A stretch of DNA of 64,000 nt from Metaphire vulgaris (Eukaryota > Annelida > Clitellata > Crassiclitellata > Megascolecidae), in NCBI GenBank assembly GCA_018105865.1, contig CM030848.1, positions 10,794,801-10,858,800 on the forward strand, given 5' to 3'. The notes beneath the pieces were generated by a model. The model saw only the letters and a list, made by a program, of their open reading frames with translations. It did no database searches and was not told where the DNA came from. Shown here piece by piece: positions 1 to 64,000 of the stretch (positions are counted from its first letter, which is position 1; each line of letters begins with the position of its first letter). The position numbers and the translations under genes were made by a program.

Positions 1-1956
1 TCCACTTTTGCACGTTCCTCTTTCTCTAAAATCGCCGTTGGTTCGGCAAAGGTGTCGACTGCTCGAAGGTCGGAAATTTGAACAGCCTCTTCTATAATTT
101 CTTCTGCTGGTTTCTCTTCTGCCTCTGGAATTTCTTTGTCCTCTGAAATTAATAGTTCGTCGAGTGCGATTGTTTCGACTTTGACAGAAGGCTCGCCTAC
201 GATTAATTCCGTGTCGCAAATCAACAGACCTTCGGCAGCCTCTTTACGCTCCTTTTCCTCTTCCTCTTCGGGGAGAATTTCCTCGGCCTTCTCTGCCTCT
301 TCCAATGGAACGGTTTCAGTTACAGGTGATTCTTCCTCTTCCGGGAGAATATACTCGGCCTTCTCTACCTCTTCCAATGGAACGCTTTCAGCAACAGGCG
401 ATTCCGCCAAGACAACAGCAGCCTCTATTTCTTCAGAGACAGCTTCGTCAACAAGGAGATCTTTGGCCACTGCTTCCTGTTCTTCAGGTAACTCTTCAGC
501 AGCAATCTTGTCGACTTCAGGGCGAAGGGGTTCGGCGGATTCAACTCTCTCTTCGGAAATAACCTCTTCCTCTTTTATTAGTTCGGTAGCGATTTCTGCC
601 TCTTCGATTTCCACTTTTGCACGTTCCTCTTTCTCTAAAATCGCCGTTGGTTCGGCAAAGGTGTCGACTGCTCGAAGGTCGGAAATTTGAACAGCCTCTT
701 CTATAATTTCTTCTGCTGGTTTCTCTTCTGCCTCTGGAATTTCTTTGTCCTCTGAAATTAATAGTTCGTCGAGTGCGATTGTTTCGACTATACCAGTAGG
801 CTCGCCTACGATTAATTCCGTGTCGCAAATCAGCAGACCTTCGGCAGCCTCTTTACGCTCCTCTTCCTCTTCCTCTTCGGGGAGAATTTCCTCGGCCTTC
901 TCTGCCTCTTCCAATGGAACGGTTTCAGTTACAGGTGATTCTTCCTCTTCCGGGAGAATATACTCGGCCTTCTCTACCTCTTCCAATGGAACGCTTTCAG
1001 CAACAGGCGATTCCGCCAAGACAACAGCAGCCTCTATTTCTTCAGAGACAGCTTCGTCAACAAGGAGATCTTTGGCCACTGCTTCCTGTTCTTCAGGTAA
1101 CTCTTCAGCAGCAATCTTGTCGACTTCAGGGCGAAGGGGTTCGGCGGATTCAACTCTCTCTTCGGAAATAACCTCTTCCTCTTTTATTAGTTCGGTAGCG
1201 ATTTCTGCCTCTTCGATTTCCACTTTTGCACGTTCCTCTTTCTCTAAAATCGCCGTTGGTTCGGCAAAGGTGTCGACTGCTCGAAGGTCGGAAATTTGAA
1301 CAGCCTCTTCTATAATTTCTTCTGCTGGTTTCTCTTCTGCCTCTGGAATTTCTTTGTCCTCTGAAATTAATAGTTCGTCGAGTGCGATTGTTTCGACTTT
1401 GACAGAAGGCTCGCCTACGATTAATTTCGTGTCGTCAATCAACAGACCTTCGGCAGCCTCTTTTCGCTCCTCTTCCTCTTCGGGGAGAATTTCCTCGGCC
1501 TTCTCTGCCTCTTCCAATGGAACGGTTTCAGTTACAGGTGATTCTTCCTCTTCCGGGAGAATATACTCGGCCTTCTCTACCTCTTCCAATGGAACGCTTT
1601 CAGCAACAGGCGATTCCGCCAAGACAACAGCAGCCTCTATTTCTTCAGAGACAGCTTCGTCAACAAGGAGATCTTTGGCCACTGCTTCCTGTTCTTCAGG
1701 TAACTCTTCAGCAGCAATCTTGTCGACTTCAGGGCGAAGGGGTTCGGCGGATTCAACTCTCTCTTCGGAAATAACCTCTTCCTCTTTTATTAGTTCGGTA
1801 GCGATTTCTGCCTCTTCGATTTCCACTTTTGCACGTTCCTCTTTCTCTAAAATCGCCGTTGGTTCGGCAAAGGTGTCGACTGCTCGAAGGTCGGAAATTT
1901 GAACAGCCTCTTCTATAACAGCCTCTTCTATAATTTCTTCTGCTGGTTTCTTTCTT
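1..1956 (-). repeat. Tandem repeat, 609-bp period, three copies
   Basis: Near-identical blocks begin at about 136, 745 and 1354. The spacing is 609 bp between the first three starts. The third copy is 6 bp shorter, an in-frame loss in a glutamate run. The partial sequence at 1-135 is the end of a further copy to the left. Copies differ by only a few substitutions, which suggests recent expansion or homogenisation. Confidence 0.9.
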
Positions 1957-1982
1957 CTGCCTCGGTTTGGAGGAACAATTTT
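1..1982 (-). CDS. Partial giant exon: diverged Glu-rich repeat array (203-residue unit)
   Basis: The minus strand is open from a TGA at 1983-1985 to the window edge with no ATG, as expected for an internal piece of an exon. It encodes three copies of a roughly 203-residue acidic unit. Segments such as ELIVGEPSVKVE, ELLISEDKEIPEAEEK, VQISDLRAVDTFAEP and AESPVAESVPLEE align one for one with EMLIGEPEVLKVS, EIVISEDREVAEEEQK, VQITDVAAVATFAEP and LESPVAEALPFEE of the 187-residue unit in the giant exon further right. It is therefore a diverged member of the same repeat family. The extra length comes from an internal duplication of the VPLEE..KAE..ILPEEE stretch. The upstream border (about 1905-2035) is ragged: a 15-bp duplication, a frameshift, then a decayed piece of the same unit. 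No acceptor could be assigned. It could be a second giant exon of the same gene, a tandem paralogue, or a decaying pseudo-array. Function is unknown. Confidence 0.7.
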
Positions 1983-2047
1983 TCAGTAGCCAATTTTTTT
2001 GTCCTCTGAAAAAATTAATAGTTTAATTGATAGCTGATCGTTTTAGT

Positions 2048-2130
2048 CAGTGGCGGCTCCAGGATTTGGCAAGTGGGGTGGGCAGTTGGGGTTCGCAACT
2101 TTTAATCATGGGGCAACCAGACAAATCGCT
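2048..2130. mobile_element. Solo terminal fragment of a hAT-like MITE
   Basis: The stretch starts CAGTGGCGGCTCCAGGATTT and matches the left end of the complete small element at 6909-7081, including the later words ttggggt and taatcatggggc. No matching right end is found nearby, so this is a truncated copy. It lies just beyond the ragged upstream border of the 203-residue array, and its insertion may have helped break that border. Confidence 0.6.
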
Positions 2131-2154
2131 AACTTTCGGTTTTGCATAATTTAT

Positions 2155-2901
2155 GTTTCGCCCAATTCTTATTTCGCCGAATTTCCACACTAATCATATT
2201 TAGCTTAATAAATGACTTTTTACGAATGCACTCACGTATTTCAAGAAGCGTCGCGCAGTTGTAGCTTGGGGCTTCCTGCGCATCCTTTAAAAACTTGGAG
2301 GTGCAAAAATAATTGAAACAAATGACGTTCTATGTCTCTTCGAACTGCCGATTACCTTATTTTGAGGCGTAAAATAATTGAAACCAATGAATTTCTGTCT
2401 CATTAAACTGCCGATTACTGGCGATTAGCCTTGTCGGGGCGAATAATAATTGAAACAAATGACTTTCTATGCCACCATTAAACTGGCGATGAGTTGAGCG
2501 CAATAGGCCCACGTCAAACTTTGCCCCAGGCGCTGACCTTTTTAAAAGGGCGCAATATGTCTACTTCGCCCAGAGCGCTGACCGTTTTGTTTGTCCGTGG
2601 GTTTTTCGCGTCGGGAATGCACATATCCCCAAAAAATTGCTGCAGCCACAGCGTCTTTAATTATATTACCCAAACAATGTCTGCATTATCATTTATATAT
2701 GTTATTGCTATCTTAAACAATGAAAATGAATAATGAATTAGTCTAATTGGTTTTTCAGACCGTTCATGAAACTGTCGCTTTTGGGCATAAGCGCAGCGCA
2801 ACATACAATGCATATTATTGTAGATTTTCAGCGATATGAGAATTCGGGTTTTGAAAATTCTGATAGTCGGGAATTCGGCGAAATGGGAATTCAGCGAAAT
2901 G
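2155..2901. repeat. Possible degraded fold-back element
   Basis: The arm at 2155-2187 and the arm at 2870-2901 are inverted copies of a sequence around TTTCGCCGAATT, about 33 bp with roughly six mismatches. Further variants of the short motif (aaatgggaattcagcg, tgaaatggga) lie next to the right arm. This resembles better preserved fold-back elements in this window whose arms are short tandem motifs. I found no target duplication, so the limits are uncertain. Confidence 0.35.
2303..2490. repeat. Degenerate tandem repeat, about 70 bp, three copies
   Basis: Three imperfect copies share the frame aataattgaaacaaatga..ttct..(c)attaaactg(c/g)cgat, starting near 2305, 2370 and 2445. No coding potential is apparent. 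The repeats may be part of the surrounding transposon debris. Confidence 0.55.
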
Positions 2902-2961
2902 GATTTTTAGTGAAATGGGAAGACTCCGTTTTGTTAGTCTATGTTAAAATTGGTAATTGGA

Positions 2962-3494
2962 TAGTTTAGCGTCCCAAATTAAATTAGCGTCTCAAATTAA
3001 ATCAATTCATGTTGTCTCCAATCATTTCATTAAAACATTTTGTCTCCAATCTACACGCAAAGTTATTGTAAAATTATAGGAAGTACCGACACGACCAACG
3101 GTATCCATCGATACTTTCGGAGTATTTGACTAATGAAGCAGGCAACTGACAACCGCTGCAAACACATGTGTTCATGATGAGACGACGCCTAGGCGGCCTA
3201 GCCAGCCACTTCAAGCAATGCTCATTTGTATCAATTGGTTTTATAGACAAAAAGTTCACAAGTTCATCGCTAATCTCTTGGACGTTTAGCAGCTGGATAG
3301 CAGGTACAATTTCTCTTAGTGCGCGCGGTCTACCTGTCATTTCTTTGATGGGTTTTGCAACTTATAACTAAAATTTTATAATTTATAACTGATACTTGTG
3401 CATTTATAGCAACAACATGAAATGGCATATTCTCAAACATTATAATTTTAGCCAATTTGTGAAAAAGTCAGGATTAATTTGGGACGCTAAACTA
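2962..3494 (-). mobile_element. Internally deleted Merlin-like DNA transposon
   Basis: The terminal 21 bp at 2962-2982 are an exact inverted match to 3474-3494 (core TTTAGCGTCCCAAATT). Inside, a minus-strand reading frame (3340-3074, 88 codons) encodes a cysteine-containing segment ending CVCSGCQLPASLVKYSES followed by DGYRWSC. This resembles the N-terminal zinc-ribbon region of ISXO2/IS1595-type transposases found in Merlin elements. The catalytic DDE region is absent, so this is a non-autonomous remnant. No clean target duplication was found. The family assignment rests on motif recall only. Confidence 0.6.
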
Positions 3495-4133
3495 GCAATT
3501 ATCTCAAAATTTATACTTGATATTTGTTTTTATTTTATTAGATTTATTTTTAATGTTGCACGGACAGCATTGTAGGCATGCGATCTAGGGCATGCAGTGT
3601 GACGAGAGTGGGAGATCGTTCTATATTATGGAACTACATTTAGCTGCAGCATGTAATTAAAACGGAGATGTATCCTTACGCAAAGATCGTTCTTAAACTT
3701 GCATTGTCTTATATTACTCTAAATGCATAGTTCACGGAGAATATTATAGCTTAGATAAAACTGTTAATATCATTCCACACACAAAACAAAGACAGATAGT
3801 ACAGAACAGGATTTTGAACAAAAATAGTTAAGGTAATTGAAGGGAAGTAGCTGCTGCATTCAAAGCGTGCTGCTACTAGCAATGTCAGGCGCACAGTCAT
3901 GCAAAACACCAGCCTCAAACTGAGTATAAAGTTAGTGGCCAGGCAAGGCAAGCATTAGCCAGCTCTCTCTATCTCTCTGCCATTCACTGCAATCTCAAAG
4001 TAGAAATTCTAATCTACAGCATCATAGAAATTATTTAGCTTCATACAACAATGGATCAGAATTTAAAACCCAGCCTTCAAAAAAATAAGTAAGCCTAAAA
4101 GCAAATCATGCTGCAACAGTTTACATAGTCTAC
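3495..4133. other. Spacer, no gene recognised
   Basis: AT-rich sequence with no reading frame showing protein-like features and no convincing repeat. It lies between the Merlin-like remnant and the 4134-4178 micro-exon. Confidence 0.5.
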
Positions 4134-4178
4134 CTTCTGCCTCCTCAGACTTCACCAATCCTTCTGAGGTAAGCAGTA
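4134..4178 (-). CDS. Putative 45-bp phase-1 micro-exon
   Basis: Reading the minus strand, an acceptor (gattttatttgcag) precedes 4178 and a GT donor (gtagac) follows 4134. The 45 bp enter with two bases of a codon, run 14 codons (LLTSEGLVKSEEAE) and leave with one base G, so the exon is symmetric in phase 1 and can be skipped without changing frame. The same phase applies to the exons at 7894-7938, 8596-8631 and the three exons right of 60.8 kb, which is the main support. It lies between the terminal exon ending at 10422 and the diverged array at 1-1982, so it could join transcripts running into that array. A single exon this short could be chance. Confidence 0.5.
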
Positions 4179-5602
4179 CTGCAAATAAAATCATCATAGG
4201 ATATATATCGAAATTTCTGTAGATGAAATAAAACGTGACTTAAATTTAAGTATAGGCCTAAGCCGCAAACAGCAACCATTTGTGGATGTGCACATATAAA
4301 GTGGACTAAACACGATGTTGAAATTTATGAAAACATATCAGCATTTTATTTGACAAGAAATTTTTTAAAATGCTTTTAGCACTCACAAGTGCCTTTTACA
4401 CAAAGATGATCCGAATTTTAAACACTTCAGAATATGTTGCATAGTCCACTTGATATATACACATCCTATTGAATGCTGTGACACTCACCATGGTTTGGAT
4501 GAAGTCTTGATGATCGTGAAATCACAAGAGATAGATGTTCAATGAGGAGCCTTCTGAAAACAGTTTCTTGTACTGGCTTTTCTTACCAGTATTTAAGTCT
4601 CGCATTAGAAGAAATGAGTACAGCCGACTTACAAATATTTTTATTTGGAATAACTGCAATATTCTATTAATAGACGCACGACACACATTATTGCAATATA
4701 GCTGACAATAAATAGTATGGCAAAATTCAGAAAATGTTGTAACCATGACATAAAGTTAATACATATATTTGTGACATATTTTAATTGTCCACAGCCCTTT
4801 CTATATCGAAAATATTTATTTATTTAATATTGATCTTCACAAATGTCAATGCAAAACATTTTATCACAATTTTTGTCATTAATTCAAAAAAATACGCATG
4901 ACAGAATTTTATAAAGAAGAGACCAAATGTTGCAACTGCCTCTACTATGATCTTCAATAAATTGTCACTTGGAAGATAGTTCATGAGCTGAAAAACGCGT
5001 ATGGAAATAACTAGGCTGGGCATTTTAAGTGTTTGGCCATGCAATAGACCTTATAATTATTATGGCAGCAGACCTTTTGTTAAGAAGTTTTAAATTGGCA
5101 CGACTAAAATGCACCAAATTTAATGGCAATGTCAATGAAGTAAAGCTATATTATAATTCATCATCATCAATCATCATCATCATCATATAATTCATTATCA
5201 TCATCATCACCATATTTGTTCCGAGAGAAATTCCGGGCCCCTGTGCAGAATGGTCGACGGGCCCTTTGAGAAGTAATAATTTTGACGACCTTTTTTTTGT
5301 TTTTGCTCGTCAACCGTTTTATTATAAAAAGTGTTGACGACCAAATTTAATGGCCCCCTTCTGCTCGCCGGGCCCCTCTGCTCGACTGACATTTTAACCA
5401 TTCTTTAGTGTTATTATTCATTTTATTGTTAATTATAATTCATCATCATCATCATATAGTTGCTTTCCGCCAGCTCATTAGCAGCGATAGCTAGACACGA
5501 AACATCTAAAGTTATCTTTTTCAATTATTAGTCTCTTTCCATCGAATACTGATATCTGATATCTTTCAAAGTCTTCTTTGATGTTACCCGTCCACTTTTT
5601 CC
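4179..5602. other. Spacer with ATC microsatellites, no gene recognised
   Basis: Only simple features are visible: short (ATC)n runs near 5158-5212 and 5440-5455, and a small self-similar stretch around 5225-5390 repeating gggcccctctgctcg-like words. Open frames here are short and look random. A strong minus-strand donor (atg|gtgagt at about 4490) has no partner exon in the expected phase. Confidence 0.45.
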
Positions 5603-6382
5603 GGTTTGTAGAAATTTAATCAGACGTCACTTAATTAAACGCAACAAAGTTAAGCGCAGTCACTTAAACGCGAACAACTTAAACGGTGTGATTATATAAT
5701 CGCGAAGCGAAAACAGTTAATCGCATGACAGTTAATCGTAATCACTTAAACATGTTTTGTTGTAAAGAAGTATCTGAAATCAAGTAGGCCTTCTAGTAGT
5801 ATACTGCATCCGATACATTAGAAATAAGAAGCTTAATTCTGTCTACTGTCTCGAGACTGCAAATTTAGTTAAGAATGCGAAAGATGAGCAACAGAACGTT
5901 AAGTAAACCAGTATGGGCCTATTTCCGATTGTCAAAATGTGGCGAGATCAGGGCCAGCACGTTCGTTCAAAATGAGAATTTACGACTCGGTTGATTAACA
6001 ACGCCTGCTGTCGCCTGGATAAACGCAGCTTTTTGTTGCTGCATGTCATTTTTTGAGACCATGTCGAAAGCGTTGGGTGATGACATGCAAACAACGATTG
6101 CAAGGCATGATGCCATCCTTCCACAGCATTCGTTGTCCGATAGTTAAACTCTCTGTTGGGGCTGTCGCCTCTTTCACGGCTAACCTATTGTACCCTTCTC
6201 CCGGTTCACGGCTAGCCTCTGTCAACTGTCACATGTCAGCAGCGTTTAACTGTCGTTCGCTTAAAAGTAAATTCGTTTGGTTATCGCACGTTTAACTGTC
6301 TTAGTGTTGAACTGTCTCTGCGGTTATCTGTCTGCGCTTAACTGTCCGCTATTTAGTGACGCGCGATTAACTGTCTGTGCAT
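5603..6382. mobile_element. Fold-back element with arms of a GTTAA-type short motif
   Basis: The left part (about 5615-5755) is a chain of related short words such as cacttaaacgcg, agttaagcgcag and cagttaatcgca. The right part (about 6235-6380) carries the reverse complements in chain form (gcttaactgtccg, gattaactgtctg). Each arm is thus a degenerate tandem repeat and the arms are inverted to each other. A 10-bp direct repeat CACTTTTTCC at 5593-5602 and 6383-6392 brackets the element and may be its target duplication. The two tips are not obviously matched, so the limits are less certain than for the elements at 7295 and 61331. Confidence 0.55.
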
Positions 6383-6908
6383 CACTTTTTCCTGGGCCTT
6401 CCTTTAAGTTCCTTATCCTCTCTTGCCTTCTTTGTAGTGTAGAATGCTTTACATGGGAGCAAATTTGCTGAGTTGACTAGGCCTATATGACAACTATTCG
6501 GCAATCACCTTAGCCCTCTTATATAAAATTTTCTTAACATTTCTACAAGAATCTCCCCACTAGCGTTCACCTGTTCAGAGGGTCCCCACACCGCTGTCCC
6601 TCACGCAGATGCGCTAACGGATATCGCACATCCCATTTAGTCCGACTAGGAGTTTGGGGAGCGTGGTACGCTTTAACTAGACGGTGAGCTCTAATGCCTA
6701 TTTTAAATGTATTAAGATTTACAGATAAGCCAAATCTTTCACACAAACAGAAATATTGATTCTGTGGACAATCACCCTACCCCCGTCCAAAAGTTTCTCG
6801 ATGGGATTTAGGCAAATCCGACGATTAATACCTGCCCGAATAGGATGGTCCCGATCCCCGGGCTTCCCTCGTGCTAGTGTATATTAAAAAGAAACAGTGT
6901 TCACTGAA
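6383..6908. other. Spacer, no gene recognised
   Basis: No protein-like frame and no clear repeat is visible between two transposon remnants. Confidence 0.4.
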
Positions 6909-7081
6909 CAATGGCGGCTCCAGGATTTGGCAAATGGGGGCCGTTGGGGTGGCCAACTTCTAATCATGGGGCCAACCATTTGTTGTTAGGTATGTAGTAT
7001 TAAGTATAGGGTCCCAACAGAGGTCCACTGGGGGCACTCAATAGGGGGCACGGTCGCGGCCCTCCTTTGGAGCCGCCACTG
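6909..7081. mobile_element. 173-bp hAT-like MITE
   Basis: The termini CAATGGCGGCTCC and, reverse complemented, CAGTGGCGGCTCC form inverted repeats. The flanks TCACTGAA (6901-6908) and TCACTGGA (7082-7089) look like an 8-bp target duplication with one mismatch. The body is non-coding. An 8-bp duplication and CA(G)TGG tips fit hAT-type miniature elements. A truncated relative begins at 2048. Confidence 0.7.
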
Positions 7082-7294
7082 TCACTGGAGCAAAGTAAAA
7101 ACATCCTCCAGCTCACTGTAACGTTTTCTTCTCTGACTTAATAATTCAAGAGCATTTTGCTTGTTCCACATGAGTGCATGATTTCTAAAATGCTAAAATT
7201 CTTACTTTCATTAAAGTGAAAAGAATCTATTCTGACAATCAAAACTTGAATTCATCCATGTTACTTCAAAGCCAAGTGAGTGCATACAAACTAG

Positions 7295-7734
7295 GGTGTC
7301 GGGTCAATTGTTCGCACGCCAATTGATCGACTCAAATTGGCCGCGCAAAATTGATCGCGAGGTCAATTGGTCGCAAGACAATTGACAGCTAGCCAATTGA
7401 TCGCAATATCAACGATAACTATCAATCAAACGAAGCTTCACACTCAGAATGCCTTCTGAGAGACGAAGCTCCATTCAGAAACCATTTCGAAGTTGTTGTT
7501 TATGAGATTGTAAACTTAAGATTCACTTTCAAGTGAAATTTTAGAACTTTAGGTCGTTTTCATTACAGCCAGTAGCGTAGCCAGGGTTCTGGAATAGGTG
7601 TAGGATAATACTAGATTAAAATCTTGAATTTCGGTGTAAATTTTCGTTGATATTGCGACCAATTGACCGCGCGATCAATTTTGAGCGGCCAATCTGTGTC
7701 GATCAATTTGCGTGCGAACAACTGACCCCGAACC
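7295..7734. mobile_element. Fold-back element with AATTGATCGC-type arms and exact 9-bp target duplication
   Basis: ACAAACTAG occurs exactly at 7286-7294 and 7735-7743. Between them lie long inverted arms of about 90-110 bp: the left tip GGTGTCGGGTCAATTGTTCG matches the reverse-complemented right tip GGTTCGGGGTCAGTTGTTCG. The arms are themselves chains of short words around caattg(a/g)tcgc. The middle is non-coding and includes a stretch cagtagcgtagccaggg that looks like the end of another transposon. Exact 9-bp duplications are typical of Mutator-like elements, but no transposase is present to confirm. Confidence 0.85.
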
Positions 7735-7893
7735 ACAAACTAGATAAGAGCTCACATTCAATAGCACAGGCTGTAAGAAAATTAATTCATTCAATAGCAA
7801 TCACATTCATTTCATCAATGTGATAAATAAAAGGGCTGATCACGCTTTTAAAAATAATCTTGATTATTTAGCAATAAATGTTATTAAACTTAC

Positions 7894-7938
7894 CTGTTGT
7901 CTGCTGTATTTCTGTCGGCAAGTGTTCAGAGACGGCAC
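7894..7938 (-). CDS. Putative 45-bp phase-1 micro-exon
   Basis: On the minus strand an acceptor (ctacttttactag) precedes 7938 and a consensus donor (acag|gtaagt) follows 7894. The segment carries two leading bases, 14 codons (AVSEHLPTEIQQTT) and one trailing G, so it is symmetric in phase 1. Length and phase equal those of the exon at 4134-4178. It has no stop in this frame. The donor is the best of the three micro-exons in this spacer. It is probably a skippable cassette of the same gene or of a tandem paralogue. Confidence 0.6.
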
Positions 7939-8595
7939 CTAGTAAAAGTAGTAAGTGAACCCATTTAAACTAATAGCGCTATGCTCATTCACAAAGGAAA
8001 GCAAAAATAAATACTAAAAGAAAACTACAAAAGCGGGCGTAAAATTATCAAAGCAGGTAAGAAGATGAATGGATACAATAAATTCTGGCTTTAACAACCG
8101 GACCAAAATGATAACCTGTCCAAAATGCAGACACATAAGACATAAGCAACACTTTTTGCCGCATCTATCATATGATATATGTAACGCTTTCAGTTACATT
8201 ATTTTCCCAGAATTAGAAAAGCGAACATGAGATGTTCCAGAATATCCGATTACATTTAGAAGCCTTTATAAACCGTTAGAACTACTGTTCAGCTTGATCA
8301 AATCTAAAATATTTTTAAAAAGCGAAGTCATTAACCATTATCTAGAGAGGAAAGTTTAGGCATGATAATTACGAAAACTAAAGTGGTGTCATCTAACAGG
8401 AACCCATCCGGTTTTTTATGGGCAGGTACATCGTCTTTTACTATACTCTTATCAGGTATATTTAAGATTTCATTCATCGAGCATAACGTACTTTATGGAC
8501 AGCCCCAAGAATTGAACAACGGCTAATTTGCAAACATGTTGCAGATATGAACAGTAATACTTTCATTTTCAAATTGAAACCAAAGATAAATTTAC
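7939..8595. other. Intronic spacer, no feature recognised
   Basis: Unremarkable AT-rich sequence between two putative micro-exons. No repeats or protein-like frames were recognised. Confidence 0.4.
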
Positions 8596-8631
8596 CCCTT
8601 TCAGCACTTGATATTTCCACATCAGTTATTT
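8596..8631 (-). CDS. Putative 36-bp phase-1 micro-exon
   Basis: On the minus strand the acceptor (gttcgcattttccag) precedes 8631 and the donor (agg g|gtaaat) follows 8596. Two bases, 11 codons (ITDVEISSAER) and one G give a symmetric phase-1 exon of 12 codons. The peptide word ITDV also occurs in every 187-residue unit (PVQITDVAAVA), though such a short match may be coincidence. Like its neighbours at 7894 and 4134, it lies downstream of the 10422 stop, so it can only be used by transcripts that skip or do not include the giant terminal exon. Confidence 0.5.
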
Positions 8632-8807
8632 CTGGAAAATGCGAACTGGTTGACGTTTTTTCTAAAAAAGGGTTTAAGCTTTGTCAAGTGCATTCCTTTC
8701 ATAAAAACAGAAAAATGGCCTAAATTATAATGCAGCGCAAGACAATTGAAGAGTAAACATCAAAAGGTCTGCAGTGCCAGTTTTTGCATCATATTACACA
8801 ATTAAAT

Positions 8808-8986
8808 CAGTGTTTATTCTAGCCACATTGACATTGGGGGAGATTTGGAAATGTTTGGGGGGACAAGGTCTGAGTCTCCACACTTTTGAAGGGGAAATTT
8901 CCATCCCCCAGCCAATATATAAAAATTGGGGGGGGGATTTTAAAACTTGTAGAGAATCCCCCAGAGAAGGCCTAGAATAAACACTG
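8808..8986. mobile_element. 179-bp MITE with exact 9-bp target duplication
   Basis: Inverted tips CAGTGTTTATTCTAG and CTAGAATAAACACTG bound the element. CAATTAAAT is repeated exactly at 8799-8807 and 8987-8995. The interior has inverted G-rich tracts (tgggggaga and tcccccaga). A partial second copy begins at 22899 directly after the N gap, in the duplicated flank. Confidence 0.8.
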
Positions 8987-9641
8987 CAATTAAATGGTAT
9001 TTGAAACCAGCCTTGCCTCCTCCTAGATCCGTAATGATCGCCAGATCAAAACTCTACTAACGTAACTGGAAGTTTACAATTATGACATTAATCTGGTAAT
9101 TTGATTAAGATCGCTGTCATGATAACATTGATGAGCATAAAGATCAATTCAAAATATTCCTCTGACTCGCTTGCTTAAAGCCGTCACACTGAGTCCTACG
9201 CCAAATTCAAATTCGACCATCAGACGTATATAATCTGTCCACCAATGTTACAAACATGTACTGATCTAAAGGCCAAAAGATTTACTTGAGATGTTGCCCA
9301 AGATATTTCATAAAGAACGATTTGTATCCTCCTAAATAATATGGTAAATTCCAAATGGTGTCATATGCATTATGGAATACTCGAGTTAGAGTATGACAAC
9401 TGTGCCGTGCAACAACAAATACAAACAAGTTTAGAATAAAAGTGGTAGACACTACTTCACCAGCAAAAATTATTGTCTCAATGCACCAATGCATTTGAAA
9501 CCCACACGACCGAGAAGGCCCGTTCACGTTCCATGAGTGCAGGAAATTAAATGTGTATGCCTATCTCCTCTCCCCTCTCTTTACAGCCCTGAAGATTAGT
9601 GTGCAAAAGCATTCAGGCATAGTGAAGACAGAGCTCTAAGC
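8987..9641 (-). other. 3' flanking sequence, present twice in the window
   Basis: No gene is recognised. The sequence is repeated with about 1-2 percent small differences, mostly single-base indels, at about 22975-23631. An 81-84 codon open frame on the minus strand (9527-9282) is conserved in the other copy only because the DNA is duplicated. Confidence 0.5.
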
Positions 9642-9989
9642 TAGATAGGCCCTACCAGATCAGTTGGAAAGAATTTAAGGACACACAAAATACATTGGCT
9701 AGTTCGACTTTCAGGACGTCGAAGAAGCACAAAATAACTAGTGATGACTTTTTTATTGATTGTCGGACTTTTTAGATACAAAATAGCACACAAACTGGCG
9801 ATGACCCTTTTAAAATCAATCGATATAAAGTCATTTTAATGTAGCACAATGTCTAAAATCGGTAATCACTATTTTAGTGAAATGAAATCTAAGGATATTT
9901 AGTGTCCTTATTAAGGACAAGCGTTCTTAAGGACGGGGTCACGGAATTTAAGGACTGCCCTTATCATTTAAGGACGTCTGGTAACCCTA
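9642..9989. mobile_element. hAT-like MITE with exact 8-bp target duplication
   Basis: CTCTAAGC is repeated exactly at 9634-9641 and 9990-9997. The right tip, reverse complemented, begins TAGGGTTACCAGACGTCC; the left has a related but interrupted form (taggccctaccaga). The words tttaaggac and gtccttaa recur inside in both orientations. The same insertion is at 23632-23980 with the same duplication, so it predates the split of the two copies of this region. Confidence 0.75.
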
Positions 9990-10119
9990 CTCTAAGCAGA
10001 CAAGGAAAGAAGCAAAGTGCAGGCTAAAGCTGTCATAGAAGCCAACGGACACCGAGAATGAACACGATCACATAATTTTGCAGCTAAATATCGTTAAAAC
10101 GTCGAGGCGAATTAACAAG

Positions 10120-10125
10120 TTTATT
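10120..10125 (-). promoter_or_regulatory. Candidate polyadenylation signal AATAAA
   Basis: TTTATT on the plus strand reads AATAAA on the minus strand about 300 bp downstream of the stop codon at 10422. The equivalent hexamer lies at the same distance from the 24408 stop in the other copy. It is placed plausibly for a short 3' untranslated region, but such hexamers are frequent in AT-rich DNA. Confidence 0.4.
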
Positions 10126-10163
10126 TTTCACACACCAAATTTTTTCGTATTAATAGCTAGTCA

Positions 10164-10243
10164 TTAACCCTTTACCCGTTGGCTCCGAGAATACTCCTTC
10201 ATTTTACATTAAGTTACAAATAAATGAACGGGTAAAGGGTTAA
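10164..10243. mobile_element. 80-bp piggyBac-like MITE inside the probable 3' UTR
   Basis: TTAA is followed by CCCTTTACCCGTT and mirrored at the right end by AACGGGTAAAGGG plus TTAA. TTAA borders and CCC tips are typical of piggyBac-type miniature elements. It lies between the 10422 stop and the candidate poly(A) signal, so it would be transcribed as a potential hairpin. The second copy is at 24150-24228, with one tip base changed. Confidence 0.65.
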
Positions 10244-10421
10244 TGTCAAATATCAATACCGAGGTAATATAAAAGTTAGCATATTAAAGGCCCAGATATT
10301 TACTTTAAAACTAAACAATCAAACCAAAGAACAAAGCATTTAGACCTAAACCTAGATCACGTGCTTAAAAGCAGAAAATCAGAGTTGTTAATAGCATAAG
10401 TGGAAAAAGCATCTAATTATT

Positions 10422-11480
10422 CTAGTTAACAATACCTCGTGTGCCTTCCAATCCTTTAAGCACTTCTGAAATTTCTTCCTCACTTGGGACATCATCCAGA
10501 GGACCATGAACACTGACAACCATTCTCTCTGTAACTAGCTGCTGCTCAGTAGACTTCTTAACTCTCTTTCTGATAACAGTGCCATCTGGCTGGATCTCCT
10601 CGTTGATTTCAATATCTTGTGTCACTTGAGGCTCCTCATGGCTTCGGTCTGAATATCGACTAAACTGAGGGAGCTCACACTCAGTCTGGGATAATACGAG
10701 TTCGGAATCAATGATTAGATGGCTGAGATCTTCTTCAGGACCTTCAAGTACAACCTTCTTTGTAACAGTTTGCTTCTGCCGTGTTTGAACGAGTTTGCGA
10801 TGAACAGTTGTGCCATCTGGAAGTGTATCTTCATATTCTGTCATGTCAGTTTCAACCGTCGGCTCTTCCTCGACTGTATCTGTAAACACTGTAATTGTTG
10901 CAGCAACACTTTCAAAATCCGCAAGACAAAGCTCGCCCTTATCGGGACTTTCACTTACACTAGACCGAGGACTAAGGAAATCAATTACTCCCGTTACATC
11001 CTCTTTCACAATTTTTTCCGAAATTTCCCCATCGGGTGCAACAGTACGAATGATCCGTGTAACAACATGTTTCCCAGGAGAACGAGACTCTGACAAAATC
11101 AATCCTTGATGCTCATACTTTTCTGCTTCACATGTAGCAAGTGCAGAATCCTGCTCGAATGACTTCTCAATAATTTCAAAATCGGACACATACTGATCTG
11201 AACGCTTGAATTCGTCCTCAAAACAGATTTCAGACTTATCGGAATCCACAAAGGGGAAGAGAAGTCGTGGAACAAAAACGACCATTCTATTCTCACATAG
11301 TTCAGGGACCAGCTCCATGGCAAACTGTTCATCAACCGGCGGAAAATTTTCAGGAAGATCATCGCCAAAAAACTCACTTTCAACAGTCTCCAAATCATAT
11401 TCAGAAGGCCTCTCAATCACCAGATCACTTCGAACGATATGGGAAACAATCGTATCACCACGAAAACCAAAGTCGACGAC
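10422..11480 (-). CDS. Unique C-terminal tail with three PDG modules (intact copy)
   Basis: This is the last roughly 330 residues of the giant exon. After the last acidic repeat comes a unique stretch starting near GFRGDTIVSHIVRSD, then three similar modules centred on VAPDGEISEKIVKED, TLPDGTTVHRKLVQT and IQPDGTVIRKRVKKS, spaced about 70-80 residues, each followed or preceded by a basic, Thr-rich strand. The protein ends LKGLEGTRGIVN. Such DGT..R/K modules remind me of the C-terminal regions of ankyrins, but this is recall, not a search. The tail is much less acidic than the array and is the best candidate for a folded or partner-binding part. Confidence 0.8.
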   Translation of the reverse strand, partial: VVDFGFRGDTIVSHIVRSDLVIERPSEYDLETVESEFFGDDLPENFPPVDEQFAMELVPELCENRMVVFVPRLLFPFVDSDKSEICFEDEFKRSDQYVSDFEIIEKSFEQDSALATCEAEKYEHQGLILSESRSPGKHVVTRIIRTVAPDGEISEKIVKEDVTGVIDFLSPRSSVSESPDKGELCLADFESVAATITVFTDTVEEEPTVETDMTEYEDTLPDGTTVHRKLVQTRQKQTVTKKVVLEGPEEDLSHLIIDSELVLSQTECELPQFSRYSDRSHEEPQVTQDIEINEEIQPDGTVIRKRVKKSTEQQLVTERMVVSVHGPLDDVPSEEEISEVLKGLEGTRGIVN

Positions 11481-14400
11481 AGCTTCGAATCTCTCCGAAA
11501 CCACTGCAGCTACCGAAATTTCTTCTACCACAGGCGCCTCTTCCTCTGGGGCCTCCTCTTCATCCAGCTGAATAATTTCCGTTGGTTCTGGTGATCCACG
11601 TATTTCTTCTTCTGCAACAACCTGTTCCTCTTCGATTTCTTCGGCAGTGATTTCTTCACGCTCGATTTCGGTTACTGCAACTTCTTCTCGTTCCAGAGAC
11701 ACCAGAGGCTCGGCAAACGTGGCGACTGCTGCAACATCAGTTATTTTAACAGGTTCTTCTCGAATCTCGTCCATGACTTTCTGCTCTTCCTCTGCTACTT
11801 CCCTGTCTTCTGTTATTACGATTTCGTCTATTCGGGCTGCTTCAACTTCGTCTGAAGGAGCAGAAACTTTAAGTACTTCTGGTTCCCCGATCAACATTTC
11901 CTCTTCGATAGGTATTTTCTCTTCTTCTACCTCCTCCTCCTCCGCCTTTTCAGGAACCTCATCCATTGATATTTCTTCCACCTTCGTTATCTCTTCGAAT
12001 GGAAGAGCTTCAGCCACAGGTGATTCCAGTTCGGTGACGGCCTCTTCAAATATCTCCGAAACCACTGCCGCTACCGAAATTTCTTCTACCACAGGAGCTG
12101 CTTCCTCTGGGGCCTCCTCTTCACCCAGCTGAATAATTTCCGTTGGTTCTGGTGATCCACGTCTTTCTTCTTCTGCAACAACCTGTTCCTTTTCGATTTC
12201 TTCGGCAGTGATTTCTTCACGCTCGATTTCGGTTACTGCAACTTCTTCTCGTTCCAGAGACACCAGAGGCTCGGCAAACGTGGCGACTGCTGCAACATCA
12301 GTTATTTGAACAGGTTCTTCTCGAATCTCGTCCATGGCTTTCTGCTCTTCCTCTGCTACTTCCGTGTCTTCTGATATTACGATTTCGTCTATTCGGGCTG
12401 CTTCAACTTCGTCTGAAGGAGCAGAAACTTTAAGTACTTCTGGTTCCCCGATCAACATTTCCTCTTCGATAGGTATTTTCTCTTCTTCTACCTCCTCCTC
12501 CTCCGCCTTTTCAGGCACCTCTTCCACTGATATTTCTTCCACTTTCGTTATCTCTTCGAATGGAAGAGCTTCAGCCACAGGTGATTCCAGTTCGGTGACG
12601 GCCTCTTCAAATCTCTCCGAAACTTCTGCCGCTACCGGAATTTCTTCTACCACAGGAACTGCTTCCTCTGCGGCCTCCTCTTCACCCAGCTCAATTATTT
12701 CCTTTGGTTCTGGTGATTCGGGTCTTTCTTCTTCTGCAACAACCTGTTCCTCTTCGATTTTTTCGGCAGTGATTTCTTCACGCTCGATTTCGGTTACTGC
12801 AACTTCTTCTCGTTCCAGAGACACCAGAGGCTCGGCTAACGTGGCGACTGCTGCAACATCGGTTATTTGAACAGGTTCTTCTCGAATCTCGACCATGACT
12901 TTCTGCTCTTCCTCTGCTACTTCCCTGTCTTCTGATATTACGATTTCGTCTATTCGCGCTGCTTCAACTTCGTCTGAAGGAGCAGCAACTTTTAGTACTT
13001 CTTGTTCCCCGATCAACATTTCCTCTTCGATAGGTATTTTCTCTTCTTCTACCTCCTCCTCCTCCTGCGCCTTTTCAGGCACCTCTTCCACTGATATTTC
13101 TTCAACTTTCGTTATCTCTTCGAATGGAAGGGCTTCAGCCACAGGTGATTCCAGTTCGGTGACGGCCTCTTCAAATCTCTCCGAAACCACTGCCGCTACC
13201 GAAATTTCTTCTACCACAGGAGCTGCTTCCTCTGCGGCCTCCTCTTCACCCAGCTGAATAATTTCCGTTGGTTCTGGTGACTCGGGTCTTTCTTCTTCTA
13301 TAACAACATGTTCCTCTTCGATTTCTTCGGCAGTGATTTCTTCACGCTCGATTTCGGTTACTGCAACTTCTTCTCGTTCCGGAGACACCAGAGGCTCGGC
13401 AAACGTTGCGACTGCTGCAACATCGGCTATTTGAACAGGTTCTACTCGAATCTCGTCCATGATTTTCTCCTCGTCCTCTGCTACTTCCCTGTCTTCTGAT
13501 ATTACGATTTCGTCAATTCGGGCTGCTTCAACTTCGTCTGAAGGAGCAGAAACTTTAAGTACTTCTGGTTCCCCGATCAACATTTCCTCTTCGATAGGTA
13601 TTTTCTCTTCTTCTACCTCCTCCTCCTCCGCCTTTTCAGGCACCTCTTCAATCGTATAACCAGAAAACCACCTCTTCCACTTCCACAAATTCCTCATCGA
13701 TATTTCTTCTGTAGGAGAGAATCGCCAAACTGTGACAATTCCATCTCGTTTACTCGGTAACTCTTCAATGGAAAAGACACCACTTCAAAACTCAGAACTA
13801 AAGCGGTGATTCCAGTTCGAATGATCTGACCACCACTTCTCTCTTCGTCCAATTTCGTAATCTCTTCGAATGGAAACTTCAGCCACATGTGATTCCGGTT
13901 CGTCGACGACAGCTGCGAATATCTCCGAAACCACTGCCGCTACCGAAATTTCTTCTACCACAGGAGCTGCTTCCTCTGCGGCCTCCTCTTCACCCAGCTG
14001 AATAATTTCCGTTGGTTCTGGTGATTCGGGTCTTTCTTCTTCTGCAGCAACCTGTTCCTCTTCGATTTGTTCGGCAGTGATTTCTTCACGCTCGATTTCG
14101 GTTACTGCAACTTCTTCTCGTTCCAGAGACACCAAAGGCTCGGCAAACGTGGCGACTGCTGCAACATCGGTTATTTTAACAGGTTCTTCTCGAATGTCGT
14201 CCATGACTTTCTGCTCTTCCTCTGCTGCTGCCCTGTCTTCTGATATTACGATTTCGTCTACTCGGGCTGCTTCAACTTCGTCTGAAGGAGCAGAAACTTT
14301 AAGTACTTCTGGTTCCCCGATCAACATTTCCTCTTCGATAGGTATTTTCTCTTCTTCTACCTCCTCCTCCTCCGCCTTTTCAGGCATCTTTTCCACTGAT

Positions 14401-17400
14401 ATTTCTTCCACTTTCGTTATCTCTTCGAATGGAAGAGCTTCAGCCACAGGTGATTCCAGTTCGGTGACGGCCTCTTCAAATCTCTCCGAAACTTCTGCCG
14501 CTACCGGAATTTCTTCTACCACAGGAACTGCTTCCTCTGCGGCCTCCTCTTCACCCAGCTCAATTATTTCCTTTGGTTCTGGTGATTCGGGTCTTTCTTC
14601 TTCTGCAACAACCTGTTCCTCTTCGATTTTTTCGGCAGTGATTTCTTCACGCTCGATTTCGGTTACTGCAACTTCTTCTCGTTCCAGAGACACCAGAGGC
14701 TCGGCAAACGTGGCGACTGCTGCAACATCGGTTATTTGAACAGGTTCTTCTCGAATCTCATCCATGGCTTTCTGCTCTTCCTCTGCTACTACCCTGTCTT
14801 CTGATATTACGATTTCGTCTATTCGGGCTGCTTCAACTTCGTCTGAAGGAGCAGAAACTTTAAGTACTTCTGGTTCCCCGATCAACATTTCCTCTTCGAT
14901 AGGTATTTTCTCTTCTTCTACCTCCTCTTCCTCCTCCGCCTTTTCAGGCACCTCTTCCACTGATATTTCTTCCACTTTCGTTATCTCTTCGAATGGAAGA
15001 GCTTCAGATACAGGTGATTCCAGTTCGGTGACGGCCTCTTCAAATCTCTCCGAAACTTCTGCCGCTACCGGAATTTCTTCTACCACAGGTACTGCTTCCT
15101 CTGCGGCCTCCTCTTCACCCAGCTCAATTATTTCCTTTGGTTCTGGTGATTCGGGTCTTTCTTCTTCTGCAACAACCTGTTCCTCTTCGATTTTTTCGGC
15201 AGTGATTTCTTCACGCTCGATTTCGGTTACTGCAACTTCTTCTCGTTCCAGAGACACCAGAGGCTCGGCAAACGTGGCGACTGCTGCAACATCGGTTATT
15301 TGAACAGGTTCTTCTCGAATCTCGTCCATGACTTTCTGCTCTTCCTCTGCTACTACCCTGTCTTCTGATATTACGATTTCGTCTATTCGGGCTGCTTCAA
15401 CTTCGTCTGAAGAAGCAGAAACTTTAAGTACTTCTGGTTCCCCGATCAACATTTCCTCTTCGATAGGTATTTTCTCTTCTTCTACCTCCTCCTCCTCCGC
15501 CTTTTCAGGCACCTCTTCCACTGATATTTCTTCCACTTTCGTTATCTCTTCGAATGGAAGAGCTTCAGCCACAGGTGATTCCAGTTCGGTGACGGCCTCT
15601 TCAAATCTCTCCGAAACTTCTGCCGCTACCGGAATTTCTTCTACCACAGGAACTGCTTCCTCTGCGGCCTCCTCTTCACCCAGCTCAATTATTTCCTTTG
15701 GTTCTGGTGATTCGGGTCTTTCTTCTTCTGCAACAACCTGTTCCTCTTCGATTTTTTCGGCAGTGATTTCTTCACGCTCGATTTCGGTTACTGCAACTTC
15801 TTCTCGTTCCAGAGACACCAGAGGCTCGGCAAACGTGGCGACTGCTGCAACATCAGTTATTTTAACAGGTTCTTCTCGAATCTCGTCCATGACTTTCTGC
15901 TCTTCCTCTGCTACTTCCCTGTCTTCTGTTATTACGATTTCGTCTATTCGGGCTGCTTCAACTTCGTCTGAAGGAGCAGAAACTTTAAGTACTTCTGGTT
16001 CCCCGATCAACATTTCCTCTTCGATAGGTATTTTCTCTTCTTCTACCTCCTCCTCCTCCTCGCCCTTTTCAGGCACCTCTTCCACTGATATTTCTTCCAC
16101 TTTCGTTATCTCTTCGAATGGAAGAGCTTCAGCCACAGGTGATTCCAGTTCGGTGACGGCCTCTTCAAATCTCTCTCCGAAACCTCTGCCGCTACCGAAA
16201 TTTCTTCTACCACAGGAGCTGCTTCCTCTGCGGCCTCCTCTTCACCCAGCTCAATTATTTCCGTTGGTTCTGGTGATTCGGGTCTTTCTTCTTCTGCAAC
16301 AACCTGTTCCTCTTCGATTTCTTCGGCAGTGATTTCTTCACGCTCGATTTCGGTTACTGCAACTTCTTCTCGTTCCAGAGACACCAGAGGCTCGGCAAAC
16401 GTGGCGACTGCTGCAACATCGGTTATTTGAACAGGTTCTTCTCGAATCTCGTCCATGGCTTTCTGCTCTTCCTCTGCTATTTCCCTGTCTTCTGATATTA
16501 CGATTTCGTCTATTCGGGCTGCTTCAACTTCGTCTGAAGAAGCAGAAACTTTAAGTACTTCTGGTTCCCCGATCAACATTTCCTCTTCGATAGGTATTTT
16601 CTCTTCTTCTACCTCCTCCTCCTCCGCCTTTTCAGGCATCTTTTCCACTGATATTTCTTCCACTTTCGTTATCTCTTCGAATGGAAGAGCTTCAGCCACA
16701 GGTGATTCCAGTTCGGTGACGGCCTCTTCAAATCTCTCCGAAACTTCTGCCGCTACCGGAATTTCTTCTACCACAGGAACTGCTTCCTCTGCGGCCTCCT
16801 CTTCACCCAGCTCAATTATTTCCTTTGGTTCTGGTGATTCGGGTCTTTCTTCTTCTGCAACAACCTGTTCCTCTTCGATTTTTTCGGCAGTGATTTCTTC
16901 ACGCTCGATTTCGGTTACTGCAACTTCTTCTCGTTCCAGAGACACCAGAGGCTCGGCTAACGTGGCGACTGCTGCAACATCGGTTATTTGAACAGGTTCT
17001 TCTCGAATCTCATCCATGGCTTTCTGCTCTTCCTCCGCTACTACCCTGTCTTCTGATATTACGATTTCGTCTATTCGGGCTGCTTCAACTTCGTCTGAAG
17101 GAGCAGAAACTTTAAGTACTTCTGGTTCCCCGATCAACATTTCCTCTTCGATAGGTATTTTCTCTTCTTCTACCTCCTCCTCCTCCGCCTTTTCAGGCAC
17201 CTCTTCCACTGATATTTCTTCCACTTTCGTTATCTCTTCGAATGGAAGAGCTTCAGCCACAGGTGATTCCAGTTCGGTGACGGCCTCTTCAAATATCTCC
17301 GAAACCACTGCCGCTACCGAAATTTCTTCTACCACAGGAGCTGCTTCCTCTGGGGCCTCCTCTTCACCCAGCTGAATAATTTCCGTTGGTTCTGGTGATC

Positions 17401-20400
17401 CACGTATTTCTTCTTCTGCAACAACCTGTTCCTTTTCGATTTCTTCGGCAGTGATTTCTTCACGCTCGATTTCGGTTACTGCAACTTCTTCTCGTTCCAG
17501 AGACACCAGAGGCTCGGCAAACGTGGCGACTGCTGCAACTTCGGTTATTTGAACAGGTTCTTCTCGAATCTCATCCATGGCTTTCTGCTCTTCCTCTGCT
17601 ACTACCCTGTCTTCTGATATTACGATTTCGTCTATTCGGGCTGCTTCAACTTCGTCTGAAGGAGCAGAAACTTTAAGTACTTCTGGTTCCCCGATCAACA
17701 TTTCCTCTTCGATAGGTATTTTCTCTTCTTCTACCTCCTCCTCCTCCGCCTTTTCAGGCATCTTTTCCACTGATATTTCTTCCACTTTCGTTATCTCTTC
17801 GAATGGAAGAGCTTCAGCCACAGGTGATTCCAGTTCGGTGACGGCCTCTTCAAATCTCTCCGAAACCTCTGCCGCTACCGAAATTTCTTCTACCACAGGA
17901 GCTGCTTCCTCTGCGGCCTCCTCTTCACCCAGCTCAATGATTTCCTTTGGTTCTGGTGATTCGGGTCTTTCGTCTTCTGCAACAACCTGTTCCTCTTCGA
18001 TATTTTCGGCAGTGATTTCTTCACGCTCGATTTCGGTTACTGCAACTTCTTCTCGTTCCAGAGATACCAGAGGCTCGGCAAACGTGGCGACTGCTGCAAC
18101 ATCGGTTATTTGAACAGGTTCTTCTCGAATCTCGTCCATGGCTTTCTGCTCTTCCTCTGCTATTTCCCTGTCTTCTGATATTACGATTTCGTCTATTCGG
18201 GCTGCTTCAACTTCGTCTGAAGGAGCAGAAACTTTAGTACTTCTGGTTCCCCGATCAACATTTCCTCTTCGATAGGTATTTTCTCTTCTTCTACCTCCTC
18301 CTCCTCCGCCTTTTCAGGCATCTTTTCCACTGATATTTCTTCCACTTTCGTTATCTCTTCGAATGGAAGAGCTTCAGCCACAGGTGATTCCAGTTCGGTG
18401 ACGGCCTCTTCAAATCTCTCCGAAACTTCTGCCGCTACCGGAATTTCTTCTACCACAGGAACTGCTTCCTCTGCGGCCTCCTCTTCACCCAGCTCAATTA
18501 TTTCCTTTGGTTCTGGTGATTCGGGTCTTTCTTCTTCTGCAACAACCTGTTCCTCTTCGATTTTTTCGGCAGTGATTTCTTCACGCTCGATTTCGGTTAC
18601 TGCAACTTCTTCTCGTTCCAGAGACACCAGAGGCTCGGCTAACGTGGCGACTGCTGCAACATCGGTTATTTGAACAGGTTCTTCTCGAATCTCATCCATG
18701 GCTTTCTGCTCTTCCTCCGCTACTACCCTGTCTTCTGATATTACGATTTCGTCTATTCGGGCTGCTTCAACTTCGTCTGAAGAAGCAGAAACTTTAAGTA
18801 CTTCTGGTTCCCCGATCAACATTTCCTCTTCGATAGGTATTTTCTCTTCTTCTACCTCCTCCTCCTCCGCCTTTTCAGGCATCTTTTCCACTGATATTTC
18901 TTCCACTTTCGTTATCTCTTCGAATGGAAGAGCTTCAGCCACAGGTGATTCCAGTTCGGTGACGGCCTCTTCAAATCTCTCCGAAACCACTGCCGCTACC
19001 GAAATTTCTTCTACCACAGGAGCTGCTTCCTCTGGGGCCTCCTCTTCACCCAGCTGAATAATTTCCGTTGGTTCTGGTGATCCACGTATTTCTTCTTCTG
19101 CAACAACCTGTTCCTTTTCGATTTCTTCGGCAGTGATTTCTTCACGCTCGATTTCGGTTACTGCAACTTCTTCTCGTTCCAGAGACACCAGAGGCTCGGC
19201 TAACGTGGCGACTGCTGCAACATCGGTTATTTGAACAGGTTCTTCTCGAATCTCGTCCATGACTTTCTGCTCTTCCTCTGCTACTTCCCTGTCTTCTGTT
19301 ATTACGATTTCGTCTATTCGGGCTGCTTCAACTTCGTCTGAAGGAGCAGAAACTTTAGTACTTCTGGTTCCTGATCAACATTTCCTCTTCGATAGGTATT
19401 TTCTCTTCTTCTACCTCCTCCTCCTCCTCCGCCTTTTCAGGCACCTCTTCCACTGATATTTCTTCCACTTTCGTTATCTCTTCGAATGGAAGAGCTTCAG
19501 CCACAGGTGATTCAGTTCGGTGACGGCCTCTTCAAATCTCTCGAAAACCTCTGCCGCTACCGAAATTTCTTCTACCACAGGAGCTGCTTCCTCTGCGGCC
19601 TCCTCTTCACCCAGCTCAATGATTTCCTTTGGTTCTGGTGATTCGGGTCTTTCGTCTTCTGCAACAACCTGTTCCTCTTCGATATTTTCGGCAGTGATTT
19701 CTTCACGCTCGATTTCGGTTACTGCAACTTCTTCTCGTTCCAGAGACACCAGAGGCTCGGCAAACGTGGCGACTGCTGCAACATCGGTTATTTGAACAGG
19801 TTCTTCTCGAATCTCATCCATGGCTTTCTGCTCTTCCTCTGCTACTACCCTGTCTTCTGATATTACGATTTCGTCTATTCGGGCTGCTTCAACTTCGTCT
19901 GAAGGAGCAGAAACTTTAAGTACTTCTGGTTCCCCGATCAACATTTCCTCTTCGATAGGTATTTTCTCTTCTTCTACCTCCTCCTCCTCCGCCTTTTCAG
20001 GCACCTCTTCCACTGATATTTCTTCCACTTTCGTTATCTCTTCGAATGGAAGAGCTTCAGCCACAGGTGATTCCAGTTCGGTGACGGCCTCTTCAAATCT
20101 CTCCGAAACCACTGCCGCTACCGAAATTTCTTCTACCACAGGAGCTGCTTCCTCTGGGGCCTCCTCTTCACCCAGCTGAATAATTTCCGTTGGTTCTGGT
20201 GATCCACGTATTTCTTCTTCTGCAACAACCTGTTCCTTTTCGATTTCTTCGGCAGTGATTTCTTCACGCTCGATTTCGGTTACTGCAACTTCTTCTCGTT
20301 CCAGAGACACCAGAGGCTCGGCTAACGTGGCGACTGCTGCAACATCGGTTATTTGAACAGGTTCTTCTCGAATCTCATCCATGGCTTTCTGCTCTTCCTC

Positions 20401-22798
20401 CGCTACTACCCTGTCTTCTGATATTACGATTTCGTCTATTCGGGCTGCTTCAACTTCGTCTGAAGGAGCAGAAACTTTAAGTACTTCTGGTTCCCTGATC
20501 AACATTTCCTCTTCGATAGGTATTTTCTCTTCTTCTACCTCCTCCTCCTCCGCCGTCTCAGGCACCTCTTCCACTGATATTTCTTCCACTTTCGTTATCT
20601 CTTCGAATGGAAGAGCTTCAGCCACAGGTGATTCCAGTTCGGTGACGGCCTCTTCAAATCTCTCCGAAACCTCTGCCGCTACCGAAATTTCTTCTACCAC
20701 AGGAGCTGCTTCCTCTGCGGCCTCTTCACCCAGCTCAATTATTTCCTTTGGTTCTGGTGATTCGGGTCTTTCTTCTTCTGCAACAACCTGTTCCTGTTCG
20801 ATTTCTTCGGCAGTGATTTCTTCACGCTCGATTTCGGTTACTGCAACTTCTTCTCGTTCCAGAGACACCAGAGGCTCGGCAAACGTGGCGACTGCTGCAA
20901 CATCGGTTATTTGAACAGGTTCTTCTCGAATCTCGTCCATGACTTTCTGCTCTTCCTCTGCTACTTCCCTGTCTTCTGTTATTACGATTTCGTCTATTCG
21001 GGCTGCTTCAACTTCGTCTGAAGGAGCAGAAACTTTTAAGTACTTCTGGTTCCCCGATCAACATTTCCTCTTCGATAGGTATTTTCTCTTCTTCCTCCTC
21101 CTCCTCCTCCGCCTTTTCAGGCACCTCTTCCACTGATATTTCTTCCACTTTCGTTATCTCTTCGAATGGAAGAGCTTCAGCCACAGGTGATTCCAGTTCG
21201 GTGACGGCCTCTTCAAATCTCTCCGAAACCTCTGCCGCTACCGAAATTTCTTCTACCACAGGAGCTGCTTCCTCTGCGGCCTCCTCCTTCACCCAGCTCA
21301 ATTATTTCCGTTGGTTCTGGTGATTCGGGTCTTTCTTCTTCTGCAACAACCTGTTCCTCTTCGATTTCTTCGGCAGTGATTTCTTCACGCTCGATTTCGG
21401 TTACTGCTTTTCTTTTCGTTCCAGAGACACCAGAGGCTCGGCAAACGTGGCGACTGCGGCAACATCGGTTATTTGAACAGGTTCTTCTCGAATCTCGTCC
21501 ATGACTTTCTGCTCTTCCTCTGCTACTTCCCTGTCTTCTGTTATTACGATTTCGTCTATTCGGGCTGCTTCAACTTCGTCTGAAGGAGCAGAAACTTTAA
21601 GTACTTCTGGTTCCCTGATCAACATTTTCCTCTTGATAGGTATTTTTCTTCTTCTACATCCTCCTCCTCCGCCTTTTCAGGCACCTCTTCCACTGATATT
21701 TCTTCCACTTTCGTTATCTCTTCGAATGGAAGAGCTTCAGCCACAGGTGATTCCAGTTCGGTGACGGCCTCTTCAAATCTCTCCGAAACCTCTGCTGCTA
21801 CTGGAATTTCTTCTACCACAGGAGCTGCTTCCTCTGCGGCCTCTTCACCCAGCTCAATTATTTCCTTTGGTTCTGGTGATTCGGGTCTTTCTTCTTCTGC
21901 AACAACCTGTTCCTCTTCGATTTTTCGGCAGTGATTTCTTCACGCTCGATTTCGGTTACTGCAACTTCTTCTCGTTCCAGAGACACCAGAGGCTCGGCAA
22001 ACGTGGCGACTGCTGCAACATCGGTTATTTGAACAGGTTCTTCTCGAATCTCGTCCATGGCTTTCTGCTCTTCCTCTGCTATTTCCTGTCTTCTGATATT
22101 ACGATTTCGTCTATTCGGGCTGCTTCAACTTCGTCTGAAGGAGCAGAAACTTTTAGTACTTCTGGTTCCCCGATCAACATTTTCTCTTCGATAGGTATTT
22201 TCTTCTTCTCTCCTCCTCCTCCGCCTTCTCAGGCACCTCTTCCACTGATATTTCTTCCACTTTCGTTATCTCTTCGAATGGAAGAGCTTCAGCCACAGGT
22301 GATTCCAGTTCGGTGACGGCCTTCAAATCTCTCCGAAACCTCTGCTGCTACCGAAATTTCTACCTACACAGGAGCTGCTTCCTCTGCGTCCTCCTCTTCA
22401 CCCAGCTCAATTATTTCCTTTGGTTCTGGTGATTCGGGTCTTTCTTCTTCTGCAACAACCTGTTCCTGTTCGATTTTTCCGGCAGTGATTTCTTCACGCT
22501 CGATTTCGGTTACTGCAACTTCTTTCGTTCCAGAGACACCAGAGGCTCGGCAAACGTGGCGACTGCTGCAACATCGGTTATTTGAACAGGTTCTTCTCGA
22601 ATCTCGTCCATGATTTTTGCTCTTCCTTCTGCTACTTCCCTGTCTTCTGTTATTACGATTTCGTTCATTCGGCTGCCTTTCAATTTCGTCTGAAGGAGCA
22701 GCAACTTTTAGTACTTCTGGTTCACGATCGTCATTTCATCTTTGACAAGCATCTCTTCTTTTCTTCTACCTCCTCCGCCGCCTTTTCAGGCACCTCTT
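10422..22798 (-). CDS. Second copy of the giant Glu-rich repeat exon, 3' part (terminal exon, truncated by gap)
   Basis: The minus strand reads from the gap to a TAG stop at 10422-10424. It encodes about 20 copies of the 187-residue acidic unit, one interlude module (about 13645-13925) and the unique tail (about 11480-10422). From about 13690 down to the stop the frame is clean for over 1,000 codons; here the tail is intact, whereas its twin at 24408-25450 is broken by small indels. Further right the frame breaks repeatedly (near 16170, 18232, 19360, 19510, 21035, 21285, 21410, 21640, 21935 and 22090 onward), densest next to the gap. Most breaks are 1-2 bp in homopolymers or short runs, as expected of uncorrected long-read consensus at a contig end. 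This copy is most simply the other haplotype of 24408 onward, or a very recent tandem duplicate. The protein is acidic, probably extended, with no transmembrane segment. Confidence 0.8.
11480..13645 (-). repeat. Glu-rich 561-bp tandem repeats, four units
   Basis: About four units lie between the tail and the interlude in this copy; the corresponding interval in the other copy (25450-37195) holds about 21. Units carry the two main subtypes, IRGSPEPTEII and RPESPEPKEII. Confidence 0.85.
13645..13925 (-). pseudogene. Degraded interlude module in the left copy
   Basis: This stretch matches the interlude at 37195-37590 from tcaatcgtataacc to cgacgacagctgcgaat. It is about 115 bp shorter, with several internal deletions and frame breaks, whereas the right-hand version is fully open. 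Either this allele is damaged or the local consensus is poor. The reading frame from the array on the right does not pass through it as written. Confidence 0.65.
13925..22798 (-). repeat. Glu-rich 561-bp tandem repeats, about 16 units up to the gap
   Basis: Unit landmarks (the plus-strand word catgactttctgctcttcc or catggctttctgctcttcc) recur every 555-570 bp at about 14203, 14764, 15328, 15889, 16455, 17016, 17577, 18138, 18698, 19259, 19820, 20381, 20939, 21501, 22059 and 22610. Units are nearly identical. The last two before the gap are visibly corrupted. Confidence 0.9.
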
Positions 22799-22898
22799 NN
22801 NNNNNNNNNNNNNNNNNNNNNNNNNNNNNNNNNNNNNNNNNNNNNNNNNNNNNNNNNNNNNNNNNNNNNNNNNNNNNNNNNNNNNNNNNNNNNNNNNN
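22799..22898. other. Assembly gap, exactly 100 N
   Basis: A run of N separates repeat sequence on the left from mid-MITE sequence on the right. The exact length of 100 is a conventional placeholder, so the true distance is unknown. Sequence quality declines on both sides. Confidence 0.95.
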
Positions 22899-24407
22899 AG
22901 CCAATATATAAAAATTAGGGGATTTTTAAAACTTGTAGAGAATCCCCCCAGAGAAGGCCTAGAATAAACACTGCAATTAAATGGTATTTGAAACCAGCCT
23001 TGCCTCCTCCTAGATCCGTAATGATCGCCAGATCAAAAAACTCTAACTTAACTGGAAGTTTTACAATTATGACATTAATCTGGTAATTTGATTAAGATCG
23101 CTGTCATGATAACATTGATGAGCATAAAGATCAATTCAAAAATATTCCTCTGACTCGCTTGCTTAAAGCCGTCACACTGAGTCCTACGCCAAATTCAAAT
23201 TCGACCATCAGACGTATATAATCTGTCCACCAATGTTACAAACATGTACTGATCTAAAGGCCAAAGATTTACTTGAGATGTTGCCCAAGATATTTCATAA
23301 AGAACGATTTGTACCCTCCTAAATAACATGGTAAATTCCAAATGAGTGTCATATGCATTATGGAATACTGAGTTAGAGTATGACAACTGTGCCGTGCAAC
23401 AACAAATACAAACAAGTTTAGAATAAAAGTGGTAGACACTACTTCACCAGCAAAAATTATTGTCTCAATGCACCAATGCATTTGAAACCCACACGACTGA
23501 GAGAAGGCCCGTTCACGTTCCATGAGTGCAGGAAATTAAATGGTATGCCTATCTCCTCTTCCCCCTCTCTTTACAGCCCTGAAGATTAGTGTGCAAAAGC
23601 ATTCAGGCATAGTGAAGACAGAGCTCTAAGCTAGAGATAGGCCCTACCAGATCAGTTGGAAAGAATTTAAGGACACACAAAATACATTGGCTAGTTCGAC
23701 TTTCAGGACGTCGAAGAAGCACAAAATAACTAGTGATGACTTTTTATTGATTGTCGGACTTTTTAGATACAAAATAGCACACAAACTGGCGATGATTACT
23801 TTTAAAATCAATCGATATAAAGTCATTTTAATGTAGCACAATGTCTAAAATCGGTAATCACTATTTTAGTGAAATGAAATCTAAGGATATTTAGTGTCCT
23901 TATTAAGGACAAGCGTTCTTAAGGACGGGGTCATGGAATTTAAGGACTGCCCTTATCATTTAAGGACGTCTGTAACCCTACTCTAAGCAGACAAGGAAAG
24001 AAGCAAAGTGCAGGCTAAAGCTGTCACAGAAGCCAACGGACACCGAGAATGAACACGATCACATAATTTTGCAGTTAAATATCGTTAAAACGTCGAGGCG
24101 AATTAACAAGTTTATTTTTCACACCAAATTTTTTCGTATTAATTAGTCATTAACCCTTTACCTGTTGGCTCGAGAATACTCCTTCATTTTACATTAAGTT
24201 ACAAATAAATGAACGGGTAAAGGGTTAATGTCAAATATCAATACCGAGGTAATATAAAAGTTAGCATATTAAAGGCCCAGATATTTACTTTAAAACTAAA
24301 CAATCAAACCAAAGAACAAAGCATTTAGACCCTAAACCTAGATCACGTGCTTAAAAGCAGAAAATCAGAGTTGTTAATAGCAAAAGTGGAAAAAGCATCT
24401 AATTATT
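22899..24407 (-). repeat. Second copy of the 3' flank of the giant exon
   Basis: The region matches about 8912-10421 almost base for base, with scattered single-base indels and substitutions. It carries the truncated 8808-type MITE (22899 onward), the hAT-like MITE (23632-23980, CTCTAAGC on both sides) and the 80-bp TTAA-bordered element (24150-24228). The shared insertions show the two flanks derive from one recent ancestor. Confidence 0.9.
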
Positions 24408-25450
24408 CTAGTTAACAATACCTCGTGTGCCTTCCAATCCTTTAAGCACTTCTGAAATTTCTTCCTCACTTGGGACATCATCCAGAGGACCATGAACACT
24501 GACAACCATTCTCTCTGTAACTAGCTGCTGCTCAGTAGACTTCTTAACTCTCTTTCTGATAACAGTGCCATCTGGCTGGATCTCCTCGTTGATTTCAATA
24601 TCTTGTGTCACTTGAGGCTCCTCATGGCTTCGGTCTGAATATCGACTAAACTGAGGGAGCTCACACTCAGTCTGGGATAATACGAGTTCGGAATCAATGA
24701 TTAGATGGCTGAGATCTTCTTCAGGACCTTCAAGTACAACCTTCTTTGTAACAGTTTGCTTCTGCCGTGTTTGAACGAGTTTGCGATGAACAGTTGTGCC
24801 ATCTGGAAGTGTATCTTCATATTCTGTCATGTCAGTTTCAACCGTCGGCTCTTCCTCGACTGTATCTGTAAACACTGTAATTGTTGCAGCAACACTTTCA
24901 AAATCCGCAAGACAAAGCTCGCCCTTATCGGGACTTTCACTTACACTAGACCGAGGACTAGGAAAATCAATTACTCCCGTTACATCCTCTTTCACAATTT
25001 TTTCCGAAATTTCCCATCGGTGCAACAGTACGAATGATCCGTGTAACAACATGTTTCCCAGGAGAACGAGACTCTGACAAAATCAATCCTTGATGCTCAT
25101 ACTTTTCTGCTTCACATGTAGCAAGTGCAGAATCCTGCTCGAATGACTTCTCAATAATTTCAAAAATCGGACACATACTGATCTGAACGCTTGAATTCGT
25201 CCTCAAAACAGATTTCAGACTTATCGGAATCCACAAGGGGAAGAAGTCGTGGAACAAAACCACCATTCTATTCTCACATAGTTCAGGACCAGCTCCATGG
25301 CAAACTGTTCATCAACCGGCGGAACATTTTCAGGAAGATCATCGCCAAAAACTCACTTTCAACAGTCTCCAAATCATATTCAGAAGGCCTCTCAATCACC
25401 AGATCACTTCGAACGATATGGGAAACAATCGTATCACCACGAAAACCAAA
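24408..25450 (-). CDS. Unique C-terminal tail, second copy with small frame breaks
   Basis: This encodes the same tail as 10422-11480. Against that intact copy, it has single-base losses at about 25015-25022 (ttcccatcggt for ttccccatcgggt), an extra A near 25165, and short losses near 25237-25256. All are in short runs. The comparison is the clearest evidence that breaks in this assembly are consensus errors rather than pseudogene decay. Confidence 0.75.
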
Positions 25451-28400
25451 GTCGACGACAGCTTCGAATCTCTCCGAAACCACTGCAGCTACCGAAATTT
25501 CTTCTACCACAGGAGCTGCTTCCTCTGGGGCCTCCTCTTCATCCAGCTCAATTATTTCCGTTGGTTCTGGTGATCCACGTATTTCTTCTTCTGTAACAAC
25601 CTGTTCCTCTTCGATTTCTACGGCAGCGATTTCTTCACGCTCGATTTCGGTTACTGCAAATTCTTCTCGTTCCAGAGACACCAGAGGCTCGGCAAACGTG
25701 GCGACTGCTGCAACGTCGGTTATTTGAACAGGTTCTTCTCGAATCTCATCCATGGCTTTCTGCTCATTCTCTGCTATTTCCCTGTCTTCTGAAATTACGA
25801 TTTCGTCTATTCGGGCTGCTTCAACTTCGTCTGAAGGAGCAGAAACTTTTAGTACTTCTGGTTCCCCGATCAACATTTCCACTTCAATAGGTATTTTCTC
25901 TTCTTCTACCTCCTCCTCCTTCTGCGCCTTTTCAGGAACCTCATCCACTGATATTTCTTCCACTTTCGTTATCTCTTCGAATGGAAGAGCTTCAGCCACA
26001 GGTGATTCCAGTTCGGTGACGGCCTCTTCAAATCTCTCCGAAACCACTGCCGCTACCGAAATTTCTTCTACCACAGGAGCTGCTTCCTCTGCGGCCTCAT
26101 CTTCACCCAGCTGAATAATTTCCGTTGGTTCTGGTGATTCGGGTCTTTCTTCTTCTGCAACAACCTGTTCCTGTTCGATTTCTTCGGCAGTGATTTCTTC
26201 ACGCTCGATTTCGGTTACTGCACCTTCTCGTTCCAGAGACACCAGAGGCTCGGCAAACGTGGCGACTGCTGCAACATCGGTTATTTGAACAGGTTCTTCT
26301 CGAATCTCGTCCATGACTTTCTGCTCTTCCTCTGCTACTTCCCTGTCTTCTGTTATTACGATTTCGTCTATTCGGGCTGCTTCAACTTCGTCTGAAGGAG
26401 CAGAAACTTTAAGTACTTCTGGTTCCCCGATCAACATTTCCTCTTCGATAGGTATTTTCTCTTCTTCTACCTCCTCCTCCTCCGCCATCTCAGGCACCTC
26501 TTCCACTGATATTTCTTCCACTTTCGTTATCTCTTCGAATGGAAGAGCTTCAGCCACAGGTGATTCCATTTCGGTGACGGCCTCTTCAAATCTCTCCGAA
26601 ACCACTGCCGCTACCGAAATTTCTTCTACCACAGGAGCTGCTTCCTCTGGGGCCTCCTCTTCACCCAGCTGAATAATTTCCGTTGGTTCTGGTGATCCAC
26701 GTATTTCTTCTTCTGAAACAACCTGTTCCTTTTCGATTTCTTCGGCAGTTATTTCCTCACGCTCGATTTCGGTTACTGCAACTTCTTCTCGTTCCAGAGA
26801 CACCAGAGGCTCGGCAAACGTGGCGACTGCTGCAACATCAGTTATTTGAACAGGTTCTTCTCGAATCTCGTCCATGACTTTCTGCTCCTCCTCTGCTACT
26901 TCCCTGTGTTCTGTTATTACGATTTCGTCTATTCGGGCTGCTTCAACTTCGTCTGAAGGAGCAGAAACTGTAAGTACTTCTGGTTCCCCGATCAACATTT
27001 CCTCTTCGATAGGTATTTTCTCTTCTTCTACCTCCTCCTCCTCCTCCGCCTTTTCAGGCACCTCTTCCACTGATATTTCTTCCACTTTCGTTATCTCTTC
27101 GAATGGAAGAGCTTCAGCCACAGGTGATTCCAGTTCGGTGACGGCCTCTTCAAATCTCTCTCCGAAACCTCTGCCGCTACCGAAATTTCTTCTACCACAG
27201 GAGCTGCTTCCTCTGCGGCCTCCTCTTCACCCAGCTCAATTATTTCCGTTGGTTCTGGTGATTCGGGTCTTTCTTCTTCTGCAACAACCTGTTCCTCTTC
27301 GATTTTTTCGGCAGTGATTTCTTCACGCTCGATTTCGGTTACTGCAACTTCTTCTCGTTCCAGAGACACCAGAGGCTCGGCAAACGTGGCGACTGCTGCA
27401 ACATCGGTTATTTGAACAGGTTCTTCTCGAATCTCATCAATGGCTTTCTGCTCTTCCTCTGCTATTTCCCTGTCTTCTGAAATTACGATTTCGTCTATTC
27501 GGGCTGCTTCAACTTCGTCTGAAGGAGCAGAAACTTTAAAGTACTTCTGGTTCCCCGATCAACATTTCCTCTTCGATAGGTATTTTCTTCTTCTACCTCC
27601 TCCTCCTCCTCCGCCATCTCAGGCACCTCTTCCACTGATATTTCTTCCACTTTCGTTATCTCTTCGAATGGAAGAGCTTTTTTTTCAGCCACAGTGATTC
27701 CAGTTCGGTGACGGCCTCTTCAAATTTCTCTCCGAAACCACTGCCGCTACATAGCTGGAATTTCTTCTACCAAATTTCTTCAGGAGCTGCTTCCTCTGCG
27801 GCCACTTCACCCAGCTCAATTATTTCCTTTGGTTCCGGTGATTCGGGTCTTTCTTCTTCTGCAACAACCTGTTCCTGTTCGATTTCTTCGGCAGTGATTT
27901 CTTCACGCTCGATTTCGGTTACTGCAACTTCTTCTCGTTCCAGAGACACCAGAGGCTCGGCAAACGTGGCGACTGCTGCAACATCGGTTATTTTAACAGG
28001 TTCTTCTCGAATCTCGTCCATGACTTTCTGCTCTTCCTCTGCTACTTCCCTGTCTTCTGTTATTACGATTTCGTCTATTCGGGCTGCTTCAACTTCGTCT
28101 GGAAGGAGCAGAAACTTAAGTACTTCTGGTTCCTCGATCAACATTTCCTCTTCGATAGTATTTTTCTTCTTCTACCTCCTCCTCCTCCTCCGCCTTTTCA
28201 GGCACCTCTTCCACTGATATTTCTTCCACTTTCGTTATCTCTTCGAATGGAAGAGCTTTCCAGCCACAGGTGATTCCAGTTCGGTGACGGCCTCTTCAAA
28301 TCTCTCCGAAACCTCTGCCGCTACCGAAATTTCTTCTACCACAGGAGCTGCTTCCTCTGCGGCCTCCTCTTCACCCAGCTCAATTATTTCCGGTTGGTTC

Positions 28401-31400
28401 TGGTGATCCACGTATTTCTTCTTCTGCAACAACCTGTTCCTTTTCGATTTCTTCGGCAGTGATTTCTTCACGCTCGATTTCGGTTACTGCAACTTCTTCT
28501 CGTTCCAGAGACACCAGAGGCTCGGCAAACGTGGCGACTGCTGCAACATCGGTTATTTGAACAGGTTCTTCTCGAATCTCGTCCATGACTTTCTGCTCTT
28601 CCTCTGCTACTTCCCTGTCTTCTGTTATTACGATTTCGTCTATTCGGGCTGCTTCAACTTCGTCTGAAGGAGCAGAAACTTTAAGTACTTCTGTTCCCCG
28701 ATCAACATTTCCTCTTCGATAGGTATTTCTCTTCTTCTACCTCCTCCTCCTCCTCCGCCTTTTCAGGCACCTCTTCCACTGATATTTCTTCCACTTTCGT
28801 TATCTCTTCGAATGGAAGAGCTTCAGCCACAGGTGATTCCAGTTCGGTGACGGCCTCTTCAAATCTCTCCGAAACCTCTGCGGCTACCGAAATTTCTTCT
28901 ACCACAGGAACTGCTTCCTCTGCGGCCTCCTCTTCACCCAGCTCAATTATTTCCGTTGGTTCTGGTGATTCGGGTCTTTCTTCTTCTGCAACAACCTGTT
29001 CCTCTTCGATTTTTTCGGCAGTGATTTCTTCACGCTCGATTTCGGTTACTGCAACTTCTTCTCGTTCCAGAGACACCAGAGGCTCGGCAAACGTGGCGAC
29101 TGCTGCAACATCGGTTATTTGAACAGGTTCTTCTCGAATCTCGTCCATGGCTTTCTGCTCTTCCTCTGCTATTTCCTTTGTCTTCTGCTATTACGATTTC
29201 GTCTATTCGGGCTGCTTCAACTTCGTCTGAAGGAGCAGAAACTTTTTAAGTACTTCTGGTTCCCTGATCAACATTTCCTCTTCGATAGGCATTTTCTCTT
29301 CTTCTATCTCCTCCTCCTCCGCCTTTTCAGGCACCTCTTCCACTGATATTTCTTCCACTTTCGTTATCTCTTCGAATGGAAGAGCTTCAGCCACAGGTGA
29401 TTCCAGTTCGGTGACGGCCTCTTCAAATCTCTCCGAAACTTCAGCCGCTACTGGAATTTCTTCTACCACAGGTACTGCTTCCTCATGGCCTCCTCTTCAC
29501 CCAGCTCAATTATTTCCTTTGGTTCTGGTGATTCAGGTCTTTCTTCTTCTGCAACAACCTGTTCCTCTTCGATTTTTTCGGCAGTGATTTCTTCACGCTC
29601 GATTTCGGTTACTGCAACTTCTTCTCGTTCCAGAGACACCAGAGGCTCGGCAAACGTGGCGACTGCTGCAACATCGGTTATTTGAACAGGTTCTTCTCGA
29701 ATCTCGTCCATGACTTTCTGCTCTTCCTCTGCTACTTCCCTGTCTTCTGTTATTACGATTTCGTCTATTCGGGCTGCTTCAACTTCGTCTGAAGGAGCAG
29801 AAACTTTAAGTACTTCTGGTTCCTCGATCAACATTTCCTCTTCGATAGGTATTTTCTCTTCTTCTACCTCCTCCTCCTCCTCCGCCTTTTCAGGCACCTC
29901 TTCCACTGATATTTCTTCCACTTTCGTTATCTCTTCGAATGGAAGAGCTTCAGCCACAGGTGATTCCAGTTCGGTGACGGCCTCTTCAAATCTCTCCGAA
30001 ACCTCTGCCGCTACCGAAATTTCTTCTACCACAGGAGCTGCTTCCTCTGCGGCCTCCTCTTCACCCAGCTCAATTATTTCGGTTGGTTCTGGTGATCCAC
30101 GTATTTCTTCTTCTGCAACAACCTGTTCCTTTTCGATTTCTTCGGCAGTGATTTCTTCACGCTCGATTTCGGTTACTGCAACTTCTTCTCGTTCCAGAGA
30201 CACCAGAGGCTCGGCAAACGTGGCGACTGCTGCAACATCGGTTATTTGAACAGGTTCTTCTCGAATCTCGTCCATGACTTTCTGCTCTTCCTCTGCTACT
30301 TCCCTGTCTTCTGTTATTACGATTTCGTCTATTCGGGCTGCTTCAACTTCGTCTGAAGGAGCAGAAACTTTAAGTACTTCTGGTTCCCCGATCAACATTT
30401 CCTCTTCGATAGGTATTTTTTCTCTTCTTCTACCTCCTCCTCCTCCGCCTTTTCAGGCACCTCTTCCACTGATATTTCTTCCACTTTCGTTATCTCTTCG
30501 AATGGAAGAGCTTCAGCCACAGGTGATTCCAGTTCGGTGACGGCCTCTTCAAATCTCTCCGAAACCTCTGCCGCTACCGAAATTTCTTCTACCACAGGAG
30601 CTGCTTCCTCTGCGGCCTCCTCTTCACCCAGCTCAATTATTTCCGTTGGTTCTGGTGATTCGGGTCTTTCTTCTTCTGCAACAACCTGTTCCTCTTCGAT
30701 TTTTTCGGCAGTGATTTCTTCACGCTCGATTTCGGTTACTGCAACTTCTTCTCGTTCCAGAGACACCAGAGGCTCGGCAAACGTGGCGACTGCTGCAACA
30801 TCGGTTATTTGAACAGGTTCTTCTCGAATCTCGTCCATGGCTTTCTGCTCTTCCTCTGCTATTTCCTTGTCTTCTGCTATTACGATTTCGTCTATTCGGG
30901 CTGCTTCAACTTCGTCTGAAGGAGCAGAAACTTTAAGTACTTCTGGTTCCCCGATCAACATTTCCTCTTCGATAGGCATTTTCTCTTCTTCTATCTCCTC
31001 CTCCTCCGCCTTTTCAGGCACCTCTTCCACTGATATTTCTTCCACTTTCGTTATCTCTTCGAATGGAAGAGCTTCAGCCACAGGTGATTCCAGTTCGGTG
31101 ACGGCCTCTTCAAATCTCTCCGAAACTTCAGCCGCTACCGGAATTTCTTCTACCACAGGTACTGCTTCCTCTGCGGCCTCCTCTTCACCCAGATCAATTA
31201 TTTCCTTTGGTTCTGGTGATTCGGGTCTTTCTTCTTCTGCAACAACCTGTTCCTCTTCGATTTTTTCGGCAGTGATTTCTTCACGCTCGATTTCGGTTAC
31301 TGCAACTTCTTCTCGTTCCAGAGACACCAGAGGCTCGGCAAACGTGGCGACTGCTGCAACATCGGTTATTTGAACAGGTTCTTCTCGAATCTCGTCCATG

Positions 31401-34400
31401 GCTTCCTGCTCTTCCTCTGCTATTTCCTTGTCTTCTGCTATTACGATTTCGTCTATTCGGGCTGCTTCAACTTCGTCTGAAGGAGCAGAAACTTTAAGTA
31501 CTTCTGGTTCCCCGATCAACATTTCCTCTTCGATAGGTATTTTCTCTTCTTCTACCTCCTCCTCCTCCGTCTTTTCAGGCACCTCTTCCACTGATATTTC
31601 TTCCACTTTCGTTATCTCTTCGAATGGAAGAGCTTCAGCCACAGGTGATTCCAGTTCGGTGACGGCCTCTTCAAATCTCTCCGAAACCTCTGCCGCTACC
31701 GAAATTTCTTCTACCACAGGAGCTGCTTCCTCTGCGGCCTCCTCTTCACCCAGCTCAATTATTTCCGTTGGTTCTGGTGATCCACGTATTTCTTCTTCTG
31801 CAACAACCTGTTCCTTTTCGATTTCTTCGGCAGTGATTTCTTCACGCTCGATTTCGGTTACTGCAACTTCTTCTCGTTCCAGAGACACCAGAGGCTCGGC
31901 AAACGTGGCGACTGCTGCAACATCGGTTATTTGAACAGGTTCTTCTCGAATCTCATCAATGGCTTTCTGCTCTTCCTCTGCTATTTCCCTGTCTTCTGAA
32001 ATTACGATTTCGTCTATTCGGGCTGCTTCAACTTCGTCTGAAGGAGCAGAAACTTTAAGTACTTCTGGTTCCCCGATCAACATTTCCTCTTCGATAGGTA
32101 TTTTCTCTTCTTCTACCTCCTCCTCCTCCTCCGCCTTTTCAGGCACCTCTTCCACTGATATTTCTTCCACTTTCGTTATCTCTTCGAATGGAAGAGCTTC
32201 AGCCACAGGTGATTCCAGTTCGATGACGGCCTCTTCAAATCTCTCCGAAACCTCTGCCGCTACCAAAATTTCTTCTACCACAGGAGCTGCTTCCTCTGGG
32301 GCCTCCTCTTCACCCAGCTGAATAATTTCCGTTGGTTCTGGTGATCCACGTATTTCTTCTTCTGCAACAACCTGTTCCTCTTCGATTTCTTCGGCAGTTA
32401 TTTCTTCACGCTCGATTTCGGTTACTGCAACTTCTTCTCGTTCCAGAGACACCAGAGGCTCGGCAAACGTGGCGACTGCTGCAACATCGGTTATTTGAAC
32501 AGGTTCTTCTCGAATCTCGTCCATGACTTTCTGCTCTTCCTCTGCTACTTCCCTGTCTTCTGTTATTACGATTTCGTCTATTCGGGCTGCTTCAACTTCG
32601 TCTGAAGGAGCAGAAACTTTAAGTACTTCTGGTTCCCCGATCAACATTTCCTCTTCGACAGGTATTTTCTCTTCTTCTACCTCCTCCACCTCCGCCTTCT
32701 CAGGCACCTCTTCCACTGATATTTCTTCCACTTTCGTTATCTCATCGAATGGAAGAGCTTCAGCCACAGGTGATTCCAGTTCGGTGACGGCCTCTTCAAA
32801 TCTCTCCGAAACCACTGCCGCTACCGGAAATTCTTCTAGCACAGGAGCTGCTTCCTCTGCGGTCTCCTCTTCACCCAGCTGAATAATTTCCGTTGGTTCT
32901 GGTGATCCACGTATTTCTTCTTCTGCAACAACATGTTCCTCTTCGATTTCTTCGGCAGTGATTTCTTCACGCTCGATTTCGGTTACTGCAACTTCTTCTC
33001 GTTCCAGAGACACCAGAGGCTCGGCAAACGTGGCGACTGCTGCAACATCGGTTATTTGAACAGGTTCTTCTCGAATCTCGTCCATGACTTTCTGCTCTTC
33101 CTCTGCTACTTCCCTGTCTTCTGTTATTACGATTTCGTCTATTCGGGCTGCTTCAACTTCGTCTGAAGGAGCAGAAACTTTAAGTACTTCTGGTTCCCCG
33201 ATCAACATTTCCTCTTCGATAGGTATTTTCTCTTCTTCTACCTCCTCCTCCTCCGCCTTCTCAGGCACCTCTTCCACTGATATTTCTTCCACTTTCGTTA
33301 TCTCTTCGAATGGAAGAGCTTCAGCCACAGGTGATTCCAGTTCGGTGACGGCCTCTTCAAATCTCTCCGAAACCACTGCCGCTACCGGAAATTCTTCTAG
33401 CACAGGAGCTGCTTCCTCTGCGGTCTCCTCTTCACCCAGCTGAATAATTTCCGTTGGTTCTGGTGATCCACGTATTTCTTCTTCTGCAACAACATGTTCC
33501 TCTTCGGTTTCTTCGGCAGTGATTTCTTCACGCTCGATTTCGGTTACTGCAACTTCTTCTCGTTCCAGAGACACCAGAGGCTCGGCAAACGTGGCGACTG
33601 CGGCAACATCGGTTATTTGAACAGGTTCTTCTCGAATCTCGTCCATGACTTTCTGCTCTTCCTCTGCTACTTCCCTGTCTTCTGTTATTACGATTTTGTC
33701 TATTCGGGCTGCTTCAACTTCGTCTGAAGGAGCAGAAACTTAAGTACTTCTGGTTCCCCGATCAACATTTCCTCTTCGATAGGTATTTTCTCTTCTTCTA
33801 CATCCTCCTCCTCCGCCTTCTCAGGCACCTCTTCCACTGATATTTCTTCCACTTTCGTTATCTCTTCGAATGGAAGAGCTTCAGCCACATGTGATTCCAG
33901 TTCGGTGACGGCCTCTTCAAATCTCTCCGAAACCTCTGCCGCTACCGGATTTTCTTCTACCACAGGAGCTGCTTCCTCTGCGGCCACTTCACCCAGCTCA
34001 ATTATTTCCTTTGGTTCCGGTGATTCGGGTCTTTCTTCTTCTGCAACAACCTGTTCCTGTTCGATTTCTTCGGCAGTGATTTCTTCACGCTCGATTTCGG
34101 TTACTGCAACTTCTTCTCGTTCCAGAGACACCAGAGGCTCGGCAAACGTGGCGACTGCTGCAACATCGGTTATTTGAACAGGTTCTTCTCGAATCTCGTC
34201 CATGAATTTCTGCTCTTCCTCTGCTACTTCCCTGTCTTCTGTTATTACGATTTCGTCTATTCGGGCTGCTTCAACTTCGTCTGAAGGAGCAGAAACTTTA
34301 AGTACTTCTGGTTCCTCGATCAACATTTCCTCTTCGATAGGTATTTTCTCTTCTTCTACCTCCTCCTCCTCCTCCGCCTTTTCAGGCACCTCTTCCACTG

Positions 34401-37400
34401 ATATTTCTTCCACTTTCGTTATCTCTTCGAATGGAAGAGCTTCAGCCACAGGTGATTCCAGTTCGGTGACGGCCTCTTCAAATCTCTCCGAAACCTCTGC
34501 CGCTACCGAAATTTCTTCTACCACAGGAGCTGCTTCCTCTGCGGCCTCCTCTTCACCCAGCTCAATTATTTCCGTTGGTTCTGGTGATTCGGGTCTTTCT
34601 TCTTCTGCAACAACCTGTTCCTCTTCGATTTCTTCGGCAGTGATTTCTTCACGCTCGATTTCGGTTACTGCAACTTCTTCTCGTTCCAGAGACACCAGAG
34701 GCTCGGCAAACGTGGCGACTGCTGCAACATCGGTTATTTGAACAGGTTCTTCTCGAATCTCGTCCATGACTTTCTGCTCTTCCTCTGCTACTTCCCTGTC
34801 TTCTGTTATTACGATTTCGTCTATTCGGGCTGCTTCAACTTCGTCTGAAGGAGCAGAAACTTTAAGTACTTCTGGTTCACCGATCAACATTTCTTCTTCG
34901 ATAGGTATTTTCTCTTCTTCTACCTCCTCCTCCTCCGCCTCCTCAGGCACCTCTTCCACTGATATTTCTTCCACTTTCGTTATCTCTTCGAAAGGAAGAG
35001 CTTCAGCCACAGGTGATTCCAGTTCGGTGACGGCCTCTTCAAATCTCTCCGAAACCTCTGCCGCTACCGGTATTTCTTCTACCACAGGAAATGCTTCCTC
35101 TGCGGCCTCCTCTTCACCCAGCTCAATTATTTCCTTTGGTTCTGGTGATTCGGGTCTTTCTTCTTCTGCAACAACCTGTTCCTGTTCGATTTTTTCGGCA
35201 GTGATTTCTTCACGCTCGATTTCGGTTACTGCAACTTCTTCTCGTTCCAGAGACACCAGAGGCTCGGCAAACGTGGCGACTGCTGCAACATCGGTTATTT
35301 GAACAGGTTCTTCTCGAATCTCATCAATGGCTTTCTGCTCTTCCTCTGCTATTTCCCTGTCTTCTGAAATTACGATTTCGTCTATTCGGGCTGCTTCAAC
35401 TTCGTCTGAAGGAGCAGCAACTTTTAGTACTTCTGGTTCCCCGATCAACATTTCCTCTTCGATAGCTATTTTCTCTTCTTCTACCTCCGCCTCCTTCGCC
35501 TTCTCAGGCACCACTTCCACTGATATTTCTTCAACTTTCGTTATCTCTTCGAATGGAAGAGCTTCAGCCACAGGTGATTCCAGTTCGGTGACGGCCTCTT
35601 CAAATCTCTCCGAAACCTCTGCCGCTACCGAAATTTCTTCTACCACAGGAGCTGCTTCCTCTGCGGCCTCCTCTTCACCCAGCTCAATTATTTCCGTTGG
35701 TTCTGGTGATTCGGGTCTTTCTTCTTCTGCAACAACCTGTTCCTGTTCGATTTCTTCGGCAGTGATTTCTTCACGCTCGATTTCGGTTACTGCAACTTCT
35801 TCTCGTTCCAGAGACACCAGAGGCTCGGCAAACGTGGCGACTGCTGCAACATCGGTTATTTGAACAGGTTCTTCTCGAATCTCGTCCATGGCTTTCTGCT
35901 CTTCCTCTGCTATTTCCTTGTCTTCTGCTATTACGATTTCGTCTATTCGGGCTGCTTCAACTTCGTCTGAAGGAGCAGAAACTTTAAGTACTTCTGGTTC
36001 CCCGATCAACATTTCCTCTTCGATAGGTATTTTCTCCTCTTCTACCTCCTCCTCCTCCGCCTTCTCATGCACCTCTTCCACTGATATTTCTTCCACTTTC
36101 GTTATCTCTTCGAATGGAAGAGCTTCAGCCACAGGTGATTCCAGTTCGGTGACGGCCTCTTCAAATCTCTCCGAAACCTCTGCCGCTACCGGAATTTCTT
36201 CTACCACAGGAGCTGCTTCCTCTGCGTCCTCCTCTTCACCCAGCTCAATTATTTCCTTTGGTTCTGGTGATCCACGTATTTCTTCTTCTGCAACAACCTG
36301 TTCCTGTTCGATTTTTTCGGCAGTGATTTCTTCACGCTCGATTTCGGTTACTGCAACTTCTTCTCGTTCCAGAGACACCAGAGGCTCGGCAAACGTGGCG
36401 ACTGCTGCAACATCGGTTATTTGAACAGGTTCTTCTCGAATCTCGTCCATGACTTTCTGCTCTTCCTCTGCTACTTCCCTGTGTTCTGTTATTACGATTT
36501 CGTCTATTCGGGCTGCTTCAACTTCGTCTGAAGGAGCAGCAACTTTTAGTACTTCTGGTTCCCCGATCAACATTTCCTCTTCGATAGCTATTTTCTCTTC
36601 TTCTACCTCCGCCTCCTTCGCCTTCTCAGGCACCACTTCCACTGATATTTCTTCAACTTTCGTTATCTCTTCGAATGGAAGAGCTTCAGCCACAGGTGAT
36701 TCCAGTTCGGTGACGGCCTCTTCAAATCTCTCCGAAACCTCTGCCGCTACCGTAATTTCTTCTACCACAGGAGCTGCTTCCTCTGCGTCCTCCTCTTCAC
36801 CCAGCTCAATTATTTCCTTTGGTTCTGGTGATCCACGTATTTCTTCTTCTGCAACAACCTGTTCCTGTTCGATTTTTTCGGCAGTGATTTCTTCACGCTC
36901 GATTTCGGTTACTGCAACTTCTTCTCGTTCCAGAGACACCAGAGGCTCGGCAAACGTGGCGACTGCTGCAACATCGGTTATTTGAACAGGTTCTTCTCGA
37001 ATCTCGTCCATGATTTTCTGCTCTTCCTCTGCTACTTCCCTGTCTTCTGATATTACGATTTCGTCTATTCGGGCTGCTTCAATTTCGTCTGAAGGAGCAG
37101 CAACTTTTAGTACTTCTGGTTCACCGATCGTCATTTCATCTTCGACAAGCATCTTCTTTTCTTCTACCTCCTCCTCCGGCTTTTCAGGCACCTCTTCAAT
37201 CGTATAACCACGAAAACCAACGTCGCCTAAAGGCCTACAAGGCCTTCGTGTATGATAGCCATCAAAAAAGGAAACATGATCAGAAGTAACTTCCGCAAAT
37301 TCCTCATCGTAACATGGAATTTCTGCAATGGAGACCTGTAGGAGAGAATCGCCAAACTGTAACAATTCCATGTCGTTTAGCTGCGGTAACTCTTCAACGT

Positions 37401-40400
37401 CTACAACATCTTTTTTCTCTAAAGACAACACTGGCACCGCAAAACTCAGAACTAAAGCGGCGTCTTCCTTGAGCTCCGTATGATCTGCCAACAGTTCTCT
37501 CGATACTTCGTCCAATTTAGTAATCTCTTCGAATGGAAGAGTTTCAGCCACATGTGATTCCGGTTCGTCGACGACAGCTGCGAATCTCTCCGAAACCACT
37601 GCTGCTACCGAAATTTCTTCTACCACAGGAGCTGCTTCCTCTGCGGCCTCCTCTTCACCCAGCTCAATTATTTCCGTTGGTTCTGGTGATTCGGGTCTTT
37701 CTTCTTCTGCAACAACCTGTTCCTGTTCGATTTCTTCGGCAGTGATTTCTTCACGCTCGATTTCGGTTACTGCAACTTCTTCTCGTTCCAGAGACACCAG
37801 AGGCTCGGCAAACGTGGCGACTGCTGCAACATCGGTTATTTGAACAGGTTCTTCTCGAATCTCATCCATGGCTTTCTGCTCTTCCTCTGCTATTTCCCTG
37901 TCTTCTGAAATTACGATTTCGTCTATTCGGGCTGCTTCAACTTCGTCTGAAGGAGCAGCAACTTTAAGTACTTCTGGTTCCCCGATCAACATTTCCTCTT
38001 CGATAGGTATTTTCTCTTCTTCTACCTCCTCCTCCTTCTCCTCCTCCGCCTTTTCAGGCACCTCTTCCACTGATATTTCTTCCACTTTCGTTATCTCTTC
38101 GAATGGAAGAGTTTCAGCCACAGGTGATTCCAGTTCGGTGACGGCCTCTTCAAATCTCTCCGAACCTCTGCTGCTGCTACCGAAATTTCTTCTACCACAG
38201 GAGCTGCTTCCTCTGGGGCCTCCTCTTCACCCAGCTCAATTATTTCCGTTGGTTCTGGTGATTCGGGTCTTTCTTCTTCTGCAACAACCTGTTCCTCTTC
38301 GATTTCTTCGGCAGTGATTTCTTCACGCTCGATTTCGGTTACTGCAACTTCTTCTCGTTCCAGAGACACCAGAGGCTCGGCAAACGTGGCGACTGCTGCA
38401 ACATCGGTTATTTGAACAGGTTCTTCTCGAATCTCGTCCATGGCTTTCTGCTCTTCCTCTGCTATTTCCCTGTCTTCTGATATTACGATTTCGTCTATTC
38501 GGGCTGCTTCAACTTCGTCTGAAGGAGCAGAAACTTTAAGTACTTCTGGTTCCCCGATCAACATTTCCTCTTCGATAGGTATTTTCTCTTCTTCTACCTC
38601 CTCCTCCTCCGCCTTTTCAGGCACCTCTTCCACTGATATTTCTTCCACTTTCGTTATCTCTTCGAATGGAAGAGCTTCAGCCACAGGTGATTCCAGTTCG
38701 GTGACGGCCTCTTCAAATCTCTCCGAAACCTCTGCCGCTACCGAAATTTCTTCTACCACAGGAGCTGCTTCCTCTGCGGCCTCCTCTTCACCCAGCTCAA
38801 TTATTTCCGTTGGTTCTGGTGATTCGGGTCTTTCTTCTTCTGCAACAACCTGTTCCTGTTCGATTTCTTCGGCAGTGATTTCTTCACGCTCGATTTCGGT
38901 TACTGCAACTTCTTCTCGTTCCAGAGACACCAGAGGCTCGGCAAACGTGGCGACTGCTGCAACATCGGTTATTTGAACAGGTTCTTCTCGAATCTCGTCC
39001 ATGACTTTCTGCTCTTCCTCTGCTACTTCCCTGTCTTCTGTTATTACGATTTCGTCTATTCGGGCTGCTTCAACTTCGTCTGAAGGAGCAGAAACTTAAG
39101 TACTTCTGGTTCCCCGATCAACATTTCCTCTTCGATAGGTATTTTCTCTTCTTCTACCTCCTCCTCCTCCTCCGCCTTTTCAGGCACCTCTTCCACTGAT
39201 ATTTCTTCCACTTTCGTTATCTCTTCGAATGGAAGAGCTTCAGCCACAGGTGATTCCAGTTCGGTGACGGCCTCTTCAAATCTCTCCGAAACCTCTGCCG
39301 CTACCGAAATTTCTTCTACCACAGGAGCTGCTTCCTCTGCGGCCTCCTCTTCACCCAGCTCAATTATTTCCGTTGGTTCTGGTGATTCGGGTCTTTCTTC
39401 TTCTGCAACAACCTGTTCCTGTTCGATTTTTTCGGCAGTGATTTCTTCACGCTCGATTTCGGTTACTTGAACTTCTTCTCGTTCCAGAGACACCAGAGGC
39501 TCGGCAAACGTGGCGACTGCTGCAACATCGGTTATTTGAACAGGTTCTTCTCGAATCTCGTCCATGGCTTTCTGCTCTTCCTCTGCTATTCCCTGTCTTC
39601 TGATATTACGATTTCGTCTATTCGGGCTGCTTCAACTTCGTCTGAAGGAGCAGAAACTTTAAGTACTTCTGGTTCCCCGATCAACATTTCCTCTTCGATA
39701 GGTATTTTCTCTTCTTCTATCTCCTCCTCCTCCGCCTTTTCAGGCACCTCTTCCACTGATATTTCTTCCACTTTCGTTATCTCTTCGAATGGAAGAGCTT
39801 CAGCCACAGGTGATTCCAGTTCGGTGACGGCCTCTTCAAATCTCTCCGAAACCTCTGCCGCTACCGGAATTTCTTCTACCACAGGAGCTGCTTCCTCTGC
39901 GTCCTCCTCTTCACCCAGCTCAATTATTTCCTTTGGTTCTGGTGATCCACGTATTTCTTCTTCTGCAACAACCTGTTCCTGTTCGATTTTTTCGGCAGTG
40001 ATTTCTTCACGCTCGATTTCGGTTACTGCAACTTCTTCTCGTTCCAGAGACACCAGAGGCTCGGCAAACGTGGCGACTGCTGCAACATCGGTTATTTGAA
40101 CAGGTTCTTCTCGAATCTCATCAATGGCTTTCTGCTCTTCCTCTGCTATTTCCCTGTCTTCTGAAATTACGATTTCGTCTATTCGGGCTGCTTCAACTTC
40201 GTCTGAAGGAGCAGCAACTTTAAGTACTTCTGGTTCCCCGATCAACATTTCCTCTTCGATAGGTATTTTCTCTTCTTCTACCTCCTCCTCCTCCGCCTTT
40301 TCAGGCACCTCTTCCACTGATATTTCTTCCACTTTCGTTATCTCTTCGAATGGAAGAGCTTCAGCCACAGGTGATTCCAGTTCGGTGACGGCCTCTTCAA

Positions 40401-43400
40401 ATCTCTCCGAAACCTCTGCCGCTACCGAAATTTCTTCTACCACAGGAACTGCTTCCTCTGCGGCCTCCTCTTCACCCAGCTCAATTATTTCCGTTGGTTC
40501 TGGTGATTCGGGTCTTTCTTCTTCTGCAACAACCTGTTCCTCTTCGATTTCTTCGGCAGTGATTTCTTCACGCTCGATTTCGGTTACTGCAACTTCTTCT
40601 CGTTCCAGAGACACCAGAGGCTCGGCAAACGTGGCGACTGCTGCAACATCGGTTATTTGAACAGGTTCTTCTCGAATCTCATCCATGGCTTTCTGCTCTT
40701 CCTCTGCTATTTCCCTGTCTTCTGAAATTACGATTTCGTCTATTCGGGCTGCTTCAACTTCGTCTGAAGGAGCAGCAACTTTAAGTACTTCTGGTTCCCC
40801 GATCAACATTTCCTCTTCGATAGGTATTTTCTTTTCTTCTACCTCTTCTTCCTCCTCCTCCGCCTTTTCAGACACCTCTTCCACTGATATTTCTTCCACT
40901 TTCGTTATCTCTTCGAATGGAAGAGCTTCAGCCACAGGTGATTCCAGTTCGGTGACGGCCTCTTCAAATCTCTCAGAAACCTCTGCCGCTACCGAAATTT
41001 CTTCTACCACAGGAGCTGATTCCTCTCGGGCCTCCTCTTCACCCAGCTCAATAATTTCCGTTGGTTCTGGTGATTCGGGTCTTTCTTCTTCTGCAACAAC
41101 CTGTTCCTCTTCGATTTCTTCGGCAGTGATTTCTTCACGCTCGATTTCGGTTACTGCAACTTCTCGTTCCAGAGACACCAGAGGCTCGGCAAACGTGGCG
41201 ACTGCTGCAACATCGGTTATTTGAACAGGTTCTTCTCGAATCTCATCAATGGCTTTCTGCTCTTCCTCTGCTACTTCCCTGTCTTCTGTTATTACGATTT
41301 CGTCTATTCGGGCTGCTTCAACTTCGTCTGAAGGAGCAGAAACTTTAAGTACTTCTGGTTCCCCGATCAACATTTCCTCTTCGATAGGTATTTTCTCTTC
41401 TTCTACCTCCTCCTCCTCCGGCGTCTCAGGCACCTCTTCCACTGATATTTCTTCCACTTTCGTTATCTCTTCGAATGGAAGAGCTTCAGCCACAGGTGAT
41501 TCCAGTTCGGTGACGGCCTCTTCAAATCTCTCCGAAACCTCTGCCGCTACCGAAATTTCTTCTACCACAGGAGCTGCTTCCTCTGCGGCCACTTCACCCA
41601 GCTCAATTATTTCCTTTGGTTCCGGTGATTCGGGTCTTTCTTCTTCTGCAACAACCTGTTCCTGTTCGATTTCTTCGGCAGTGATTTCTTCACGCTCGAT
41701 TTCGGTTACTGCAACTTCTTCTCGTTCCAGAGACACCAGAGGCTCGGCAAACGTGGCGACTGCTGCAACATCGGTTATTTGAACAGGTTCTTCTCGAATC
41801 TCGTCCATGACTTTCTGCTCTTCCTCTGCTACTTCCCTGTCTTCTGTTATTACGATTTCGTCTATTCGGGCTGCTTCAACTTCGTCTGAAGGAGCAGAAA
41901 CTTTAAGTACTTCTGGTTCCCCGATCAACATTTCCTCTTCGATAGGTATTTTCTCTTCTTCTACCTCCTCCTCCTCCTCCGCCTTTTCAGGCACCTCTTC
42001 CACTGATATTTCTTCCACTTTCGTTATCTCTTCGAATGGAAGAGCTTCAGCCACAGGTGATTCCAGTTCGGTGACGGCCTCTTCAAATCTCTCCGAAACC
42101 TCTGCCGCTACCGAAATTTCTTCTACCACAGGAGCTGCTTCCTCTGGGGCCTCCTCTTCACCCAGCTCAATTATTTCCTTTGGTTCTGGTGATTCGGGTC
42201 TTTCTTCTTCTGCAACAACCTGTTCCTGTTCGATTTTTTCGGCAGTGATTTCTTCACGCTCGATTTCGGTTACTGCAACTTCTTCTCGTTCCAGAGACAC
42301 CAGAGGCTCGGCAAACGTGGCGACTGCTGCAACATCGGTTATTTGAACAGGTTCTTCTCGAATCTCGTCCATGAATTTCTGCTCTTCCTCTGCTACTTCC
42401 CTGTCTTCTGTTATTACGATTTCGTCTATTCGGGCTGCTTCAACTTCGTCTGAAGGAGCAGAAACTTTAAGTACTTCTGGTTCCCCGATCAACATTTCCT
42501 CTTCGATAGGTATTTTCTCTTCTTCTATCTCCTCCTCCTCCGCCTTTTCAGGCACCTCTTCCACTGATATTTCTTCCACTTTCGTTATCTCTTCGAATGG
42601 AAGAGCTTCAGCCGAATGGAAGAGTTTCAGCCACAGGTGATTCCAGTTCGGTGACGGCCTCTTCAAATCTCTCCGAAACCTCTGCCGCTACCGAAATTTC
42701 TTCTACCACAGGAGCTGCTTCCTCTGCGGCCTCCTCTTCACCCAGCTCAATTATTTCCTTTGGTTCTGGTGATTCGGGTCTTTCTTCTTCTGCAACAACC
42801 TGTTCCTGTTCGATTTCTTCGGCAGTGATTTCTTCACGCTCGATTTCGGTTACTGCAACTTCTTCTCGTTCCAGAGACACCAGAGGCTCGGCAAACGTGG
42901 CGACTGCTGCAACATCGGTTATTTGAACAGGTTCTTCTCGAATCTCGTCCATGAATTTCTGCTCTTCCTCTGCTACTTCCCTGTCTTCTGTTATTACGAT
43001 TTCGTCTATTCGGGCTGCTTCAACTTCGTCTGAAGGAGCAGCAACTTTTAGTACTTCTGGTTCCCCGATCAACATTTCCTCTTCGATAGGTATTTTCTCT
43101 TCTTCTACCTCCTCCTCCTCCGCCTTTTCAGGCACCTCTTCCACTGATATTTCTTCCACTTTTGTTATCTCTTCGAATGGAAGAGCTTCAGCCACAGGTG
43201 ATTCCAGTTCGGTGACGGCCTCTTCAAATCTCTCCGAAACCTCTGCCGCTACCGAAATTTCTTCTACCACAGGAGCTGCTTCCTCTGGGGCCTCCTCTTC
43301 ACCCAGCTCAATTATTTCCGTTGGTTCTGGTGATTCGGGTCTTTCTTCTTCTGCAACAACCTGTTCCTGTTCGATTTCTTCGGCAGTGATTTCTTCACGC

Positions 43401-46400
43401 TCGATTTCGGTTACTGCAACTTCTTCTCGTTCCAGAGACACCAGAGGCTCGGCAAACGTGGCGACTGCTGCAACATCGGTTATTTGAACAGGTTCTTCTC
43501 GAACCTCGTCCATGACTTTCTGCTCTTCCTCTGCTACTTCCCTGTGTTCTGTTATTACGATTTCGTCTATTCGGGCTGCTTCAACTTCGTCTGAAGGAGC
43601 AGAAACTTTAAGTACTTCTGCTTCCCCGATCAACATTTCCTCTTCGATAGGTATTTTCTCTTCTTCTACCTCCTCCTCCTCCTCCGCCTTTTCAGGCACC
43701 TCTTCCACTGATATTTCTTCCACTTTCGTTATCTCTTCGAATGGAAGAGCTTCAGCCACAGGTGATTCCAGTTCGGTGACGGCCTCTTCAAATCTCTCCG
43801 AAACCTCTGCCGCTACCGAAATTTCTTCTACCACAGGAGCTGCTTCCTCTGCGGCCTCCTCTTCACCCAGCTCAATTATTTCCGTTGGTTCTGGTGATTC
43901 GGTCTTTTTCTTCTGCAACAACCTGTTCCTGTTCGATTTCTTCGGCAGTGATTTCTTCACGCTCGATTTCGGTTACTGCAACTTCTTTTCGTTCCAGAGA
44001 CACCAGAGGCTCGGCAAACGTGGCGACTGCGGCAACATCGGTTATTTGAACAGGTTCTTCTCGAATCTCGTCCATGACTTTCTGCTCTTCCTCTGCTATT
44101 TCCCTGTCTTCTGTTATTACGATTTCGTCTATTCGGGCTGCTTCAACTTCGTCTGAAGGAGCAGAAACTTTAAGTACTTCTGGTTCCCTGATCAACATTT
44201 CCTCTTCGATAGGTATTTTTTCTTCTTCTTCTCCTCCTCCTCCTCCTCCGCCTTCTCAGGCACCTCTTCCACTGATATTTCTTCCACTTTCGTTATCTCT
44301 TCGAATGGAAGAGCTTCAGCCACAGGTGATTCCAGTTCGGTGACGGCCTCTTCAAATCTCTCCGAAACCTCTGCCGCTACCTGAAATTTCTTCTACCACA
44401 GGAGCTGCTTCCTCTGCGGCCCTCTTCACCCAGCTCAATTATTTCCTTTGGTTCTGGTGATTCGGGTCTTTCTTCTTCTGCAACAACCTGTTCCTCTTCG
44501 ATTTCTTCGGCAGTGATTTCTTCACGCTCGATTTCGGTTACTGCAACTTCTTCTCGTTCCAGAGACACCAGAGGCTCGGCAAACGTGGCGACTGCTGCAA
44601 CATCGGTTATTTGAACAGGTTCTTCTCGAATCTCGTCCATGGCTTTCTGCTCTTCCTCTGCTACTTCCTGTCTTCTGTTATTACGATTTCGTCTATTCGG
44701 GCTGCTTCAACTTCGTCTGAAGGAGCAGAAACTTTAAGTACTTCTGGTTCCCCGATCAACATTTCCTCTTCGATAGGTATTTTCTCTTCTTCTATCTCCT
44801 CCTCCTCCGCCTTTTCAGGCACCTCTTCCACTGATATTTCTTCCACTTTCGTTATCTCTTCGAATGGAAGAGCTTCAGCCACAGGTGATTCCAGTTCGGT
44901 GACGGCCTCTTCAAATCTCTCCGAAACCTCTGCCGCTACCGAAATTTCTTCTACCACAGGAGCTGCTTCCTCTGGGGCCTCCTCTTCACCCAGCTGAATA
45001 ATTTCCGTTGGTTCTGGTGATCCACGTATTTCTTCTTCTGCAACAACCTGTTCCTCTTCGATTTCTTCGGCAGTGATTTCTTCACGCTCGATTTCGGTTA
45101 CTGCAACTTCTTCTCGTTCCAGAGACACCAGAGGCTCGGCAAACGTGGCGACTGCTGCAACATCGGTTATTTGAACAGGTTCTTCTCGAATCTCATCAAT
45201 GGCTTTCTGCTCTTCCTCTGCTATTTCCCTGTCTTCTGAAATTACGATTTCGTCTATTCGGGCTGCTTCAACTTCGTCTGAAGGAGCAGAAACTTTAAGT
45301 ACTTCTGGTTCCCCGATCAACATTTCCTCTTCGATAGGTATTTTCTCTTCTTCTACCTCCTCCTCCTCCTCCGCCTTTTCAGGCACCTCTTCCACTGATA
45401 TTTCTTCCACTTTCGTTATCTCTTCGAATGGAAGAGCTTCAGCCACAGGTGATTCCAGTTCGGTGACGGCCTCTTCAAATCTCTCCGAAACCTCTGCCGC
45501 TACCGAAATTTCTTCTACCACAGGAGCTGCTTCCTCTGGGGCCTCCTCTTCACCCAGCTCAATTATTTCCGTTGGTTCTGGTGATTCGGGTCTTTCTTCT
45601 TCTGCAACAACCTGTTCCTCTTCGATTTCTTCGGCAGTGATTTCTTCACGCTCGATTTCGGTTACTGCAACTTCTTCTCGTTCCAGAGACACCAGAGGCT
45701 CGGCAAACGTGGCGACTGCTGCAACATCGGTTATTTGAACAGGTTCTTCTCGAATCTCGTCCATGACTTTCTGCTCTTCCTCTGCTACTTCCCTGTGTTC
45801 TGTTATTACGATTTCGTCTATTCGGGCTGCTTCAACTTCGTCTGAAGGAGCAGAAACTTTAAGTACTTCTGCTTCCCCGATCAACATTTCCTCTTCGATA
45901 GGTATTTTCTCTTCTTCTACCTCCTCCTCCTCCTCCGCCTTTTCAGGCACCTCTTCCACTGATATTTCTTCCACTTTCGTTATCTCTTCGAATGGAAGAG
46001 CTTCAGCCACAGGTGATTCCAGTTCGGTGACGGCCTCTTCAAATCTCTCCGAAACCTCTGCCGCTACCGAAATTTCTTCTACCACAGGAGCTGCTTCCTC
46101 TGCGGCCTCCTCTTCACCCAGCTCAATTATTTCCGTTGGTTCTGGTGATTCGGGTCTTTCTTCTGCAACAACCTGTTCCTGTTCGATTTCTTCGGCAGTG
46201 ATTTCTTCACGCTCGATTTCGGTTACTGCAACTTCTTTTCGTTCCAGAGACACCAGAGGCTCGGCAAACGTGGCGACTGCGGCAACATCGGTTATTTGAA
46301 CAGGTTCTTCTCGAATCTCGTCCATGACTTTCTGCTCTTCCTCTGCTACTTCCCTGTCTTCTGTTATTACGATTTCGTCTATTCGGGCTGCTTCAACTTC

Positions 46401-49400
46401 GTCTGAAGGAGCAGAAACTTTAAGTACTTCTGGTTCCCCGATCAACATTTCCTCTTCGATAGGTATTTTCTCTTCTTCTACATCCTCCTCCTCCGCCTTC
46501 TCAGGCACCTCTTCCACTGATATTTCTTCCACTTTCGTTATCTCTTCGAATGGAAGAGCTTCAGCCACAGGTGATTCCAGTTCGGTGACGGCCTCTTCAA
46601 ATCTCTCCGAAACCTCTGCCGCTACCGGAATTTCTTCTACCACAGGAGCTGCTTCCTCTGCGGCCACTTCACCCAGCTCAATTATTTCCTTTGGTTCCGG
46701 TGATTCGGGTCTTTCTTCTTCTGCAACAACCTGTTCCTCTTCGATTTCTTCGGCAGTGATTTCTTCACGCTCGATTTCGGTTACTGCAACTTCTTCTCGT
46801 TCCAGAGACACCAGAGGCTCGGCAAACGTGGCGACTGCTGCAACATCGGTTATTTGAACAGGTTCTTCTCGAATCTCGTCCATGAATTTCTGCTCTTCCT
46901 CTGCTATTTCCCTGTCTTCTGAAATTACGATTTCGTCTATTCGGGCTGCTTCAACTTCGTCTGAAGGAGCAGCAACTTTAAGTACTTCTGGTTCCCCGAT
47001 CAACATTTCCTCTTCGATAGGTATTTTCTCTTCTTCTACCTCCTCCTCCTTCTCCGCCTTTTCAGGCACCTCTTCCACTGATATTTCTTCCACTTTCGTT
47101 ATCTCTTCGAATGGAAGAGCTTCAGCCACAGGTGATTCCAGTTCGGTGACGGCCTCTTCAAATCTCTCCGAAACCTCTGCCGCTACCGAAATTTCTTCTA
47201 CCACAGGAGCTGCTTCCTCTGGGGCCTCCTCTTCACCCAGCTGAATAATTTCCGTTGGTTCTGGTGATTCCGGGTATTTCTTCTTCTGCAACAACCTGTT
47301 CCTCTTCGATTTCTTCGGCAGTGATTTCTTCACGCTCGATTTCGGTTACTGCAACTTCTTCTCGTTCCAGAGACACCAGAGGCTCGGCAAACGTGGCGAC
47401 TGCGGCAACATCGGTTATTTGAACAGGTTCTTCTCGAATCTCGTCCATGACTTTCTGCTCTTCCTCTGCTACTTCCCTGTGTTCTGTTATTACGATTTCG
47501 TCTATTCGGGCTGCTTCAACTTCGTCTGAAGGAGCAGAAACTTTAAGTACTTCTGGTTCCCCGATCAACATTTCCTCTTCGATAGGTATTTTCTCTTCTT
47601 CTACCTCCTCCTCCTCCTCCTCCGCCTTTTCAGGCACCTCTTCCACTGATATTTCTTCCACTTTCGTTATCTCTTCGAATGGAAGAGCTTCAGCCACAGG
47701 TGATTCCAGTTCGGTGACGGCCTCTTCAAATCTCTCCGAAACCTCTGCCGCTACCGAAATTTCTTCTACCACAGGAGCTGCTTCCTCTGGGGCCTCCTCT
47801 TCACCCAGCTCAATTATTTCCTTTGGTTCTGGTGATTCGGGTCTTTCTTCTTCTGCAACAACCTGTTCCTGTTCGATTTCTTCGGCAGTGATTTCTTCAC
47901 GCTCGATTTCGGTTACTGCAACTTCTTCTCGTTCCAGAGACACCAGAGGCTCGGCAAACGTTGCGACTGCTGCAACATCGGTTATTTGAACAGGTTCTTC
48001 TCGAATCTCGTCCATGACTTTCTGCTCTTCCTCTGCTACTTCCTGTGTTCTGTTATTACGATTTCGTCTATTCGGGCTGCTTCAACTTCGTCTGAAGGAG
48101 CAGAAACTTTTAAGTACTGGTTTCCCGATCAACATTTCCTCTTCGATAGGTATTTTCTCTTCTTCTACCTCCTCCTCCTCCTCCGCCTTTTCAGGCACCT
48201 CTTCCACTGATATTTCTTCCACTTTCGTTATCTCTTCGAATGGAAGAGCTTCAGCCACAGGTGATTCCAGTTCGGTGACGGCCTCTTCAAATCTCTCCGA
48301 AACCTCTGCCGCTACCGAAATTTCTTCTACCACAGGAGCTGCTTCCTCTGCGGCCTCCTCTTCACCCAGCTCAATTATTTCCTTTGGTTCTGGTGATTCG
48401 GGTCTTTCTTCTTCTGCAACAACCTGTTCCTCTTCGATTTTTTCGGCAGTGATTTCTTCACGCTCGATTTCGGTTACTGCAACTTCTTCTCGTTCCAGAG
48501 ACACCAGAGGCTCGGCAAACGTGGCGACTGCTGCAACATCGGTTATTTGAACAGGTTCTTCTCGAATCTCGTCCATGACTTTCTGCTCTTCCTCTGCTAC
48601 TTCCCTGTCTTCTGTTATTACGATTTCGTCTATTCGGGCTGCTTCAACTTCGTCTGAAGGAGCAGAAACTTTAAGTACTTCTAGTTCACCGATCAACATT
48701 TCCTCTTCGATAGGTATTTTCTCTTCTTCTACCTCCTCCTCCTCCGCCTTCTCAGGCACCTCTTCCACTGATATTTCTTCCACTTTCGTTATCTCTTCGA
48801 ATGGAAGAACTTCAGCCACAGGTGATTCCAGTTCGGTGACGGCCTCTTCAAATCTCTCCGAAACCTCTGCCGCTACCGGAATTTCTTCTACCACAGGAAC
48901 TGCTTCCACTGCGGCCTCCTCTTCACCCAGCTCAATTATTTCCTTTGGTTCTGGTGATTCGGGTCTTTCTTCTTCTGCAACAACCTGTTCCTGTTCGATT
49001 TTTTCGGCAGTGATTTCTTCACGCTCGATTTCGGTTACTGCAACTTCTTCTCGTTCCAGAGACACCAGAGGCTCGGCTAACGTGGCGACTGCTGCAACAT
49101 CGGTTATTTGAACAGGTTCTTCTCGAATCTCGTCCATGGCTTTCTGCTCTTCCTCTGCTATTTCCCTGTCTTCTGATATTACGATTTCGTCTGTTCGGGC
49201 TGCTTCAACTTCGTCTGAAGGAGCAGAAACTTTAAGTACTTCTGCTTCCCCGATCAACATTTCCTCTTCGATAGGTATTTTCTCTTCTTCTACCTCCTCC
49301 TCCTCTTCCACTGATATTTCTTCCACTTTCGTTATCTCTTCGAATGGAAGAGCTTCAGCCACAGGTGATTCCAGTTCGGTGACGGCCTCTTCAAATCTCT

Positions 49401-52400
49401 CCGAAACCTCTGCCGCTACCGAAATTTCTTCTACCACAGGAGCTGCTTCCTCTGCGGCCTCCTCTTCACCCAGCTCAATTATTTCCGTTGGTTCTGGTGA
49501 TTCGGGTCTTTCTTCTTCTGCAACAACCTGTTCCTGTTCGATTTCTTCGGCAGTGATTTCTTCACGCTCGATTTCGGTTACTGCAACTTCTTTTCGTTCC
49601 AGAGACACCAGAGGCTCGGCAAACGTGGCGACTGCGGCAACATCGGTTATTTGAACAGGTTCTTCTCGAATCTCGTCCATGACTTTCTGCTCTTCCTCTG
49701 CTACTTCCCTGTCTTCTGTTATTACGATTTCGTCTATTCGGGCTGCTTCAACTTCGTCTGAAGGAGCAGAAACTTTAAGTACTTCTGGTTCCCCGATCAA
49801 CATTTCCTCTTCGATAGGTATTTTCTCTTCTTCTACATCCTCCTCCTCCGCCTTCTCAGGCACCTCTTCCACTGATATTTCTTCCACTTTCGTTATCTCT
49901 TCGAATGGAAGAGCTTCAGCCACAGGTGATTCCAGTTTGGTGACGGCCTCTTCAAATCTCTCCGAAACCTCTGCCGCTACCGGAATTTCTTCTACCACAG
50001 GAGCTGCTTCCTCTGCGGCCACTTCACCCAGCTCAATTATTTCCTTTGGTTCCGGTGATTCGGGTCTTTCTTCTTCTGCAACAACCTGTTCCTCTTCGAT
50101 TTCTTCGGCAGTGATTTCTTCACGCTCGATTTCGGTTACTGCAACTTCTTCTCGTTCCAGAGACACCAGAGGCTCGGCAAACGTGGCGACTGCTGCAACA
50201 TCGGTTATTTGAACAGGTTCTTCTCGAATCTCGTCCATGAATTTCTGCTCTTCCTCTGCTATTTCCCTGTCTTCTGAAATTACGATTTCGTCTATTCGGG
50301 CTGCTTCAACTTCGTCTGAAGGAGCAGCAACTTTTAGTACTTCTGGTTCCTTGATCAACATTTCCTCTTCGATAGGTATTTTCTCTTCTTCTACCTCTTC
50401 CTCCTCCTTTTCCGCCTTTTCAGACACCTCTTCCACTGATATTTCTTCCACTTTCGTTATCTCTTCGAATGGAAGAGCTTCAGCCACAGGTGATTCCAGT
50501 TCGGTGACGGCCTCTTCAAATCTCTCCGAAACCTCTGCCGCTACCGAAATTTCTTCTACCACAGGAGCTGCTTCCTCTGGGGCCTCCTCTTCACCCAGCT
50601 GAATAATTTCCGTTGGTTCTGGTGATCCACGTATTTCTTCTTCTGCAACAACCTGTTCCTCTTCGATTTCTTCGGCAGTGATTTCTTCACGCTCGATTTC
50701 GGTTACTGCAACTTCTTCTCGTTCCAGAGACACCAGAGGCTCGGCAAACGTGGCGACTGCGGCAACATCGGTTATTTGAACAGGTTCTTCTCGAATCTCG
50801 TCCATGACTTTCTGCTCTTCCTCTGCTACTTCCCTGTGTTCTGTTATTACGATTTCGTCTATTCGGGCTGCTTCAACTTCGTCTGAAGGAGCAGCAACTT
50901 TAAGTACTTCTGGTTCCCGATCAACATTTCCTCTTCGATAGGTATTTTCTCTTCTTACCTCCCTCCTCCTTCTCCGCCTTTTCAGGCACCTCTTCCACTG
51001 ATATTTCTTCCACTTTCGTTATCTCTTCGAATGGAAGAGCTTCAGCCACAGGTGATTCCAGTTCGGTGACGGCCTCTTCAAATCTCTCCGAAACCTCTGC
51101 CGCTACCGAAATTTCTTCTACCACAGGAGCTGCTTCCTCTGGGGCCTCCTCTTCACCCAGCTGAATAATTTCCGTTGGTTCTGGTGATCCACGTATTTCT
51201 TCTTCTGCAACAACCTGTTCCTCTTCGATTTCTTCGGCAGTGATTTCTTCACGCTCGATTTCGGTTACTGCAACTTCTTCTCGTTCCAGAGACACCAGAG
51301 GCTCGGCAAACGTGGCGACTGCGGCAACATCGGTTATTTGAACAGGTTCTTCTCGAATCTCGTCCATGACTTTCTGCTCTTCCTCTGCTACTTCCCTGTG
51401 TTCTGTTATTACGATTTCGTCTATTCGGGCTGCTTCAACTTCGTCTGAAGGAGCAGAAACTTCGCCTAAAGTACTTCTGGTTCCCATGATCAACATTTCC
51501 TCTTCGATAGGTATTTTTCTTCTTCTACCTCCTCCTCCCTCCTCCGCCTTTTCAGGCACCTCTTCCACTGATATTTCTTCCACTTTCGTTATCTCTTCGA
51601 ATGGAAGAGCTTCAGGAACAGGTGATTCAGTTCGGTGACGGCCTCTTCAAATCTCTCCGAAACCTCTGCTGCTACCGAAATTTCTTCTACCACAGGAGCT
51701 GCTTCCTCTGGGGCCTCCTCTTCACCCAGCTCAATTATTTCCTTTGGTTCTGGTGATTCGGGTCTTTCTTCTTCTGCAACAACCTGTTCCTCTTCGATTT
51801 CTTCGGCAGTGATTTCTTCACGCTCGATTTCGGTTACTGCAACTTCTTCTCGTTCCAGAGACACCAGAGGCTCGGCAAACGTTGCGACTGCTGCAACATC
51901 GGTTATTTGAACAGGTTCTTCTCGAATCTCGTCCATGACTTTCTGCTCTTCCTCTGCTATTTTCCTGTGTTCTGTTATTACGATTTCGTCTATTCGGGCT
52001 GCTTCAACTTCGTCTGAAGGAGCAGAAACTTTTAAGTACTTCTGGTTCCCCGATCAACATTTCCTCTTCGATAGGTATTTTCTCTTCTTCTACCTCCTCC
52101 TCCTCCTCCTCCTCCGCCTTTTCAGGCACCTCTTCCACTGATATTTCTTCCACTTTCGTTATCTCTTCGAATGGAAGAGCTTCAGCCACAGGTGATTCCA
52201 GTTCGGTGACGGCCTCTTCAAATCTCTCCGAAACCTCTGCCGCTACTGAAATTTCTTCTACCACAGGAGCTGCTTCCTCTGGGGCCTCCTCTTCACCCAG
52301 CTGAATAATTTCCGTTGGTTCTGGTGATCCACGTATTTCTTCTTCTGCAACAACCTGTTCCTCTTCGATTTCTTCGGCAGTGATTTCTTCACGCTCGATT

Positions 52401-55400
52401 TCGGTTACTGCAACTTCTTCTCGTTCCAGAGACACCAGAGGCTCGGCAAACGTGGCGACTGCGGCAACATCGGTTATTTGAACAGGTTCTTCTCGAATCT
52501 CATCCATGACTTTCTGCTCTTCCTCTGCTATTTCCCTGTCTTCTGTTATTACGATTTCGTCTATTCGGGCTGCTTCAACTTCGTCTGAAGGAGCAGAAAC
52601 TTTAAGTACTTCTGGTTCCCCGATCAACATTTCCTCTTCGATAGGTATTTTTTCTCTTCTTCTACCTCCTCCTCCCTCCGCCTTTTCAGGCACCTCTTCC
52701 ACTGATATTTCTTCCACTTTCGTTATCTCTTCGAATGGAAGAGCTTCAGCCACAGGTGATTCCAGTTCGGTGACGGCCTCTTCAAATCTCTCCGAAACCT
52801 CTGCCGCTACCGAAATTTCTTCTACCACAGGAGCTGCTTCCTCTGGGGCCTCCTCTTCACCCAGCTCAATTATTTCCTTTGGTTCTGGTGATTCGGGTCT
52901 TTCTTCTTCTGCAACAACCTGTTCCTGTTCGATTTCTTCGGCAGTGATTTCTTCACGCTCGATTTCGGTTACTGCAACTTCTTCTCGTTCCAGAGACACC
53001 AGAGGCTCGGCAAACGTTGCGACTGCTGCAACATCGGTTATTTGAACAGGTTCTTCTCGAATCTCGTCCATGACTTTCTGCTCTTCCTCTGCTACTTCCC
53101 TGTGTTCTGTTATTACGATTTCGTCTATTCGGGCTGCTTCAACTTCGTCTGAAGGAGCAGAAACTTTAAGTACTTCTGGTTCCCCGATCAACATTTCCTC
53201 TTCGATAGGTATTTTCTCTTCTTCTACCTCCTCCTCCTCTTCCACTGATATTTCTTCCACTTTCGTTATCTCTTCGAATGGAAGAGCTTCAGCCACAGGT
53301 GATTCCAGTTCGGTGACGGCCTCTTCAAATCTCTCCGAAACCCCTGCCGCTACCGAAATTTCTTCTACCACAGGAGCTGCTTCCTCTGCGTCCTCCTCTT
53401 CACCCAGCTCAATTATTTCCTTTGGTTCTGGTGATTCGGGTCTTTCTTCTTCTGCAACAACCTGTTCCTCTTCGATTTCTTCGGCAGTGATTTCTTCACG
53501 CTCGATTTCGGTTACTGCAACTTCTTCTCGTTCCAGAGACACCAGAGGCTCGGCAAACGTGGCGACTGCTGCAACATCGGTTATTTGAACAGGTTCTTCT
53601 CGAATCTCATCCATGGCTTTCTGCTCTTCCTCTGCTATTTCCCTGTCTTCTGAAATTACGATTTCGTCTATTCGGGCTGCTTCAACTTCGTCTGAAGGAG
53701 CAGCAACTTTAAGTACTTCTGGTTCCCCGATCAACATTTCCTCTTCGATAGGTATTTTCTTTTCTTCTACCTCTTCCTCCTCCTCCTCCGCCTTTTCAGA
53801 CACCTCTTCCACTGATATTTCTCCCACTTTCATTATCTCTTCGAATGGAAGAGCTTCAGCCAAAGGTGATTCCAGTTCGGTGACGGCCTCTTCAAATCTC
53901 TCCGAAACCACTGCAGCTACCGAAATTTCTTCTACCACAGGAGCTGCTTCCTCTCGGGCCTCCTCTTCACCCAGCTGAATAATTTCCGTTGGTTCTGGTG
54001 ATTCGGGTCCTTCATCTTCTGCAACAACCTGTTCCTCTTCGATTTCTTCGGCAGTGATTTCTTCACGCTCGATTTCGGTTACTGCAACTTCTTCTCGTTC
54101 CAGAGACACCAGAGGCTCGGCAAACGTGGCGACTGCTGCAACATCGGTTATTTGAACAGGTTCTTCTCGAATCTCATCAATGGCTTTCTGCTCTTCCTCT
54201 GCTATTTCCCTGTCTTCTGAAATTACGATTTCGTCTATTCGGGCTACTTCAACTTCGTCTGAAGGAGCAGAAACTTTTAGTACTTCTGGTTCCCGGATCA
54301 ACATTTCCTCTTCGATAGGTATTTTCTCTTCTTCTACCTCCTCCTCCTTCACCTCCTCCGCCTTTTCAGGCACCTCTTCCACTGATATTTCTTCCACTTT
54401 CGTTATCTCTTCGAATGGAAGAGCTTCAGCCACAGGTGATTCCAGTTCGGTGACGGCTTCCTCAAATCTCTCCGAAACCACTGCCGCTACCGAAAGTTCT
54501 TCTACCACAGGAGCTCTTTCCTCTCGGGCCTCCTCTTCACCCAGCTGAATAATTTCCGTTGGTTCTGGTGATTCGGGTCTTTCTTCGTCTGCAACAACCT
54601 GTTCCTGTTCGATTTCTTCGGCAGTGATTTCTTCACGCTCGATTTCGGTTACTGCAACTTCTTCTCGTTCCAGAGACACCAGAGGATCGGCAAACGTGGC
54701 GACTGCTGCAACATCGGTTATTTGAACAGGTTCTTCTCGAATCTCGTCCATGGCTTTCTGCTCTTCCTCTGCTATTTCCCTGTCTTCTGATATTACGATT
54801 TCGTCTATTTGGGCTGCTTTCAACTTCGTCTGAAGGAGCATAAACTTTAAGTACTTCTGGTTCCCGATCAACATTTCCTCTTCGATAGGTATTTTCTCTC
54901 TTCTACCTCCTCCTCCCTCCTCCTCCGCCTTTTCAGGCACCTCTTCCACTGATATTTCTTCCACTTTCGTTATCTCTTCGAATGGAAGAGCTTCAGCCAC
55001 AGGTGATTCCAGTTCGGTGACGGCCTCTTCAAATCTCTCCGAAACCTCTGCCTCTACCGAAATTTCTTCTACCACAGGAGCTGCTTCCTCTCGGGCCTCC
55101 TCTTCACCCAGCTGAATAATTTCCGTTGGTTCTGGTGATTCGGGTCCTTCTTCTTCTGCAACAACCTGTTCCTCTTCGATTTCTTCGGCAGTGATTTCTT
55201 CACGCTCGATTTCGGTTACTGCAACTTCTTCTCGTTCCAGAGACACCAGAGGCTCGGCAAACGTGGCGACTGCTGCAACATCGGTTATTTGAACAGGTTC
55301 TTCTCGAATCTCATCCATGGCTTTCTGCTCTTCCTCTGCTATTTCCCTGTCTTCTGAAATTACGATTTCGTCTATTTGGGCTGCTTCAACTTCGTCTGAA

Positions 55401-58272
55401 GGAGCAGCAACTTTAAGTACTTCTGGTTCCCCGATCAACATTTCCTCTTCGATAGGTATTTTCTCCTCTTCTACCTCCTCCTCCTTCTCCTCCTCCGCCT
55501 TTTCAGGCACCTCTTCAACTGATATTTCTTCCACTTTCGTTATCTCTTCGAATGGAAGAGCTTCAGCCACAGGTGATTCCAGTTCGGTGACGGCCTCTTC
55601 AAATCTCTCCGAAACCTCTGCCTCTACCGAAATTTCTTCTACCACAGGAGCTGCTTCCTCTGCGTCCTCCTCTTCACCCAGCTCAATTATTTCCTTTGGT
55701 TCTGGTGATCCACGTATTTCTTCTTCTGCAACAACCTGTTCCTCTTCGATTTTTTCGGCAGTGATTTCTTCACGCTCGATTTCGGTTACTGCAACTTCTT
55801 CTCGTTCCAGAGACACCAGAGGCTCGGCAAACGTGGCGACGGTTGCAACATCGGTTATTTGAACAGGTTCTTCTCGAATCTCGTCCATGACTTTCTGCTC
55901 TTCCTCTGCTACTTCCCTGTCTTCTGATATTACGATTTCGTCTATTCGGGCTGCTTCAACTTCGTCTGAAGGAGCAGAAACTTTAAGTACTTCTTGCTTC
56001 CCGATCAACATTTCCTCTTCGATAGGTATTTTCTCTTCTTCTACCTCCTCCTCCTCCGCTTTTTCAGGCACCTCTTCCACTGATATTTCTTCCACTTTCG
56101 TTATCTCTTCGAATGGAAGAGCTTCAGCCACAGGTGATTCCAGTTCGGTGACGGCCTCTTCAAATCTCTCCGAAACCTCTGCCGCTACCGAAATTTCTTC
56201 TACCACAGGAGCTGCTTGCTCTGGGCCTCCTCTTCACGCCAGCTCAATTATTTCCGTTGGTTCTGGTGATTCAGTTCTTTCTTCTTCTGCAACAACCTGT
56301 TCCTCTTCGGTTTCTTCAGCAGCGATTTCTTCTTGCTTGATTTCGGTTACTGCAACTTCTTCTCGTTCCAGAGACACCAGAGGCTCGGCAAACGTGGCGA
56401 CTGCTGCAACATCGGCTATTTGACCAGGTTCTTCTCGAATCTCGTCCATGACTTTCTGCTCTTCCTCTGCTACTTCCCTGTCTTCTGATATTACGATTTC
56501 GTCTATTCGGGCTGCTTCAACTTCGTCTGAAGGAGCAGAAACTTTAAGTACTTCTTGCTGCCCGATCAACATTTCCTCTTCAATAGGTATTTTCTCTTCT
56601 TCTACCTCCTCCTCCTCCGCTTTTTCAGGCACCTCTTCCACTGATATTTCTTCCACTTTCGTTATCTCTTCGAATGGAAGAGCTTCAGCCACAGGTGATT
56701 CCAGTTCGGTGACGACCTCTTCAAATCTCTCCGAAACCACTGCCGCTACCGAAATTTCTTCTACCACAGGAGCTGCTTGCTCTCGGGCCTCCTCTTCACG
56801 CCGCTCAATTATTTCCGTTGGTTCTGGTGATTCAGTTCTTTCTTCTTCTGCAACAACCTGTTCCTCTTCGGTTTCTTCAGCAGCGATTTCTTCTTGCTTG
56901 ATTTCGGTTACTGCAACTTCTTCTCGTTCCAGAGACACCAGAGGCTCGGCAAACGTGGTGACTGCTGCAACATCGGCTATTTGAACAGGTTCTTCTCGAA
57001 TCTCGTCCATGACTTTCTGCTCTTCCTCTGCTACTTCCCTGTCTTCTGTTATTACGAATTCGTTGATTCGGGCTGCTTCTAATTCGTCTGAAGGAGAAAC
57101 GACTTCTTGTACTTCTGGTTCACCGATCAACATTTGCTCTTCGACAGGTATCTTCTCTTCTTCTACCTCCTCCTCCTCCTCTGCCTTTTCAGGCACCTCT
57201 TCTGCTGATATTTCTTCCACTTTCGTTATCTTTTCCAATGTAAGAGTTTCAGCCACAGGTGATTTCGGTTTGGTGAGAGTAGCTTCCATTCTCTCCTCAA
57301 CCACAGTAGCCTCTGAAATTTCTTTCAGTACTGGCGCTGTTTTTGTGATCGTTGGTTCTGGTGATTTATGTCTGTCTTTTGTAACAACCTCTTCCTCTTT
57401 AATTTTTTGGACAGCTATTGCTTCGTGTGTGATTTCACTTTCGGAGACTTTTGTTATCGCTAGGGATACTTGAGTTTCCTCCTTAGCAGTTGTCTCTTTT
57501 TTGAAAGGTATTTCAATTGCGTCCTTTCGGATATCGTGTAGTAGAGATGCCTTTGTTAATTTTGTTGTTCTTTTTATCCAGGTGCCATCAGGCATTGACT
57601 GCTTCGTTGTGTGTTTAGATTCTTTGATGAGAAGATTGCCATCCGTCAGTGAATTAACCCCTGGTGGAAGTTCAATTATATCTTCAAATATTTCTCGTCC
57701 AACTACTTGATCGATGATATGTCTTTCAGTTTCGATGCCGTTAATTCTGGTAACTTCTGTATTTGCTTTGATATGTGTTACTGTTAAAATATTTCTGCTT
57801 ATCTTCATTCCATTTTCAGCAACTTCATTCTCCGTAAATTGCTCCTGTTTCAATGTCTCTATTCCTTCTAGTGTGTCCTTGGTTATGAATGGTTCTTGAA
57901 TTGGACTTGGTATTTCAATTTGTTCAGGATAAGGCAATGATTGCGGAATATGTTCTCCTTGTCCGGCACTGAGAGTAACGGTATCTGTAGGGCTATACAC
58001 TTTCTCAATGGTTTCAGGAATGTATACAAAATCTCCAGACACTTTACTCAGTCCTTTTTCAGAAATTTCTGATATTTCTGTTAACAGTTGCAAATTGGCG
58101 CTTTCCTCTTTGTCAACTATAACAAAGCTACCTGGTGGAGAAGGACTTATTTGAATGGAACTCTCTGCCATGGATTGTTCACGCTGATAGGAAATTTGCT
58201 GCTCTAGAATTGGCTCATAATCTGGCTCCGAGAAACCTTTGTCTTCATTGTAGGAATTATCCATAATAAATT
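24408..58272 (-). CDS. Giant terminal exon of a Glu-rich tandem-repeat protein (about 33.9 kb)
   Basis: On the minus strand the exon starts at an acceptor (ctattgtatgtttacag before 58272) in phase 1 and ends at a TAG stop (24408-24410). Layout: head of about 345 residues (58272-57240); acidic array interrupted once by an interlude (37590-37195); tail (about 25450-24408). The array has about 56 units of 187 residues, each about one third Glu. A unit runs DEIREEPVQITDVAAVATFAEP, LVSLEREEVAVTEIEREE, a SPEP motif, EEISVAAEVSERFEEAVTE, ESPVAEALPFEEITKVEE, a variable Glu run, then EMLIGEPEVLKVSAPSDE. The longest uninterrupted frames are about 1,470 (38121-33700), 1,400 (56206-52004) and 1,084 codons. 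About 25 small indels break the frame, mostly 1 bp in homopolymers, so I treat them as probable consensus errors. No enzyme motif or membrane segment is seen. It is likely an extended acidic spacer, in architecture like giant-exon ankyrin isoforms; identity is unproven. Confidence 0.8.
25450..37195 (-). repeat. Glu-rich 561-bp tandem repeats, about 21 units (distal block)
   Basis: Unit landmarks occur at about 25752, 26313, 26874, 27440, 28020, 28580, 29147, 29710, 30274, 30837, 31398, 31959, 32523, 33084, 33645, 34202, 34766, 35327, 35888, 36449 and 37010. Units at 35327 and 36449 share a rare variant (VEVVPEKAKEAEVEEEKIAI) and form a two-unit higher-order repeat. The 27.4-28.7 kb part is indel-rich. 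Confidence 0.9.
37195..37590 (-). CDS. Interlude module: diverged repeat within the giant array
   Basis: About 130 residues break the regular array without breaking the frame. Parts are recognisable as a strongly diverged unit (LSFAVPVLSLEKKDVVDVEE against ATFAEPLVSLEREEVAVTEI). The rest is unique and less acidic, including LLADHTELKED, NDMELLQFGDSLLQVSIAEI and SFFDGYHTRRPCRPLGDVGF. It ends FRGYTIEEVPEKPEEEVEEK, sharing GFRG with the start of the C-terminal tail. It may be an old boundary between two formerly separate arrays, or a conserved spacer domain. Confidence 0.75.
37590..57240 (-). repeat. Glu-rich 561-bp tandem repeats, about 35 units (proximal block)
   Basis: Landmarks recur from about 37868 to 57009 every 540-570 bp. 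Units nearest the head (57.0, 56.4 and 55.9 kb) are the most distinctive (EIKQEEIAAEETEEEQ, EIIERREEEAREQAAP), while internal ones are almost identical, the usual pattern when array edges escape homogenisation. Two units (about 49.3 and 53.2 kb) lack the same 18 bp in the Glu-run linker. A 19-bp local duplication at about 42605-42630 breaks the frame. Confidence 0.9.
57240..58272 (-). CDS. Unique N-terminal head of the giant exon
   Basis: The first roughly 345 residues after the acceptor are non-repetitive. They include FIMDNSYNEDKGFSEPDYEP, a stretch rich in SP and P, an ELPPGVNSLTDGNLLIKESK segment and a PDG module (SMPDGTWIKRTTKLTKASLL) like the three in the tail. A gradual transition follows (KSPVAETLTLEKITKVEEIS) into the first true repeat. 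The ATG in FIM need not be a start: the frame is open through the acceptor and matches the phase-1 ends of the upstream exons (G|AA giving Glu), so this is more likely internal to a longer protein. Confidence 0.75.
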
Positions 58273-58359
58273 CTGTAAACATACAATAGATTTAAGAAGT
58301 ATCTTGAAAGCTTTATTAAATCAACACCCTAATGAAATGCTAATTCTCACGTACTACAT

Positions 58360-58460
58360 CAGTGGTTCTCAAACTAGGGTCCGCGGTCCCCTAGGGGACC
58401 GCCAAACAGTTTCAGAGGGACCATTAAGGGATTACGTTTGCATGATAAATCGTCAACAAA
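58360..58460. mobile_element. Terminal fragment of a hAT-like element
   Basis: CAGTGGTTCTCAAACTAGGG followed by gtccgcggtcccctaggggaccgcc is the typical end of a widespread hAT-type family with an inner palindrome. No matching right end (gagaaccactg) was found in the window. It lies in the intron directly upstream of the giant exon's acceptor. Confidence 0.6.
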
Positions 58461-58770
58461 GCCAAACATAGAAGAACTGGCCCTGGCAAAGCAAATACAT
58501 TCACCCCATTGAATTTAAATTTGATTACTAAGATTTTTAAAAAATAATTGTTATATGATAATTGTTAGCCTATGTAGTTGTAGTTATTATAATTGCAGTC
58601 AATAATAAAATTTCAATTTTATAAGGTCCATGAGCCATCAGAAAAATATCTAATGGACAGCCTTGTAAGAAATCCTAAAAAGTTTCACAACAACTGTGCT
58701 ATATTTAAAAAACAAGATAGGCAAAATATTTGGTATTTACATTATGAGATTGTAAAAGCAGTAACAGAGT

Positions 58771-58880
<110 letters not shown>

Positions 58881-58968
58881 TCATCGTCATCATCATCAAC
58901 AACATCAGCCATGGACTCAGCACCCGTTGGTGTCTGAAGCATTCATTGCAGTCTTATCCCAATCGCTT

Positions 58969-60060
58969 CTATTCACAGTTATATGACATTATTTTCTTGT
59001 AGACATTTTCCACACCAATCATCAATGTCTTCACACTATTCCCTGTGTGACCTTCCTTTCTTGTTGGAACCACCCATGATTCCCAGCATTGTGGATTTGA
59101 TCTATCATCTTTCATACAACAAACATGTCTTAAGAGACACAGTTTCTTCGGTGTCATTTTTTGCATCAAGGTTTCCTTTGGCTGGATTTTCTTGTTTAGT
59201 TCCTTGTCGCTGATCTTTTCCACCCACCCAATTCAAAGAATTTTTATAGCATTTCCTTTCAAATGCTAAAATTCTTCTATCAAATTCTTTTGTTTGTCAA
59301 GTCCTGCTGAAAATACATGCTTCAAGAACCTTCTTTTTTTACTCTAAGACTTATTCCTTTGCTCTTCCAGACATTGTCCATTGCTGTCAGATTTCCTAGG
59401 GCTTTCGCTGTTCTTATCGCTACCTCTTTCTTGCAATCCAGATCATGTTACATATTGCTTCCAAGGTAGGTGAAATTGTCCACGTTCTTTAATTTGATTC
59501 CATCCACTTTGATCCTTCTACCAATATCTTTCTGTCCAAACAACATTGTTTTTGTTTTTTAAAAGTTCATTGATAAACCGTAGTGCTAATTGCTTCATTA
59601 CTCAGTGCCTGTACAGTGTCCTTCAAGTCATCTTCATTTCCTTCAATGATATCGATGTCATCAGCAAATCTCTGGTTGTTTATGTGTAGTCCCTGCACTG
59701 CTATGCCCTTCACATGTTCCATTATCTTGTCTTTCCAAGTCAGCGATGAATATCATTGGTGATATATTGTATCCTTGTCTTGATCCTCTTCTTGTCTTGA
59801 ACCAGTTTTCAATCTCATCACAAATTCTCACAGCTGATTTAGCATTGTTGCTGATATCTTTTCAAGTCTTATCAGTTTATGATTTACTCTATAGAACTCT
59901 AGCACAGCCCAAGTCACTGTCTGATCTATGCTATCAAGCGCCTTCTGGAAATCGACAAAGCAGTTGCACACTTTCACATTTTTCCATCTTGCTTTTTCTA
60001 CTATCAATCATAGCACTATTATGTGTTGTGTTGAACTTTGCTCTTTTCTGAATAGTAGCA
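58969..60060 (-). pseudogene. Degenerate non-LTR retrotransposon reverse transcriptase (3' half)
   Basis: On the minus strand, broken frames give recognisable reverse-transcriptase words in the right order: NCFVDFQKA (about 59960-59935), an ISPMIFIADLE-like stretch (about 59770-59740), and INNQRFADDIDIIEGNEDDL (about 59685-59625), which contains the FADD catalytic box. After these come a C-terminal region with LCLLRHVCCMKDDRSNPQ and WVVPTRKEGHTG (about 59160-59030), like the tail found after the RT domain in many animal LINEs. Several frameshifts and stops separate these pieces and no endonuclease was found, so it is dead. Confidence 0.75.
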
Positions 60061-60823
60061 TACCTATTCCAATATATTAATCTGTCAGAATTGCAATTGC
60101 CAAAATGCAGCGGTCACTACAAAAGATCTTTAGGACATCAGCATTCAAAAGATTTGCTTACAGAGGGAATGGCTTTTAATTTGAAAGGTTTTAAAGTTAG
60201 ATATAAATTATAAATCCAATATTTATTTGAGTTTCAGGCCTGTCAGATATCATAACTAAATTCTCAAGCTCTGATGCAGTTAAATCTAAATTTCAATTGG
60301 TATGGGCAATTGCTATGGGCAAGTGAAGCTATGAAATTCAAAGATCCAAATATTGTGAAAAGCTGCTTTAGAAAATTAAATGAATTTGCTGACAAAAGAT
60401 TTCCAGCTAAACAAAAAGTATGGGGCTGTCCATAAATTAGGTCATGCTATTTTTGACTGCTTTTATCCAACTTTCTCCTCCCTTTCCTAGGTACAATCTG
60501 TCACAAATATCAGAACACTTATTTTAAAGTACGACAAATCTCGGACTTCCCCTTTAAGGTTTTACGTTCAGTGACAATTTTCAAATATTCAACTTTTGGC
60601 AATGATGACAAGCATAATAATTGAGAATGTAAATATTGAGATTTCAAATTCCATGTACTTAGCATAATATAATTACTATACACAAGTGACATCTTCTGTT
60701 AAAATACATCCATCAGAAGAAAAAACAAAATGTCATCGAATAGTTCAGGTTTTGTATAAGAAAATTGTCTGAATTAAATCAATGAAATTGAAAAGATAAC
60801 ATCTTGCAATAAATGACAATTAC
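60061..60823. other. Intron sequence with an unassigned transposon tip
   Basis: No exon is recognised. GGGGCTGTCCATAAATTAGG at 60422-60441 looks like a DNA-transposon terminus of a common animal type; a partner end was not found. The remainder is unremarkable AT-rich sequence. Confidence 0.35.
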
Positions 60824-60919
60824 CTGCTTTGGTTTGTGCAGCTTTAGTTGGCTTGATAATCTTTTCTGTGACTGGAGGTTTTTCAGGTTGGAAAAGTGAA
60901 GGTTGAGCACGTTGAACAT
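60824..60919 (-). CDS. Coding exon, 96 bp, phase 1 in and out
   Basis: The acceptor (atttatgtaatccag) precedes 60919 and the donor (gcag|gtaatt) follows 60824. Two bases, 31 codons and one G translate as VQRAQPSLFQPEKPPVTEKI followed by a Lys/Ala-rich end (IKPTKAAQTKA). Joining G to the AA at the start of the giant exon keeps the frame, so this is the exon directly upstream of it as far as the window shows. It is basic and proline-rich, unlike the acidic array, and symmetric, so it could be skipped. Confidence 0.7.
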
Positions 60920-61330
60920 CTGGATTACATAAATAAAAGAGTCATGATCTTATTTAGCAAAGAGTGAAATTTTTAAAAATACTTCCAGATGCTAAAATAA
61001 CATTGTAATCATCTTGCAATCTTCCGTGCTACAGCCACCTTAAAGACTTTCAATTCACATTTAAGAAATTGAAAGTGTTAAACAGTGTCATCAAAGATTT
61101 GTACCTTCTGAAATCCAAGCTAGTCAGCTACAAGGGCAAAGGAGCATAGGCATAAACTTAGACATAAAAAGTGGGGACCCAACCTCTATACTTTACCCCT
61201 TACCTAGCCTAGCTTCTCAAAAAGTGACCTACCAGGTAATAGCAGTTTATGCATATGCAAAGGAGATGGTAATGGTCAGATGTAAGTGCCCACCATGAAC
61301 TACAGGTATGCTATGTTGTGTCTATGCATC

Positions 61331-61510
61331 GGTACGCGGACTATTGACCACAGGACGATTGACCATAGGACGATTGACCATAGGACGATTGACCATAGGA
61401 CGATTGACCACTGGACGATTGACCACAGCCGTGAGTATCAGGCTTAGCATGCTGTCTGCTGCATGCATGCATGCACGCATGCAAAAAATGGAAACCAAAA
61501 ATATATATAT

Positions 61511-61571
<61 letters not shown>

Positions 61572-61596
61572 CATAGCATTTGTATATATATGTATA

Positions 61597-61637
<41 letters not shown>

Positions 61638-62010
61638 CTGTATATATATATGTATATATATGTATGTATATATATGTATATATATGTATATATATGTATA
61701 TATAATTTATATATGTATGTATATTTATGTACATATATATGTACATATATATGTATATATATATATATGTATATATATGTATATATATAATTTTATATAT
61801 ATAATATATATATAATATATATCGACTCACTATTGTCCTTTTCATCATTCCCAGCATTTGGTTTCTTTTTTTGCATGCGTGCATGCATGCATGTAGCAGA
61901 CAGCGTGCTAAGCCTGATACTCACGGCTGTGGTCAATCGTCCAGTGGTCAAAAGTCCGCTGTGGTCAACGGCTGGTGGTCAATCGTCCAGTGGTCAATAG
62001 TCCTAGAACC
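61331..62010. mobile_element. Fold-back element with tandem GGACGATTGACCATA arms and exact 9-bp target duplication
   Basis: CTATGCATC is repeated exactly at 61322-61330 and 62011-62019. The left arm contains about six copies of a 15-bp word (GGACGATTGACCATA and variants); the right arm carries the same words inverted (tggtcaatcgtcc). The arms continue outward-in through gtgagtatcaggcttagca, the ctgtctgctgcatgcatgc region and a ttttttgcatgc stretch, giving about 170 bp of inverted match around a (TA)n-rich core. Tips are GGTACGCGGACTATTGACC and GGTTCTAGGACTATTGACC. It is non-autonomous. The 9-bp duplication and GGT tips are shared with the element at 7295-7734. Confidence 0.88.
61500..61830. 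repeat. (TA)n/(TATG)n-rich core of the fold-back element
   Basis: About 330 bp of alternating TA with interspersed TATGTA words forms the centre of the inverted repeat. Open frames across it (Tyr/Ile repeats) are artefacts. The length is likely to be unstable and may be mis-assembled. Confidence 0.9.
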
Positions 62011-62483
62011 CTATGCATCACCTTGGTTATAACATAAGTTGGACGGGTCTAACAGGAACCAACATAAAGCAGCTAACAGAAGACAATGGTTCTTATGGGG
62101 CCGCGACAATCTCCATCTCCAAAGAAAAGACAAGTCATTCAGATGTAAGCTACCTTAAAAGACAAAAACTCTCAAGAAATTTGACACCAAAATTAGTACA
62201 GGTGCCAACTCAAGTGTATCCGGTACACACCAATACTCTGGGTCTCTGGTAAGTATAAATCTTGAGCCATTAAGATGTGATATGCAGAAGTACAGGTGTG
62301 TGTTAATCTAGAATGAGCAGAGATGTAGAAATGATGCAAAATGGCAATAGACCAATATTAAAACTTGAAATAACCTGAATAAAGTAGCAAGAACTGTCAA
62401 GTTTAGAAAAATATAATAAACAAAACTTTCAATATGATAAATTGTTTATACTGTTAAGTATGAAGCTCAGTATTTCAATTTAC

Positions 62484-62648
62484 CACTTCTTCTATCTTGG
62501 TCTTTTCTGCTTTCTGCAAAATTGGACAGAGAATCATCCATTCCAAACACAGGCTCTTGCATCATAGATGAAATAATTTCATCAATTGATGGTTTAGGAG
62601 GAGATACAACTGGAGAAATTGACTCTTCTGCATCAATCGGTCTTAGAT
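62484..62648 (-). CDS. Coding exon, 165 bp, phase 1 in and out
   Basis: The acceptor (gtttctttaacag) precedes 62648 and the donor (agt g|gtaaat) follows 62484. It carries two bases, 54 codons and one G. The peptide begins LRPIDAEESISPVVSPPKPS and continues IDEIISSMMQEPVFGMDDSL, ending in a charged ESRKDQDRRS. It is open only in the frame that fits its neighbours. Ser/Pro-rich and acidic, it looks like a disordered linker with a possible short helical motif (IDEIISSMM). No domain was recognised. Confidence 0.75.
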
Positions 62649-62778
62649 CTGTTAAAGAAACATGGAACAACAAACTCAGAATAAGAATAACAACCAAACA
62701 AATTAGAAAAATCGATAAACTACGTACAAATGGATAATGCTTCTAAATATAGAAACACAGCTTTAAAAGCATCTTATT

Positions 62779-62780
<2 letters not shown>

Positions 62781-62817
<37 letters not shown>
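62781..62817. repeat. (AC)n microsatellite
   Basis: An uninterrupted dinucleotide run in the intron between the 62.5-kb and 63.1-kb exons. Confidence 0.95.
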
Positions 62818-62820
<3 letters not shown>

Positions 62821-63094
62821 CTTTACTGCTGTTGTAGTCCATCTGGTTTGTAACCAGATCAGCAGATCTGTCAGCATTTTGGATTTGCTGTGTGTGGGGT
62901 CTACCATCTTTGAGTCCTATAACGGAAGTTCAGGGATTAGCTAGTCAAAACACTATAAGCAGCTTCAACATCAGGTTTTGTTATGTTTCAGTTTAACAGT
63001 CTATTCAAGTATTCTAGATATCAGCGATTCAATTGTCCTTGAAATTTCCTAACAAAGTTTTTAAAAATTCAAACACTAGTCATATATCAAGTAC

Positions 63095-63265
63095 CTGTTC
63101 TGAGTGGTTCTAGTTCAGATGTTTCTAATGATTTGGCAAGGAAATCATATGCTTCTAGCATCTCAATCTCCTTAATTTGCTCTTCATCATCTTTCCGTTT
63201 AGCTGGTCTTCTTCTGGAATCTTCTATCACAGGCACTATGTATTCTTCTGCAGATTCGCTTGTAA
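63095..63265 (-). CDS. Coding exon, 171 bp, phase 1 in and out
   Basis: The acceptor (gttttattttttag) precedes 63265 and the donor (acag|gtactt) follows 63095. Two bases, 56 codons and one G encode TSESAEEYIVPVIEDSRRRP, a basic AKRKDDEEQ stretch, and a probable amphipathic helix (IKEIEMLEAYDFLAKSLETS). All three exons right of 60.8 kb are multiples of three in phase 1, as are the three micro-exons at 4-9 kb. This is the most upstream exon I can support; the gene presumably continues beyond the window. Confidence 0.75.
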
Positions 63266-64000
63266 CTAAAAAATAAAACTACTGTATAATTTCGTGTATA
63301 ATACACAGCTGCTTATAATACACACTCTGAGTTTCGAGAGTCATCATAATGCTAAAATCTTAAAACCAATGGGCAATGCAATACGCAAACAAAATTTCAT
63401 CCCAGAATATAGCATTCACACTGTATCAAAGAACTTAGAACTTCCTAATTACACAAAGTTAGCAAAAGTGAATTGTTACATAGCCTTTATAGCACCTTTT
63501 TGCAAATTTACTCTACATAAAAGGGCTAGCGACCGACTTTGCCACTTGATGTCACACATCTTGAGAGCAGTGCAACAGACTACAGACGTTTGTACCTTTT
63601 CAAATCTTGTACTTCTAAAGGCATTTATGTTTAAAAGTATTGGTCACAACATTATTGTATTTAGTTAGGGTCTACAGCTTTATGGCTTTTTCATTTTTAA
63701 TCAGTTTGTTGTTAGCTGCTACTGAAAAAAGTCCAACTATATTTTATTTTCTCATTTTGCCTCAAAATAAATTTGCTCTATTATCACCAATTAGCACCAG
63801 TTGCTTTGGGAAATTAGGCACAAGTACCAGTAATTTTTTTTAATTCATGAATTTGTATTGCACCTTGATAATATTGCTTATGGCATCAGTTTAAAGCTCT
63901 ATGCAGTAGTCCGTACAGTGAGTAGTGTTTGGATGAAAAGCACAGAAAAATTTATTCATATGCATAATAAGTACCCATACTGGGGGGGGGAAGTGCATAT
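63266..64000. other. Intron or upstream sequence, no exon recognised
   Basis: AT-rich sequence with no symmetric phase-1 exon. One candidate with good splice words (near 63590-63620) has mismatched phases and was not accepted. A G-run sits at the window edge (63982-63990). Confidence 0.4.

Follow-up and report, generated by a model that had tools for sequence, protein, structure and literature searches.

Results

An ankyrin gene with a giant exon

The window, a stretch of 64,000 nucleotides from Metaphire vulgaris (contig CM030848.1, positions 10,794,801 to 10,858,800), contains on its minus strand a giant exon made largely of acidic tandem repeats (copy A), a second version of the 3' part of its array (array B) and the start of a third array (array C). 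Judged by the ankyrin-repeat, ZU5, UPA and death-domain exons predicted upstream, the gene that carries the acidic array is a giant ankyrin. The Pfam matches on these exons are to Ank, ZU5, UPA_2 (E 6e-53) and Death (E 9e-9), and in the PDB the UPA-death part matches Ankyrin-2 best (4d8o, E 2.1e-68), with an alignment that spans both the UPA and the death domain. Other families of Glu-rich proteins, considered as candidates, were dropped once the upstream exons were read as ankyrin.

Canonical ankyrins (ANK1/2/3, Ank2, UNC-44), which carry 24 N-terminal ankyrin repeats, served as the standard of comparison. A search with our own HMM, built from seeds of the same gene, gave 22 ankyrin-repeat matches, several of them partial, between 97 kb and 78.8 kb (window coordinates), a region that includes a gap of 2500 N. 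One ZU5 match (C17:10866725-10866949, minus strand) covers ZU5 positions 1-74 and a further exon matches positions 72-97. As in the canonical proteins, ZU5 and UPA lie downstream of the ankyrin repeats, and the death domain lies downstream of UPA. Exons are also present between the first ZU5 and UPA, where canonical ankyrins carry a second ZU5. The death-domain exon (64547-64212, 336 bp), just outside the window, is followed by two small exons (Table 1); all three lengths are multiples of 3, and by splice sites read by eye the three exons and the giant exon are joined in phase 1 throughout. The giant exon begins at ACAG/AA, with 58272 as its first base. Both this acceptor and the phase agreement had been proposed in the initial annotation and are borne out.

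Table 1. Features of the window, with strand and the evidence for each
Feature	Position	Strand	Evidence or remark
Small exon after the death domain (57 codons), both ends in phase 1	63095..63265	-	splice sites, frame; 171 bp
Second small exon after the death domain (55 codons), both ends in phase 1	62484..62648	-	splice sites, frame; 165 bp
Giant exon, copy A	24408..58272	-	acceptor 58272; phase-1 donor probable after 24422, or else stop 24410-24408
Pre-array N-terminal part with ~100-aa module (PDGTW)	57451..58272	-	module common to the giant exon of the paralogous ankyrin
Array A, acidic units (~56; each ~561 bp / 187 aa), opening with a divergent partial row	25452..57450	-	nhmmer, composition, nonsense depletion
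Divergent spacer in array A	37200..37513	-	nhmmer; shorter relative in array B
Unique C-terminal tail, two PDGT motifs, frame-broken in copy A	24422..25451	-	copy B tail homologous to the tails of the paralog and of array C
3' non-coding flank of copy A	22899..24407	-	near-identical to 8910-10421
Assembly gap, 100 N, between the two versions	22799..22898	.	
Array B, a second version of the 3' part of the array, in 20 unit rows of which the first is partial	11472..22798	-	nhmmer
Divergent spacer in array B	13652..13850	-	nhmmer
Copy B tail, one open frame	10422..11471	-	likely donor after 10436, otherwise stop 10424-10422
Array C start, units of 603/609 bp; related second giant exon	1..2040	-	runs ~11 kb beyond the left end of the window

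Composition of the array

The last third of the pre-array part is already unit-like, with 38% identity to the unit over 119 aa. In array A, 57 nhmmer rows score above 250, two of which belong to a single unit that a small duplication has cut in two; we count about 56 units and one divergent partial unit just upstream (57450-57218). The consensus unit has 187 aa, and its composition is 34.2% Glu, 4.3% Ser, 4.3% Thr, 2.7% Asp, 2.7% Lys and 6.4% Pro; the assembly thus agrees with the earlier description of some 56 units of 187 residues with about 34 percent Glu. Together these six residues make up 54.6% of the unit consensus, mainly through Glu, at the border of the more than 55% that is described for ankyrin long exons as a shared feature and not a definition (PMC5135030). 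Val and Ala are also high in the consensus. Some units are nearly identical (A14 and A20 differ by 0.0%, A48 and A51 by 0.5%), and among offsets of 1 to 30 units no higher-order period dominates.

An AlphaFold model of two units had a mean pLDDT of 39.3 and a pTM of 0.14. Pfam gave no match on 56237-58291, and on 10425-13784 just YdfZ and SHNi-TPR, both under the cut-offs. Among 7997 candidates scored from a large protein database with the first 685 residues of the exon (56237-58291), none matched at E 1e-3; as the candidates were limited to proteins of similar length, the result is no evidence that the repeat is missing from relatives. A scan for SxIP-like motifs found none in the unit, the N-terminal part, the tail or two clean stretches of the array. 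One such motif occurs in the open frame downstream.

Coding status and frame breaks

In the assembly no single open frame runs from 58272 to 24408. The longest open reading frame has 1508 aa (33703-38226), and a codon-model path through copy A requires 43 shifts of one or two bases, of which the opening and closing ones are doubtful end effects. The two open stretches nearest the acceptor (58272-56237 and 56233-52007) by themselves add up to more than 3 kb. Substitutions between units were nonsense in 1 case out of 891, where 45.2 were expected, a depletion of about 45-fold, and we read the array as coding because these substitutions almost never create a stop. Most indels of at least 3 nt are multiples of 3 (46/53). 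Substitutions at the three codon positions number 254/187/186 in array A and 92/89/83 in array B, and synonymous changes number 224 against 207.4 expected. With no excess at third positions or of synonymous changes, the array lacks the customary signature of coding constraint, and what is left is the avoidance of stops and the frame-keeping of the longer indels. The counts show that the residues of the unit are hardly constrained, while stops are avoided.

Indels of 1-2 bases (70) outnumber the longer ones (53) and fall repeatedly in a small number of short A and G runs of the unit. Same-base runs of at least 3 hold 21 of the 70 and 14% of consensus positions; for runs of at least 2 the figures are 33 of 70 and 50%, which is no enrichment. 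The breaks crowd near the contig ends, 20/43 between 30.4 and 25.0 kb in copy A and 15/22 between 22.8 and 21.0 kb in array B, where the first is an end effect. The frame breaks look like assembly errors, as the initial annotation had supposed.

A second version of the array and the end of the exon

The array, tail and 3' flank of copy A recur beyond the 100-N gap (about 22798-10425), a recurrence on which the initial annotation was silent, as it was on the third array at about 2040. Aligned to 8910-11014, the segment 22899-25000 has 2072 of 2117 columns identical, with 27 gap positions. Array B is not a mere second consensus of the units of array A, since the members of the last 12 unit pairs are 1.8-9.7% apart. 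As the assembly holds two differing versions of the 3' part of the array around the gap, the unit number is uncertain; the figure of about 56 stands as a count in copy A but is not secure for the gene.

The stop taken to end the exon is present in frame at 24410-24408, but it comes at bases 12-14 downstream of a probable phase-1 donor, and the exon may therefore be internal rather than terminal. Array C shares 47% identity with the unit of array A over 319 aa (doubled units). Its first unit contains an in-frame stop.

A paralogous ankyrin in the same genome

A second ankyrin gene lies at C17:1,107,300-1,147,299, with ZU5, UPA and death-domain-like exons (read by eye) and, in the same position after the death domain as the giant exon, a near-open frame of about 20 kb. 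Its N-terminal module and its tail are homologous to those described here (35% identity over 102 aa, E 7e-10, and 38% over 273 aa, E 2e-43). Its arrays, a 507-bp unit in 19 copies and a 138/411-bp unit, appear unrelated, as neither unit matches the 561-bp unit significantly (best E 3.3).

Discussion

Alternative readings

That the stretch is one coding exon of about 34 kb with its acceptor at 58272 is well supported. The acceptor and the phase speak for it, as do the nonsense depletion, the longer indels, most of which preserve the frame, and the exon of the paralog, whose ends are homologous and whose frame is nearly open between them. Assembly errors leave the exact length of the exon imprecise. 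A satellite or pseudogene was rejected on the nonsense depletion, which the codon-position counts alone would not have allowed. The array could still be pictured as a decaying, non-coding satellite whose breaks are real and whose coding look was inherited from an ancestral coding unit, in keeping with the 43 shifts and the lack of a single open frame, and with residues that drift nearly neutrally and show no third-position excess. We consider this very improbable, given a single nonsense change and the frame-keeping of the longer indels, short indels that keep to a few recurrent positions within the unit and cluster towards contig ends, and a paralogous exon that has a few breaks of the same kind within a repeat matching at 97%.

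Copies A and B are probably one locus, B being an unmerged second haplotype. A real tandem duplication, with two giant exons and two tails on one chromosome, would fit the position of the spacer (separated from the end by about 20 units in A and by 4 in B) and the divergence of the tail-adjacent units (A54-A57 against B74-B77, 2.7-5.2%), which far exceeds that of the tail end and flank (18 mismatches in 2117 columns). It is nevertheless unlikely, as exchange of units can make repeat alleles diverge more than their flanks, the duplicated flank reaches the edge of the gap with no unique base beyond it, B begins in mid-array as expected for two unmerged contigs of one locus, and breaks crowd at both contig ends. 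The protein may end at 24410-24408 (A) or 10424-10422 (B), with array C and the frame that follows it belonging to other transcripts: a stop lies within 3 to 6 codons of a Gly codon in A/B, the paralog and C, and 'Gly-Ile/Leu' before the stop is common to these exon ends. However, a GGT codon at all three ends gives a phase-1 donor (CGAG/GTATTG, CTAG/GTATTC and CTAG/GTTTGT), the phase of the other junctions read, and a further long frame with a phase-1 acceptor lies at about -14.95 to -18.69 kb. The three GGT donors match the consensus only moderately well. A terminal exon is on balance the less likely reading.

Proposed function

In other animals giant ankyrins are scaffolds that tie nerve-cell membranes to the inner skeleton. 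The reading we favour, with a probability of roughly 0.86, is that of the giant exon of a giant ankyrin, probably neuronal, in which a single-copy N-terminal module is followed by about 56 units and a single-copy tail. In isoforms that include the exon, the ankyrin core would bind membrane proteins and spectrin, while the array would be a long, disordered, strongly negative spacer of about -0.3 charge per residue and a contour of about 4 µm. The conserved end module and tail would make the specific contacts, probably towards the microtubules of the neuronal cytoskeleton. That the array itself binds tubulin directly is disfavoured by its strong acidity, tubulin being acidic too. A transcript that skips the exon would encode a short ankyrin of the ordinary kind. 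By unequal exchange the array would expand and contract, its length probably varying between individuals.

More tentatively, and with the odds rather against it, the exon could be of about 34 kb or longer, the longest coding exon of any ankyrin and perhaps of any animal, joined to array C in a product of about 2 MDa, with the two versions being alleles. One neuronal scaffold protein would then vary between individuals by thousands of residues. Should array length differ between alleles, the proposed setting of axon geometry by giant-ankyrin length could be tested in nature. The two ankyrin genes, with homologous exon ends and unrelated arrays, form a natural experiment that may separate the binding ends from an array that may serve only for spacing. 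The locus also illustrates a pitfall of gene prediction, in that the frame is broken up where repeats are left unpolished and the exon is doubled where haplotypes are not merged.

Comparison with known giant ankyrins

The papers found by literature search fix no record for exon length, and none was returned for a giant ankyrin in cephalopods. The class itself is already known. Vertebrate ankyrin-G and ankyrin-B likewise owe their giant isoforms to a long exon of the ankyrin gene, but, as described, that exon precedes the death domain and in ankyrin-G is without arrays of homologous repeats (PMC5135030). The long exons after the death domain described in protostomes and echinoderms (Jegla et al. 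2016, PMC5135030) share the position, a single very long open reading frame, the richness in Glu and, in a subset, repeat arrays. Two tandem long exons are given there for 8/23 loci, mutually homologous in Branchiostoma; in the two paralogs described here the arrays are unrelated and the exon ends still homologous.

Drosophila Ank2-XL shares the ankyrin gene, the long exon after the death domain and a core repeat array, of 93 repeats of 76 aa (PMC5135030). Its product is given as 1200 kDa (PMC6703079) and postulated to be a spacer, and its C-terminal repeat region is called essential for microtubule interaction (PMC6703079). A product of more than 1.2 MDa, as put forward in the initial annotation, accordingly has a precedent at about that size. 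In the context of the Drosophila exon, repeats are described in the paper as cited as recognisable only between very closely related species. By the sizes described, the exon reported here is set apart from Ank2-XL by its 187-aa (561-bp) unit with about 34% Glu and by its length of about 34 kb against about 21 kb (our arithmetic for the array, 93 x 228 bp). Against the published bilaterian repeats of 36-228 bp and exons of 8103 +/- 4850 bp (n = 30; PMC5135030), the 561-bp unit falls outside the range and the exon, compared at the level of the mean, is far longer. Exon and unit both exceed the published values compared (PMC5135030, PMC6703079) and extend the size range of ankyrin long exons beyond them.

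A giant exon 3' of the death domain in an ankyrin gene

The acidic array, which takes up most of 58272-24408 on the minus strand, belongs to an ankyrin gene and is located 3' of its death domain. Upstream, in coordinates that continue beyond the window, our own profile gave 22 ankyrin-repeat matches from 97 kb to 78.8 kb (several partial, with a 2500-N gap inside), and Pfam placed UPA (E = 6e-53) and the death domain (E = 9e-9) on upstream exons; the UPA-death part matched Ankyrin-2 (4d8o) at 2.1e-68. Phase-1 introns link the death-domain exon, two small exons and the acceptor at 58272, confirming the phase agreement with three upstream exons that the initial annotation had claimed.

Features of the ankyrin locus (window coordinates unless prefixed C17; negative values lie beyond the left end)
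Feature	Position	Strand	Remark
ZU5 exon	C17:10866725-10866949	-	upstream of giant exon
Death-domain exon	64547-64212	-	phase-1 junction
Small exon	63265-63095	-	phase-1 junctions
Small exon	62648-62484	-	phase-1 junctions; followed by giant exon at 58272
Long ATC and AT microsatellites	58771-58907, 61501-61822		intron directly upstream of giant exon
Divergent partial unit	57450-57218	-	precedes the ~56 units
Spacer within array A	37513-37200	-	single interruption reported
Divergent spacer within array B	13652-13850	-	
Array C	~2040 to about -10 kb	-	leaves window leftwards; units 201/203 aa (603/609 bp)

In this assembly (728 Mb, 246 contigs), where the window spans C17:10,794,801-10,858,800, a search of 58272-24408 with the unit profile gave 57 nhmmer rows above 250, two of which (43156-42613 and 42842-42577) are halves of a single unit, so that this version of the array, copy A, holds about 56 units. 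The unit consensus is 561 bp or 187 aa, with 34.2% Glu and a net charge of -0.305 per residue, and the predicted number, length and Glu content of the units therefore hold. The last ~350 aa of the exon form a unique tail.

Evidence for coding and breaks in the frame

Among 891 substitutions relative to the consensus in 76 units, only one was a nonsense change, where 45.2 were expected from the observed substitution spectrum; it sits in the most frame-shifted unit of copy A (28226). Against coding, substitutions showed no third-position excess (254/187/186 by codon position in copy A and 92/89/83 in copy B, the second version described below) and synonymous changes were close to expectation (224 versus 207.4), indicating that the residues of the units drift almost freely. 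Together with the depletion of nonsense changes, this shows a unit that avoids stops but barely conserves its residue sequence. Of the indels of at least 3 nt, 46/53 were multiples of three, and 30 frame-keeping indels fell in the single 30-base bin that covers the GAG/GAA run of the unit. This pattern of change is what would be expected of a coding spacer rather than a satellite.

The assembled frame is broken, with a longest ORF of 1508 aa and no single open frame across the giant exon; a codon-model path ran from 58272 to 24408 with 43 shifts of 1-2 bases, the first and last of them doubtful as end effects, and zero stops. Twenty of these 43 shifts fall within 30.4-25.0 kb, on the side where the contig runs out into the N gap, and 15 of the 22 in copy B within 22.8-21.0 kb, at the opposite contig end. 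Short indels recur at fixed spots of the unit in both copies: TACTTAAAG (7 and 3 at two close positions), ATCGGGGAA (5), GAGAAAATA (3 and 3) and GACAGGGAA (3). One- and two-base indels fell within same-base runs of at least three in 21/70 cases (14% of consensus positions), but were not enriched in runs of at least two (33/70 versus 50% of consensus positions). We infer that the frame breaks are consensus errors that polishing could not remove from the repeat.

Two versions of the array and a third, related array

Past the stop of copy A, 1.5 kb of non-coding flank leads to a 100-N gap (22799-22898), beyond which the array resumes mid-unit at 22798; its tail (stop 10424-10422) and flank repeat those of copy A. 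Comparison of 22899-25000 with 8910-11014 gave 2072 identical columns out of 2117, the others being gap positions (27) or mismatches (18). The units of the two versions, indels left out, differ by 2.7-5.2% in the last four pairs and 1.8-9.7% in the last twelve, so the arrays diverge more than the tail-end and flank sequence does, and the distance from spacer to end is about 20 units in A versus 4 in B. The simplest reading is that A and B are contigs of two haplotypes, scaffolded adjacent to each other; a true tandem duplication appears less likely. Under either reading, the number 56 holds for the assembly and not necessarily for the animal. The two spacers are divergent, of unequal length and at different distances from the tail; they have sequence in common and, by eye, look like the start of the tail.

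Array C is related to array A: over 319 aa its unit shares 47% of residues with that of A, in register (doubled units, without composition correction, a value raised by common Glu-richness), and its tail is 55% identical to the A tail over 51 aa. Its first unit has an in-frame stop, pointing to damage or mis-assembly at the 5' end of the array. From its position and strand, array C is probably part of the ankyrin gene. Two homologous tandem long exons are described for Branchiostoma (PMC5135030).

Ends of the exon and an ankyrin paralog

A ZU5 search of the genome gave 27 matches, of which 14, on 11 scaffolds and including the window's own gene, span positions 1 or 2 to ~71-76 with E of 1e-14 or better, a hint of an unusually large ankyrin family. 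Five of ten loci fetched, read in sense, resembled ankyrin-type ZU5 by eye; the remaining loci lay antisense as read. Two further genes were followed. The one on C23 showed no comparable frame or death domain within 20 kb past ZU5, a piece that holds 2500 bases of N and may stop short. In the paralog at C17:1.107 Mb (C17:1,107,300-1,147,299), exons that by eye look UPA-like and death-domain-like are followed by five abutting or overlapping open frames spanning ~20 kb in total. The first carries sequence of the type of the N module, a single-copy module of ~100 aa near the start of the giant exon (35% over 102 aa), inside a 507-bp array (19 copies, 97% match) that is followed by a 138/411-bp array; the tail at the end of the last frame is homologous (38% over 273 aa, E = 2e-43). 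The 507-bp unit contains the N module, as though the module had been amplified. Neither paralog array matched the 561-bp unit (best E 3.3). In the one comparable paralog, the exon ends are inherited and the filling is different; that the same two ends flank a near-open stretch there independently supports 58272-24422 as one exon.

The stop at 24410-24408, taken initially as terminal, is present, but it comes after a likely phase-1 donor, CGAG|GTATTG. The paralog exon (CTAG|GTATTC) and array C (CTAG|GTTTGT) end likewise in phase 1 with a stop within six more codons; all these donors are only fair matches. An open frame of ~3.7 kb (-14.95 to -18.69 kb, ~1250 residues rich in Ser, Glu and Asp) begins after a phase-1 acceptor. 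The giant exon is more likely internal than terminal.

Possible role and comparison with known giant ankyrins

AlphaFold modelling of two units gave a mean pLDDT of 39.3 and pTM of 0.14; the few helices predicted are of low confidence and at most 24 residues long. At 112 Da per residue, the ~11,290 residues of the exon product come to ~1.26 MDa, in line with the proposed mass above 1.2 MDa. With standard polymer constants, its contour would be ~4 µm and its coil ~150 nm if the chain is expanded; the net charge of the array is about -3,250. The most likely role of the array would be that of an entropic, electrostatic spacer between the membrane cytoskeleton and the axonal core, while the core of the ankyrin and the conserved ends of the exon would do the binding. 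Neuronal use of this giant ankyrin is suggested by analogy with its relatives.

Jegla et al. (PMC5135030) describe long exons in every bilaterian group they examined (mean 8103 +/- 4850 bp, n = 30), with repeats of 36-228 bp in 5 to over 160 copies, a tandem pair at 8/23 loci and, in protostomes and echinoderms, a position after the death domain. The present exon fits this class, and its unit exceeds the repeat range and its length the mean given there, but its product size is not unique, Drosophila Ank2-XL being given as 1200 kDa (PMC6703079). Measured against these accounts, the giant exon is an extreme case within the known class of giant ankyrins.
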